Positions 1 to 64,000 of a stretch of 64,000 nucleotides of DNA are shown in pieces. Below the pieces are notes generated by a model. That model searched no databases. It was not told the origin of the DNA and worked only from the letters and a program-made list of their open reading frames with translations. Source of the stretch: Pagrus major (lineage: Eukaryota; Chordata; Actinopteri; Spariformes; Sparidae); contig NC_133215.1 in NCBI RefSeq assembly GCF_040436345.1, positions 18,731,306 to 18,795,305 of the forward strand. The letters are read 5' to 3'. The position numbers and the translations under genes are program-made. Numbering within the stretch: the first letter of the stretch is position 1; every line of letters begins with the position of its first letter.

Positions 1-1149
1 ACTGGCTGTTACCAAACCGAGATGGGTCAGTCCGCAAGTCCAGGGAGAGGACATTTGGATTCCGCCCAAAATTAGTATTTATTTTAATCATTTTAGAAAA
101 ACATCCCATATAAATCACCACTCCTCTTCCTGGATCCGATCATGCAATATTCAAGTTTGAGAAGGCAAGTGTTGTTGACCTCCCCACTCCCTGTTGAGTT
201 ATGGGAATCATGGCTGAATACCAACACACAGTGAGCTTATCTGTATGTAGTGTGCTGCTCCAGCTCTCCACAAACACCCTTGTTCTCTATGCTTGCTCAC
301 TTTTTTCTTTAGAGCTGGTAGCAGTGGTGGTACATTTAGTTTCTTTGTTGAGGTTTATGCCTCTGCTTGTGTATCTTCAGTTAGCGAAAAGAGCTGCATG
401 CCATGTGTATCACCACATCAGATGGTAGCGCCAACAACCAAGTCTGCAATTTTTTGATAGCTGCAAGCATACTAAATGGCTCGGGACTGACTTGTCTCAA
501 AGAGACTTTCCCCTGCTGTGAAGCATGGGGATCATTGCTATGCTAATTTGCCGCTTGTGCCTACATGCATATTGTGAGTAGATGCCTTGGCTCTTGTGTG
601 CTAAGCTAAATCAGAAAGTTGTGACGATGTCTTGGAGTCAGCCGTTGCTATTTTTGTTTTTCTGCTGCTGCCATCTATTAATGCTATTCATGAATAAAGC
701 TCCTTCATTGTTTGGTTGTTGGATGGCTTGTACATTGTGATGCTTTAATACTTTTGATTTATGTAACAGTGTAATAAACTATATATATTTTAGGCATGTA
801 AACATGGCTTGCAACAGTCCCTTCATGGAATTATTTACCTGTCAAACTGGCCTCATAGGAAGTCCAGTGTGGCTTTGTCACAGACACAACCAAACTTTCT
901 CCACACACTTTTTATCCACCTTAAAATTAGAGGAAAAATTATGTTTTTTAGTTCATATGAATCACATTCAAACTGCTGAGCTTCAGTTTTACAGTTAATG
1001 CAGCCGCTTCACTCGACCACAATAATTGTCGCTTACGTCTATGTACTAATGGTCATCATCATCTTGTCACACTACATAACATTTGATAAGAAGAGTGGTC
1101 TTCATCGAGCATATATGTGATTTTAATATGTAAGTCAGTGTATAATTTT

Positions 1150-1240
1150 CTGCTGTGTTGAGCTTAATGCATTCCTGCAGCGAGTGATGACGTCAGAGCC
1201 TAGGCGCCAAATATCAGCTCTTTGCATATTGTCAGTTCAT
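1150..1240. promoter_or_regulatory. Candidate regulatory block with full CRE palindrome
   Basis: TGACGTCA, a perfect CRE (CREB/ATF site), lies at 1188-1195. About 30 bases on is TTTGCATA, close to an octamer or POU site. A GGCGCC palindrome lies between them. The block is not part of a recognisable repeat. Regulatory function is inferred from motifs only. Confidence 0.25.
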
Positions 1241-2513
1241 ATAATTATGTGCTCAACGTGACTTGGCTGCCTGAAGTTGCTTCCTTTTTCTTTGAGCTTT
1301 GATTTTCTCAGAAATTCTTCTTGCCTGTTCTCTTCTCCATCCCCCCTCCTCCTCTGACTCAGACAAACACACACAGAGGCACTCGGCGGGGGGCGAGACG
1401 TTAAGTTGAAACAATTCAAATGTGGCTCGGCGTCTTTTCCAACAACATGTCACTCCAACAAAACTGTTCCGAATGGGAGGGACTTTATCCCCCTCCCTCA
1501 AAAAAAACATGTGCTGTGGGAACACTTTGAATGTTGTTACAGGCACAGAGTTATAATGGAATAACGATAAATGCGTAGCTGCTGATAAAAGAAGGAAACT
1601 CTAATATCTCACAATCAATACATAATTGCAATTTAATGATTGTTGACTGCAGTGAAATAATCGGGCAGTGTGTATTTATATACTAATGACCAAATAAACA
1701 GAGCTGCCTCAAAGCTAGATATCAGATCTAGAGCATTAATTGTAATTCGAACATGACGGCCAATATTTGAACAAAATCGCATGGAAATCAAACTAAATCC
1801 AGATTAATCATCAACACGCCTACAGGCTTATGGAGTGACAGTTTATTGCAGATATTTCGACCTGGTGCAGATTGGGATGTGATCCAGGAAAGTCCTGGTT
1901 ACTTAAGTTCTCTTCCTCTGTGACAACTCTTAGTCAGCATCGGAAGATGATCCTCCACGCCTGCCCACCACACATCAGTCAAACTGGGCACCTCTCCACA
2001 TCTCTGCATCACTCAGTTTGTACAGTAATACTTATATCTGCTGTACAGTCATATACTTACATTACCATCCATATGACAATATTATACAGTCAATGTTAAA
2101 CAGACAGTGGCTGTGTGGCTTCTTGCTGGCAGTTTTTAAGCTAGAGCTCTGTGATGCTTCTGGATTTGTTTGCTGATATGGACATTTACACTTGATAGGC
2201 TACTTTACTCACCAGGAGAAATTGAGGCACCACTTTAGAGGTCCCCTTTCACCAGCTAAATAATGAAAAAGCAACAAACAAACAACAGCAACAACAACAA
2301 CAACAACAAAACTCTAGCAATATCCAGCCATGCAGAGACGATGTTGTTTTAATTTGTTCAGAGATTTGAATCTCCACCCCAATAAAAAAAGGTGAATAGT
2401 GTTTAGTTTGTAGTGCTCGCAAGTGGTGGACTCATCAGGGGGAGGGACCAAAATACAATGAAAAGGGCACCAGCTGCAGTCAGTGGTGAATCAGTGCACA
2501 CTAAGTCATGACC

Positions 2514-2570
2514 ATGCAAATTACAGGGAAGCTAAAGGGAGCTCGGCTCCCCTGGAAGGCTACTATAAAA
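2514..2570 (+). promoter_or_regulatory. Octamer followed by TATA-like box
   Basis: A perfect octamer ATGCAAAT (2514-2521) is followed 42 bases later by TATAAAA (2564-2570). This spacing resembles octamer-dependent promoters, but no exon is recognisable downstream, so the pair may be chance or part of a repeat. Confidence 0.2.
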
Positions 2571-4228
2571 CAGTGAGGAGGAGCTCTAAAACATTGACCA
2601 CTTTTGTGTCACTTTTTAAATTTTATTTTCTGTACATTAAGGTTGCTGAAATAAAAATAAAATAACAGTAAAAATATGTCCATGTTGTGTATTTATTCGA
2701 CCATTACATTCCAATTGCAGAACAAATTTATTTAAGTCAGTTCTACATATGGCAGCGCTTCACGGCAGGTCTGCGCCCAGTGTCTCTCTGGAGATGATGA
2801 GATCGATGGACAGACAGACAGAACGTGCCATTCGGTTATCCTGCTGGCTTTTTTATGATAAGAATTAAATTTTGGCCCTATTTGCATTTTGTGACAGTGA
2901 ACCACAGAGGAATAGATAGAAACAAAGGGGGAGAGAGAGAGAGAGTGCAAGCTGCAAACAGCTGTTTTAATTCTCTGTAAAAGAAATCTTTGGTAAACAC
3001 CTAAGTTTACAATTTTTTTTTATTTAAATATTTATTTTTTTCTAGCACAAAATGTTACCTGCTTTTGTGATTTTGTTGTTTGTTTGTTCTGATAGTTAAA
3101 TGTATTCCTTGATTTTGAAACAGTAGATTTGTATTGTTGTTATTTAGCCTTATTGACAGTATTAACTGTTTGTAGAAGTAACAATAGTTTTTTGTAGTTG
3201 TCCTGCAATTGACCACACTGCCATGCACATCTATGTATACGTGTTCGTACCGGAAAATATGGTTCTTTTGAAAGCCACTGTGTAATTTGAAAGCTTGTCA
3301 TTATGCATTTATAGTGAAACAGTTCCAAACCATTGTCTAGCATGAAAAGCAGCCTTACGGCACTGTGTTGTTCAACACTGGAATGTATATACATGTTTAT
3401 AACCATTCCATAAGGACATTTTTTATGCATTTTTTTCAACCAGAGGGTGCGATCGTCACACCATTGATTATCCTGTATTATGGTGGAAGCAGGAATCTCA
3501 CAGATATCTTAAATCATGAGCACATAAAACTAAAACTCATCTCATGGCCAGATACCACCAGGGGTAAGTAGGAAAATATGTCCATGTCAATAATTTAAGG
3601 GTTTGGGGCTCTGCTGTCCAGTCCTACCTATCAGGCCAGAAGTAATTTCATAGATTGGAGCTTAAATTGTGTGCCCTTCATGCACTGTATCTAAGAAAAG
3701 ACATTGAGCTAATCGTAAAAGATCCTTCTCCACCAAATATTCTGGACCTGGACAGGACTTTGGAGCTGCACTCACTGTCTCAGTTTGCTTTGCTAGGCAA
3801 GTGTTTGGTGGATTACCATCAGTGGAAATTTACAATGTATCAGATCTGTTCCAAGCTTCTAAATGCTCCCTGAAATCAAATCAGCCTTGCAGAAATGAGC
3901 CAGATCCTGTTTTAAGATATAAACTGTTGTTGAAAGTTGTTTTGCAGGGTCTGTTAGTGTATTGGGGGACAAAATATAATATATTACAAGACACCATTAT
4001 TCAAACTGGATCTATTATCCACTGAGAAGCTTAAATTTTGCATGTACTTAGAGGCAGAAAGAACAGTAATTCACATAATTTATAGCCACAGAGGATGAGG
4101 CAATAAAGTCGCAGCCATTAAATAGGGTTTTCAGAGATGAAATTAGTTTTCATGCAATTATGACTCTCCCTTAATTCTTGACACACAGGCACTGAGCATG
4201 AAGAGGGGGAGGTGCTGTGCATCACGTA

Positions 4229-4230
<2 letters not shown>

Positions 4231-4263
<33 letters not shown>
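4231..4263. repeat. (CA)n microsatellite
   Basis: About 16 uninterrupted CA dinucleotides, followed by CA-rich sequence to about 4300. Confidence 0.95.
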
Positions 4264-4265
<2 letters not shown>

Positions 4266-5639
4266 CCACGAGTTCACAGACACCCATGCACGCACACACA
4301 TTGATACTGTCATGCACATGTGCAAACACTCGTCCTCAGGCACGATTGAGTGCTGTTGGTTGTCAGTACCTTGTCGTCACAGCAAAATGTTGTTAATTAA
4401 AAGTGGATGTGATGTTTATTAAGATTGCTAGCAAGACATCCACCCACGCTTCTTCAAACCTCTTTCTTAACTTCATTAGCTCGATCCAACACTCACAGCT
4501 CCACAAACACGCTGAAGATGATTGCTTTCTCACCAGCATGTCTGCGCACTTTTACACAACCTTGCAGGGGAGGTTTTTTTTAAATGAAAATGACCTTTTT
4601 GTCATCACATTCCGTGATATTTCGTACTGTATATGTGCATCTTTGTGTGTATGTTTGCACGGGTGTGTATCTCTGTGAAAAGTGTGCAGACACATGGACT
4701 TGTGCGTCTGCACACGTAAGTGTGAATGTCCTTTGATTGAGGATGTCAAAGGTGGCTGCCCACGCAGCAATTAGAGGTGCTGGGAGAGTGTGTGAGTGTG
4801 TTTATATGTAATGTGATTGTGGTTTCTCTGAAGGAGTTTTTAATAGAGGTGCAGAGACAGATGGCATGCATTCATTATGGCATGATGGGTGAACACATCT
4901 GAAAAACTCCTCTTCCTATCTGTCTATCCCTCTCAAACCAACTTTCTCCAGCCTTTCTTTTCTCGCTATGCGGCCCATTGCTCGCTGACACAAAGCTGCA
5001 GCAATCAATGCATTCAGTTAAGACATGACACCAGCAACTGCTGTATGGGCCTTGTATCATTTCCTCTCTTACTGGAAGGAAGCACTATAATCAAATACTG
5101 GTATGGCACATATACTACACAAAACACTCAAACTCCACTTCAACACAGAAATAGGTTTCAGTTTCTAAATGTATTCACTGCTTTGGAGAGGGATATCACT
5201 TGCACAAGTGAAGCTATGTAGAATCTCTGCTGCAGTCCAGAACCATAATACCTCAATCGGGGAGTTGAAATATTAAAACTACCATTCTGCCGTGAAAAAA
5301 ACTTATGAAAACTCCTGAAAAATATGAGATTTGGTCCATTCCCACCAGCCCACCCGCCCCTGTGCTCCAATTTCCTTTCAGAAGAGATTGAAAAGTCTCT
5401 TAGAGTCTTCCGTCTCATTTCTACGCCTGTCAAAGATCTCTACGGTGGAAAAAAAGGAGAGGAGTGCTAAGAAGGGTGCGTATAGATCAAACACTTTATA
5501 ATGTAGTCCAATGAAGCTGGGAACTCCAAACGCCATTACCCGCAATGACACGCTGCCAAATCACCATCAGAACCTCCCTGTCAGCTTTTAAGGAAATAGA
5601 CTTCATTTTTATAGAAAAAAGAGGGCTTTTGACAGTTAA
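4264..5639. other. Non-coding stretch, no gene seen
   Basis: Mixed-composition sequence with scattered GT-rich patches (4630-4810). No exon-like frame with splice signals and no recognisable repeat family. Confidence 0.55.
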
Positions 5640-5826
5640 GGGGTGTGGTGGAAGAAAAGGAGACTGCCGAGAAATAAAGTGATGGAGAGAAAGAGAGAAT
5701 GGGAGGAGGAGGAGACTCGAGATAAGATGAAAAGATGAGAGGTAATTGCCTCTATTATAGAAAAGAAGGGGAAAGATGAGGAGGAGTGTGGAGGGGAGGG
5801 AGGAAGACGAGGAAGCGAGATATTAA
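5640..5826 (+). repeat. Purine-rich tract (GA-rich on + strand)
   Basis: About 190 bases that are overwhelmingly A/G on the + strand, with runs such as GGGAGGAGGAGGAGAC. It lies about 450 bases before a much longer pyrimidine tract on the same strand. Confidence 0.7.
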
Positions 5827-6289
5827 AGTCACACCATCCAGCTTTAAAAGGTCACCTGTGAAGTCTAAGCAGCTGTGCTTGTCCATTATGAACACACAGC
5901 TGTGCTGTACACACCAGGCAGAAAGTTTTCTGCCTACTTCAGTGGTTATGTCAATCAGTCTCTACTTATATTTGCTATACTGTATATATACAGTGTTCAC
6001 ATAGTTTTACCCACACACAGGCTGTGTATGTCAAAATGTGAGCCTGGTGTTATTGCCCTTGTACATTGTGAAAAAAAAATGCAATTTTCTCTCTAAATGG
6101 AGAGAAAAAAAGTGAAATGAGCATCAGCCTCGGTGGTAGCAGTTGCCTCTGACCTATCTGTATCTCTCCGCTCTATCGGTCTTGTATCTCTGGTGCCTGA
6201 ATGCATAAGTGGCTAACCTGTCCTCACATCTGTCTCTACCCTTCCACCCCTCCTTTCACTCACAAGACCCAGAGGAGGTTTATCAGCAC

Positions 6290-6885
6290 GTCTTTTCTCG
6301 ATTTTCTTATCTGCCTTCGCTCCGCGGTTCCTGTTAAGATCTCCCACGTTACTTTCTCTTTTTGTTCATCAACATTTCTCCATCGCCTCAGTATTAACCT
6401 TTCTTTTCGCTTTAGCTCAAAGATTTGGCATCGCTCTCCTTCATTCATCAACCTTTTGCCTCTATCATCGGCCTTATTCCTTCTTCGCTGTCCTGCTCAT
6501 TTCCGCTCCTCTTTCCCATCATATTGCTCCGCATTTCACTTCCTCTCACATCTTTCCTCCTCTCTGTCCACTTCACCTCATCCCATCCTCTTAAATCCCC
6601 CATTTCCTTCTTAAATCTCTCCTTTCATCGCCCATTTAGTCCCGCTCAAATCCTCCCTTTTCTCCCTCTGCTTCATCTCTCCCTCAGCTCTACTATCCCT
6701 TCCAAACTTTGCCCTCCTTTTCCTCTCTTCTTTATTTAGTCGTCCCCCCTTTAACTTTAACAGCTCCGCTCGCACCCTCCCTCCCCACGTTTCTCACCGC
6801 CCGCTCCCATGCCCTCCTCTCGACTCTTCCCTCCTCCCTATTCTCCCTCCCCTCGCTCCCTCTCTTTCACCTGCCGCAGTGCTGC
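6290..6885 (+). repeat. Long pyrimidine-rich tract (CT-rich on + strand)
   Basis: Roughly 600 bases are dominated by C and T on the + strand and are not a simple repeat. The open frames across it are compositional: they are Ser/Pro/Leu/Phe-rich in every frame. Such mirror-like homopurine/homopyrimidine DNA can form triplex structures. Confidence 0.75.
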
Positions 6886-9800
6886 CAGTGAGGCTGTCTG
6901 TGAGATAAGCAGCCCCAGTGTAGAGCCATCAGGTTCCTGACAAGATACAGCCTCACGTGTTCAGGCGTGACCCACAGCCAGACTGCCATTGAACTTGTCA
7001 GAGAGAAACTGGCGGCTCAGGGCACAAGATGGCTGCTGGCGGACAACGTAGAACTTGCAGAGGGGGCCGTTTAAAGTATGAATTGTTGTTTAGACACACT
7101 GGAGAGCTTTGACCTTGTCCACCTCGAGCATGCTGTCAAGAGTTGTAGACTGGATAAGGTTGAGCAGGGGGCAGACAGAGAAAGTCTTGGGCAGTGACAA
7201 AAGCACAAGCACTAGACTCACTTGTACTAACACGCTCACTTATACACACACAGAGAAGAAAGAAAAATCACAAATTATACCCAGTAAAAGGATGTGACAG
7301 ATAATAGCCCACAACCAGAGACATGACAAGGCTTACACGTACGTACAAAATAATGGTGCATACGTTTCATATTAGAAAAAGTCATCATCATTCTCACAGC
7401 GAACACATCCGCCCATACACATCCACTCCTGAATACCTAATCAGCCGCCCACTTACAATCACACACACACAAACTTGCACACACACCAGCGTCCCTGTGG
7501 GCCTGATGGCGCTGCGTTTGTCTTGTAGTAGGGCCTGTGGCTCTTACCAATTAGCAGAGCAGAAGAGAGAGATTTAAAACACGATGACACCATGGTGTTT
7601 TTCTCCCACAGGCCACTGCGGCCCCAAAAGCACAGATCACAAGTGATCAAATCACATCAAAGTGCTAACACAAGCCAGATGACACACACACATACTGTAC
7701 TTACCTCCACAAACACACATACAGACTGTACAGATACAGTTTGGAGTACAGTGATGCACACAGCTATTGTGAACAAGCATGTGTGCCTGCAGTACACTGT
7801 AAATAATGGGTGCCTGCAAACAAATCAGATGAATGGATAAAGAAATGTACAGTATATATCATACAGTGTGTCCAGTACAATATATCCTTAATAGATCAAA
7901 CGATCCAGATGCCATATAAAAGAATCTTTTCAGAGTATTTGATCATGCTTGGGAGAGGAAAAAAACTGGAGAAGGTCTTTGCTTTATAAACAAAAAGTAA
8001 AGTGTTTTTTTAATCACACTCAATTAACAAAGGTGCTCTTTAGAGTCAAGGGCCACAACAGTTGCAAACAAGAGGAAAGAAATCCAAGGCACTCTGAGAC
8101 CTGAGTATAATGAAAAGCCTTTAATATTACATGGCCGACACCAGCGCATCACAGCAGAAAGCCTTTTTTCAGAGTGTTGAGGTAAAATACAAACACAGAT
8201 GCTTAAGTGGCAATAGACACGGCACAGTTAGATAAAAGCTACATCTATCAAAATAGAGATCAATAACCTCATCATTTTATATAATATCACTGTAATTGAA
8301 ATATCAGATTACTAAGGAGAAGAAATGCATTTTTTAAAATCTAAGGAATCACATTTATTACTAGAAAATCAGCACTCTCTGGGTTAATGGATTCACTTTT
8401 AACTATTATTCCATTTCAGGGCTGCTTTTTACTCAATTTGGTTTTTGAATCAAGGCAAATTCTTTTTTATGCCGATGATGCAGTCATTTATTTATTTTTG
8501 TGACATACTTTGTAGTGCAAGAAGAGCAGCAGGTGCAGGAGCAGTGCTGGTCTATGACTCTATCTTATTTAGACCTTGCAACTAATCCATTTTGAATTAC
8601 TTTTGTGTGCTTCCTTTTCTAGATCCATGAAACATTTAAAATCGCAAGCATGGCTCTACAGATAACTTTTGCCATTTAGAGGATAGAAGAAGCATTCCGT
8701 CAGAAAGGTAATTTTAGCGCTAATTAAAAAGTAAAAGTATAAAAGCCACATGGGTGATTCTGATAATCATCATCTTACACTTGAGGTTAACAGAAGGTTG
8801 ACAGAATTAATTTTGATGAAAAATGTTATTGTGTTTATGGGAAAGGCTGGTGAGCACAGTGATTATATGGTCCTGTTGGATATGCACATTTGCACAGTGT
8901 CTCTGCATATTAGACACTATTTATCATAGCGTTCTGAGAATTGTTTGGAACAAAAGTACAAAAAAAAAAAAAAACAACTGAGCAGAACACACATTTTTCT
9001 TGTCCATGTGAATGCACAGTGACTGCAGTATCTTATATTTATTCATGAATTCATTCTGTCTGTACTCCCTTTATTTATGTATTTAGATTACAGAAGAGTG
9101 TAGAGGTGGCTACAGCGGGAGTTCCCAAGATTCCCTTCTGCTCACTGTCCCAAAAGCTTTGTCAACAAATACGGGCTATAAATCTATCTCGATGTCTGCC
9201 CTCACAGTGAGGAACAGCCTGCAGGAAGATTTCAGATTTGAGGAACGAGACTCTTCTCACTGAGTTCAAAGCAGTTGATACAACTATGAAAAATGATACT
9301 ATTGGGAGTTGTTAAGGCTTTGAATTAGTTTCTGTCTGTTTGGCATTTAGATTATACTCCCCCCCATCTCTCTCTTGCTCACTCTTCCTCACTTTCATCA
9401 CTGGTTTGCCTTTCTATGGCTTTGCATGATCTGTATGTCCTGCTAAGTTCTCAGCTTGGCTTTCCTCCGATCACAGTGGGAATACCCTGCTAAGATAAAG
9501 GCTACAGGTTTGCACTGTGCGCGCCTGACCTTGTAAAGAGCACCATATGTGATCACTTCACATGTTAAAGGGGTCCTGTTGAACTTGTGAACTGTTATGC
9601 GTGTGTGTGTGTGTGGCTTCAGTTGTGCTGGAAGGCAAAGTGCCGTGAGGGGGGGTCACAGAGGAACCACTCAGAGGAAGGATAAATAACCTCTATCTGC
9701 AGTCATTACCCCTCTGTTGTCTTTCTCTACCTCGATCTCTCCATGATTCAGGAAGCAAGGCTTTCCATTCATCTATTTTTCATGCCTCTTGTGTAGTTTT

Positions 9801-10347
9801 CATCTGTGAAAAGGGTACGGTCTAAGCTCTCTTCCCTTCTCCCCCTAAAAATAAGACACCCTTAATATCATCCACTACCTGCAAGCTTCCATCAACTCAT
9901 CCCCCCCTCCCTCTGCCTCAGGAGGGGTAAGTGTGTATGGGTGTGTTTGAGCTTGTAGTCCGTGCGTGCAAAGTGTCTGTGTGTACTGGTGTGTTCGGAG
10001 TGTGTTTGAAAGTGTGTCTACGTAGGAAAAAAACAACTCATCTCCTTACTCATCTCCTCCCGGAACAAATGCTTCCTGAGTGAATTTTGCTTTCAGAGGC
10101 GCAATCTCCCCTCCAACAATAGTGCTCCCTTTTAAAGATACCAAGAACAACGCACAAGCACACTCACACACATACATGAAATCGTCAGAACATAAACATC
10201 TCCACTAGCCTTCTGCTTGCCCTAGTTAAGAGGACACGATGTTCACTGGTCCTCAACATATATGAGGAGGAAAAAAACATCGGTGTCATGTCAAGAATGA
10301 CATTAGTGGAGCAGTGGAGTAGAAGAAGGGCAAGAACGGCAACGCAT

Positions 10348-10351
<4 letters not shown>
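6886..10351. other. Non-coding stretch with short repeats, no gene seen
   Basis: Contains CA-rich patches (7440-7500, 7680-7740), an interspersed repeat tail (8040-8175, separate entry), a short GT run at 9600-9615 and C-rich patches near 9360 and 9900. No coding exon is supported on either strand. Confidence 0.55.
8040..8175 (-). mobile_element. Interspersed fish repeat tail, possibly Penelope-like
   Basis: On the minus strand this reads as a block that I recall as a common fish interspersed repeat: a CTGAA..AGGCTTTC motif, then 'GGCCATGTAAT', 'AAAGGCTTTT' and 'AGGTCTCAGAGTGCCTTGGAT'-type segments (each short here). It resembles the tail of the repeat at 14.4 kb. Family assignment is from memory and uncertain. 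Confidence 0.35.
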
Positions 10352-10399
<48 letters not shown>

Positions 10400-10420
10400 G
10401 TGGTGGGTGGGTGGGTGGGT
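10352..10420. repeat. (GT)n microsatellite plus (GTGG)n
   Basis: About 23 GT dinucleotides (10352-10398), then a short GTGG/GGGT-type tetranucleotide run to about 10420. Confidence 0.95.
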
Positions 10421-12300
10421 AGTGGGGCAAGATTGTTATGGGTGAGTGAGTATTCTGTGTTTCTCTCCTTGAATTGAGATGACCATATGTGATCTGCTTG
10501 TGTGTGTGCTTGTGTCTTACGCTGTGAGCATTCCCTCCGTGTCTGTGAACAATATACAGTACACACATATATCATTGCAATTTATTATGAATTTGTCTCG
10601 CTAATTTTGCCACTTTGGGCATGTAAATATAAGCAAATGACTAAAATATTTCTATTTTTTGTAAGAATTTATGTTAAAAACAATGGGCGTCCTGCAGCCT
10701 AGCGTTAAGGACATATACCACATGGCAACATCCAAGATCAATTCTAAACTTTTTGGCATCATCTCGTGTGCATATGAGAGAGTCTAGTTAAAGATATAAT
10801 ATGTAGTAAATCTGTATAATAATGTCTGAAAATGATAGTTTAGTTTAGTCAAAGTAACGGTGCGTTTCATTAGGCCGTCGTCACTTCTTCCGGTTAGGGG
10901 AGTCAGCTAACGAAACTCTATTTAGAGTGAATGAACTTTAAAACATTACATTATCTGTGAACATTTGTGCCTGAGTCACGTCACATAGATTTTATGAGCT
11001 AACGTTAGCCAGCACAAGGATAGTGTGTGTGTCTGTGATTCTCTCTCTTCTTTTCCCCTCTCCTCTTTGTAATGTCTCCATGAAATAAAGTACATTTCTC
11101 ATCCAGTTCCTTCAGCAGTCAACAAAAGTAAAAAAATAATCACTGAGCTCTCACCTTCTGTCAGTAAACAGCTCCAGATCAGAGCAGAATCTGATGTGAC
11201 CATTTATTCCTCAGGTCTGGCTGAGCCCCTAAACCTTTAGCCGGATCTGAGCAGCTAAGTAGCAGCTCCTTCCTACAAAACACAAAAATAGCAGAAATTA
11301 CATATTGTACCTACCTTGTACTAGGTAGAAAATGAAATGGAGGGGGTAAGTGGGTGATGTTGGGGGGGTGTTTGGTACGCAAGTAACATTGCTCTTTTCT
11401 GTCTTTCTCTATTAATAAAGGCAAAATTGCAACAACAACAACAAAAAAATCATGTAAATGACTTATTTCAAATAGAGGTGGTTTAACTAATGGACTTCAC
11501 TTTGAATCTCCTTGTTTTTGACAGGTGCTTTATAAATAGACTTGCTTTGCCTTATATAGATACAGATGGGTCTCAAATGAAAGGAAACACCATTAAAACT
11601 AACAACATAAAATACAAACAATTGTTGGATCGCTGTGAGCTACCAAAACAGTTTTAGCTGTCCTTGGCATAGTACTGTAGTACTGTGGGGATAAGGACCA
11701 TTCTTCTAAAAGATATTCCCTCATTTGATTTTTAATTGTGGTGAAGAGCGCTGCCACTTCAAAATCTTCCACAGGTGATTAACTGGGTAGAAACCTGGTG
11801 ACTGCAGGAATATCCCATGTGATTCACATCTGAATTTAATCTTTCTCCACTCATATATTCATTTTTTTCCTAAAATTTTCCAATCATTTGTCTAATGACG
11901 TCACAGATACAGGCTGTAGTCATATAAATGCATTGTAAATAATGTATATACACAAATTGCTTTCGACCATCACACCCATATTTTTTGGATATAAAATGTG
12001 TTCTGTGTGTATGAGTGTGTGTGTCCATGGGTTAGTAGATCTCAGCAGCCCTCCTGTGGAGTCGGTCTGGTCATATTGCCATTGAGCTGGCTGAGATGCC
12101 CTACAGGTCACGCCTTGTCTCTTCTTGTCAGCGCATGCAGGTAACATCATGTAATGTATCCCTTCTCCAACTATTACCCCATGGCCTGGGGTTTTGGCAC
12201 AACTTCTGACCGGTGTGTGCAGCAGTGCACGGGCCATCCTCCCTCCTAATTGAATTATCGGAGTGCAAAAACAGGCATCAGACGGGATTCATGTCAGACT
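10421..12300. other. Non-coding stretch, no gene seen
   Basis: No supported exon. A segment near 11400-11560, with a CAA-rich run and a 'GCTTTATAAATA' tail, looks like a decayed retroelement 3' end but is too short to classify. Confidence 0.5.
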
Positions 12301-12307
12301 TGCCCCT

Positions 12308-12352
12308 GAGCATCCAGCCAGCCAGTCAGCCAGCGAGCCAGCCAGCCAGGCA
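12308..12352. repeat. (CCAG)n-type tetranucleotide repeat
   Basis: Imperfect CCAG/TCAG/CGAG units in tandem. Confidence 0.85.
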
Positions 12353-12856
12353 TTTTCTGCTTATTCAAAGACAAGCACAGTGTGTGTAGATGCATGTGAG
12401 TCCATGTGCTAAGGGCAGGAATGAGTGTGTATGTGTGCAAGTCCGAGGCTTTGCGCATGTGCGTGAATGTGTGCGCCGTGAGGCTCCGAAGAGAGCACTC
12501 TAATTTCCGTCTCAGAGGAAAGTGTGATTGAACACAAACCCTTTTGCCAGCGGGTCGAAGCAGTCACACGCTGCAACAACACAAGAGGAGATAAAAAAGC
12601 AGAAGTCTTATTTTGTCCTTTATTTTCCCTCTACTCTGTCTCTATACTGCCTTTTCTCTGTTTTTTTCCCTTCTCTTTCATCTTTCATTTTCTCTTTTCT
12701 AATTGAATATCTTTTAGCCTTTTCTAATATTTTCTTTCTTTTCTATTTTCATCAATTTGCTGTTAGTGGAAAAGTAATATAGAGGTTTTGCAAATTTACT
12801 GTATTTCTGATTGCTTTCCTGTATGAATTTATTTAGGCTTCTGGGCTTCCTCGTGC

Positions 12857-12876
12857 GTGTGTGTGTGTGTGTGTGT

Positions 12877-12939
<63 letters not shown>

Positions 12940-12952
12940 TGTGTGTGTGTTG
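12857..12952. repeat. Long (GT)n microsatellite
   Basis: About 95 bases of GT dinucleotides with two interruptions (a GA near 12881 and a TT near 12937). The minus-strand His/Thr open frame here is an artefact of the repeat. Confidence 0.97.
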
Positions 12953-13490
12953 TGGACCATCTGGCCATGGACAGACCTGACTATGGATACAATCACAACA
13001 GATTAGAATGAGGTGGAGGGGAAAGCTCCTCTTCTCTCCTTCATTTAACTCATCCCTCCTTGTCTCCCTCGCTTCATTTAACCTGCTCCACTTCTTCACT
13101 ACGTCTGCGTGCGTGGGTGTTTGTGTGTGTGTGCGCGTGCAAGCATTTGAGCATCTGTGTGTGTGCACGTTCCCATGCCGAGCTTCTTTCTGAAATGTCA
13201 CCAAGTGTGATTATCTTGTATTGGTCAGTAATTGAGAACAAGTCACCTATTGGCTGCTAATGGGACGTGTTTAGCTTCTGAGGCTGTGGTTGACATCATG
13301 GCCAACCCTCTGAATGTTAATCCCCACTGGGTCGCCATGCGGCTAACCCTGATGCTAACGAGTGTGAACACTCCGCTGATTAAAAAGATTAATAAGGCTA
13401 ATGGGTGAAAAACAGCGTCAGTTTAGGCTGAAGCACTGAGACAAATAGACATGAGGGGGCACACACAAAGGGAAGCACTGATAGAGAGAT

Positions 13491-13492
<2 letters not shown>

Positions 13493-13553
<61 letters not shown>
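13493..13553. repeat. (GT)n microsatellite
   Basis: About 30 uninterrupted GT dinucleotides. Confidence 0.97.
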
Positions 13554-13556
<3 letters not shown>

Positions 13557-13678
13557 GGCTCCCCTCATCTCTTCATCTGCTCAAGTCTGTTTGGCACTCA
13601 TTCGCCACGAGTGGCTGTGACCCCAGTTTTGGCATGCCGTGAGAGTTATCTGTATGAGTGACTGAGTGGCGTTTATAC

Positions 13679-13740
13679 AGTGTGTGTGTGTGTGTGTGTG
13701 TGCGTGTGCGTGTGTGTGCATGCGTGCAGGCATGTGTGTG
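13679..13740. repeat. GT-rich microsatellite with GC interruptions
   Basis: GT repeats with GCGT interruptions, a tract with Z-DNA-like purine/pyrimidine alternation. Confidence 0.9.
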
Positions 13741-14414
13741 GGCGGATGTTTGCGTTCATTATAACGCCATGGGTCTATGGCTCTTTGTGTGTGTGATTGT
13801 ATCAGTGTGCATGTGTGTTTGTTCAAAATTGGCTCTGTGTGAAAAGAGCTAAGTGGGAGTCACCCGGAGAATGATTTTGGGCAATTTGTCTCATGTGTTT
13901 GTGGCTCTGTGGTGACGTAGCTGCTGCAGAGCTGTTCTGTCCTCTTCTCCGGACCTCCGAGTGGGAGGGCCACAACGACTGAATGTGTCTCACTGACGAA
14001 CTGTTTCCCTGTCATTAAAATGTGTATTCACCAGATGAGGCATGCAGCGCACTTGAGGCGAGATGTGAAAGCTCCACAAATTGACCTTGATGGGATGTCG
14101 TGGTGAGAGGAGTGGCTTTTGGCCCTTTTCTTTATCTTTCCTTCTGGAGTGCTTTGCACTCTTATACATTTGGTTCTTAAAGTTATATTTATTCCTGTTG
14201 GTGGATATTGTTTTGATGTATTCTACAGCTTTTATACAGTGCAGTTCCTATAGTAATTTCTGCAAGTCCTCCACCCTGTGCCCTTTATTTTTACAACTCA
14301 TCTGAAACAGCTAAATGGTTTTCAAGGTTTTCAAGTAACATTTTGAGGAAAAATAGAAAAAATGCAATCTTGTAGTAGTAATATCCACTTGTAGTGATGA
14401 CAGAATCAGAACAG
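13741..14414. other. Non-coding stretch, no gene seen
   Basis: No supported exon or repeat family. Confidence 0.5.
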
Positions 14415-14545
14415 TTAGTTAGAACTGAAGAAACCTCTTGGATGAGAGGTGAAACGTCTTCAAGAAACTGAAACAAGTCCAGTTGCCTACGATACAGCAC
14501 CTAGATTTACAATGACCTGAATGACTGAGAACCTTCATCAACAAG
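14415..14545 (+). mobile_element. Interspersed fish repeat tail with hammerhead-like core
   Basis: Matches, as I remember it, a very common fish repeat with the run 'GGATGAGAGGTGAAACGTC' followed by 'AAGTCCAGTTGCC' and 'TACAATGACCTGAATGACTG'. CTGAAGA (14425-14431) is followed by a 7-bp hairpin (14433-14439 with 14444-14450, loop GGAT) and then GAAAC GTC. This is the order of a hammerhead ribozyme core, a motif known from Penelope-like elements. Family assignment is tentative. Confidence 0.45.
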
Positions 14546-16650
14546 CATCAGTACAGTTTTTGTTATTGGTGTCTTTATGCACTCACAGCACTTGAGTAAA
14601 GGTTAGGGAAAGGTCATTGTCTTTGTTCGATTGGTTGATTGATGCATATCATATTATATAGCCAGCCATGGCGACTTGGCTTTCAGCCTACACCTAACCA
14701 CACTCTGGAGTCCTGCTCTTTGTACGCCTACCATCCACCCCTCACCACCTCATTTCAAATCTGTTGTAATATATAAATTACACTTTAAAACATTGCCTCT
14801 AAATATAGAGTACTTACCTGAGACATAATTCTCACTTTCTCTAAACTCTCAGCTATAACTATCAGCACAAAGTAGCTCTTGCTCACTAACCTCTCATAAT
14901 GACTCATCTAAAAACTTGCTTCAGTGTGTGAAACATGTTATACAGACAACAGTGTGAAATATATTACAATATGTGTGTAAACCACAGTTGACAGAGAATG
15001 GCTCTTACACTTGGCACATCTACAGGTTGTTCTCTGCTACTAAGTACAGACTCCACTCAGAAACACAAATTTTACTGCTCTTGACAAATCAAATGTGTTA
15101 CTTACTCCAAATGACACATTCACACTTTGAGACTCTTTGTACTGTATGTTAGTGAGTTATTACAGCCAATTAACGCTTCTTAACCTCAACAACATACAAT
15201 AGTAACCTTACTACAGATTCCAACATCATTAAGAACACCTATTCCTTTTTTTTTAAACTTGCAACAGACTATTAGTGTGTTATCTTTTCAACTTTTTAGA
15301 AATGCAGGTCACTACATTTAATTAGCTAGAATAGTGCAGCTTGTGCACATAGTGAAACCAAATATTTTTAAGCTGCTCCTTTTTCATCCATTAGGTGGAA
15401 CTTTAACCTGCAAACATGGGACAATTAAAAATACTCTGCTGGAGGCCACTCAGGTCACACATGATGTTGCCTGCTGCAGCAGCCTGGTCCCTAATTGACA
15501 CCAAAACAGAAACCACTGTTTTGGGCAACTTGTTAAGGCATTTTATTACTGGCATATATTGATGAACCATCTCAACAGAACCATAGATACTTGAGCAGCT
15601 ACACAAAAAGTGATTGATTCCTATTTAAAAACTGCAAATTAAATAAGAGAAAGAAGGCAGCATAAAGTCATGTCAGTAAAAAATAAACTATGAAAGTGTA
15701 TGAACCATACAAGATGAACATAGAGAACTTTGATGGGCCGATGATTTGTTCCTTGTCATCGATTCAACCCTTTGTGTTTAATATACAAAAAGAAATTGGC
15801 ACGGTTTCAAGCGTAGTAGCTTGGAACGCCTCACTAAACCATGCGCACCAAATTCACTGATACTTATCCACTTGGGAGTAACCTCGGGTGCATCAAAATC
15901 AAGCAGCATTCTGCTTTGCTTTGTGAGCAGCAGATTTCATCCGCAGAACAACCTCCACCTCAAAGCGTTTAACAGAGGCGTCTATTGAGATTGCATGGAT
16001 CTTGCAAGGACAAGGAACCATTTCTGAAGCACAAATAGTAAAAATCTGTTTTTTTAATCCACAACGGACATATTGTATGCAATCCTTGACAAGGAAAATG
16101 AAATTGTAAGGCAAAGAAAAGGAGAGAGATTTTTTTATCCGACCATGAATTAAGCACATAGAAGACATTAATGAGCAGTTGACTGCAGCTTTGTCCAAAA
16201 AGATTTGCTTCAGAATTGTTGTAGATGAGAACATAAAGGTGACCGATGTTGCACAGCTGTGTGGTTGCTGAAAGATTCATAGAGTTTTCTTTGCACTGCA
16301 GATGAGAATATTCTGAATACGCCTCTTTAAAAAGGGAAAAAAAAACTTTTGAGTGCAAAACAACTCCAACTTTTCATATGATCATAAATCCAGAAATCAC
16401 TCTTTTCAAAACAATAATAATAAAATCAAAGTCCCCTTTGATTTGCGTTCATCGGCTGAATGTAGTCCAGTTCACTCTTCCCACAGACCTGGATCTGCAC
16501 CAACATCCGTCGAATCCATTTGGATTTACTTCTAAAACTCGTAAAGATATGTTAAAACCGTTATCTAGGCTGCACATTGGTGTCAGTTGCAGGTTTCTAT
16601 TCCTATTTGTCACTGTATAGCAGCTGAACAAAGACTACCCTCAAAGAAAA
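14546..16650. other. Non-coding stretch, no gene seen
   Basis: AT-rich sequence with only short frames. The overlapping minus-strand frames at 15.9-16.36 kb show no domain, no signal and no splice context. Confidence 0.5.
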
Positions 16651-16995
16651 CATATTTAAATCTGCTAGATCCAGATTTTTATTTTGATCTGCATCAAATT
16701 GTACTCACTCATTGATATAATATAGATAATTTCATCAGGATCATTGCATCATTCCCTGAGAAATTAACAGAAATGTCATAAAACACTATCTTGCAGAGTA
16801 AAAAAAAAAAAGTCAGAAAACATTCGGATCTGTCCATTTATCTATATCTGCACCAAAGGTTAATGGGGTCTGTTCTGGGCTGAGGCCCATCCTCATTTTG
16901 TGTAATCTTGCTGATAAACCAACCAACCAACCAACCACCAACCACCAACCGGACACTGGTGAAAACAAAAACCTCCTTGAGACGTGCAACAGTTC
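16650..16995 (+). mobile_element. Non-LTR retrotransposon 3' tail (RTE-type), decayed
   Basis: The order of a 'GGATCTG..CATTTATCTATATCTGCACCAAA' type segment, 'GTAATCTTGCTGATAAACCAACCAACC', a short tetranucleotide run, and 'GGTGAAAACAAAAACCTCCTTG' matches the 3' end I recall for abundant fish RTE-like elements, whose tails read '..TAATCCTGCTGACAAAC..' and '..AACCTCCTTGGCGGAGG'. Only the tail is present and no reverse transcriptase frame is visible. Confidence 0.5.
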
Positions 16996-17651
16996 TAGTG
17001 ATTTGAACATTATGACCCAGAATATCGTGACTCAGTGATGCATAGTGAGTAAATCACTTATTGTAAAATGTAGAAGCAAGGAATTTTATCATTGGCGTTT
17101 CATGCATGTTTGCCTGAACACATGTTAGAGCCATTGTAAGCTTCATTATCTAAAGTTTTCATTGATTGCAGAAATTGCAAAAAGATTTGAAGTTGAGATG
17201 GGCAGAGGAGGGGGCGGGGGGAAGAGATAGTCAATTACATCAAAAGATTGGCTAGATTAGGCTCATGATTACGATTAAACTTCTAATAAATTTGTGGTTG
17301 CACACTGTGATCCAATGAAGACATTAGCTAACCAAGCTGCCTCAGTTTATCTCCCCTTGAAAGTTGCTTGACTTCATCAAAGATTTTTACCTGGCGAACA
17401 CATGGGTTTTCATTAATTGCTAATCAGTGAAAAGGAAAAGACATGAAAGTGTACAGATACAGTATCTCGGGTGATCTACAATGATAACTCTTGAGAAAAA
17501 AAAATCTGTCTACTTAAGACTGACTTTAATTAGAACAAAGCAGCCCATGTATGGCCAAATGGTTACGGTTCAAAGGTTTCAGTTTCTCACAAACATTTTT
17601 GCCCACAGGCTGAACCATCCTGTACAAGTTTTCCAATATCGGCCAAAGGAA

Positions 17652-18105
17652 CCCTAAAAAAGAAAGAAGGACCATGACGTCATCGAATCTTGCTTTAGAA
17701 CATATCTACACCGTATGACCTCTGATGAAGAAATGCCATCAGAAAATGAAAGAACACACTTCAGAGAGTAGGTTTACAACTGATTTATGTATTAAGAAGT
17801 TGTTCGTCCCTTGTTTTTATTTGGGAAGGGCTCCTGTTGATATTTGGTCAGACCTGCCCCGTTTGGTGACGATATTGTTAGCTCTGTCAAATTTGAAAAA
17901 AAATCCGTTACCTACCAACCTACACTCTAAAGTGTATTCTTTGATTTTCTGAAGACATTTCTTCATCAGAAGTTATACAACATACATATGTTGGGTGTTA
18001 GTGTGTTTTTCCATGCCTCCCATAGACTTCAATACAGTTGTCACCACTGTCTGGCACCAAAGCGAGATTCGGTGACGTAATGACCTTTCCTTCTTTTTGA
18101 AGTTC
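17652..18105. repeat. Fold-back (inverted repeat) element, MITE-like
   Basis: The left arm (17652-17763) is matched by the reverse complement of the right arm (17928-18105). CTCTGATGAAGAAATG with its flank pairs with the complement of the segment near 17940-17972. The outer AAAAAAGAAAGAAGG..GACGTCA..CGAATCTTGCTTTAG pairs with the complement of 18064-18105. The right arm carries about 60 extra bases. No transposase frame is visible, so a non-autonomous DNA element is the simplest reading. Confidence 0.55.
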
Positions 18106-18109
18106 CTCG

Positions 18110-19440
18110 TTTGGAACCTACTGTCATACTGTTCACTTCTTATTATTTTCTGTAATTTCTTGTTTTCTGGCCCTTTTTGGTTTATTGGCCAACAAAAAAA
18201 AACGGTTAAGGCAACAAACTGGTTAGTTTTAGGAAAAGATGATTTGGGTGAAATGGACCCTACTTCATACAACGGAACCCTACTGCTCATGCTCAAACCC
18301 CATTAGCTCACAGAACTAAGGACATCATGAGGGAGGACTGCAATTAGACCCTTCTCGATCCTCCTGCCCCAACCCCCCTACGCAGACATTGTTGTTAGGG
18401 TATTCTGCATGCTGGGGCGCTGGCATGACTTACAGGGACACTTGATGGAATTTAGCCATTCTGAACAGAATTTGTTTCTCCTCTGCTTCTCTTGCTGTGA
18501 CTAGTCACAATGTCTGCTGTGCAAAAGGCCTATTCACACCTATAGTCGTTTCTAAGGCTGAAGGTTGTGATGTTGATTATCTTGTATTGTAAGGTGTTCT
18601 GCTTCTTTTCAGAGCCCTTGGAGTCGACACTTCAAAAATAATCAACAAAAATGTGATGATTAAAGCTTCAGAACTTGCAGGGATGTTTCATTCAATTGCA
18701 CAGGTGTGCATGTTATAATGTCCACTAACATGTCATTATAACCCAAGGTGTATTCTTTCTCTGCGTTTCAAGGTTGCCACATTGTCAGTAATTGCATATG
18801 TCTCTTCATCACAGATTATGGGATACTGGTTTCAAGTCTGCGATAACTGAAGAGGTGAATATTTACATTTAGATGTGTGTGTTTGATGTGTTTATAATTT
18901 TACTGCAAGTGCTATTACTGTGTGAATTTTCAGTGTATTCAAAAAACAAGGGAGGCATAGCGCAACTGTGTGTAATCACAGAGTAGAAAATACAAAATAA
19001 AGGCTGTAATTAAGCCCGCTTTTCTTTTTTTTTTGCCATAATGCGGTAAAAAACAACAAAGAAACAGTGTTTTTTTTATACCTCCTCAAAATACTAGTAT
19101 TAGCTGCACAAAGCAAATTTTCACCACTTAAATACAATTAATATACACTAATGGCTATAGGGCTACAAATAACACTGTACAGTGCTAAATGGAGATGAAC
19201 ACAATGAGTCCATAATAGATGCACTAAACAGGTCGTTTGTCTCTAATGGCCTCAATAAACAGCCACATCGCCATCTAGTGACACTGTTAGGAAACACAAG
19301 CTTGAGAGCTGGCAGTTGAAGTTACATTAGCAGCTGCTTTAGTGCAGGATATTGCTGACCTTGTGTATGTCATTGGGGATATAAACATCCGTTCAGGTAT
19401 TCTACACACAGGAACTGTGTACAGACAAATGCACAGATTA
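18110..19440. other. Non-coding stretch, no gene seen
   Basis: No supported exon. A CTCF-like core, GCCATCTAGTGA, lies at 19270-19281. Confidence 0.5.
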
Positions 19441-19470
19441 CACACACACACACACACCTATACACACACG

Positions 19471-19503
<33 letters not shown>
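19441..19503. repeat. (CA)n with central (CG)n
   Basis: CA repeats flank an 11-base CG run at 19469-19479. From about 19461 the tract is strictly alternating pyrimidine/purine, a strong Z-DNA former. Confidence 0.95.
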
Positions 19504-19505
<2 letters not shown>

Positions 19506-20559
19506 CACATTTACACATAAAAGTGAGTCGGTGAGCAAAAATAGAAATGCAGCTTTTGTCCAGAAAATCCTACTTTCACAAAGACAAATACTCAAGTCTT
19601 ACCTGCATATTTACTAATGCTCTGCACATAAAGGCACACATGTAAAATACAAGCAGTTCAACAAACAAAGAGCATGCACCAAACCTTGTGCTTTAAATAC
19701 CTTTGTTTCCTGATTGGTGACAGTTAGTCCTTTAGCTTCACATTTACCATCAAGTTTTTTTGCTTTAACATATGATTATGAAGTAAATGTTGTTTGCACA
19801 AAGTAATGGCTATTGAATAATGACACCATCAACGTTTAGATTAGTTCTATATGAACCTTACTTTCACTTTGCAGTTTTGCTTGTCATGAAATCTCCTGGA
19901 AAAATGAAGGCTGACTGGCAATCAAGACAGGCTGGCAGCCTGGCATCATCTGCTGTCATGTCTATATTTTAGACTAAATGGATGAGTAAACTCACATTTT
20001 GTCCTGTCTTATTGACAGCTGCTGCTCTGAGGAAAACGGAAAGGGATCCAGTTGTCTTTGCATCAGTAGTAGCAACAATAATACCACCTGGAAACACTAG
20101 AGGGGAAATGTGTCTATTTCTACTTTAAATATACGCAGACAAGTCCACCTCCGTTGCTTCTGCATTTATAAGAGTGTCCCTAAGCACCTTCCCTAACATC
20201 TCAATTCGTATGTCGCTACACTAGTGACTAAAAGTTGTCATCTCAGGACTCCCTGCTCTTGTCTGGCAAGGCCTCTTATGGAGATTGGTACTGTTAAAGA
20301 GCCCTCATGTGGGCGGCTCCATATTCTTTAAGCGATCTGCAAAAAAATGAAACCACAGATACTAGTGACCTCAAATGCTTTGAAACATCACCGTATAGAC
20401 TTTTTCTAATGATAGAAATGGACAGGTGCTTTGTTTTCCATACTTTAATGAATGGCTTAATAAGGAAATGGTGTGCTACTAATGATCTTTCTTTTGCTTT
20501 CCTAATTTATTGCCTTTGACAAAATGGCAGCACAATTATTTTTTCTGAACCAGCATTTA

Positions 20560-20640
20560 AACAGAGACTCTCAAAAAATGACTGCAGTCTCGAGAGACCA
20601 TCCTGGTTAAATAAAGGTCAAATAAAATAAATAAATAAAA
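20560..20640 (+). mobile_element. LINE-like 3' tail
   Basis: 'GACCATCCTGGTTAAATAAAGG' type sequence followed by (AAAT)n-like short repeats, the tail seen on many fish LINEs. No coding part is recognisable upstream. Confidence 0.45.
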
Positions 20641-20699
20641 TGCACAACAGTAAAACCAACATTATTAACCTACTATTAAAAGACAGCCATTCTGTCAGT

Positions 20700-21025
20700 A
20701 ATGATCTACATGTTTCAAACACAATGCATGTTTACACGGCCCTGAAGGCCAGAGTGCACTGTTTCCTGTGTTGTTGTAGTTGCAGCAGCAAATACAAAAA
20801 CACAGACACACTCACACATGTGTATGCACACACTAACACAGGGCTGCTGTGGGTGATCAAGCGGTTGACGTTTGACAAGTGGATGGAAACAGTTGTGGTT
20901 TCTGCAGGCCCCGGCCCCTCCCTCAATGCTGCAGAGGGGCTTGAGCTGAAAACAGTAAAGCTGAAAATCCTCTGGATAACATCTGTGCCAGCACACATAG
21001 CAACAGCATTGTGAAAATAAATGCA
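20700..21025 (+). repeat. Dispersed repeat, copy A
   Basis: About 320 bases similar by eye to 56650-56972. Shared blocks include 'GACAAGTGGATGGAAACAG', 'TTTCTGCAGGCCCCGGCCC', 'GGGGCTTGAGCTGAAAA' and 'CACACATAGCAACAG'. There is a CA-rich centre and no convincing protein. Family unknown. Confidence 0.65.
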
Positions 21026-23765
21026 CATGAACTTGCAGAAACACACAGCCAGGCCCAAGACACACACAGACACTGAGAAATAAGCAGTTTTGAAAAGCTT
21101 CCTTTCCAGCCTGTCTTGCATTTTAGTTGTGTTAATTTTTCAGCCCAGTTTAGTTCATTTTAATCAGCGTCTAATAAGTCTTCAGGCGCCACTCTGTCAC
21201 ACACCATTTCTGTTTACCACTCCCCTTGGACTGCAGTTCAAGTCTCATTTTTTTGGAAACAAACTCTGCATGATACTCTACTACTTACTGTTAGTCAAGG
21301 AACAGTCACACTTTCAGCTCCCATTCAGATATTCACATATTATTTTAGCTTTAAATAAGGCTATGAGCAGAACACAAGCAGTGTGATAGTGGAGTGTGTC
21401 TGAAGGCAGACGTTATACAACTGGCTTGATGACTATTTTCATTTAAGAGATTAACTAAACCAAATAATTTGGTTTCAGGTTCCCAGCAGGCAGTTCAGGG
21501 CATTGTGTTTTAAAGAGGAAATAGGACATATTCTAAGATTTGAACTGGTCCATGTATTATGTTTTTCACCATCCATTATTGCAGGGGGACCAGGTGTAAC
21601 CAAAAATGAACTGCCAATCCGGTAAATAAGCTGCCAAGTCAATTGCTTTGGACTTGGCAGCCTTGGTTTTCAGATCCATAAAAGATGTTGGTGAAATGAT
21701 TCTGGTGTGTTTTCATGTCCAACTGCAAAACATTGACTTTGTGAATCCATATACCCAGTTGTCTATTATGTTAACACAGAGCCTCATTAAAGGCATTTGT
21801 GTTTGGAGTGTGGCCAATAGTGTCATCTGTGTGTCCCAGTTTTGTGAGGCCTCAATGTTTGGTCAGCGGATGTATTTGAATCACAGCCACTAATGTAGAT
21901 CACTAGTTCAGAATAGACTGAAAGATACAACAGTGAGGCTGTGGACTGAGAATTTAGTCAATCAAAACCAATTGCTGTAAAGGGAAAGAGGCAATCTGGT
22001 AGGACTGCATAATCACACAATAACACGTATTGCACATGCTTCACCTTTGTTGGTTTATTGTAATGTCATTTCCGGATGGTTTAAGTTCAGCTGCAATGTT
22101 TTTTCCAGGAAGTGTTACGCTCTTGTACCACACTGGTCAGGGTGGGTAGTCGAATGTACAAAACACAAGACAGTATTGCCTTTTTAATAGGCTCTTTATT
22201 GTCATGCTCACATATGGGATATATGGTAAAGAGGAAAGGGTTTCCCATATGTTTATGATTGTTCACAACAACAGACAACTCAATACAGCTGATTACGATT
22301 GGACTTATGATGGTTTAAAGTGTGGTGGTGGTAGCTATAGTGTCTTTTGTAGGGAAAACCAATTAAATAGAAGGTTTAAGTGAAGGTTTTTCAAATATGT
22401 TCCGTATGAACATTTTGTGACTTGGCAAAGACATTAATTAAAACACTCATTATGTTGATGAAGGATATAAACCAAGTGGTATTTCTTTCAAAGTATATTT
22501 GCTATAACCAGTGAGTAGTGTATAAACAGTAACATTATTGGGGTGCATGTTTAAGGGAAAAAAAGAAAGTTGTAATTTGTGTGCAGTCATCAAAATATGA
22601 TTTTTCTGTGAAAATTAGTTGATTTTGTTTGTACTCTATTATGACATATAAATACAGGCACCTGCCATCAGTTTTTAAAACACAGTAAGTGGCCAGTAGT
22701 TAGTATTTTAGTATGATTGATTGACATAAACACAAAAGCTCTTCAACTATGTACAAGATTATACCTTAAATCTATCTGGTCCAAAACTTTGATCCTTTAA
22801 TCTGAAACATTTCCACTCAAACTCAACAAAACCTCTGAATGGAGGTAAAAAACCTCTATATAATGACAGGTTGTCATTGTGGATCTCAAATGGAAAATCT
22901 GATTTGGTCCTTTCAAAGAAGGGATTAATACATTATAATCAATCTTTTAAATTGTCTGAAGATCCTTGTCGAATGTATTTGCTGAGTTCAGTGGGGGGAA
23001 CAATGTTTGCTCATGGGCTATGTAGATGATCTATAGTCACTGAGGTCTGTAAAGTGTGTAAGTTTGTCAAACGGTGGCAGCAGGCTGACCTGGAAACAGT
23101 GTCATGTACCTTAGTATAAAAATAACTTAGTGTTCTAACCACAGTAGACAGAAAAACAAATCTACCTTCATCAAGGGCAGATGTTCCCATTATGATACCA
23201 CTGAACAGCTTATATGTGTTCAGTATTGTTTGTAAAACATCAGTGGGTTCAATACATTGTTAGTGGTAAACTAAAGTTTGTGCCCCAGTGAAAAGAGTAT
23301 TTTGGTTGCTACAAAACACTTCATAACGAGCTTTGACACTTCAGGACATCTCACCTCATCAAGCAGATATCCTGTGAGATGACACTGTGTGTGCTATCAG
23401 AAAGAGTGTAGACAAACTTTTCACATTTGTTGGACTGTTGACTGTATAAAATATGTACGGAGATTTTTTGAACCCCTTGATCCCACTGGGGCATGTCTCG
23501 TCTTGTTACCTGCCGTGTCCGACACTGTTTTGTACCGTCCGACACACGGCCTCATATCCAACTGGGAGCGTTTCAGAACCGGATCGTCATGCCTGATTTT
23601 GATGACTTGCTCAGATTGTTTTGATTTTGTCATTTTTCCTTGATTTTTGTGCTTCTACCATGGGTGAGTACTCTAAGTATTTAAATCTTTTTGTTATTTA
23701 TCTTTATAAGTGTGTTTATTGTTAAGATTTCTGACTTTGTTGTGCTGTTGATCCTAAGTCAGCAC
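21026..23765. other. Non-coding stretch, no gene seen
   Basis: AT-rich sequence. Short frames on both strands lack domains or splice context. An ATG in good Kozak context followed at once by a splice-donor-like GGTGAGT (near 23660) was considered but has no recognisable partner exon. Confidence 0.5.
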
Positions 23766-23769
23766 GGGG

Positions 23770-24139
23770 TGTTTTGTTTTAGATATTGACTGGATGCACT
23801 ATGTCATTCCGCTGTCTGACTTCCTGTCTGGCTCGATCTAACTGGTGGCGCGGCTGCAGTCCACTTCTGTCAAAAATAGACTCTGTGCATATTCTTTGAG
23901 GAGCAGAGCGAAGAGCTGCTTTTGGGACGCTGCTGAAACATGCGCAGCTGGTGGAAATGCAAGCATTGTCTAGAACTGCCACGGCGGAGACGGGCCCGGT
24001 GGACTCTGGGAGTAATCGTGAAGCATCGTCAGTGGAAGTGCCTTAAATCTGCATTCTTTCTAATGGCCAGCAGGGGGAGACTCCTGGTTTCAAAATGAAC
24101 TCCAATTGCATATAAGCTTATGAGGAAAAAACCCTCCTT
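23770..24139. repeat. Fish interspersed repeat, left part
   Basis: Contains blocks I recall as common fish repeats ('CTGCTGAAACATGCGCAGCTGG', '..CCCGGTGGACTCTGGGAGT', then 'GGCCAGCAGGGGGAGACTCCTGG'). The second repeat resumes at 24882 after an insertion. A CTCF-like core lies at 24067-24080. Confidence 0.5.
24067..24080 (+). promoter_or_regulatory. CTCF-like core at left edge of array
   Basis: CCAGCAGGGGGAGA fits the CCASYAGRKGGC-type CTCF core except at the last core base. It lies inside an interspersed repeat, so binding is uncertain. Confidence 0.35.
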
Positions 24140-24881
24140 AATCCGTGTATCATTCGTTCTTTTAATATTCAATAGGGAAACCAAAATGGGAAAATGAAAA
24201 AACGATTTGTTTTTTCATAACTCTGTCATATTGGAGTATTGGTTTCTTGAGACTTTTTAATACTGAGCAGGCAGATCCACAGCAAATAAGTGGGAATAGA
24301 ACTAAGACTGAAAATCAGTTTACCATGAGCAAGGACAACAAGAAAAAAATGCTAGAGTTAAAATGATCAAAACTTAGAATTGTCAACCAATTACAGACCG
24401 TGTCATTGTATAATTCATTGTCATTTCATCTCCCCCATATTTATTACATTTTTCAGTTCATGAACTGGCTTGAAAATAACTGAACAACACCATCTATAGG
24501 CAGAATGCCACTTTTAAGGTGGACTGGGAAATTCCAATAAGAAGCTGTGAATCGGACGCCAACTTCAGTGTCGTCTGTTGCAGTGTAGTGGAAATCTCTG
24601 CATGTGTCTTGCCAGTTTCAAATAAGTCTTTATTATACTAACATGTGGTTCCAGTGTGGTCAAGGTGTTGATTCATTGAATCATTCATTGAAAATCAAGT
24701 CCGGCCTGTTTTTTCATTTCCCTAATTTTGATCTGAGCAGAAGATTGAAGTATGAAAAAACAAATCGTTATTTGTTTTTGGTGTCAGATTCATAAACGAA
24801 TAACGAAATAACAAATTGTTTTTTCATTTTCCGATTTTGGTTTCCGTATTGAATATTAAAAGAACGAATGATGAATGGATT
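24140..24881. mobile_element. Fold-back transposon-like insertion carrying array spacer
   Basis: The segment is flanked by a 6-base direct repeat CTCCTT (24134-24139 and 24882-24887). Its ends are inverted repeats: the left arm (24140-24229, starting AATCC) matches the complement of 24750-24881, and both contain TCATTCGTTCTTTTAATATTC. Between the arms, 24227-24665 is near-identical to the start of every other array unit (for example 31930-32365). Removing the insertion rejoins the surrounding fish repeat cleanly. There is no transposase frame. Confidence 0.65.
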
Positions 24882-25374
24882 CTCCTTCTCACTAGATTAA
24901 TTACCTCAGTAAACAGTTTCCTAATGAGTTTATGGTCTTAACTGCTTGTTTCAAGTCCTCTCCAAAATATTAATTTCGTAACCTGTGGTCCTCTGAATAA
25001 GGTCACTTCTGCCTCTAAAAAGATGACGACGGCCATAATGCAAACTCAAGGCATCCAAACAGTAGTCCACAAACCGATGGGTGGAGTCACAGTGGGTTGA
25101 CTCTTGGGTTGAACACAAAATCAGATCGCCAGAATACCAAGTTTTGGTGTCTTGGGACATTTTCTGAAACAACAAATGATCGTTTTTCTTGGGAGGAAAG
25201 TCTCTAGGGAAGAGATGAGGGTTGAAGTTCACTTTGGCAGATCAAACAATACTTATTCTAATATGATTACTTGTAGAAATTAAAAGCCACAGCCAATGTG
25301 ATTATCACTGGTAACAAGAGTCACTCTCTTTTGTTTCACCAACAGCTGCTACCGAAGACTGGCCTCTAGGTCCT

Positions 25375-25530
25375 TCAGAGACATTACTCTACGTAGTACT
25401 CTTTCAGAGCGCTATCATGTAAATGATAACACCTCCTCTAATTATCACAAGGAAACATCCACGAGCAGAATGTCACATACTGTGGCATTACACCAATAGA
25501 AAACAACCACAGAAGAAATGTTCCACTTGA
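25375..25530 (+). pseudogene. Relic V-type Ig exon upstream of gene 1
   Basis: Short blocks match the functional V exon in the same order. An ATTACTCT-containing block corresponds to the ITLY B strand. AACACCTCCTCTAATT corresponds to AACACTTCCTCTAATT (NTSSN). CATACTGTGGCATTAC corresponds to the YYCG region. The C-to-D part is missing and there is no continuous frame in this copy. The same relic is present upstream of all five genes (about 32985-33150, 40570-40740, 48205-48375 and 57315-57490). Confidence 0.45.
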
Positions 25531-25560
25531 CTGGCCAATCACCGCCTATATTTCCTTTAA

Positions 25561-25641
25561 TGGAAAAGTTTGCGCAAGTGGTGTTATCTGTGAGAAAGTT
25601 TCGCTTCACTGTCTTTTAACTCTCATTCATCATCATCACAG
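25561..25641 (+). promoter_or_regulatory. Proximal 5' flank of gene 1: C/EBP and IRF/PU.1-like sites
   Basis: A perfect C/EBP palindrome TTGCGCAA (25570-25577) is followed by AGTTTCGCTTCAC (25597-25609). The reverse complement of the latter is one base off the PU.1-IRF composite GGAANNGAAA. A pyrimidine-rich stretch then leads to the start codon. No clear TATA box sits at a usual distance. The sites recur in the other units (C/EBP at 33190, 40776, 48411 and 57521). Function is inferred. Confidence 0.4.
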
Positions 25642-27435
25642 ATGGACGGGCTGCACATGTTTCTGGTCGTTCTCTTAGGTAAATCTTTTGATGAAATATT
25701 TGGATGATTTAATCACAATTCTTAGGTTCCATTTTGAGAGTAGTTCATTCCTACATTCTCAGTGTTGTTGTGTTGCACCTGCTGTAATGTGAGATCCTGT
25801 AATACTGAGCACATTTCTAACTGCTTTTATGATTGTGTTTGTGTTCCAGGAGTCGTTTCTTACAGTCATGATCAGGTCACTGGATCAGTGTTGGAGGTGT
25901 CAGTCCGACCAGGAGACAACATCACTCTGTACTGTGACTGCAAAAAATCACTTGGAGTTTACATAATGTGGTACAGGAACTGCTCTCATGAGAACCAGCC
26001 TCCGTTTATCCTTAGAATTACAAATTTTAAAACTCATTTTAAGTTTGTGGACAACACTTCCTCTGATTCCTATGACCTGCTGATCATGAACGTCACTGAA
26101 TCAGATGAGGGGCTCTACTACTGTGGAACTCAACAGACAGAAGTGGTGGAAAAAGATAAAATTGCTCCCAAAACTGATTACAGATATGGCAACGTCACAA
26201 CAAGGATCATACTCAGTAAGTATTGTTGTCTGAATTATCTTTGTACCTGAAATATCTGTAATCCTTTGACTAAATTCATACAGTAAGAAGCCCAGATGTT
26301 GTGCACTTATTGATGATGAAAAAGCTGAACCACAACGAAGTTCACTCACCATTCACTGTATGTGAGAATTTTGTACATGAACACAGTGTATTATCATATA
26401 ATACTTTTTTGTCATATCTGGGACTTCATGTAACTGAATTGTTGTAAGTCGTTCTTAAACATGCACCCTTTATGTATTGTTATTCACAGTGAGTTTTGGG
26501 ATAATTTTACATTTGTAATGTGAGAGGACAGGCTCAAACAGGGTTAAAGGTTGCATATTGCACTTATTGCTGGAGTGAGCTAATAATCTAATAAGCCAGA
26601 GACTTTATTCAAATGAGAATAGATATCACTTCAGAGGAGATACTGGAATGGGACCAAAGTTGAGAATAGTCTTATCAACAAGGCAGGGTCAACAGTACAC
26701 TGTGCATCGGTCTTGGCAGGAGACATAATAATGGCAATGCAGGATTTTATTTTATTTTCTGCTCAACAAAGACTTGAGTTTTCCAGCTATCACACTTATG
26801 TCCACATACACATAAAACCATGGTGAACACAATGAAAAAGAAACGTGTATTAATTCTGACATGTTAGTTAGATCAGAAATAACTGAAGCTCATCGACACA
26901 ACTTTGTGTTTCTTCCAGACTCGAGTGAGACTGATCACTGTCAGCCTTCCCGCCCGAATGCACAAGACTGTGATGTGTGCTGGAGACTGCTGTTTTCTCT
27001 GTGTCCAGTTTCTGCTGTTCTCTCCTCTCTCATCTCCGCTCTTGTGGCTTATCATCTCTGTAGAAAGAAAGGTAACTCACTTTTTAATCTTGAAGTAGTA
27101 ATATCACACATTTTGTGAATAATTAATCCACATAATTCATTGACCATGATGCTGTATTTATTTCTGCAGCTCAAGGCCCTCAAGTTGATGAGCAAAAACC
27201 TGAAAGTAGACATCAAACAGGACCAAATCAGGTAGGTGTAACAGTAGAACATAATGCACCATGGCATTAAACAACAGCGTGATCAGGATTGTAAACAAAT
27301 ATCAAATCTTAGGTTGAAGATGTGTGTTACGCTGCACTGGACATCCGTCAGCCATCACAGAGACCAAAGAAGAAGAAGAGAAGTCAGAGTTCTGACTTCA
27401 GCACCTATTCTGCCATCAACACTTCCAGGATGTAG
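25642..27435 (+). CDS. Gene 1: NITR-like inhibitory Ig receptor, two ITIMs
   Basis: Five exons: 25642-25678, 25850-26215, 26919-27071, 27170-27231 and 27313-27435, all with GT-AG borders and consistent phases (1,1,1,0), encoding 246 residues. The leader MDGLHMFLVVLLG continues into exon 2. The V-set domain has YCDCK (B strand), MWYRNCSHE (C strand) and DEGLYYCG (F strand), with a degenerate joining-like end YGNVTTRIIL. Sequons are NIT, NCS, NTS, NVT and NVT. Exon 3 gives a Cys-containing stalk and a transmembrane helix. Exons 4-5 give the tail with VCYAAL and STYSAI, both ITIM-type, around a basic KKKKR patch. The V exon is 24 bases (8 codons) shorter than in genes 2 and 3: the C'-D segment reads ILRITNFKTHFKF. 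AATAAA is at 27527. Structure is firm. NITR membership is inferred. Confidence 0.85.
26634..26670 (+). pseudogene. Relic joining-motif (I-domain-like) sequence in intron 2
   Basis: GAGATACTGGAATGGGACCA and the following AAAGTTGAGA read in part as NGTKVEN. This resembles the end of NITR I-type domain exons (..EILFGNGTKL..) with a few bases lost. The same block lies in intron 2 of genes 2-5 (34281, 41864, 49513 and 58614). The match is short and made from memory of the family. Confidence 0.3.
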
Positions 27436-27526
27436 AGGGCCTAAAACAAAAGAAAAAATGAGTATAATGATGATTGATAAAGAATTATAAAACTAATTGT
27501 CCCCATTTAAAGCGGCAGAACTGGAT

Positions 27527-27532
27527 AATAAA
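27527..27532 (+). terminator. Poly(A) signal, gene 1
   Basis: AATAAA 92 bases after the stop codon, followed about 25-60 bases later by a GTTTTTTGTTGTTG-type GT-rich stretch. Confidence 0.7.
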
Positions 27533-27539
27533 GAAAATT

Positions 27540-29103
27540 TGTATGCATAAAATACAGGGTTTTTTGTTGTTGTTTGTTTGTTTCAAGGTAAAAAGCACTT
27601 GTGTTTCTTTTAAAGGTTAAACTTTATCCTTTAGTGTCAGCTCTCCTCAGAGGATCAGTATAATTGTTGTAAGAAAGAGTTGTATCAGGATGTTATTTGT
27701 TACTTCTCCGACACACAGTACTTATAATGTTGGAATTGCATTTCTACTCTTTAAAGGGGCTCTGCAGAACTTCTGTGTTGTTCTTGAAGTTGGTCGTTAG
27801 TTTAGTCTAGTTAGCAAACTCCATTACTAAACGAACGTTGGCTACTGTTGGCACTGAGACGAGGCACTCGAGAACATGCATAAAGTCACATCCTTTGGGC
27901 TGTCGAAAAAAATCCAATCCGAGTCCTTCACAAAGAAATCCACCATCCAGTAGCATTAAACAACTTCAGCAAATCGTCTACAGGCTTGTATAAGCAGAGA
28001 GAGAGAGACGGAGAAGGTTTCATTTTTCACATCACATTACAATCTGTTCACACGTGGCCAATAAAAAAGTGATTATTACATGTAAATTACTACAAATTGT
28101 TACATAAAGCCCCTTTAACTGGTCAGATTGTTCTATCTGTGTTCTATCATGAACCACAGTGGATATCAGTTCATTCAGCTTTCCCAGAATATATGCATCA
28201 CATGCACTTTATGTCCTTACACCAATTGAATAAAAGATTAAAATGGATGTGCTGTAAAAATGAAGAATAAATAAAAAACCTCCAATTAGAAAACCAGTTT
28301 ATTGTTGTTGATTACAATTCAGCTTCAGCTTCACCTTTTTTGATTGAAATCGATCCGTAACATTTCATAACCATTGTGATGGCTGCTTGTCGGTAACAAG
28401 ACATGATGGCTGTTAGATCAATGTTTTCAGGCAATTTCCTGTTTTTATCTTGAGTTAGCCATCAGCCCCAACCCCTTCATGAGTAGAGTTTGATACAACT
28501 TAGTATTTGTTATGTTGGAGCTGCAGCAGAGGATAAAACTCAAAGTAATCATACTGTACAGAAGCCAAGATGGCTACAGTTTAATGTTCATCCTTAGCTT
28601 ATTTATTTAATGCCCAACTTCTGTTTGTGAGAAGTTACATGACAATATAGTGTTGACAATAAAGCCCACCTTGGCCACATCATGTGGCACCATGTTAGCA
28701 GCTCACAGGAAACCCACATTGACAAACAGCCCCACCTTTACAGAGCTTGACATTCAAACAGTAGGTCAGTGCGCAGTTTCATTGTTCAGAGTTCACTCGA
28801 GTGTCACTGACTCTTGTGCTGGAAGGTGTCAGAATCTTCAGTCAGAATTGAGCGCCTCTGCAGCGGCCTCAGCTACATTTGGATGTACGTATTTCTGACT
28901 CTTGGTCGTATCTGTGGCCACAACATAGAATACGTACTATGCGCTTGTATACACAGATGCCAGTGTTAGTAAGGTGATGATTTTCTTAGCATCCGCATAT
29001 CTATAAAACAATCGTGTCAAATCTAAATAGATTTGAGTGAATTATAACAAATCATACTATTCTGGCTATAATCAGTACATAATCATTGTTTTCGACTAAA
29101 AAT
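27540..29103. repeat. 3' spacer of unit 1, first half of an internal duplication
   Basis: No gene. The block 28260-28900 is similar to 29560-30180 further on. Shared pieces include AAATCGATC.GTAACAT.TCATAA, GGCAATTTCCTGTTTTTATCT and CAGGAAACCCACA.TGACAAACAGCCCC. The unit therefore holds two diverged copies of an older gene-plus-flank module. Confidence 0.6.
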
Positions 29104-29205
29104 GTTAGATCTTGTGTGTTACGCTGTCTGGATATCCACCAGGCATCACAGAAATCGAAGAAGATGAACACTTTCTGACTTTAGTACTTATACTTGGAGC
29201 ATGTA
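29104..29205 (+). pseudogene. Relic cytoplasmic-tail exon (exon 5) in unit 1
   Basis: TGTGTGTTACGCTG followed by a GGATATCC..CAGGCATCACAGA block lines up with exon 5 of the functional gene (TGTGTGTTACGCTGCACTGG, then CAGCCATCACAGAGACC). GAAGAAGATGAACA and TCTGACTT.AG.AC follow in the same order. There is no intact acceptor and the frame is lost. The copies at about 36752-36850 (unit 2) and 44336-44435 (unit 3) are nearly identical. Unit 4 has lost it. Confidence 0.6.
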
Positions 29206-31194
29206 TAACCAAACAAAGACTTTTATTCTTAGCTCAAGTGCTATCAGGAAGTGATTTGTTACCAACTAAACAAATTACAGTAGTAATATATCAAGAAAAC
29301 ATTAATATTTACCCTGTCAACAAGGCATGTAAAGCTTTGGCTCAATGTGCTCAGCATTGTATATCTGGTGAGATGAAACATTTTTCCATGTAAACAATAA
29401 TAATAATCATCATTGTGAACAATTAATGCAATGTTAAATTTCAACTCTGCTGGTATTGATAACAATTTTATGGAGACAAATTTGAAAAAAAAACCAACAA
29501 TATTTACACTATTAGATGCATGAACCACAGTGTATCCATTCTTCCATTTATGAAAAAATATTCACGACTGAATTAATTCCTTTATTCTTTCATTCTTCAC
29601 AGACAAAATGTGTGTTTTATTTCACTCCCCACTTAAATAACAGTGTATAAATTGATCAGATGTACACATTAACCTCTCTATAAAAACATTGTTTGATGTT
29701 GCTGATTGCAAAAAGTGTCAGGTTCAGATTCTTGATTAAAATCGATCTGTAACATCTCATAATGGTAGTGATGGTTGTGTCTCTGTAACAAGACACAAAA
29801 GCTGTTTGCAGGCAATTTCCTGTTTTTATCTCAAGTTAGTTGCCAGCTCACAATCTTTGGCCAGTAGTCCGATACAATTCGAGGTATGATCAGTAAGGCT
29901 TACAGGAAACCCACAGTGACAAACAGCCCCTCATGCACTGCAAAGCTTAACATGCAAACAGACCGAAGCTGCAGGCTGCTGAAGGTGTTTGTGGAATTGG
30001 GTTTGATTTAACAAAAATATCAAAGTTTATTCTAAACATTGTTCCTAATTTGGTTGGACACTTTTTAAAATGTATTTTTTTTAAAGTCTGTTGTTACAGT
30101 TGAGCAAAACCCTGTTCAGTATCCAGCAGCTCTGCAGCCACCTCAGCTACGTTTAGATATACAGCTTATTTCTGAGTCTACGTCAAATGGCTGACCACTT
30201 CCTAACCCTGTGATGTCAATAAAATCAGCTTCAGTTGCTCTTCATGTGAGTATGATTTGTTTGCAGACAGATGCAGAGTGTGGTTTCCTGCAGAGACAAT
30301 GGTCAATGGGGTTATGCTTGAATTATACCATCTCCGTCCTTCAGGTATAAACAAATAACTTGTGTTGTGTTGGATGACAAAAAAATATCATTTTGACTTA
30401 TTAAAGTATTCCTCTAGATTTTTTACACATATTCATAAACACTTGTAGTGAGGATGAGTGTATTGGAAAACACAACATAAGTTTCTCTGTGAAAAACGGA
30501 GAAGGTGGAGATGTGGATGGTGTAATCTGTAAACAGTTAGAAACACCATCTCAAGGTGAAGCTCTGCTGACCTCTAGTGGATATGTAGTAGTAGTAACAC
30601 AAAAAGGCCCAAAAAGAAAGTAGACTCAAAGCAGTCCACACTGATGACACAGTGCTTTATATTAATCTTTTAATTTACCATTGCTACTGGATTCTGTTAC
30701 TGCCAAAAAATACCACACAGAAGTGGCTCTTGAAAAAAATGTCATAAAATGAAATCCCCGGTGGAACAAACGCCCAGTCCAAATGATTTTGAAAGTCTTT
30801 GACTATAGTATTGTTTTGGCGATGCTGTTTGTAGTAGAGAGGGCCTCATATCATCGTTAAGCACTAACAAAACAATCAGATTTTTGCCACAACAGACCGG
30901 CACATGTGTTAGCAACCCTTAGGTTGATTACAACAGAAGCAATACATGATATTCCCAACCTTTCTGACAACACAGACCAGACAAGAGCTATAATTTGTGG
31001 GCAACCCTTGGTGGTAAACAATAAAATGTCTTCATTGTCATGTTCACACTTTCGTGAATTAAATCAGTTTTGTGAAAATCTTAATGTAAATAAAAAATGT
31101 TTGCCTTGTGATATGTAATAAAATTGTTGCCATTTCTAGGAAATAAATAACAAAACACAATGCAGTACATTAATGACAATTACATCAGTCCACT
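29206..31194. repeat. 3' spacer of unit 1, second half
   Basis: No gene. Contains the second copy of the internal duplication (29560-30180), a CTCF-like core (30569-30580) and AT-rich sequence. Confidence 0.6.
30569..30580 (-). promoter_or_regulatory. CTCF-like core, unit 1
   Basis: GACCTCTAGTGG differs at one base from the reverse complement of the CCASYAGRKGGC core (GCCMYCTRSTGG). Identical sites lie at 38218-38229, 45797-45808 and 51743-51754, with another beyond gene 5 at 61267-61278. Confidence 0.35.
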
Positions 31195-31290
31195 TTGTTC
31201 CTACTGGGTTTTCAAGGCTTGATACTGAACAACCCAAGACCCAGTACAGGTCCACGGCCCGGTGGTTGGGAAACCCTGCTTTAATGTGAC
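31195..31290 (-). mobile_element. hAT-like terminal fragment, unit 1
   Basis: On the minus strand the segment reads GCAGGG.TTCCCAACCACCGG GCC GTGGACC, the well-known end of hAT/Charlie-type elements. Paralogous copies are at about 38785-38873, 46425-46513 and 52248-52337. No transposase is present. Confidence 0.45.
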
Positions 31291-31559
31291 CATTATATCC
31301 AATTTATTTTTATGGTGATGTAAAAAACCTGAAAAATGGAAATCTTGTAAAGGCAACAGTTTAGTATAGAAGTGAGCATGTAAGAGTTTAGAGAATATAA
31401 TATATCCAACACAAGTCAGGTGGTACTGAGACAAAAAGGCTCAATTACAAATCTGTCTGCTACTTCAGCACCTCGGACAGCGCCATGGATTTATTAATAC
31501 ACAGCACAGTTAGGCTTCTGATGTTTCTGAGCCATGGTCGAGGCCATGGATTATAACCT

Positions 31560-31808
31560 GGGGCGGCTGTGCGTCAGGGGTAGAACCAGCTTCTTGTTAT
31601 CGGAATGTCGCTGGTTTGATTCCCCTGGTCTGCATGTCGAAGTGTCCTTGGGCAAGATAGTGAACTCCAAACTGCTCCTGATGTGCTGGTTGGCACCTCA
31701 TGGCAGCCACCGCCATCAGTCTATGAGTGTATGTATGAATTACATACTTTTGTGGCTTTGGACAAAAGCGTCTGCTAAATGCCTTGAATGTATAAATGTA
31801 TTAATGTA
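31560..31808 (+). mobile_element. tRNA-derived SINE, unit 1
   Basis: The head, GGGGCGGCTGTGCGTCAGGGG, and GGTTTGATTCC resemble RNA polymerase III A and B boxes. The body has GTGTCCTTGGGCAAGATA and the tail has ACAAAAGCGTCTGCTAAATGC, as in common fish SINEs, then an AATGTATTAATGTA run. It is inserted after 'GGATTATAACCT'. The long + strand open frame here is an artefact. Confidence 0.75.
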
Positions 31809-32399
31809 CAAACCTCGGCCAGAAAAAGTATCAATGAGTCAAGCATCTAGACACATTCAACTTTACAACCCTTCTACCCCTGCACTCTCTCTGCTACTAG
31901 GGTCTCTGATCCCCCCTGTGATGTCCCCTGTCATATTGGATAATTGGTTTCTTGAGACTTTTTAATACTGAGCCAGTAGATCCACAGCAAATAGGTAGGA
32001 ATAGAAAAAAGACAGAAAGTCAGTTTACTATGAGCAAGAACAATAAGAAAAAAATGCTGGAGTTAAAATGATCAAAATTTAGGATTGTAAACCAATAACA
32101 GACCATGTCATTGTATAATTCATTGTCATTTCATCTCCCCCATATTTATTACATTTTTCAGTTCATGAACTGGCTTGAAAATGACTGAACAACACCATCT
32201 ATAGGCAGAACGCCACTTTTAAGGTGGACTGGCAAATTCCAATAAGAAGCTGTGAATCGGACGCCAACTTCAGTGTCGTCTGTTGCAGCGTAGTGGAAAT
32301 CTCTGCATGTGTCTTGCCAGTTTCAAATAAGCCTTTATTATATTAGCGTGTGATTCCAGTGTGGTCAAGGTGTCGATTGGGGTGCCCTGGGTCCCTGGT

Positions 32400-32700
32400 G
32401 AGATCCAATTAGGATATCCACCCCAGCTCCACCCTCTGAATAAGGTCACTTATTCTGGCCACTTAAAAAGCTGGCGACAGCCATAATGCAAACTCAAGGC
32501 ATCCAAACAGTAGTCCACAAACCGATGGGTGGAGTCACAGTGAGTTAACTTTTGGGTTGAACACAAAATCAGATCTCCAGAATACCAACTTTTGGTGTTT
32601 GGGACATTTTCTGAAACAACAAATGATGTCATTTTTCTTGGGAGAAAAGTCTCTAGGGAAGAGATGAGGGTTGAAGTTGAGTTTGGCAGATCAAACAATC
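32400..32700. repeat. Interspersed-repeat-derived 5' part of unit 2
   Basis: The blocks GGCCATAATGCAAACTCAAGG and AACCGATGGGTGGAGTCAC (one base different in some units) resemble a widespread fish repeat. It recurs at 24985-25240, 40030-40300 and 47670-47950. The minus-strand frame across it has no domain and is not a gene. Confidence 0.45.
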
Positions 32701-33261
32701 TACACATGAGCCATACACAGGATGTTTTAGTAAGTATTGATAATATACTTATTCTAATATGATTACTTGTAGGAATTAAAAGCTACAGCCGATGTGATTA
32801 TCACTGGTAACAAGAGTCACTCTCTTTTGTCTCACCCACAGCTGCTATCGAAGACTGGCCTGTTAAATCTTTGAAAATGGCAACAGGCTGCATAGTAACA
32901 ATACATTTACAATTTAAAGTCTCACAACATGAATGTTAAAGAGCGGACGGCATAACCAAGACCAAATATACTACTAGGTCCTTCAAAGGCATTACTCTAC
33001 ATACTGTAGTACTCTTCCAGAACGCTACCATGTAAATGATAACACCTCCTCTAATTATGTTACATCAAAAGGAAACATCAACGAGCAGAATGTCACATAC
33101 TGTGGCATTACACCAATAGAAAACAACCACAGAAGAAATGTTCCACTTGACTGGCCAATCACAGCCTATATTTCCTTTAATGGAAAAGTTTGCGCAAGTT
33201 GTGAAATCAGTGAGAAAGTTTCGCTTCACTGTCTCTTAACTCTCATTCATCATCATCACAG

Positions 33262-35081
33262 ATGGACGGGCTGCACATGTTTCTGGTCGTTCTCTTAGGT
33301 AAAACTTTTGATAAAATATTTGGATGATTTAATCACAATTCTCAGGTTCCATTTTGAGAGTAGTTCATTCCTACATTCTCAGTGTTGTTGTGTTGCACCT
33401 GCTGTAATGTGAGACCCTGTAACACTGAGCACATTTCTAACTGCTTTTATGATTGTGTTTGTGTTCCAGGAGTCGTTTCTTACAGTCATGATCAGGCCAC
33501 TGGATCAGTGTTGGAGGTGTCAGTCCGACCAGGAGACAACATCACTCTGTACTGTGACTGCAAAAAATCACTTGGAGTTTACATAATGTGGTACAGGAAC
33601 TGCTCTCATGAGAACCAGCCTCCGTTTATCATGAAATTTACAAAAGGTAAAGCTGAAGATTTCCTGAAGATGTACCCTCGTTTTAAGTTTGTGAACAACA
33701 CTTCCTCTAATTCCTATGACCTGCTAATCATGAACGTCACTGAATCAGATGAGGGGCTCTACTACTGTGGAACTCAACAGACAGAAGTGGTGGAAAAAGA
33801 TAAAATTGCTCCCAAAACTGATTACAGATATGGCAACGTCACAACAAGGATCATACTCAGTAAGTATTGTTGTCTGAATTATCTTTGTACCTGAATTATC
33901 TGTAATCCTTTAACTAAATTAATTCAGTAAGAAGCCCAGATATTGTGCACTTATATTGATGATGAAAAAGCTGAACCACAACGAAGTTCACTCACCATTC
34001 ACTGTATGTGAAGATTTTGTGCATGAACACAGTGTATTATCATATAATACATTTTTGTCATATCTGGGACTTCATGTAACTGAATTGTTGTAAGTCGTTC
34101 TTAAACATGCACCCTTTATGTATTGTTATTCACAGTGAGTTTTGGGATAATTTTACATTTGTAATGTGAGAGGACAGGCTCAAACAGGGTTAAAGGTTGC
34201 ATATTGCACTTATTGCTGGAGTGAGCTCAAAATCTAATAAGCCAGAGACTTTATTCAAATGAGGATAGATATCTCTTCAGAGGAGATACTGGAATGGGAC
34301 CAAAGTTGAGAATAGTCTTATCAACAAGGCAGGGTCAACAGTACACTGTGCATCGGTCTTGGCAGGAGACATAATAATGGCAATGCAGGATTTTATTTTA
34401 TTTTCTGCTCAACAAAGACTTGAGTTTTCCAGCTATCACACTTATGTCCACATACACATAAAACCATGGTGAACACAATGAAAAAGAAACGTATATTCAT
34501 TCTGACATGTTAGTTAGATCAGAAATAACTGAAGCTCATCGACACAACTTTGTGTTTCTTCCAGACTCGAGTGAGACTGATCACTGTCAGCCTTCCCGCC
34601 CGAATGCACAAGACTGTGATGTGTGCTGGAGACTGCTGTTTTCTCTGTGTCCAGTTTCTGCTGTTCTCTCCTCTCTCATCTCCGCTCTTGTGGCTTATCA
34701 TCTCTGTGGAAAGAAAGGTAACTCACTTTTTAAACTTGAAGTAGTAATATCAGACATTTTGTGAATAATTAATCCACATAATTCATTGACCATGATGCTG
34801 TATTTATTTCTGCAGCTAAAGGCCCTCAAGTTGATGAGCAAAAACCTGAAAGTAGACATCAAACAGGACCAAATCAGGTAGGTGTAACAGTAGAACATAA
34901 TGCACCATGGCATTAAACAACAGCGTGATCAGGATTGTAAACAAATATCAAATCTTAGGTTGAAGATGTGTGTTACGCTGCACTGGACATCCGTCAGCCA
35001 TCACAGAGACCAAAGAAGAAGAAGAGAAGTCAGAGTTCTGACTTCAGCACCTATTCTGCCATCAACACTTCCAGGATGTAG
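33262..35081 (+). CDS. Gene 2: NITR-like inhibitory Ig receptor, two ITIMs
   Basis: Exons 33262-33298, 33470-33859, 34565-34717, 34816-34877 and 34959-35081, encoding 254 residues with the same phases as gene 1. The V domain carries the long C'-D variant IMKFTKGKAEDFLKMYPRFKF and NNTSSNS, and the CDR3-like loop is GTQQTEVVEKDKIAPKT. B-, C- and F-strand motifs and the five sequons are intact. The stalk has DHC and DCDVC cysteines and the helix ends HLCGKKG. The tail, AKGPQVDEQ.., then VEDVCYAALDI and FSTYSAIN, holds two ITIM-type tyrosines. AATAAA is at 35173. Expected to sit in the plasma membrane of leukocytes and recruit SHP-type phosphatases, by analogy with ITIM receptors. Confidence 0.87.
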
Positions 35082-35172
35082 AGGGCCTAAAACAAAACAA
35101 AAAAAGAGTATAATGATGATTGATAAAGAATTATAAAACTAATTGTCCCCATTTAAAGCGGAAGAACTGGAT

Positions 35173-35178
35173 AATAAA
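35173..35178 (+). terminator. Poly(A) signal, gene 2
   Basis: AATAAA 92 bases after the stop codon, in the same context as in gene 1. Confidence 0.7.
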
Positions 35179-35189
35179 GAAAATTTGTA

Positions 35190-38100
35190 TGCATAAAATA
35201 CAGGGTTTTTTGTTGTTGTTTGTTTGTTTCAAGGTAAAAAGCACTTGTGTTTCTTTTAAAGGTTAAACTTTATCCTTTAGTGTCAGCTCTCCTCAGAGGA
35301 TCAGTATAATTGTTGTAAGAAAGAGTTGTATCAGGATGTTATTTGTTACTTCTCCGACACACAGTACTTATAATGTTGGAATTGCATTTCTACTCTTTAA
35401 AGGGGCTCTGCAGAACTTCTGTGTTGTTCTTGAAGTTGGTCGTTAGTTTAGTCTAGTTAGCAAACTCCATTACTAAACGAACGTTGGCTACTGTTGGCAC
35501 TGAGACGAGGCACTCGAGAATGTGCATAAAGTCACATCCTTTGGGCTGTCGAAAAAAATCCAATCCGAGTCCTTCACAAAGAAATCCACCGTCCAGTAGC
35601 ATTAAACAACTTCAGCAAATCGTCTACAGGCTTGTATAAGCAGAGAGAGAGAGAGACGGAGAAGGTTTCATTTTTCACATCACATTACAATCTGCTCACA
35701 CGTGGCCAATAAAAAAGTGATTATTACATGTAAAATACTACAAATTGTTACATAAAGCCCCTTTAACTGGTCAGATTGTTCTATCTGTGTTCTATCATGA
35801 GCCACAGTGGATATCAGTTCATTCAGCTTTCCCAGAATATATGCATCACATGCACTTTATGTCCTTACACCAATTGAATAAAAGATTAAAATGGATGTGC
35901 TGTAAAAATGAAGAATAAATAAAAAACCTCCAATTAGAAAACCAGTTTATTGTTGTTGATTACAATTCAGCTTCAGCTTCACCTTTTTTGATTGAAATCG
36001 ATCCGTAACATTTCATAACCATTGTGATGGCTGCTTGTCGGTAACAAGATATGATGGCTGTTAGATCAATGTTTTCAGGCAATTTCCTGTTTTTATCTTG
36101 AGTTAGCCATCAGCCCCAACCCCTTCATGAGTAGAGTTTGATACAACTTAGTATTTGTTATGTTGGAGCTGCAGCAGAGGATAAAACTCAAAGTAATCAT
36201 ACTGTACAGAAGCCAAGATGGCTACAGTTTAATGTTCATCCTTAGCTTATTTATTTAATGCCCAACTTCTGTTTGTGAGAAGTTACATGACAATATAGTG
36301 TTGACAATAAAGCCCACCTTGGCCACATCATGTGGCACCATGTTAGCAGCTCACAGGAAACCCACATTGACAAACAGCCCCACCTTTACAGAGCTTGACA
36401 TTCAAACAGTAGGTCAGTGCGCAGTTTCATTGTTCAGAGTTCACTCGAGTGTCACTGACTCTTGTGCTGGAAGGTGTCAGAATCTTCAGTCAGAATTGAG
36501 CGCCTCTGCAGCGGCCTCAGCTACATTTGGATGTACGTATTTCTGACTCTTGGTCGTATCTGTGGCCACAACATAGAATACGTACTATGCGCTTGTATAC
36601 ACAGATGCCAGTGTTAGTAAGGTGATGATTTTCTTAGCATCCGCATATCTATAAAACAATCGTGTCAAATCTAAATAGATTTGCGTGAATTATAACAAAT
36701 CATACTATTCTGGCTATAATCAGTACATAATCATTGTTTTCGACTAAAAATGTTAGATCTTGTGTGTTACGCTGTCTGGATATCCACCAGGCATCACAGA
36801 AATCGAAGAAGATGAACACTTTCTGACTTTAGTACTTATACTTGGAGCATGTATAACCAAACAAAGACTTTTATTCTTAGCTTAAGTGCTATCAGGAAGT
36901 GATTTGTTACCAACCAAACAAATTACAGTAGTAATATATCAAGAAAACATTCATATTTACCCTGTCAACAAGGCATGTAAAGCTTTGGCTCAATGTGCTC
37001 AGCATTGTATATCTGGTGAGATGAAACATTTTTCCATGTAAACAATAATAATAATCATCATTGTGAACAATTAATGCAATGTTAAATTTCAACTGTGCTG
37101 GTATTGATAACAATTTTATGGAGACAAATTTGAAAAAAACAACCAACAATATTTACACTATTAGATGCATGAACCACAGTGTATCCATTCTTCCATTTAT
37201 GAAAAAATATTCACGACTGAATTAATTCCTTTATTCTTTCATTCTTCACAGACAAAATGTGTGTTTTATTTCACTCCCCACTTAAATAACAGTGTATAAA
37301 TTGATCAGATGTACACATTAACCTCTCTATAAAAACATTGTTTGATGTTGCTGATTGCAAAAAGTGTCAGGTTCAGATTCTTGATTAAAATCGATCTGTA
37401 ACATCTCATAATGGTGGTGATGGTTGTGTCTCTGTAACAAGACACAAAAGCTGTTTGCAGGCAATTTCCTGTTTTTATCTCAAGTTAGTTGCCAGCTCAC
37501 AATCTTTGGCCAGTAGTCCGATACAATTCGAGGTATGATCAGTAAGGCTTACAGGAAACCCACAGTGACAAACAGCCCCTCATGCACTGCAAAGCTTAAC
37601 ATGCAAACAGACCGAAGCTGCAGGCTGCTGAAGGTGTTTGTGGAATTGGGTTTGATTTAACAAAAATATCAAAGTTTATTCTAAACATTGTTCCTAATTT
37701 GGTTGGACACTTTTTAAAATGTATTTTTTTTAAAGTCTGTTGTTACAGTTGAGCAAAACCCTGTTCAGTATCCAGCAGCTCTGCAGCCACCTCAGCTACA
37801 TTTAGATATACAGCTTATTTCTGAGTCTACGTCAAATGGCTGACCACTTCCTAACCCTGTGATGTCAATAAAATCAGCTTCAGTTGCTCTTCATGTGAGT
37901 GTGATTTGTTTGCAGACAGATGCAGAGTGTGGTTTCCTGCAGAGACAATGGTCAATGGGGTTATGCTTGAATTATACCATCTGCGTCCTTCAGGTATAAA
38001 CAAATAACTTGTGTTGTGTTGGATGACAAAAAAATATCATTTTGACTTATTAAAGTATTCCTCTAGATTTTTTACACATATTCATAAACACTTGTAGTGA

Positions 38101-38784
38101 GGATGAGTGTATTGGAAAACACAACATGAGTTTCTCTGTGAAAAACGGAGAAGGTGGAGATGTGGATGGTGTAATCTGTAAACAGTTAGAAACACCATCT
38201 CAAGGTGAAGCTCTGCTGACCTCTAGTGGATATGTAGTAGTAGTAACACAAAAAGGCCCAAAAAGAAAGTAGACTCAAAGCAGTCCACACTGATGACACA
38301 GTGCTTTATATTAATCTTTTAATTTACCATCGCTACTGGATTCTGTTACTGCCAAAAAATACCACACAGAAGTGGCTCTTGAAAAAAATGTCATAAAATG
38401 AAATTCCTGGTGGAAAAAACTCCCAGTCCAAATGATTTTGAAAGTCTTTGACTATAGTATTGTTTTGGCGATGCTGTTTGTAGTAGAGAAGGGCCTCATA
38501 TCATCTTTAAGCACTAACAAAACAATCAGATTTTTGCCACAACAGACCGGCACATGTGTTAACAACCCTTAGGTTGATTACAACAGAAGCAATACATGAT
38601 ATTCCCAACCTTTCTGACAACACAGACCAGACAAGAGCTATAATTTGTGGGCAACCCTGGGTGGTAAACAATAAAATGTCTTCATTGTCATGTTCACACT
38701 TTCGTGAATTAAATCAGTTTTGTGAACATCTTAATGTAAATAAAAAATGTTTGCCTTGTGATATGGCAATTACATCAGTCCCCG
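35190..38784. repeat. 3' spacer of unit 2
   Basis: Near-copy of the unit 1 spacer: internal duplication, relic tail exon (about 36752-36850) and CTCF-like core (38218-38229). No functional gene. Confidence 0.7.
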
Positions 38785-38873
38785 TTGTTCTTACTGGGTT
38801 TTCACGGCTTGACACTGAACAACCCAAGACCCAGTACAGGTCCACGGCCCGGTGGTTGGGAACCCCTGCTTTA
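38785..38873 (-). mobile_element. hAT-like terminal fragment, unit 2
   Basis: Same terminal motif as in unit 1, read on the minus strand. The neighbouring deletion removes sequence just to its left. Confidence 0.4.
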
Positions 38874-39153
38874 ATGTGACCATTATATCCGATCTATTTT
38901 TATGATGATGTAAATGAAAAACCTGAAAAATGGAAATCTTGTAAAGGCAACAGTTTAGTATAGAAGTGAGCATGTAAGAGTTTAGAGAATATAATATATC
39001 CAACACAAGTCAGGTGGTACTGAGACAAAAAGGCTCAATTACAAATCTGTCTGCTTTTTCAGCACCTCGGACAGCGCCATGGATTTATTAATACACAGCA
39101 CAGTTAGGCTTCTGATGTTTCTGAGCCATGGTCGAGGCCATGGATTATAACCT

Positions 39154-39402
39154 GGGGCGGCTGTGCGTCAGGGGTAGAACCAGCTTCTTGTTATCGGAAT
39201 GTCGCTGGTTCAATATCCCTGGTCTGCATGTCGAAGTGTCCTTGGGCAAGATAGTGAACTCCAAATTGCTCCTGATGTGCTGGTTGGCACCTCATGGCAG
39301 CCACCGCCATCAGTCTATGAGTGTATGTATGAATTACATACTTTTGTGACTTTGGACAAAAGCGTCTGCTAAATGCCCTGAATGTATTAATGTATTAATG
39401 TA
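39154..39402 (+). mobile_element. tRNA-derived SINE, unit 2
   Basis: Same insertion point and body as in unit 1. The B-box region is changed (GGTTCAATATCC) and the open frame is broken earlier, as expected for non-coding sequence. Confidence 0.75.
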
Positions 39403-40847
39403 CAAACCTCGGCCAGATAAAGTATCAATGAGTCAAGCATCTAGACACATTCAACTTTACAACCCTTCTACCCCTGCACTCTCTCTGCTACTAGGGTCTC
39501 TGATCCCCCCTGTGATGTCCCCTGTCATATTGGATAATTGGTTTCTTGAGACTTTTTAATACTGAGCCGGTAGATCCACAGCAAATAGGTAGGAATAGAA
39601 AAAAGACAGAAAATCAGTTTACCATAAGCAAGGACAATAAGAAAAAAATGCTGGAGTTAAAATGATCAAAATTTAGGATTGTAAACCAATAACAGACCGT
39701 GTCATTGTATAATTCATTGTCATTTCATCTCCCCCATATTTATTACATTTTTCAGTTCATGAACTGGCTTGAAAATGACTGAACAACACCATCTATAGGC
39801 AGAATGCCACTTTTAAGGTGGACTGGCAAATTCCAATAAGAAGCTGTGAATTGGACGCCAACTTCAGTGTCATCTGTTGCAGCATAGTGGAAATCTCTGC
39901 ATGTGTCTTGCCAGTTTCAAATAAGTCTTTATTATATTAGCGTGTGATTCCAGAGTGGTCATGGTGTCGATTGGGGTGCCCTGGGTCCCTGGTGAGATCC
40001 AATTAGGATATCCACCCCAGCTCCACCCTCTGAATAAGGTCACTTATTCTGGCCACTTAAAAAGCTGGCGACGGCCATAATGCAAACTCAAGGCATCCAA
40101 ACAGTAGTCCACAAACCGATGGGTGGAGTCACAGTGGGTTAACTTTTGGGTTGAACACAAAATCAGATCTCCAGAATACTAACTTTTGGTGTTTGGGACA
40201 TTTTCTGAAACAACAAATGATGTCATTTTTCTTGGGAGGAAAGTCTCTAGGGAAGAGATGAGGGTTGAAGTTGAGTTTGGCAGATCAAACAATCTACACA
40301 TGAGCCATACACAGGATGTTTTGGTAAGTATTGATAATATACTTATTCTAATATGATTACTTGTAGGAATTAAAAGCTACAGCCGATGTGATCACTGGTA
40401 ACAAGAGTCACTCTCTTTTGTCTCACCAAGAGCTGCTACCAAAGACTGGCCTGTTACATCTTTGAAAATGGCAACAGGCTGCATAGTAACAATACATTTA
40501 CAATTTAAAGTCTCACAACATGAATGTTAAAGAGCGGACGGCATAACCAAGACCAAATATACTACTAGGTCCTTCAAAGGCATTACTCTACATAGTACTC
40601 TTTCAGAACGCTACCATGTAAATGATAACACCTCCTCTAATTATGTTACATCAAAAGGAAACATCAACGAGCAGAATGTCACATACTGTGGCATTACACC
40701 AATAGAAAACAACCACAGAAGAAATGTTCCACTTGACTGGCCAATCACAGCCTATATTTCCTTTAATGGAAAAGTTTGCGCAAGTTGTGAAATCAGTGAG
40801 AAAGTTTCGCTTCACTGTCTTTTAACTCTCATTCATCATCATCACAG

Positions 40848-42665
40848 ATGGACGGGCTGCACATGTTTCTGGTCGTTCTCTTAGGTAAAACTTTTGATAA
40901 AATATTTGGATGATTTAATCACAATTCTTAGGTTCCATTTTGAGAGTAGTTCATTCCTACATTCTCAGTGTTGTTGTGTTGCACCTGCTGTCATGTGAGA
41001 CCCTGTAACACTGAGCACATTTCTAACTGCTTTTATGATTGTGTTTGTGTTCCAGGAGTCGTTTCTTACAGTCATAATCAGGTCACTGGATCAGTGTTGG
41101 AGGTGTCAGTCCGACCAGGAGACAACATCACTCTGTACTGTGACTGCAAAAAATCTCTTGGAGTTTACATAATGTGGTACAGGAACTGCTCTCATGAGAA
41201 CCAGCCTCCGTTTATCATGAAATTTACAAAAGGTAAAGCTGAAGATTTCCTGAGGATGTACCCTCGTTTTAAGTTTGTGAACAACACTTCCTCTAATTCC
41301 TATGACCTGCTAATCATGAACGTCACTGAATCAGATGAGGGGCTCTACTACTGTGGAACTGAACAGAGAAAAGTGGTGGAAAAAGATAAAATTGCTCCCA
41401 AAACTGATTACAGATATGGCAACGTCAGAACAAGGATCATACTCAGTAAGTATTGTTGTCTGAATTATCTTTGTACCTGAATTATCTGTAATCCTTTAAC
41501 TAAATTAATTCAGTAAGAAGCCCAGATGTTGTGCAGTTATTGATGATGAAAAAGCTGAACCACAACGAAGTTCACTCACCATTCACTGTATGTGAAGATT
41601 TTGTGCATGAACACAGTGTATTATCATATAATACATTTTTGTCATATCTGGGACTTCATGTAACTGAATTGTTGTAAGTCGTTCTTAAACATGCACCCTT
41701 TATGTATTGTTATTCACAGTGAGTTTTGGGATAATTTTACATTTGTAATGTGAGAGGACAGGCTCAAACAGGGTTAAAGGTTGCATATTGCACTTATTGC
41801 TGGAGTGAGCTCAAAATCTAATAAGCCAGAGACTTTATTCAAATGAGGATAGATATCTCTTCAGAGGAGATACTGGAATGGGACCAAAGTTGAGAATAGT
41901 CTTATCAACAAGGCAGGGTCAACAGTACACTGTGCATCGGTCTTGGCAGGAGACATAATAATGGCAATGCAGGATTTTATTTTATTTTCTGCTCAACAAA
42001 GACTTGAGTTTTCCAGCTATCACACTTATGTCCACATACACATAAAACCATGGTGAACACAATGAAAAAGAAACGTATATTAATTCTGACATGTTAGTTA
42101 GATCAGAAATAACTGAAGCTCATCGACACAACTTTGTGTTTCTTCCAGACTCGAGTGAGACTGATCACTGTCAGCCTTCCCGCCCGAATGCACAAGACTG
42201 TGATGTGTGCTGGAGACTGCTGTTTTCTCTGTGTCCAGTTTCTGCTGTTCTCTCCTCTCTCATCTCCGCTCTTGTGGCTTATCATCTCTGTGGAAAGAAA
42301 GGTAACTCACTTTTTAATCTTGAAGTAGTAATATCAGACATTTTGTGAATAATTAATCCACATAATTCATTGACCATGATGCTGTATTTATTTCTGCAGC
42401 TAAAGGCCCTCAAGTTGATGAGCAAAAACCTGAAAGTAGACATCAAACAGGACCAAATCAGGTAGGTGTAACAGTAGAACATAATGCACCATGGCATTAA
42501 ACAACAGCGTGATCAGGATTGTAAACAAATATCAAATCTTAGGTTGAAGATGTGTGTTACGCTGCACTGGAAATCCGTCAGCCATCACAGAGACCAAAGA
42601 AGAAGAAGAGAAGTCAGAGTTCTGACTTCAGCACCTATTCTGCCATCAACACTTCCAGGATGTAG
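40848..42665 (+). CDS. Gene 3: NITR-like inhibitory Ig receptor, two ITIMs
   Basis: Exons 40848-40884, 41056-41445, 42149-42301, 42400-42461 and 42543-42665, encoding 254 residues. The C'-D segment is like gene 2 (IMKFTKGKAEDFLRMYPR). The N-terminus has SHNQVTG, the CDR3-like loop is GTEQRKVVEKDKIAPKT, and the last sequon is lost (YGNVRTR instead of YGNVTTR). The transmembrane exon is as in gene 2. The tail has VCYAALEI (D to E) and STYSAI. AATAAA is at 42757. All splice borders are canonical. Confidence 0.87.
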
Positions 42666-42756
42666 AGGGCCTAAAACAAAAGAAAAAAAGAGTATAATGA
42701 TGATTGATAAAGAATTATAAAACTAATTGTCCCCATTTAAAGCGGAAGAACTGGAT

Positions 42757-42762
42757 AATAAA
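42757..42762 (+). terminator. Poly(A) signal, gene 3
   Basis: AATAAA 92 bases after the stop codon. Confidence 0.7.
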
Positions 42763-42774
42763 GAAAATTTGTAT

Positions 42775-45700
42775 GCATAAAATACAGGGTTTTTTGTTGT
42801 TGTTTGTTTGTTTCAAGGTAAAAAGCACTTGTGTTTCTTTTAAAGGTTAAACTTTATCCTTTAGTGTCAGCTCTCCTCAGAGGATCAGTATAATTGTTGT
42901 AAGAAAGAGTTGTATCAGGATGTTATTTGTTACTTCTCCGACACACAGTACTTACAATGTTGGAATTGCATTTCTACTCTTTAAAGGGGCTCTGCAGAAC
43001 TTCTGTGTTGTTCTTGAAGTTGGTCGTTAGTTTAGTCTAGTTAGCAAACTCCATTACTAAACGAACGTTGGCTACTGTTGGCACTGAGACGAGGCACTCG
43101 AGAATGTGCATAAAGTCACATCCTTTGGGCTGTCGAAAAAAATCCAATCCGAGTCCTTCACAAAGAAATCCACCGTCCAGTAGCATTAAACAACTTCAGC
43201 AAATCGTCTACAGGCTTGTATAAGCAGAGAGAGAGAGAGACGGAGAAGGTTTCATTTTTCACATCACATTACAATCTGCTCACACGTGGCCAATAAAAAA
43301 GTGATTATTACATGTAAATTACTACAAATTGTTACATAAAGCCCCTTTAACTGGTCAGATTGTTCTATCTGTGTTCTATCATGAGCCACAGTGGATATCA
43401 GTTCATTCAGCTTTCACAGAATATATGCATCACATGCACTTTATGTCCTTACACCAATTGAATAAAAGATTAAAATGGATGTGCTGTAAAAATGAAGAAT
43501 AAATAAAAAACCTCCAATTAGAAAACCAGTTTATTGTTGTTGATTACAATTCAGCTTCAGCTTCACCTTTTTTGATTGAAATCGATCCGTAACATTTCAT
43601 AACCATTGTGATGGCTGCTTGTCGGTAACAAGATATGATGGCTGTTAGATCAATGTTTTCAGGCAATTTCCTGTTTTTATCTTGAGTTAGCCATCAGCCC
43701 CAACCCCTTCATGAGTAGAGTTTGATACAACTTAGTATTTGTTATGTTGGAGCTGCAGCAGAGGATAAAACTCAAAGTAATCATACTGTACAGAAGCCAA
43801 GATGGCTACAGTTTAATGTTCATCCTTAGCTTATTTATTTAATGCCCAACTTCTGTTTGTGAGAAGTTACATGACAATATAGTGTTGACAATAAAGCCCA
43901 CCTTGGCCACATCATGTGGCACCATGTTAGCAGCTCACAGGAAACCCACATTGACAAACAGCCCCACCTTTACAGAGCTTGACATTCAAACAGTAGGTCA
44001 GTGCGCAGTTTCATTGTTCAGAGTTCACTCGAGTGTCACTGACTCTTGTGCTGGAAGGTGTCAGAATCTTCAGTCAGAATTGAGCGCCTCTGCAGCGGCC
44101 TCAGCTACATTTGGATGTACGTATTTCTGACTCTTGGTCGTATCTGTGGCCACAACATAGAATATGTACTATGCGCTTGTATACACAGGTGCCAGTGTTA
44201 GTAAGGTGATGATTTTCTTAGCATCCGCATATCTATAAAACAATCGTGTCAAATCTAAATAGATTTGAGTGAATTATAACAAATCATACTATTCTGGCTA
44301 TAATCAGTACATAATCATTGTTTTCGACTAAAAATGTTAGATCTTGTGTGTTACGCTGTCTGGATATCCACCAGGCATCACAGAAATCGAAGAAGATGAA
44401 CACTTTCTGACTTTAGTACTTATACTTGGAGCATGTATAACCAAACAAAGACTTTTATTCTTAGCTTAAGTGCTATCAGGAAGTGATTTGTTACCAACTA
44501 AACAAATTACAGTAGTAATATATCAAGAAAACATTAATATTTACCCTGTCAACAAGGCATGTAAAGCTTTGGCTCAATGTGCTCAGCATTGTATATCTGG
44601 TGAGATGAAACATTTTTCCATGTAAACAATAATAATAATCATCATTGTGAACAATTAATGCAATGTTAAATTTCAACTCTGCTGGTATTGATAACAATTT
44701 TATGGAGACAAATTTGAAAAAAACAACCAACAATATTTACACTATTAGATGCATGAACCACAGTGTATCCATTCTTCCATTTATGAAAAAATATTCACGA
44801 CTGAATTAATTCCTTTATTCTTTCATTCTTCACAGACAAAATGTGTGTTTTATTTCACTCCCCACTTAAATAACAGTGTATAAATTGATCAGATGTACAC
44901 ATTAACCTCTCTATAAAAACATTGTTTGATGTTGCTGATTGCAAAAAGTGTCAGGTTCAGATTCTTGATTAAAATCGATCTGTAACATCTCATAATGGTA
45001 GTGATGGTTGTGTCTCTGTAACAAGACACAAAAGCTGTTTGCAGGCAATTTCCTGTTTTTATCTCAAGTTAGTTGCCAGCTCACAATCTTTGGCCAGTAG
45101 TCCGATTCGAGGTATGATCAGTAAGGCTTACAGGAAACCCACAGTGACAAACAGCCCCTCATGCACTGCAAAGCTTAACATGCAAACAGACCGAAGCTGC
45201 AGGCTGCTGAAGGTGTTTGTGGAATTGGGTTTGATTTAACAAAAATATCAAAGTTTATTCTAAACATTGTTCCTAATTTGGTTGGACACTTTTTAAAATG
45301 TATTTTTTTTAAAGTCTGTTGTTACAGTTGAGCAAAACCCTGTTCAGTATCCAGCAGCTCTGCAGCCACCTCAGCTACATTTAGATATACAGCTTATTTC
45401 TGAGTCTACGTCAAATGGCTGACCACTTCCTAACCCTGTGATGTCAATAAAATCATCTTCAGTTGCTCTTCATGTGAGTGTGATTTGTTTGCAGACAGAT
45501 GCAGAGTGTGGTTTCCTGCAGAGACAATGGTCAATGGGGTTATGCTTGAATTATACCATCTCCGTCCTTCAGGTATAAACAAATAACTTGTGTTGTGTTG
45601 GATGACAAAAAAATATCATTTTGACTTATTAAAGTATTCCTCTAGATTTTTTACACATATTCATAAACACTTGTAGTGAGGATGAGTGTATTGGAAAACA

Positions 45701-46424
45701 CAACATGAGTTTCTCTGTGAAAAACGGAGAAGGTGGAGATGTGGATGGTGTAATCTGTAAACAGTTAGAAACACCATCTCAAGGTGAAGCTCTGCTGACC
45801 TCTAGTGGATATGTAGTAGTAGTAACACAAAAAGGCCCAAAAAGAAAGTAGACTCAAAGCAGTCCACAGTGATGACACAGTGCTTTATATTAATCTTTTA
45901 ATTTACCATTGCTGCTGGATTCTGTTACTGCCAAAAAATACCACACAGAAGTGGCTCTTGAAAAAAATGTCATAAAATGAAATCCCCGGTGGAACAAACT
46001 CCCAGTCCAAATGATTTTGAAAGTCTTTGACTATAGTATTGTTTTGGCGATGCTGTTTGTAGTAGAGAAGGGCCTCATATCATCTTTAAGCACTAACAAA
46101 ACAATCAGATTTTTGCCACAACAGACCGGCACATGTGTTAGCAACCCTTAGGTTGATTACAACAGAAGCAATACATGATATTCCCAACCTTTCTGACAAC
46201 ACAGACCAGACAAGAGCTATAATTTGTGGGCAACCCTGGGTGGTAAACAATAAAATGTCTTCATTGTCATGTTCACACTTTCGTGAATTAAATCAGTTTT
46301 GTGAACATCTTAATGTAAATAAAAAATGTTTGCCTTGTGATATGTAATAAAATTGTTGCCATTTCTAGGAAATAAATAACAAAACACAATGCAGTACATT
46401 AATGGCAATTACATCAGTCCACTT
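42775..46424. repeat. 3' spacer of unit 3
   Basis: Near-copy of the unit 1 spacer: internal duplication, relic tail exon (about 44336-44435) and CTCF-like core (45797-45808). No functional gene. Confidence 0.7.
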
Positions 46425-46513
46425 TGTTCCTACTGGGTTTTCAAGGCTTGATACTGAACAACCCAAGACCCAGTACAGGTCCACGGCCCGGTGGTTGGGA
46501 ACCCCTGCTTTAA
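46425..46513 (-). mobile_element. hAT-like terminal fragment, unit 3
   Basis: Minus strand reads GCAGGGGTTCCCAACCACCG GGCCGTGGACC, the typical hAT-type end, here with the best-preserved motif. Confidence 0.45.
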
Positions 46514-46788
46514 TGTGACCATTATATCCAATTTATTTTTATGGTGATGTAAAAAACCTGAAAAATGGAAATCTTGTAAAGGCAACAGTTTAGTAGAGAA
46601 GTGAGCATGTAAGAGTTTAGAGAATATAATATATCCAACACAAGTCAGGTGGTACTGAGACAAAAAGGCTCAATTACAAATCCGTTTGCTACTTCAGCAC
46701 CTCGGACAGCGCCATGGATTTATTAATACACAGCACAGTTAGGCTTCTGATGTTTCTGAGCCATGGTCGAGGCCATGGATTATAACCT

Positions 46789-47038
46789 GGGGCGGCTGTG
46801 CGTCAGGGGTAGAACCAGCTTCTTGTTATCGGAATGTCGCTGGTTTGATTCCCCTGGTCTGCATGTCGAAGTGTCCTTGGGCAAGATAGTGAACTCCAAA
46901 CTGCTCCTGATGTGCTGGTTGGCACCTCATGGCAGCCACCGCCATCAGTCTATGAGTGTATGTATGAATTACATACTTTTGTGGCTTTGGACAAAAGCGT
47001 CTGCTAAATGCCCTGAATGTATAAATGTATTAATGTAC
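46789..47038 (+). mobile_element. tRNA-derived SINE, unit 3
   Basis: Same insertion point and sequence as in unit 1. Confidence 0.75.
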
Positions 47039-48482
47039 AAACCTCGGCCAGAAAAAGTATCAATGAGTCAAGCATCTAGACACATTCAACTTTACAACCC
47101 TTCTGCCCCTGCACTCTCTCTGCTACTAGGGTCTCTGATCCCCCCTGTGATGTCCCCTGTCATATTGGATAATTGGTTTCTTGAGACTTTTTAATACTGA
47201 GCAGGTAGATCCACAGCAAATAGGTAGGAATAGAAAAAAGACAGAAAATCAGTTTACCATGAGCAAGGACAATAAGAAAAAAATCCTAGAGTTAAAATGA
47301 TCAAAATTTAGGATTGTAAACCAATAACAGACCGTGTCATTGTATAATTCATTGTCATTTCATCTCCCCCATATATATTACATTTTTCAGTTCATGAACT
47401 GGCTTGAAAATGACTGAACAACACCCTCTATAGGCAGAATGCCACTTTTAAGGTGGACTGGCAAATTCCAATAAGAAGCTGTGAATCGGACGCCAACTTC
47501 AGTGTCGTCTGTTGCAGCATAGTGGAAATCTCTGCATGTGTCTTGCCAGTTTCAAATAAGTCTTTATTATATTAGCGTGTGATTCCAGTGTGGTCATGGT
47601 GTCGATTGGGGTGCCCTGGGTCCCTGGTGAGATCCAATTAGGATATCCACCCCAGCTCCACCCTCTGAATAAGGTCACTTATTCTGGCCACTTAAAAAGC
47701 TGGCGACGGCCATAATGCAAACTCAAGGCATCCAAACAGTAGTCCACAAACCGATGGGTGGAGTCACAGTGGGTTAACTTTTGGGTTGAACACAAAATCA
47801 GATCTCCAGAATACTAACTTTTGGTGTTTGGGACATTTTCTGAAACAACAAATGATGTCATTTTTCTTGGGAGGAAAGTCTCTAGGGAAGAGATGAGGGT
47901 TGAAGTTGAGTTTGGCAGATCAAACAATCTACACATGAGCCATACACAGGATGTTTTGGTAAGTATTGATAATATACTTATTCTAATATGATTACTTGTA
48001 GGAATTAAAAGCTACAACCGATGTGATCACTGGTAACAAGAGTCACTCTCTTTTGTCTCACCAAGAGCTGCTACCAAAGACTGGCCTGTTATATCTTTGA
48101 AAATGGCAACAGGCTGCATAGTAACAATACATTTACAATTTAAAGTCTCACAACATGAATGTTAAAGAGCGGACGGCATAACAAAGACCAAATATACTAC
48201 TAGGTCCTTCAAAGGCATTACTCTACATAGTACTCTTTCAGAACGCTACCATGTAAATGATAACACCTCCTCTAATTATGTTACATCAAAAGGAAACATC
48301 AACGAGCAGAATGTCACATACTGTGGCATTACACCAATAGAAAACAACCACAGAAGAAATGTTCCACTTGACTGGCCAATCACAGCCTATATTTCCTTTA
48401 ATGGAAAAGTTTGCGCAAGTGGTGAAATCAGTGAGAAAGTTTCGCTTCACTGTCTCTTAACTCTCATTCATCATCATCACAG

Positions 48483-50314
48483 ATGGACGGGCTGCACATG
48501 TTTCTGGTCGTTCTCTTAGGTAAAACTTTTGATAAAATATTTGGATGATTTAATCACAATTCTTAGGTTCCATTTTGAGAGTAGTTCATTCCTACATTCT
48601 CAGTGTTGTTGTGTTGCACCTGCTGTAATGTGAGACCCTGTGACACTGAGCACATTTCTAACTGCTTTTATGATTGTGTTTGTGTTCCAGGAGTTGTTTC
48701 TTACAGTCATGATCAGGTCACTGGATCAGTGTTGGAGGTGTCAGTCCGACCAGGAGACAACATCACTCTGTACTGTGACTGCAAAAAATCACTTGGAGTT
48801 TACATAATGTGGTACAGGAACTGCTCTCATGAGAACCAGCCTCCGTTTATCCTTAGAATTACAAATTTTAAAACTGATATCAAATCAAAAAATAATTTCC
48901 TGATGTACCCTCGTTTTAAGTTTGTGGACAACACTTCCTCTGATTCCTATGACCTGCTGATCATAAACGTCACTGAATCAGATGAGGGGCTCTACTACTG
49001 TGGAACTCAACAGAGAAAAGTGGAGGAAAAAGATAAAATTACTGACAAAACTGATTACAGATATGGCAACGTCACAACAAGGATCATACTCAGTAAGTAT
49101 TGTGGTCTGAATTATCTTTGTACCTGAAATATCTGTAATCCTTTAACTAAATTCATTCAGTAAGAAGCCCAGATGTTGTGCACTTATATTGATGATGAAA
49201 AAGCTGAACCACAACGAAGTTCACTCACCATTCACTATATGTGAGGATTTTGTGCATGAACACAGTGTATTATCATATAATACATTTTTGTCATATCTGG
49301 GACTTCATGTAACTGAATTGTTGTAAGTCGTTCTTAAACATGCACCCTTTATGTATTGTTATTCACAGTGAGTTTTGGGATAATTTTACATTTGTAATGT
49401 GAGAGGACAGGCTCAAACAGGGTTAAAGGTTGCATATTGCACTCATTGCTGGAGTGAGCTCAAAATCTAATAAGCCAGAGACTTTATTCAAATGAGAATA
49501 GATATCACTTCAGAGGAGATACTGGAATGGGACCAAAGTTGAGAATAGTCTTATCAACAAGGCAGGGTCAACAGTACACTGTGCATCGGTCTTGGCAGGA
49601 GACATAATAATGGCAATGCAGGATTTTATTTTATTTTCTGCTCAACAAAGACTTGACTTTTCCAGCTATCACACTTATGTCCACATACACATAAAACCAT
49701 GGTGAACACAATGAAAAAGAAACGTATATTAATTCTGACATGTTAGTTAGATCAGAAATAACTGAAGCTCATCGACACAACTTTGTGTTTCTTCCAGACT
49801 CGAGTGAGACTGATCACTGTCAGCCTTCCCGCCCGAATGCACAAGACTGTGATATGTGCTGGAGACTGCTGTTTTCTCTGTGTCCAGTTTCTGCTGTTCT
49901 CTCCTCTCTCATCTCCGCTCTTGTGGCTTATTATCTCTGTGGAAAGAAAGGTAACTCACTTTTTAATCTTGAAGTATTAATATCACACATTTTGTGAATA
50001 ATTAATCCACATAATTCATTGACCATGATGCTGTATTTATTTCTGCAGCTCAAGGCCCTCAAGGTGATGAGCAAAAACCTGAAAGTAGACATCAAACAGG
50101 ACCAAATCAGGTAGGTGTAACAGTAGAACATAATGCACCATGGCATTAAACAACAGCGTGATCAGGATTGTAAACAAATATCAAATCTTAGGTTGAAGAT
50201 GTGTGTTACGCTGCACTGGAAATCCGTCAGCCATCACAGAGACCAAAGAAGAAGAAGAGAAGTCAGAGTTCTGACTTCAGCACCTATTCTGCCATCAACA
50301 CTTCCAGGATGTAG
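48483..50314 (+). CDS. Gene 4: NITR-like inhibitory Ig receptor, two ITIMs
   Basis: Exons 48483-48519, 48691-49092, 49798-49950, 50049-50110 and 50192-50314, encoding 258 residues, the longest of the set. The C'-D segment starts ILRITNFKT as in gene 1 but is longer (DIKSKNNFLMYPRFKF), with DNTSSDS. The CDR3-like loop is GTQQRKVEEKDKITDKT. Stalk DCDMC, helix end AYYLCGKKG, tail AQGPQGDEQ, then VCYAALEI and STYSAI. AATAAA is at 50406. Canonical splice sites and phases. Confidence 0.87.
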
Positions 50315-50405
50315 AGGGCCTAAAACAAAAGAAAAAAAGAGTATAATGATGATTGATAAAGAATTATAAAACTAATTGTCCCCATTTAAAGCGGCAGAAC
50401 TGGAT

Positions 50406-50411
50406 AATAAA
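50406..50411 (+). terminator. Poly(A) signal, gene 4
   Basis: AATAAA 92 bases after the stop codon. Confidence 0.7.
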
Positions 50412-52247
50412 GAAAATTTGTATGCATAAAATACAGGGTTTTTTGTTGTTGTTTGTTTGTTTCAAGGTAAAAAAGCACTTGTGTTTCTTTTAAAGGTTAA
50501 ACTTTACCCTTTAGTGTCAGCTCTCCTCAGAGGATCAGTATAATTGTTGTAAGAAAGAGTTGTATCAGGATGTTATTTGTTACTTCTCCGACACACAGTA
50601 CTTATAATGTTGGAATTGCATTTCTACTCTTTAAAGGGGCTTTGCAGAACTTCTGTGTTGTTCTTGAAGCTGGTCGTTAGTTTAGTCTAGTTAGCAAACT
50701 CCATTTCTAAACGAACGTTGGCTACTGTTGGCACTGAGACGAGGCACTCGAGAACGTGCATAAAGTCACATCCTTTGGGTCCAGCTCTTTATGATTGTTT
50801 CGTACTGTTCAGGATTTTTTTCCACCATTAGATGCATGAACCACAGTGTATCCATTCTTCCATTTATGAAAACATATTCACGACTGAATTAATTTCTTTA
50901 TTCTTTCATTCTTCACAGACAAAATATTTGTTTTATTTCACTCCCCACTTAAATAACAGTGTATAAATTGATCAGATGTACACATTAACCTCTCTATACA
51001 AACATTGTTTGATGTTGCTGATTGCAAAAAGTGTCAGGTTCAGATTCTTGATTAAAATCGATCTGTAACATCTCATAATGGTGGTGATGATTGTGTCTCT
51101 GTAACGAGACACGAAAGCTGTTTGCGGGCAATTTCCTGTTTTTATCTCAAGTTAGCCACCAGCTCACAATCTGTGGCCAGTAGTCTGATGCAATTCGAGG
51201 TATGATCAGTAAGGCTTACAGGAAACCCACAGTGACAAACAGCCCCTCATGCACTGCAGATCTTAACATGCAAACAGACTGAAGCTGCAGGCTGCTGAGG
51301 GTGTTTGTGGAATTGGGTTTGATTTAACAAAAATATCAAAGTTTATTCTAAACATTGTTCCTAATTTGGTTGGACACTTTTAAAAAGTCTGTAGCTACTG
51401 TTAAGCAAAACCCTGTTCAGTATCCAGCAGCTCTGCAGCCACCTCAGCTACATTTAGATTTACAGCTTTTTTCTGAGTCTATGTCAAATCACTGACCACA
51501 TCCTAACCCTGTGAAATCAATAAAATCATCTTCGGTTGCACTTGAATTATACTATCTGCATCATTGAGGTATATAAAAATAACCTGTTGTGGTGTTTTGG
51601 ATATCAAAAGAAATATTTATTTTGACTTATTAAACTATTCCTCTAGATTTTTTAAACATATTCATAAACACTTGTAGTGAGGATGAGTGTATTGGAAAAC
51701 ACAACATGAGTTAGAAACACCATCTCAAGGTGAAGCTTTGCTGACCTCTAGTGGATATGTTGTAGTAGTAACACAAAAAGGCCCAAGAAGACATTAGACT
51801 CAAAGCAGTCCACAGTGATGACACAATGCCCTTAATATTAATCTTTTAATTAACCATCGCTGCTGGATTCTGTTATTGCCAAAAAATGGGACACATATCA
51901 TCTTTAAGCACTAACAAAACAATCAGATTTTTGCCACAACAGACCGGCACATGTGTTAGCAACCCTTAGGTTGATTACAACAGAAGCAATACATGTTGTG
52001 ATTGTTGTGTGTGTTCTGACAACACAGACCAGACAAGAGCTATAATTTGCGGGTAACCCTGGGTGGTAAACAATAAAATGTTTTCATTGTCATGTTCACA
52101 CTTTCATAAATAAAATCAGCTTTTTGAAAATCTTAATGTAAATACAAAATGTTTGCCTTGTGATATGTAATAAAAAGGTTGCCATTTCTAGGAAATAAAT
52201 AAGAAAACACAATGCAGTACATAAATGGCAATTACATCAGTCCCCTT

Positions 52248-52337
52248 TGTTCCTACTGGGTTTTCACAGCTTGATACTGAACAACCCAAGACCCGGTACG
52301 GGTCCACGGCCCGGTGGTTGGGAACCCCTGCTTTAAT
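52248..52337 (-). mobile_element. hAT-like terminal fragment, unit 4
   Basis: Minus strand begins GCAGGGGTTCCCAACCACCG and continues through GGACC, here with CGTACCGGGTC, closer to the hAT consensus I remember than in the other units. Confidence 0.45.
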
Positions 52338-52690
52338 GTGACCATTATATCCAATTTATTTTACTGATGATATAAATGAAAAACTGGAAAATTGGAAAAA
52401 GCAACGGTTTAGTATAGAAGTGAGCATGTAAGAGTTTAGAGAATATAATATATCCAAGACAAGACAGGTGGTACTGAGACAAAAAGGCTCAATTACAAAT
52501 CTGTCTGCTACTTCAGCACTTCGGACAGCACCATGGATTTATTAATACACAGCAGAATTAGGCTACTGATATTTCTGAGCCATGGTCGAGGCCATGGATT
52601 ATAACCTGTCCAAACCTCGGCCAGATAAAATATCAATGAGTCAAGCATCTAGACATATTCAACTTAACTCTCTGATCCCCCCTCAAATCA

Positions 52691-53370
52691 CCTACTGGTT
52701 ATAATTGGTGTTTTTCAGGTACCAATTCCTGTTGCGGAAATGCCTCCAATACTGCCTTAAAAGCTTAAAAAAGTATCGACAATTACATAAGTTCGTGCAC
52801 CAATGTGATACCACATCATTTATTTACTAGAAACAGGGCCCTGTTACTTCTCAGCAGCTTCTTGTAAACCTGTTGAACCACACATCTGTCCATCCATTTC
52901 TATAATAATAATTTTAAAAAATCCCTATTTTTTGTCAGTTTGAGGGCAATTTTGCATTTGAGATGTAAAAACAAACTAAGAAAATTGTAACAGTTTTTTG
53001 TGAGACATAAAAGTCCATGTATAAAATTCAAACTGCAACAGCTGTATTAAGCATGGGTGGGTGGGTGGGTGGTAAGTTACGTATTTGTTATGTTGAAGTT
53101 GATTTTGCAATGACAATGACACCAATGTAATAGTAATTTAATGGATGTAACTGAGTAATGAATGTGTTCCATGGACAAATAACGCAAAAGTTAAGATTGC
53201 TACACTTCAAACTTCTTCCTCAGAGAAGTTACAACACAATACAGAATGACAGTGAAGTTAATCTCAACCGCACTGTGTCACCCATGTGATCAGGCTCACA
53301 GGAAACCCACAGAGTAAAGCCCCTCATGCAGGCCAACTGAAGCTGCAGATTACACCAGGCGTACTTTAAC

Positions 53371-53432
<62 letters not shown>

Positions 53433-55299
53433 ACTTTAAACCACAGACAACAGAGTAAAGTCCTGTTCCCTGTTACTAAACATCACATAACTTATCCAGA
53501 CTAACGTCAGGTTAGCCAGGTAAAATTATCATGTTAGCTCTTATCCAGCCAACCTTGTTGTTATAATGTATGTTGGAGAATTGATTTATGTGTTAATTCT
53601 GGGTGAAATTATCTTAAATCAATGCGCTCTTATTTTGAAGTAAAGGCAAGATGCTAGTGTGAAAGCTGAGAGTGCTCATATGATTGGCTAAGTGCTGACC
53701 ATATGATCTGCACAGTAAGAGTAAAAAAAAGAGTAAAACTGATGAACATCCTTAAAAGTATACATTACAAAATGTATTTTCAAGTATATTTTTTACATGC
53801 ATGTTATTGCATATATTGCATTTAATTTGTACTTATGTACTACTTCATAAAAGTTTTCATTACAGTATGATTGTGCTTTTATAGTCAGCCCTAAGTCTGA
53901 AACTGTCATTTAACTTCAGCTATGCGCTAGTAAACTTATTTACGGTACATTATAAATGTGTTCCTGATGACAGTGAAACACTGCTTTTCTGCCTGGTGTA
54001 TTCTTACTCTTTAAACAATAGTTTCTACCAGACGAAACACTGCTGCGTTGTGTCAAAGAGCCCTGAGCTGCTTTAATAAAACAACATGTAGCCATTGGTT
54101 CAGAGTCTGGACGACACTTGGATTAAAAATATAAGTGAGACAAGTGCAAGGCTTTATAAACATATCAGCTCAGTAGAGTCAAGCTCAAATAGGAAGACAT
54201 CAGAGACAATAGAATTGCTTACTTAAAGTAGGCAATGCACATCAATGAGGACTGAGGACTGTGGCTTACAGAATGTACCTCAAGAGAACAAATACCTTGA
54301 AGAAACCCTAAGAGCTTGTAGCTACTTAGTGTGCTGCTAAGTTTGAAAAAAACACAAACATGCTGTCTTTGTTCAAGATCCTCCGTAGTTTCTCATATGC
54401 ATCGAGTCACCGTGTTGTTGTGCCTTCTGATCTCGTAGCTGTTTTACAAAGGCTGCCTTTGAGACAAAAGCTTGTCCACCGTCAGCAAAATCATACACCA
54501 AGTCAGTTCTAGAGAGAATAGTCCCATACATTGAGCAGACGAGACAACTGCTGAGCAAGAGCAAGGCCAAGTGCGGGAGGGCCAGCTCCTCAGATCAACA
54601 CTTAGCAGCCTCCTTACAGCTGAAGTTCAAGGGCTCTATGTCAATCTGGAACAAGGGTTTTCAATTTTGCTGCAGTTTGGTGTCAAAAATCTCCTTTGCT
54701 GAGTCATAGTAGAAACATATGTTAAGATTTAGTGTAACTTACACTTCCCTTACCAGGGATATTATTATTTTCCACTGCCCATCGCAACTAAATGGTCGTG
54801 AATCCCCTTAGAAATCTTATTTAGTCAGTAATATATCAGATTAATTATACTTATCATCATGATAAAATGTTGGCAGTAAATGCTCCTGCAAATCACTGAT
54901 ATGTAACATGTATACGTGCCATGGGCTACGTACCATACGTTGTTTATGGACATACTTTCATATCGGGAGATGGAGGGGGCGGTGGTGGAGTTACAGGCAA
55001 GTCTGCCAACCGGTGACCGCGGTTCGAGTCTATGTTTTGACATTTGTAGGTGTGAAGCCACTTGATATTTTTACGGAGACCTAGGGACAATTTCCAGCCG
55101 AGTTGGCGGCAACAAGCCCGGATGATTTTAACAAGACCTCGGGACATCTCCAGACTAGTTAATGGTGACCAAAACACATATTTTTCTAACCTTCATCTAA
55201 TGGTTTTTGTGCCGAAACCTAACCAGACCATAAGAAAATTGAACCTAAAGAAATGTAAAGTTACAACATAGAGACTTGTAAAGTTTAAACACATCCGTG
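52691..55299. other. Decayed inter-unit region, no functional gene
   Basis: Contains a scrap of the unit flank (around 53290-53350: 'GGCTCACAGGAAACCCACAG', 'CCCCTCATGCA', 'ACTGAAGCTGCAG'), a short GGGT run at 53058-53073, a CA microsatellite and a repeat with a tRNA-like 'GGTTCGAGTC' box near 55020. A minus-strand frame at 54373-54594 (hydrophobic start, no ATG at its head) was not accepted as a gene. Confidence 0.5.
53372..53431. repeat. (CA)n microsatellite
   Basis: About 30 uninterrupted CA dinucleotides. Confidence 0.97.
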
Positions 55300-55339
55300 G
55301 TTTGCAGAGACGCGTGTGAGACTGTGACTGGTCAGGTGA

Positions 55340-55605
55340 ACCAGCTTTAACTTGCTCTGGAAACAAGATACCCATGTGAGGAATTGTTGGAAAAGAATTA
55401 CTGAAGACATTCTGAATCCCTTCCCTCATTTTCATCTAATGAGAAACCAGTCGTCTGAATCCTGTGACCCGCTGATTATCAACACCACTGAGTCTGATGA
55501 GGTGCTCTGCTACTGTGGAACAGACCGAGTTGGAGGATGAGACAACACTTACCCACAAAATATGTTGATATAAATGGCAATATTACAACAGGGATCCCAT
55601 TGAGT
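55340..55605 (+). pseudogene. Broken V-type Ig exon between units 4 and 5
   Basis: The frame starting near 55352 gives RNCWKRITEDILNPFPHF, then SSESCDPLIINTTESDE and VLCYCGT, clearly the C-to-F strand part of the family V domain. A frameshift follows (QTELEDETTLTHKI is read in the next frame), then a stop and another shift before NGNITTGIPLS and a GTAAGC donor. The B strand and the leader are missing. It is a remnant of a further receptor gene. Confidence 0.75.
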
Positions 55606-56649
55606 AAGCATTCTCTTGGGAATTAGTTGCAGTTAAATTGACAAAAATGTAATTTACAAAGATAATTTTTATTTAGAGGTCTACAATTTATTACTCTCTA
55701 TGCATCAGACTTTGTTGACAGGGAGTTGATGTTATAATTTAGGCTGATCTTTCCTGTCACATATTACCCTCTGACACTGAGAGCATCCTGTTCTGTGGTT
55801 GGTTTAAGAGTTTCGCTTTCTTTGTAACAACATTAGAACAGCATGAAGAAAAAAATTGTGCCTTTATTGACCATTAGCACTTTCCATCCACTTTCCATCA
55901 CAGACAACGATGGATTATTAACGCTAGCCACTGCTGAATCAAATAAGACAGCAGACATCAAATACTATTCCACTGTGATTTTTTATTTTATATTTTTTGT
56001 GAATGTTTGGTCAGCCACAGCACATAAAAATTATTTGAACTTTTTTGTAGGGCTCTGCAAAATGGGTTTGTTGTGGCTGACTATAATATGATGCAGTATC
56101 TTTTTTTTCACAATCCATCCACTGGATGCCCTCAGATGTTCCCACCAGTCCCAATCACCTGACTCTCACATCCACCTGTTCATCTGCTCACCAGCTAGCA
56201 CACTGCCTTATGGTCAATAACCTCTCCTGGGTTGGCCAGTTCCCAGCCTGGATCCCTCAATCCGGTATCTCCTGAACCCTATGAGGCTTCAGTGGACCAG
56301 TTGAGGAGCCACCCTGACGTCCAGTGGCCTTCTTTCATTGTGTCTTGCCCAGCTATTTTTCAGGGTGTACCCCCATTTTGGAATCCTCAGAAGAAAGTGT
56401 GACTCCCAGTGTAATCGGTTTTCTCAGCTGCCCGCTGCCACAGAGCCTCCTGCCCAGCACCGCGGCCAGATCATCAGTCATCTGTCTGCACTACTGTTGG
56501 CTACCACCAAAGTGGCCAAACTTCTGCTCTTGTATCCATTTGTTTGCCTGTCGAGCTGAAGACACTTCTGCCCTCCGGCTATCTGTCACCTGCCCAGCAT
56601 CCAGCCCATGTTTTACATATGCCATCATTATTACTCTAAAAAAACAGTC
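55606..56649. other. Non-coding stretch, no gene seen
   Basis: AT-rich then C-rich sequence (56110-56620), the latter likely a decayed interspersed repeat. No supported exon. Confidence 0.45.
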
Positions 56650-56972
56650 ATTCTGTCTCAAAGAAATGTAAATATTCACCCTGCCCTGGAGGCCTGAATA
56701 CACTATTTCCTGGCTCATTGTAGTTATAGAGGCAAATGCAGTATGAATGCATACATGTACACACATACACATTTACACATATACACACACTTGTGTATGC
56801 ACACACTGACACAGGGCTGCAGTGGGCGATCAAGAAGTTGACATTCGACAAGTGGATGGAAACAGTTGTGGTTTCTGCAGGCCCCGGCCCAACCCTCAAT
56901 GCTGTAGAGGGGCTTGAGCTGAAAATCTTCTGGATGACATCTGCACCAACACACATAGCAACAGTGCTGTAA
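56650..56972 (+). repeat. Dispersed repeat, copy B
   Basis: Second copy of the repeat at 20700-21025, in the same orientation. It ends just before gene 5's 5' homology begins. Family unknown. Confidence 0.65.
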
Positions 56973-57592
56973 AAATCTCTAGTTTTGACTTGTGACGAGT
57001 TTGATGACTTTTAAAACATTTGTTGATGAATGTAATCCGGGTGACATTGCGTTTCTTACAAAACATATCTGCTGTTGCAAATTAGTAGTGCAGAAACACT
57101 GAAACAAGTTTTAATTTATTTGCAGTCATTTTTTTAAGGGTTCATGACTTTTTATGACATAAAATGTCAGTATGTATCTAAACATGAGTTTTCCATGTTG
57201 TACATCTTTGAAAATGGCAACAGGCTGCATAGTAACAATACATTTACAATTTAAAGTCTAACAACATGAATGTTAAAGAGCGGACGGCATAACCAAGACC
57301 AAATATACTCTAGGTCCTTCAAAGGCATTACTCTATGTAGTACTCTTCCAGAACGCTACCATGTAAATGATAACACCTCCTCTAGGTATGTTACATCAAA
57401 AGGAAACATCAACGAGAAGAATGTCACATACTGTGGCATTACACCAATAGAAAACAACCACAGAAGAAATGTTCCACTTGACTGGCCAGTCACCGCCTAT
57501 ATTTCCTTTAATGGAAAAGTTTGCGCAAGTGGTGAAATCAGTGAGAAAGTTTTGCTTCACTGTCTTTTAACTCTCATTCATCATCATCACAG

Positions 57593-59564
57593 ATGGACGG
57601 GCTGCACATGTTTCTGGTTGTTCTCTTAGGTAAATCTTTTGATAAAATATTTGGATGATTTAATCACAATTCTTAGGTTCCATTTTGAGAGTAGTTCATT
57701 CCTACATTCTCAGTGTTGTTGTGTTGCACCTGCTGTCATGTGAGACCCTGTAACACTGAGCACATTTCTAACTGCTTTTATGATTGTGTTTGTGTTCTAG
57801 GAGTTGTTTCTTACAGTCATGATCAGGTCACTGGATCAGTGTTGGAGGTGTCAGTCCGACCAGGAGACAACATCACTCTGTACTGTGACTGCAAAAGATC
57901 AACTGGAGTTTACATACTGTGGTACAGGAACTGCTCTCATGAGAACCAGCCTCCGTTTATCCTTGAAACTGCAACGCATCAAAAGGACCACCTGAAGATT
58001 TTCCCTCATTTTAAGTTTGTGGACAACACTTCCTCTAATTCCTATGACCTGCTAATCATGAACGTCACTGAATCAGATGAGGGGCTCTACTACTGTGGAA
58101 CTCAACAGACAAAAGTGGAGGAAAAAGATTACATTGCTCCCAAAACTGATTACAGATATGGCAACGTCACAACAAGGATCATACTCAGTAAGTATTGTGG
58201 TCTGAATTATCTTTGTACCTGAAATATCTTTAATCCTTTGACTAAATTCATACAGTAAGAAGCCCAGATATTGTGCACTTATATTGATGATGAAAAAGCT
58301 GAACCACAACGAAGTTCACTCACCATTTACTATGTATGTATGTGAGGATTTTGTGCATGAACACAGTGTATTATCATGTAATACATTTTTGTCATATCTG
58401 GGACTTCATGTAACTGAATTGTTGTAAGTCGTTCTTAAACATGCACCCTTTATGTATTTTTATTCACAGTGAGTTTTGGGATAATTTTACATTTGTAATG
58501 TGAGAGGACAGGCTCAAACAGGGTTAAAGGTTGCATATTGCACTTATTGCTGGAGTGAGCTGAAAATCTAATAAGCCAGAGACTTTATTCAAATGAGAAT
58601 AGATATCACTTCAGAGGAGATACTGGAACGGGCCCAAAGTTGAGAATAGTCTTATCAACAAGGCAAGGTCAACAGTACACTGTGCATCGGTCTTGGCAGG
58701 AGATACAATAATGGCAATGCCAGATTTTATTTTATTTTTTGCTCAAGGAAAACTTGAGTTTTCCAAGAAACCCTTTGTACTAGATTTTAATCCAATAGTG
58801 TGTTTATTCTTGTTAATATGTGGGTTTGTTGGTGTCTGGGGTCATGGAACAACTATCACACTTATGTCCACATACACATAAAACCATGGTGAACACAATG
58901 AAAAAGAAACGTATTTTCATTATGACATGTTAGTTAGATCAGAGATAACTGAAGCTCATCGAGACAACTTTGTGTTTCTTCCAGACTCGAGTGAGACTGA
59001 TCACTGTCAGCCTTCCCGCCCGAATGCACAAGACCGTGTTGTGTCCTGGATGTTGGTCTTCTCTCCAGCCTTCACCATCCTCGCGTCCGCCCTCTCCTTT
59101 ATTTTGGTTTATCACTTCTTTCAGAGAGCAGGTACTTACTGTTATGTCGGTTGTTTTTTAAATATTTTTTTTCCTCTTACTTCAGGTTATGTTAAAACAG
59201 TTATTTAAATATTTAGGGGAGTTGTCATTATATCACGATATTTGCAAAAGTATTGCCTTTGGGTGTTACTCTGTAATAATGCCGTATTTATTTTTGTAGA
59301 TAAGGAACCTGAAACCCTCCAGAAAAGACCTGACACCAGGAGAGAAGCAAAATGGAATCAGGTAATGAAGAGTAATACTTTGGGAATTTTAAATGTATTT
59401 GTATTGTATCTGTCAGAAATCTTTCATTATAATAACACAACAGTAGATACATAATAATAATTCTAAGTAACAAAAATAATAAATGTCAAACTGTCTCTCA
59501 GGATGAAGATGTGTATTTCACACATGTTGTGTTCCGGGCACAGGAGGCACAAACACATCAGTAG
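57593..59564 (+). CDS. Gene 5: NITR-like Ig receptor with a different, ITIM-less tail
   Basis: Exons 57593-57629, 57801-58187, 58985-59131, 59300-59361 and 59502-59564, encoding 231 residues. Leader and V domain match genes 1-4 (YCDCK, WYRNCSHE, YYCG, five sequons), with CDR1-like KRSTGVYIL and C'-D segment ILETATHQKDHLKIFPHF. Exon 3 starts identically (stalk SSETDHCQPSRPNAQD) and then changes to another helix (WMLVFSPAFTILASAL..) without charged residues. Exon 4 (DKEPETLQKRP..) and exon 5 (DEDVYFTHVVFRAQEAQTHQ) are unrelated to genes 1-4. The single tail tyrosine, DVYFTH, does not fit an ITIM. It could act with a partner, as a decoy, or be losing function. AATAAA candidate at 59943. Confidence 0.83.
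58837..58869 (+). pseudogene. Joining-segment-like motif in intron 2 of gene 5
   Basis: In one frame the sequence reads WGHGTTITLMS, matching the (F/W)GxGTxLTV joining/G-strand motif. It lies in about 90 bases present only in gene 5's intron 2. The downstream half (CTATCACACTTATGTCC) is shared with genes 1-4. There is no splice donor after it and a stop follows within a few codons, so it reads as a relic of another Ig exon, not a working J segment. Confidence 0.35.
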
Positions 59565-59942
59565 GAAGAGGATGGAGCGCACCAAGCACATTTGCTTTAT
59601 TCAAGCAAAAACCAACAGAATTAAATTAGTTCAAATTCAAAACTTTTTAATTCAGGATAACAGTGAAGTTTTCATTTTTTCTTGTTGTTGTACGTCCTGT
59701 GGTTTGAGACACTGCTAAAGCAAGTATGCGAGCGGTTGGTTTGTGGTCAGTTTGTTTGTCTTTTTCCTCACATACTGTATATTATCACAACTTATTTAAA
59801 ATGTATTATTCATATATTCACTTTTTCACCACGTTAAACCAATGTTCTGTCTGATTTTCTTCATTTTTTATTTTACATCAAGTAATAAGAATTAGTTATG
59901 CTGTTTATCATGCACTGAATCCATAATTGTAAGCTGTGGGCC

Positions 59943-59948
59943 AATAAA
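59943..59948 (+). terminator. Candidate poly(A) signal, gene 5
   Basis: AATAAA in 'GGGCCAATAAAAACG', about 380 bases after the stop codon, with GT-rich sequence 45 bases further on. Confidence 0.45.
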
Positions 59949-60485
59949 AACGAAATACTACCAAAGGCAGTAAAAGGCTTTCTCCTCAATGTGTGATATA
60001 TTTCAGTCTATTAAAGTATGTTAAAGAAATGATGATGTGGTCAAACTGAAATTATAGCAGGAAACATTCAAATCAAAAGTCTTTCTACATCTTCAAACCA
60101 TTGTGATTACATTTATTATCTGATATGGTTTTCTCCTCCTTTATTTATTTTTTTGACAGTTACATGTGCAAACACAATGTCCCCATTCCTTTTTATAAAC
60201 TTAACTACTGAAATAATACTAATTAATCAATAATACTTAACATAATCAATCTTTATCTAATCAGGAATTCTCATCAAAATCATAAAAAGCCAACAGACAA
60301 TAAATCTCCACATGTAAATGTATATTAAAAGCTGTATGTAATCTTTCGAGCAGTGTATTTATATACACGTGTTTCTTTTATTATAGATATGTAGAATTAT
60401 TCATATTATTATGGTAAATAAAATATTGATAATTTATTGTTATTAAAATTAATATTAGACATTTGTATCTTATCTCAAATGTAAT

Positions 60486-60728
<243 letters not shown>

Positions 60729-61266
60729 GCTGTGTGGCAACATTTATATAAATAGACCCATGCCATGTCAGAAGAACAAAGCCAACACTGGAAATAATGA
60801 TGCGGGTGAATGCTTCATGCCTAGCATCATAACCATTGTGATCTATTGTGAATTATGTCCACACTGTTGATGCCATGAACCACAGTGTTTAGAATGCTTT
60901 TGTTCTTTTCTTACACAGTTTTGTTCATTATCTATTCATGCTTTAATAAAGATCTATCAGTCATTTTCTAAAAGGTTACAAAGAAAATACAGTGTGAGTG
61001 TATGAATTTTACCTCAACAACAACATGCAGTTCATGTTATCAGTAAAACCGTACAGGAAACCCACAGTGACAAAGAGCCTCTCATATGACTGCAGAGCTC
61101 AACATGCAGATGGCCTGAAGCTGCAGTTTCATGGCTGAAGGTGTTGATGCACGACCTCATCGAGTTCACATAAAGAAAAAAAAAAAAAAAGTATCTCGGC
61201 TATTAAGAACACCCGAAAATCATTTCAGTTCACTGACAACAGTGATCAGCAGCTGCTCACTCTCCT

Positions 61267-61278
61267 GACCTCTAGTGG
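61267..61278 (-). promoter_or_regulatory. CTCF-like core beyond gene 5
   Basis: GACCTCTAGTGG, identical to the copies in units 1-4, in diverged surroundings. Confidence 0.35.
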
Positions 61279-61408
61279 AGATGATGAGTAAACCAAAAAG
61301 GTATATACATTTGAAACAGATTTGCTGAATAAACCACAATAATCTGTATTTCCTATTTAAGTAGCAACAAATCAATCAATCTGAACTGATGAGAGCTTCT
61401 GTAGGTAT

Positions 61409-61926
61409 TGTTATGACCCCCTTCAGGAGGTACTCCAAATGAGGTTTAACATAAGACAATCAAGCAAGTTGCAGTTTAAAGGAAGATAAGTTTATTAACT
61501 GAACAGCAACCAAACAAAGGGAAAAACCCCTAAACAAACAAACAAATTGATGGGCCGGCCAAAATAAACAAAAGGGCAACCTCCCAGACCAACCCACCAG
61601 GGCCGTCAGAGCTGGGGCTAATGCTCTACCCTAACACAAAGACACAACTAAACCCAATTGAAACAAAGCCACAAAAACTAGACTACCGCACCCATCAGAT
61701 AAACATAAAACAAAACATAATACCCCAGCCAGCCTCCAGGCTGACTGACTGCATCTCTGGTCAGGTGGAATGGAGAGAGAGAGAGAGAGACAGAGAGAGA
61801 GCCTAGTGCCCTACCCCCTCTTATTGGTTATTCATAATCAGCCAGGCCGCTATCACCTGGAAAGGCAGGAGGCCAAGCATCAGCCACAGTGGCACATCCT
61901 GGCCAGCAGAGGGGGAGCATGTAACA
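61409..61926. mobile_element. Solo-LTR-like element with 4-bp target duplication
   Basis: The 518-base segment begins TGTTATGACCCCC and ends GGGGGAGCATGTAACA, so it has TG..CA ends and a TGTTA/TAACA inverted pair. It is flanked by direct GTAT repeats (61405-61408 and 61927-61930). Inside are a GA-rich run (61770-61800) and no coding frame of note. A solo LTR of a retrotransposon is the best fit. A non-autonomous DNA element is possible. Confidence 0.55.
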
Positions 61927-62309
61927 GTATGCATACATTTATAACAATTAAACAAATCATGATATCCCCTAATAAGGCCGTCATCTCTAAAATTACTCCA
62001 AAGTTATCATCCCCCAACTATGCATCATCAAACAATATGTGCTTCAAACAATATCACATGATATTCAGTAGTTCTCCTTAAGCTATAACATAATTAAAGA
62101 GAAAAACAACATTCTCCAAAATTATTTTAAAGTGATTTATTAAGTAAGTAAGTCATTTTACCAAAACAAGCTCCATGTCAAGCAAATTATTTAACAAGCA
62201 AGACTGGTGAAAAACATTAAGTGCAAATAACAGTGCTAAATTTAGACAGTCGAATAAAGTCTTCTTCTAATTCACTTTCAATGAAATCTAAATTACTGTA
62301 TTTTTTGAT

Positions 62310-62412
62310 TGATAAATGGTCTCAGGGCTGACGATGACTTTGACCAAGGTGGGGGTTGAGGGAAAAAAATAGTATTTGATATGTTTGTCTACTTGTATGG
62401 CAACATAACAAC
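62310..62412 (+). pseudogene. Remnant of V exon 3' end
   Basis: YGNITTRVQ-type coding sequence (TATGGCAACATAACAACAAG) runs straight into a TTCAGTAAGTA donor, as at the end of exon 2 in genes 1-5. The upstream part is degraded with stops. Confidence 0.6.
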
Positions 62413-62576
62413 AAGGGTTCAGTAAGTATGTCTGGTCTGACTTCTTGTTGTTAGTTATTAATGCAAGGATTTGACTAACTGATGATGATGTGAACACACA
62501 GTAGAACGACGTGGTCTTTAGTTGTGTAAAACAGCACCAATGCAATCATTATAAATCTCTCTAAGTAGTCTCTCAG

Positions 62577-62678
62577 GATGAAAATGTGTGTATAACACAA
62601 GTTGTGTTCCGAGCTCACAATCAACAAACACAGCAGTTGGCAGAAGCTGGACAGAATATGAAGATTTGCTTTTTATAG
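62577..62678 (+). pseudogene. Remnant tail exon of gene-5 type
   Basis: After a TCTCAG acceptor the frame gives DENVCITQVVFRAHNQQTQQ and a few more residues to a stop. This corresponds to DEDVYFTHVVFRAQ of gene 5, with the tyrosine replaced by Cys. No transmembrane exon is seen between this and the V remnant, so the gene appears broken. Confidence 0.65.
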
Positions 62679-64000
62679 GCAGAGAACATATATGTGAAAT
62701 TGCCTCAAACTCAAAATGTTAATTAAAGTTAATTTAAGTCAGCAGTTAAACTTGTCATTTCCTTTCCTTGGGGCTAGAGAGTGGCTGCTGGGTTTTATAT
62801 TGGGATTTACAGTAGCATGCTAGTAATGGCGTATAATTAAACACCAGCCTCGTTTGACTGGAAAACTTTCAATACAATACTTGTCCCCTATAAATGTGTT
62901 TCCTCTTTTTGAAAAGTGCTCTATGAATGAAGAAATTAATAAGAAAATTCTCTCATTTGGCTGAATCTGGTAAGCGTCTTATGGTAATTTTAATTAATCT
63001 TATTATTGACAATAATCAAGCCATTTTTTAAATTTCAGAATGGCTATTGAAACTAAAAACAAAGAAAAACAGCATATATCCTACACTGGACAACTAATAA
63101 TCCATTTGGACTTTCTTCATTTTTTAAGATGAAATTTAACATTTCACATTTCTTTCACAAAGGCTTGAAAGATTTTATGCTGGCAATGTTAAGTTCTTTA
63201 TTCCAGAACAATGCACAACATTTCCAGATTGTACAACCTTGTCTACATCTTCAATTATCATTTGTTAATAAATCATCAGATGAGAACAGCCAATGAAATC
63301 TTACATTCACATTTTATTCATATATCCCTTACACTCAGCACTGAAACAAAGACATTAATGACTTGAAAAAACTTAGCCCAAAAAGTAATTTTCAAATCAA
63401 GTAAAAGCTAGGCTATATTTCCGAATTATTTTAATTCAAATAAACTACTAAAGGTACTGACTTTATGCCTGTAAACAATAAAAGAAATGTAAATCCTCAA
63501 CAAACATCAACAATTGAAGCATTCAAAATATGCATTTAAATGCACACGAAAATGTAAATAACAGCTTGCAAGCAAACTGTTCATGAGCATTTGGCAATTG
63601 GTAAGTATAAGATTTTTTTAAAGAAACTTGGGTTTTCCTGATCCACAGGATCAGACCAGATTCTTTTTTATTATTATTAATGGATCCATTTTTGTTTATG
63701 TGAAAGTCTGACCCATATTCCAAACCTGTGGGCTATGTTTGTTTGTTCTTTGTGTTAAAAATGCTCCACTGAATTTATTTATAACACTACCAAAATGCTG
63801 TGATTGAGGTACCTTCAAGTGAGTGGTAGAGGGCAGAAAATAAATCAAAGAAGCCAGCAGTTTTGGTTAAGACAGCACATGCATCAGGGAACACTGTCAT
63901 TAAGAAATGTATATTTTGTGTCTGTTTTTTTCAACATTTATTAGCTGAACACACCTTAAAAGTGCTGACGTTGATTGAAGATGGCATTTTAACTTTTGCT
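62679..64000. other. AT-rich non-coding end of the window
   Basis: No supported exon or recognisable repeat. Short frames only. Confidence 0.5.

Follow-up and report, generated by a model that had tools for sequence, protein, structure and literature searches.

A tandem island of single-V receptor genes in Pagrus major, four with two ITIMs each, that likely lies outside the NITRs as defined

Repertoires of NK-type receptors in fish are patchily known, and a fish gene that combines a single V domain with a YAAL tail is not automatically an NITR. The stretch of the Pagrus major genome analysed here (64,000 nucleotides, hereafter the window) carries five single-V genes in a row, four of them with such a tail. 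To which receptor family do they belong, and how does the fifth gene relate to the other four? Judging from sequence, we consider it likely that they form a germline, non-rearranging island of type I receptors that expanded in tandem and lies outside the NITRs as defined, with genes 1–4 predicted to be inhibitory and gene 5 a putative non-ITIM partner or decoy produced by exchange.

Gene models and domain content

Between the ATG of gene 1 (25642) and the stop codon of gene 5 (59564) lie five five-exon genes, arranged head to tail (Table 1). The sequence-only reading had proposed as much, and exact exon coordinates could be assigned to all five models, with GT-AG boundaries at 20/20 introns, a common set of phases (1,1,1,0) and no internal stops. 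The exon plan was leader, V, stalk plus transmembrane (TM), short cytoplasmic and tail throughout. As anticipated, each predicted protein has a signal-like leader followed by a single V domain and a transmembrane segment, and a Pfam V-set match (E = 2e-12) was obtained for both proteins scanned, those of genes 2 and 5. The coding frame of the V exon was free of stops in 5/5 genes, while the other five frames contained 3–15 stops each. VCYAAL and STYSAI had been noticed as a pair of ITIMs in genes 1–4; the consensus (S/I/V/L)xYxx(I/V/L) indeed occurred twice in each of these genes and was absent from gene 5. No charged residue was present in the best 21-residue TM stretch (5/5 genes). An extra pair of V cysteines, CX13C (residues 43 and 57 of gene 2), is common to the window genes, and the V end reads YGNVTTRIIL (YGNVRTRIIL in gene 3), which, read more loosely, could count as a 'partial' J-like motif. 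A six-frame Pfam scan of 1–29.9 kb (E ≤ 0.01) returned the V-set domain of gene 1, with other Ig models at the same place, and nothing else; neither RNA families (at gathering score) nor tRNAs were found in the window.

Table 1 Coordinates of the receptor genes, the tandem array, the shared block and the decayed copies in the window.
Feature	Position	Strand	Exons or parts	Remarks
Tandem array	24223..52608	+	~7.6-kb units	First and last units incomplete; left edge near 24223
Gene 1	25642..27435	+	25642-25678, 25850-26215, 26919-27071, 27170-27231, 27313-27435	246 aa; two ITIMs; shortest CDR2-like block
Decayed extra ITIM-exon copy	29113..29168	+		82% to gene 2 over 57 columns
Gene 2	33262..35081	+	33262-33298, 33470-33859, 34565-34717, 34816-34877, 34959-35081	254 aa; two ITIMs
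Further decayed ITIM-exon copies	36761-36816, 44345-44400	+		
Gene 3	40848..42665	+	40848-40884, 41056-41445, 42149-42301, 42400-42461, 42543-42665	254 aa; two ITIMs
Gene 4	48483..50314	+	48483-48519, 48691-49092, 49798-49950, 50049-50110, 50192-50314	258 aa; two ITIMs; longest CDR2-like block
Decayed V-exon relic	55401..55625	+		Not an intact gene; 69% DNA identity to gene 2 (231 aligned columns)
Block common to gene 5 and genes 1–4	57201..59034	+		Most 50-bp windows 45-50 identical; hypervariable window 33/47
Gene 5	57593..59564	+	57593-57629, 57801-58187, 58985-59131, 59300-59361, 59502-59564	231 aa; tail EDVYFTHVVF; no ITIM, no charged TM residue
Decayed gene-5-type relic	62396..62732	+	V-exon end 62396-62451; tail exon 62568-62732	Tail Tyr -> Cys

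Comparison with NITRs

The sequence-only reading had filed these genes under NITR, while suspecting that they might be a distinct branch. That they are NITRs in which the I domain and the J motif were lost, relocated away from their cluster and acting as NK-type inhibitory receptors, we regard as unlikely. The likeness is real: the window genes and NITRs are germline-encoded V, type I teleost genes in tandem clusters, with a YAAL-type ITIM and a second ITIM in the last exon, and genes 1–4 carry the mark of inhibitory-type NITRs (cytoplasmic ITIMs with an uncharged TM). In medaka, a J (FGXGTXLXV) or J-like motif ends the V and/or I domain of nearly all NITRs, an I domain with six conserved cysteines served as a search criterion (some members being without I), and NITRs are linked to men1 in both medaka and zebrafish (PMC2442602). 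The Pagrus major genome has an NITR-type cluster of its own (C10:18.94–19.14 Mb), with V and I exons, an FGNGTKLDF-type J motif and six cysteines in the I domain (counted by eye), and men1, which together with map4k2 and rtn3 (or, alternatively, fgfrl1 with spon2) marks the conserved synteny of NITR clusters, lies on the same contig, 4.6 Mb away. The window genes differ from this pattern in two marks and in location. Their models contain no I domain (a single V exon and no second Ig exon), there is no FGXG at the V end, where TRIIL has I at the position for which TXLX(V/L/I) requires L, and they sit on a different contig (C1), adjoining stim and rbpj. They also carry the two extra V cysteines.

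The tails are alike in layout. Own NITR-type tails read LHYAAL-basic-VYSSV or LQYVALDF-basic-VYSRI, their last exon is of similar length to that of the window genes, and its start was consistent with phase 0 in 4/4 checked, as in the window. However, the score of the window tails against NITR, reached by 2–5/2000 full shuffles, was reached by 146–372/2000 shuffles that kept the two ITIMs, so the likeness does not exceed the ITIMs themselves and homology of the tails is not claimed. Catfish NITR11 was 23% identical over 93 columns and lacked both extra cysteines; in a local two-target test, the gene 2 V domain scored 34.7 bits against an scFv light chain, compared with 31.9 for NITR11.

In a tree of 33 own-genome V domains, the window genes formed a clade with 100/100 support, and the NITR V clade (7 rows) was supported at 97/98 without them. 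This followed removal of one I domain (NITRlike_L023_966); with it, the corresponding support was 91/91 (V rows). Taken with the location and the missing marks, this does not support the filing under NITR and favours the earlier suspicion that the genes are a distinct branch, although the phylogeny separates the two groups only in part: a tree joining the window genes to NITR was not rejected (AU test, P = 0.585), nor were those joining them to light-chain V (P = 0.579) or TRAV-like V (P = 0.205). The first two of these constrained trees even scored better than the free tree, by 0.95 and 0.79 log units, and the analysis carries a long-branch warning. As some NITRs are without I, a five-exon NITR plan lacking this domain would be conceivable.

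Closest V domains in the genome and in structures

Searching the genome with the V exon of gene 2 gave 76 matches at E ≤ 1e-3 among the 150 of 262 first-look candidates that were scored. Five of these (84–100% identity) are the window genes and one (49%) is a relic, also in the window; the remaining 70 had 25–41% identity. Close copies thus occurred only here among the scored candidates, and beyond the window the 19 highest-ranking matches of the same scored set were on C21 rather than on C10, which argues against an NITR origin. No match at E ≤ 1e-3 appeared in the flanks (40 kb to the left and 60 kb to the right) in 10/10 loci.

The C21 V loci, which we take to be TCR alpha/delta-like from their sequences and their RSS-like signals, are the nearest by score among the candidates scored in this genome. 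The best V identity of the window genes differed little between groups, at 33.7% to TRAV-like and 30.2% to NITR-type rows. RSS-like signals were found in 7/7 of the C21/C16/C3/C23 loci checked, in 0/5 of the C10 loci checked and nowhere in the window, where no RSS, the mark of TCR/Ig V genes, lies 3' of V. Unlike TCR V genes, the V exons of the window genes are followed by a splice donor and are joined to TM and tail exons. Both extra cysteines together were present in 0/29 sampled own-genome domains. At E ≤ 1e-5, profile comparison with the PDB matched 52 distinct sequences, most of them V domains of antibody light chains, along with CEA and CD226; there was no NITR, CD300 or TREM entry among the 52.

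Other receptor families

Membership of another described teleost IgSF group (DICP, CMRF35/CD300-like, pIgR-like or CD28/PD-1-like), or of a widespread unnamed percomorph family, appears improbable. In its favour, other teleosts presumably have uncharacterised predicted proteins with a similar V domain (WFRNCSH...YGNxTTR) and similar tails (VCYASL...STYSEV). Against it, the cysteine pattern of the window V fits neither CD300 nor NILT, and family sequence strings matched nothing in the literature searched. CD300 members have two cysteine pairs and a WCR motif in strand C (PMC3031540), whereas the window genes read WYRNC, which by this CD300 definition speaks against CD300/pIgR-like membership. 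NILTs (PMC3022915) resemble the window genes in having one V-type domain, a phase-0 ITIM exon, phase-1 upstream introns and a tight cluster; they have extra V cysteines spaced CX3C/CX6C/CX7C and six exons, in contrast to CX13C and five exons without a separate connecting-peptide exon, which likewise speaks against NILT membership. The marks of DICPs are D1/D2 domain signatures, and those of the CD28/PD-1 family are V and tail motifs that are conserved, together with synteny. Capture of the receptor by viruses was also dismissed, as the V alignment matched 86 viral-contig stretches, none of them a relative by tblastn.

Tandem array

The units of the array were 96.3–98.7% identical (alignments over 2.5 kb) and the part downstream of gene 4 91–93% identical; tandem duplication would account for the expansion of the island. 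It is highly improbable that some of the units arose in assembly, as tandemly joined haplotigs, and are not real genes: 31173–38765 and 38763–46344 do align unit to unit over 7.6 kb at 98.7% identity, but the units differ by in-frame changes in V-exon length and several indels, the patterns of informative sites shift along the unit, and the 3' half of gene 5 is different.

Variation in the CDR2-like loop

The CDR2-equivalent loop (C'-C''-D) was the main site of difference among the five V heads. Variable amino-acid positions made up 23/47 of the loop compared to 7/83 of the framework (Fisher test, P = 3e-7), which gives substance to the V-domain diversity first noticed in these ITIM-bearing single-V receptors. 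The loop positions rest on the alignment, because AlphaFold models of the five V exons were unusable (mean pLDDT 38.6). As the heads differ mainly there, this loop probably sets ligand specificity. In 10/10 V-exon pairs pN exceeded pS. The excess was not significant (bootstrap P = 0.083 for genes 1–4 and 0.056 for genes 1–5; 0.385 and 0.219, respectively, without the hypervariable block), so that positive selection on the V exons is not demonstrated. The post-V region of genes 1–4 also had pN > pS (bootstrap P = 0.002), solely because it contains zero synonymous changes, which makes pN/pS ratios thin here.

Gene 5, proposed module exchange and predicted function

Gene 5 has upstream DNA, leader, V, intron 2 and stalk in common with genes 1–4. 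This shared block contains an insertion near 58766–58849, and its 3' end lies inside the TM exon, just past the stalk codons; beyond that border, TM and tail differ wholesale, not merely in the missing ITIMs. Gene 5 is best read as a module exchange that yielded a non-ITIM partner, in which a 5' module with its 3' border within the TM exon would have been transferred by gene conversion or unequal crossing-over. With essentially the same binding head on another TM and tail, it is most likely, at a guess, a partner or decoy that would bind the same class of ligands but not inhibit. The paired, gene-conversion-homogenised Siglec-11 and Siglec-16 likewise have common 5' exons and binding head and unlike signalling halves (PMC5701461). 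Theirs is an unrelated family and, in contrast, the TM of gene 5 is uncharged, therefore an activating role is not indicated.

If expressed, genes 1–4 would cluster upon ligand binding, a Src-family kinase would phosphorylate the two tail ITIMs, and SHP-1/SHP-2 recruited to the phosphorylated ITIMs would damp activation. ITIM-dependent recruitment of SHP-1/SHP-2 has been reported for catfish LITR tails (PMC4810170).

A further-reaching proposal, which we hold tentatively, is that of a separate teleost family unrelated to NITR, NILT and CD300: a TCR alpha/delta-like V would have been fixed to an ITIM tail, with a CDR2-like cassette that can be swapped within a near-invariant framework, and recombination in the TM exon would shuttle whole 5' modules (upstream DNA, leader, V and stalk) between tails with and without ITIMs. 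By switching tails in this way, inhibitory receptors and decoy partners would stay matched in binding.

Whichever family name applies, the island offers a built-in comparison of near-identical heads on an ITIM tail (genes 1–4) versus a non-ITIM tail (gene 5), which allows direct tests of whether the CDR2-like loop sets specificity and of inhibition versus decoy function. All close family copies found in the genome span 34 kb, so that knockout as a single block is feasible.

Genes 1–4 were also mosaic among themselves. Downstream of the ATG, the pattern 14|23 occurred at 20/23 informative sites, whereas upstream of it the pattern 12|34 occurred at 5/8, and this contrast was significant (Fisher test, P = 0.007; 30/31 sites, one 13|24 site being excluded).

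Five receptor genes of common anatomy

Receptor anatomy and shared heads were established in genes 1–5, and ITIMs in genes 1–4. All five were borne out as gene models, with coordinates exactly as the sequence-only reading had stated, and each had five exons: leader (37 nt), V (366–402 nt), stalk-plus-TM, a fourth of 62 nt and a last one. The common phases it had claimed proved to be 1,1,1,0 (5/5 genes), with GT-AG introns throughout (20/20), and the two proteins scanned matched Pfam V-set (E 2e-12). VCYAAL and STYSAI, claimed for genes 1–4, were present in all four; gene 5 ended in EDVYFTHVVFRAQEAQTHQ, without an ITIM. The best 21-residue TM stretch held no charged residue in any of the five. 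Similar uncharacterised proteins presumably occur in other percomorph fishes. Literature searches by sequence string found no paper, and topic searches, in a literature without most subscription papers, found no title on this receptor family.

Variation is concentrated in the CDR2-like block

Variable amino-acid positions among the five V domains fell mainly in the CDR2-like block, the hypervariable C'-C''-D loop region (14/18), followed by the CDR3-like loop (7/20), CDR1 (2/9) and framework (7/83). At the DNA level this equated to 26/51 variable columns in the block versus 22/339 in the rest of the V exon (P 6e-14), and the block also differed in length between genes. Introns and downstream exons diverged by 0–3.2% among genes 1–4, and intron 2 of gene 5 by 4.0–4.6% from theirs. 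Block types grouped genes 1/4 and 2/3, while upstream of the ATG 5/8 informative sites grouped genes 1/2 and 3/4; such conflicting pairings are as expected if sequence was exchanged between units. pN exceeded pS in 10/10 V pairs, but bootstrap support fell short of the 5% level.

Ligand specificity may reside in the CDR2-like block. The ITIMs of genes 1–4 would be phosphorylated and recruit SHP by analogy with catfish LITR tails, for which the available text of PMC4810170 reports both steps. Gene 5 might act as a decoy or neutral partner, because it has neither an ITIM nor a TM charge to recruit an activating adaptor.

A mosaic border in gene 5

Across the stretch that it shares with genes 1–4, gene 5 was identical to them at 45–50 positions in most 50-bp windows, with one insertion of some 84–92 bp in intron 2. 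This likeness ended within exon 3, directly after the stalk codons; beyond it, 42–45% of aligned columns in exons 4–5 and introns 3–4 differed from gene 2. The gene 5 tail type recurs in the decayed relic at 62.5 kb, which suggests that the tail was already present in the cluster and that a 5' half was then joined to it. The available text of PMC5701461 describes comparable sharing of 5' exons, brought about by gene conversion, for Siglec-11/16, which also resemble each other in the glycans they prefer to bind.

V-domain relationships

A tree built from 33 V domains, all from the Pagrus major genome, placed the window V domains in one clade (100/100 support) and the seven NITR V domains in another (97/98). 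Constraining the window domains to one clade with NITR, light chain or TRAV-like domains gave AU p values of 0.585, 0.579 and 0.205, respectively. The NITR and light chain constraints slightly outscored the unconstrained tree, and the tool flagged long branches. Pairwise V identity gave TRAV-like domains a small lead (33.7% vs 30.2% for NITR). Among the matches listed, the 19 best V-exon matches outside the window all lay on contig C21, at a locus bearing RSS-like signals. The window V exons terminate at a splice donor, and no RSS-like signal was found in the window.

NITR marks include an I domain, a J motif and men1/map4k2/rtn3 synteny, in the available text of PMC2442602. A NITR-type cluster was located on another contig (C10:18.94–19.14 Mb; loci L019–L023, L032, L034). 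In L019 and L022 a single exon encodes both V and I; in L023 and L032 each has an exon of its own. The cluster's I domains held six cysteines (counted by eye), its J motifs were FGNGTKLDF-type, and men1 lies at 14.3 Mb of the same contig. CxC at the first cysteine is not unique to the window genes, since the V domains of L023 and L034 read LLCSCQ. IMGT-like positions 25 and 45 both held a cysteine in 5/5 window genes and in 0/29 other own-genome domains sampled; one NITR row carried the cysteine at 25 and one IGHV row that at 45.

Genomic distribution and flanking genes

The window corresponds to C1:18731306–18795305. The gene 2 V exon gave at least 76 matches at E<=1e-3 across the genome (786 Mb, 25 contigs), weak-match counts being a lower bound with 150 of 262 first-look candidates scored. 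Five matches, at 84–100% identity, were genes 1–5; the decayed V exon in the window matched at 49%, and the remaining matches (at least 70) at 25–41%. Among the genome matches listed, close copies of the window V exons therefore occur only here. In the flanks, covering 40 kb to the left and 60 kb to the right, none of 10 loci gave a match at E<=1e-3. Further V-like exons, 25–37% identical to the window V exon, lie at C23:17.26 and 25.04–25.10 Mb, C18:33.72 Mb and C10:18.77–18.92 Mb.

Within 60 kb to the right on C1 (L009–L014), STIM, RBPJ, SMIM18 and GTF2E2 were recognised by eye, pieces of each backed by Pfam. This included SOAR and SAM domains in STIM, TIG_SUH in RBPJ, and two TFIIE-beta-type matches just under Pfam cut-offs in GTF2E2, whose N-terminal piece had no Pfam match. 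No gene was recognised from the ORF list in the left 40 kb.

Array, relics and repeats

Array units were 96.3–98.7% identical (alignments over 2.5 kb), and a segment downstream of gene 4 was 91–93% identical to them. Given the decayed exon and gene copies in the window, genes 1–5 appear to be what remains intact of an older and once larger set.

Features of the array and its surroundings (window positions)
Feature	Position	Remark
Tandem array	left start near 24.2 kb	units ~7.6 kb; window self-comparison
Decayed ITIM-exon copies	29113, 36761, 44345	
Decayed V exon	55.4 kb	
Decayed gene-5-type gene	62.4–62.7 kb	
Gene 5 block common to genes 1–4	57201 to about 59034	
AAAAGCGTCTGCTAAATG	31764–31781, 39358–39375, 46993–47010	once in each of three units
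Dispersed repeat pair	20800–21018, 56775–56976	82% identical; left of array, between genes 4 and 5
TA/GATA simple-repeat tract, long	~60490–60730	~1 kb downstream of gene 5

The repeated string AAAAGCGTCTGCTAAATG, of which 0.11 occurrences were expected by chance, is what we take to be a core of vertebrate SINEs.
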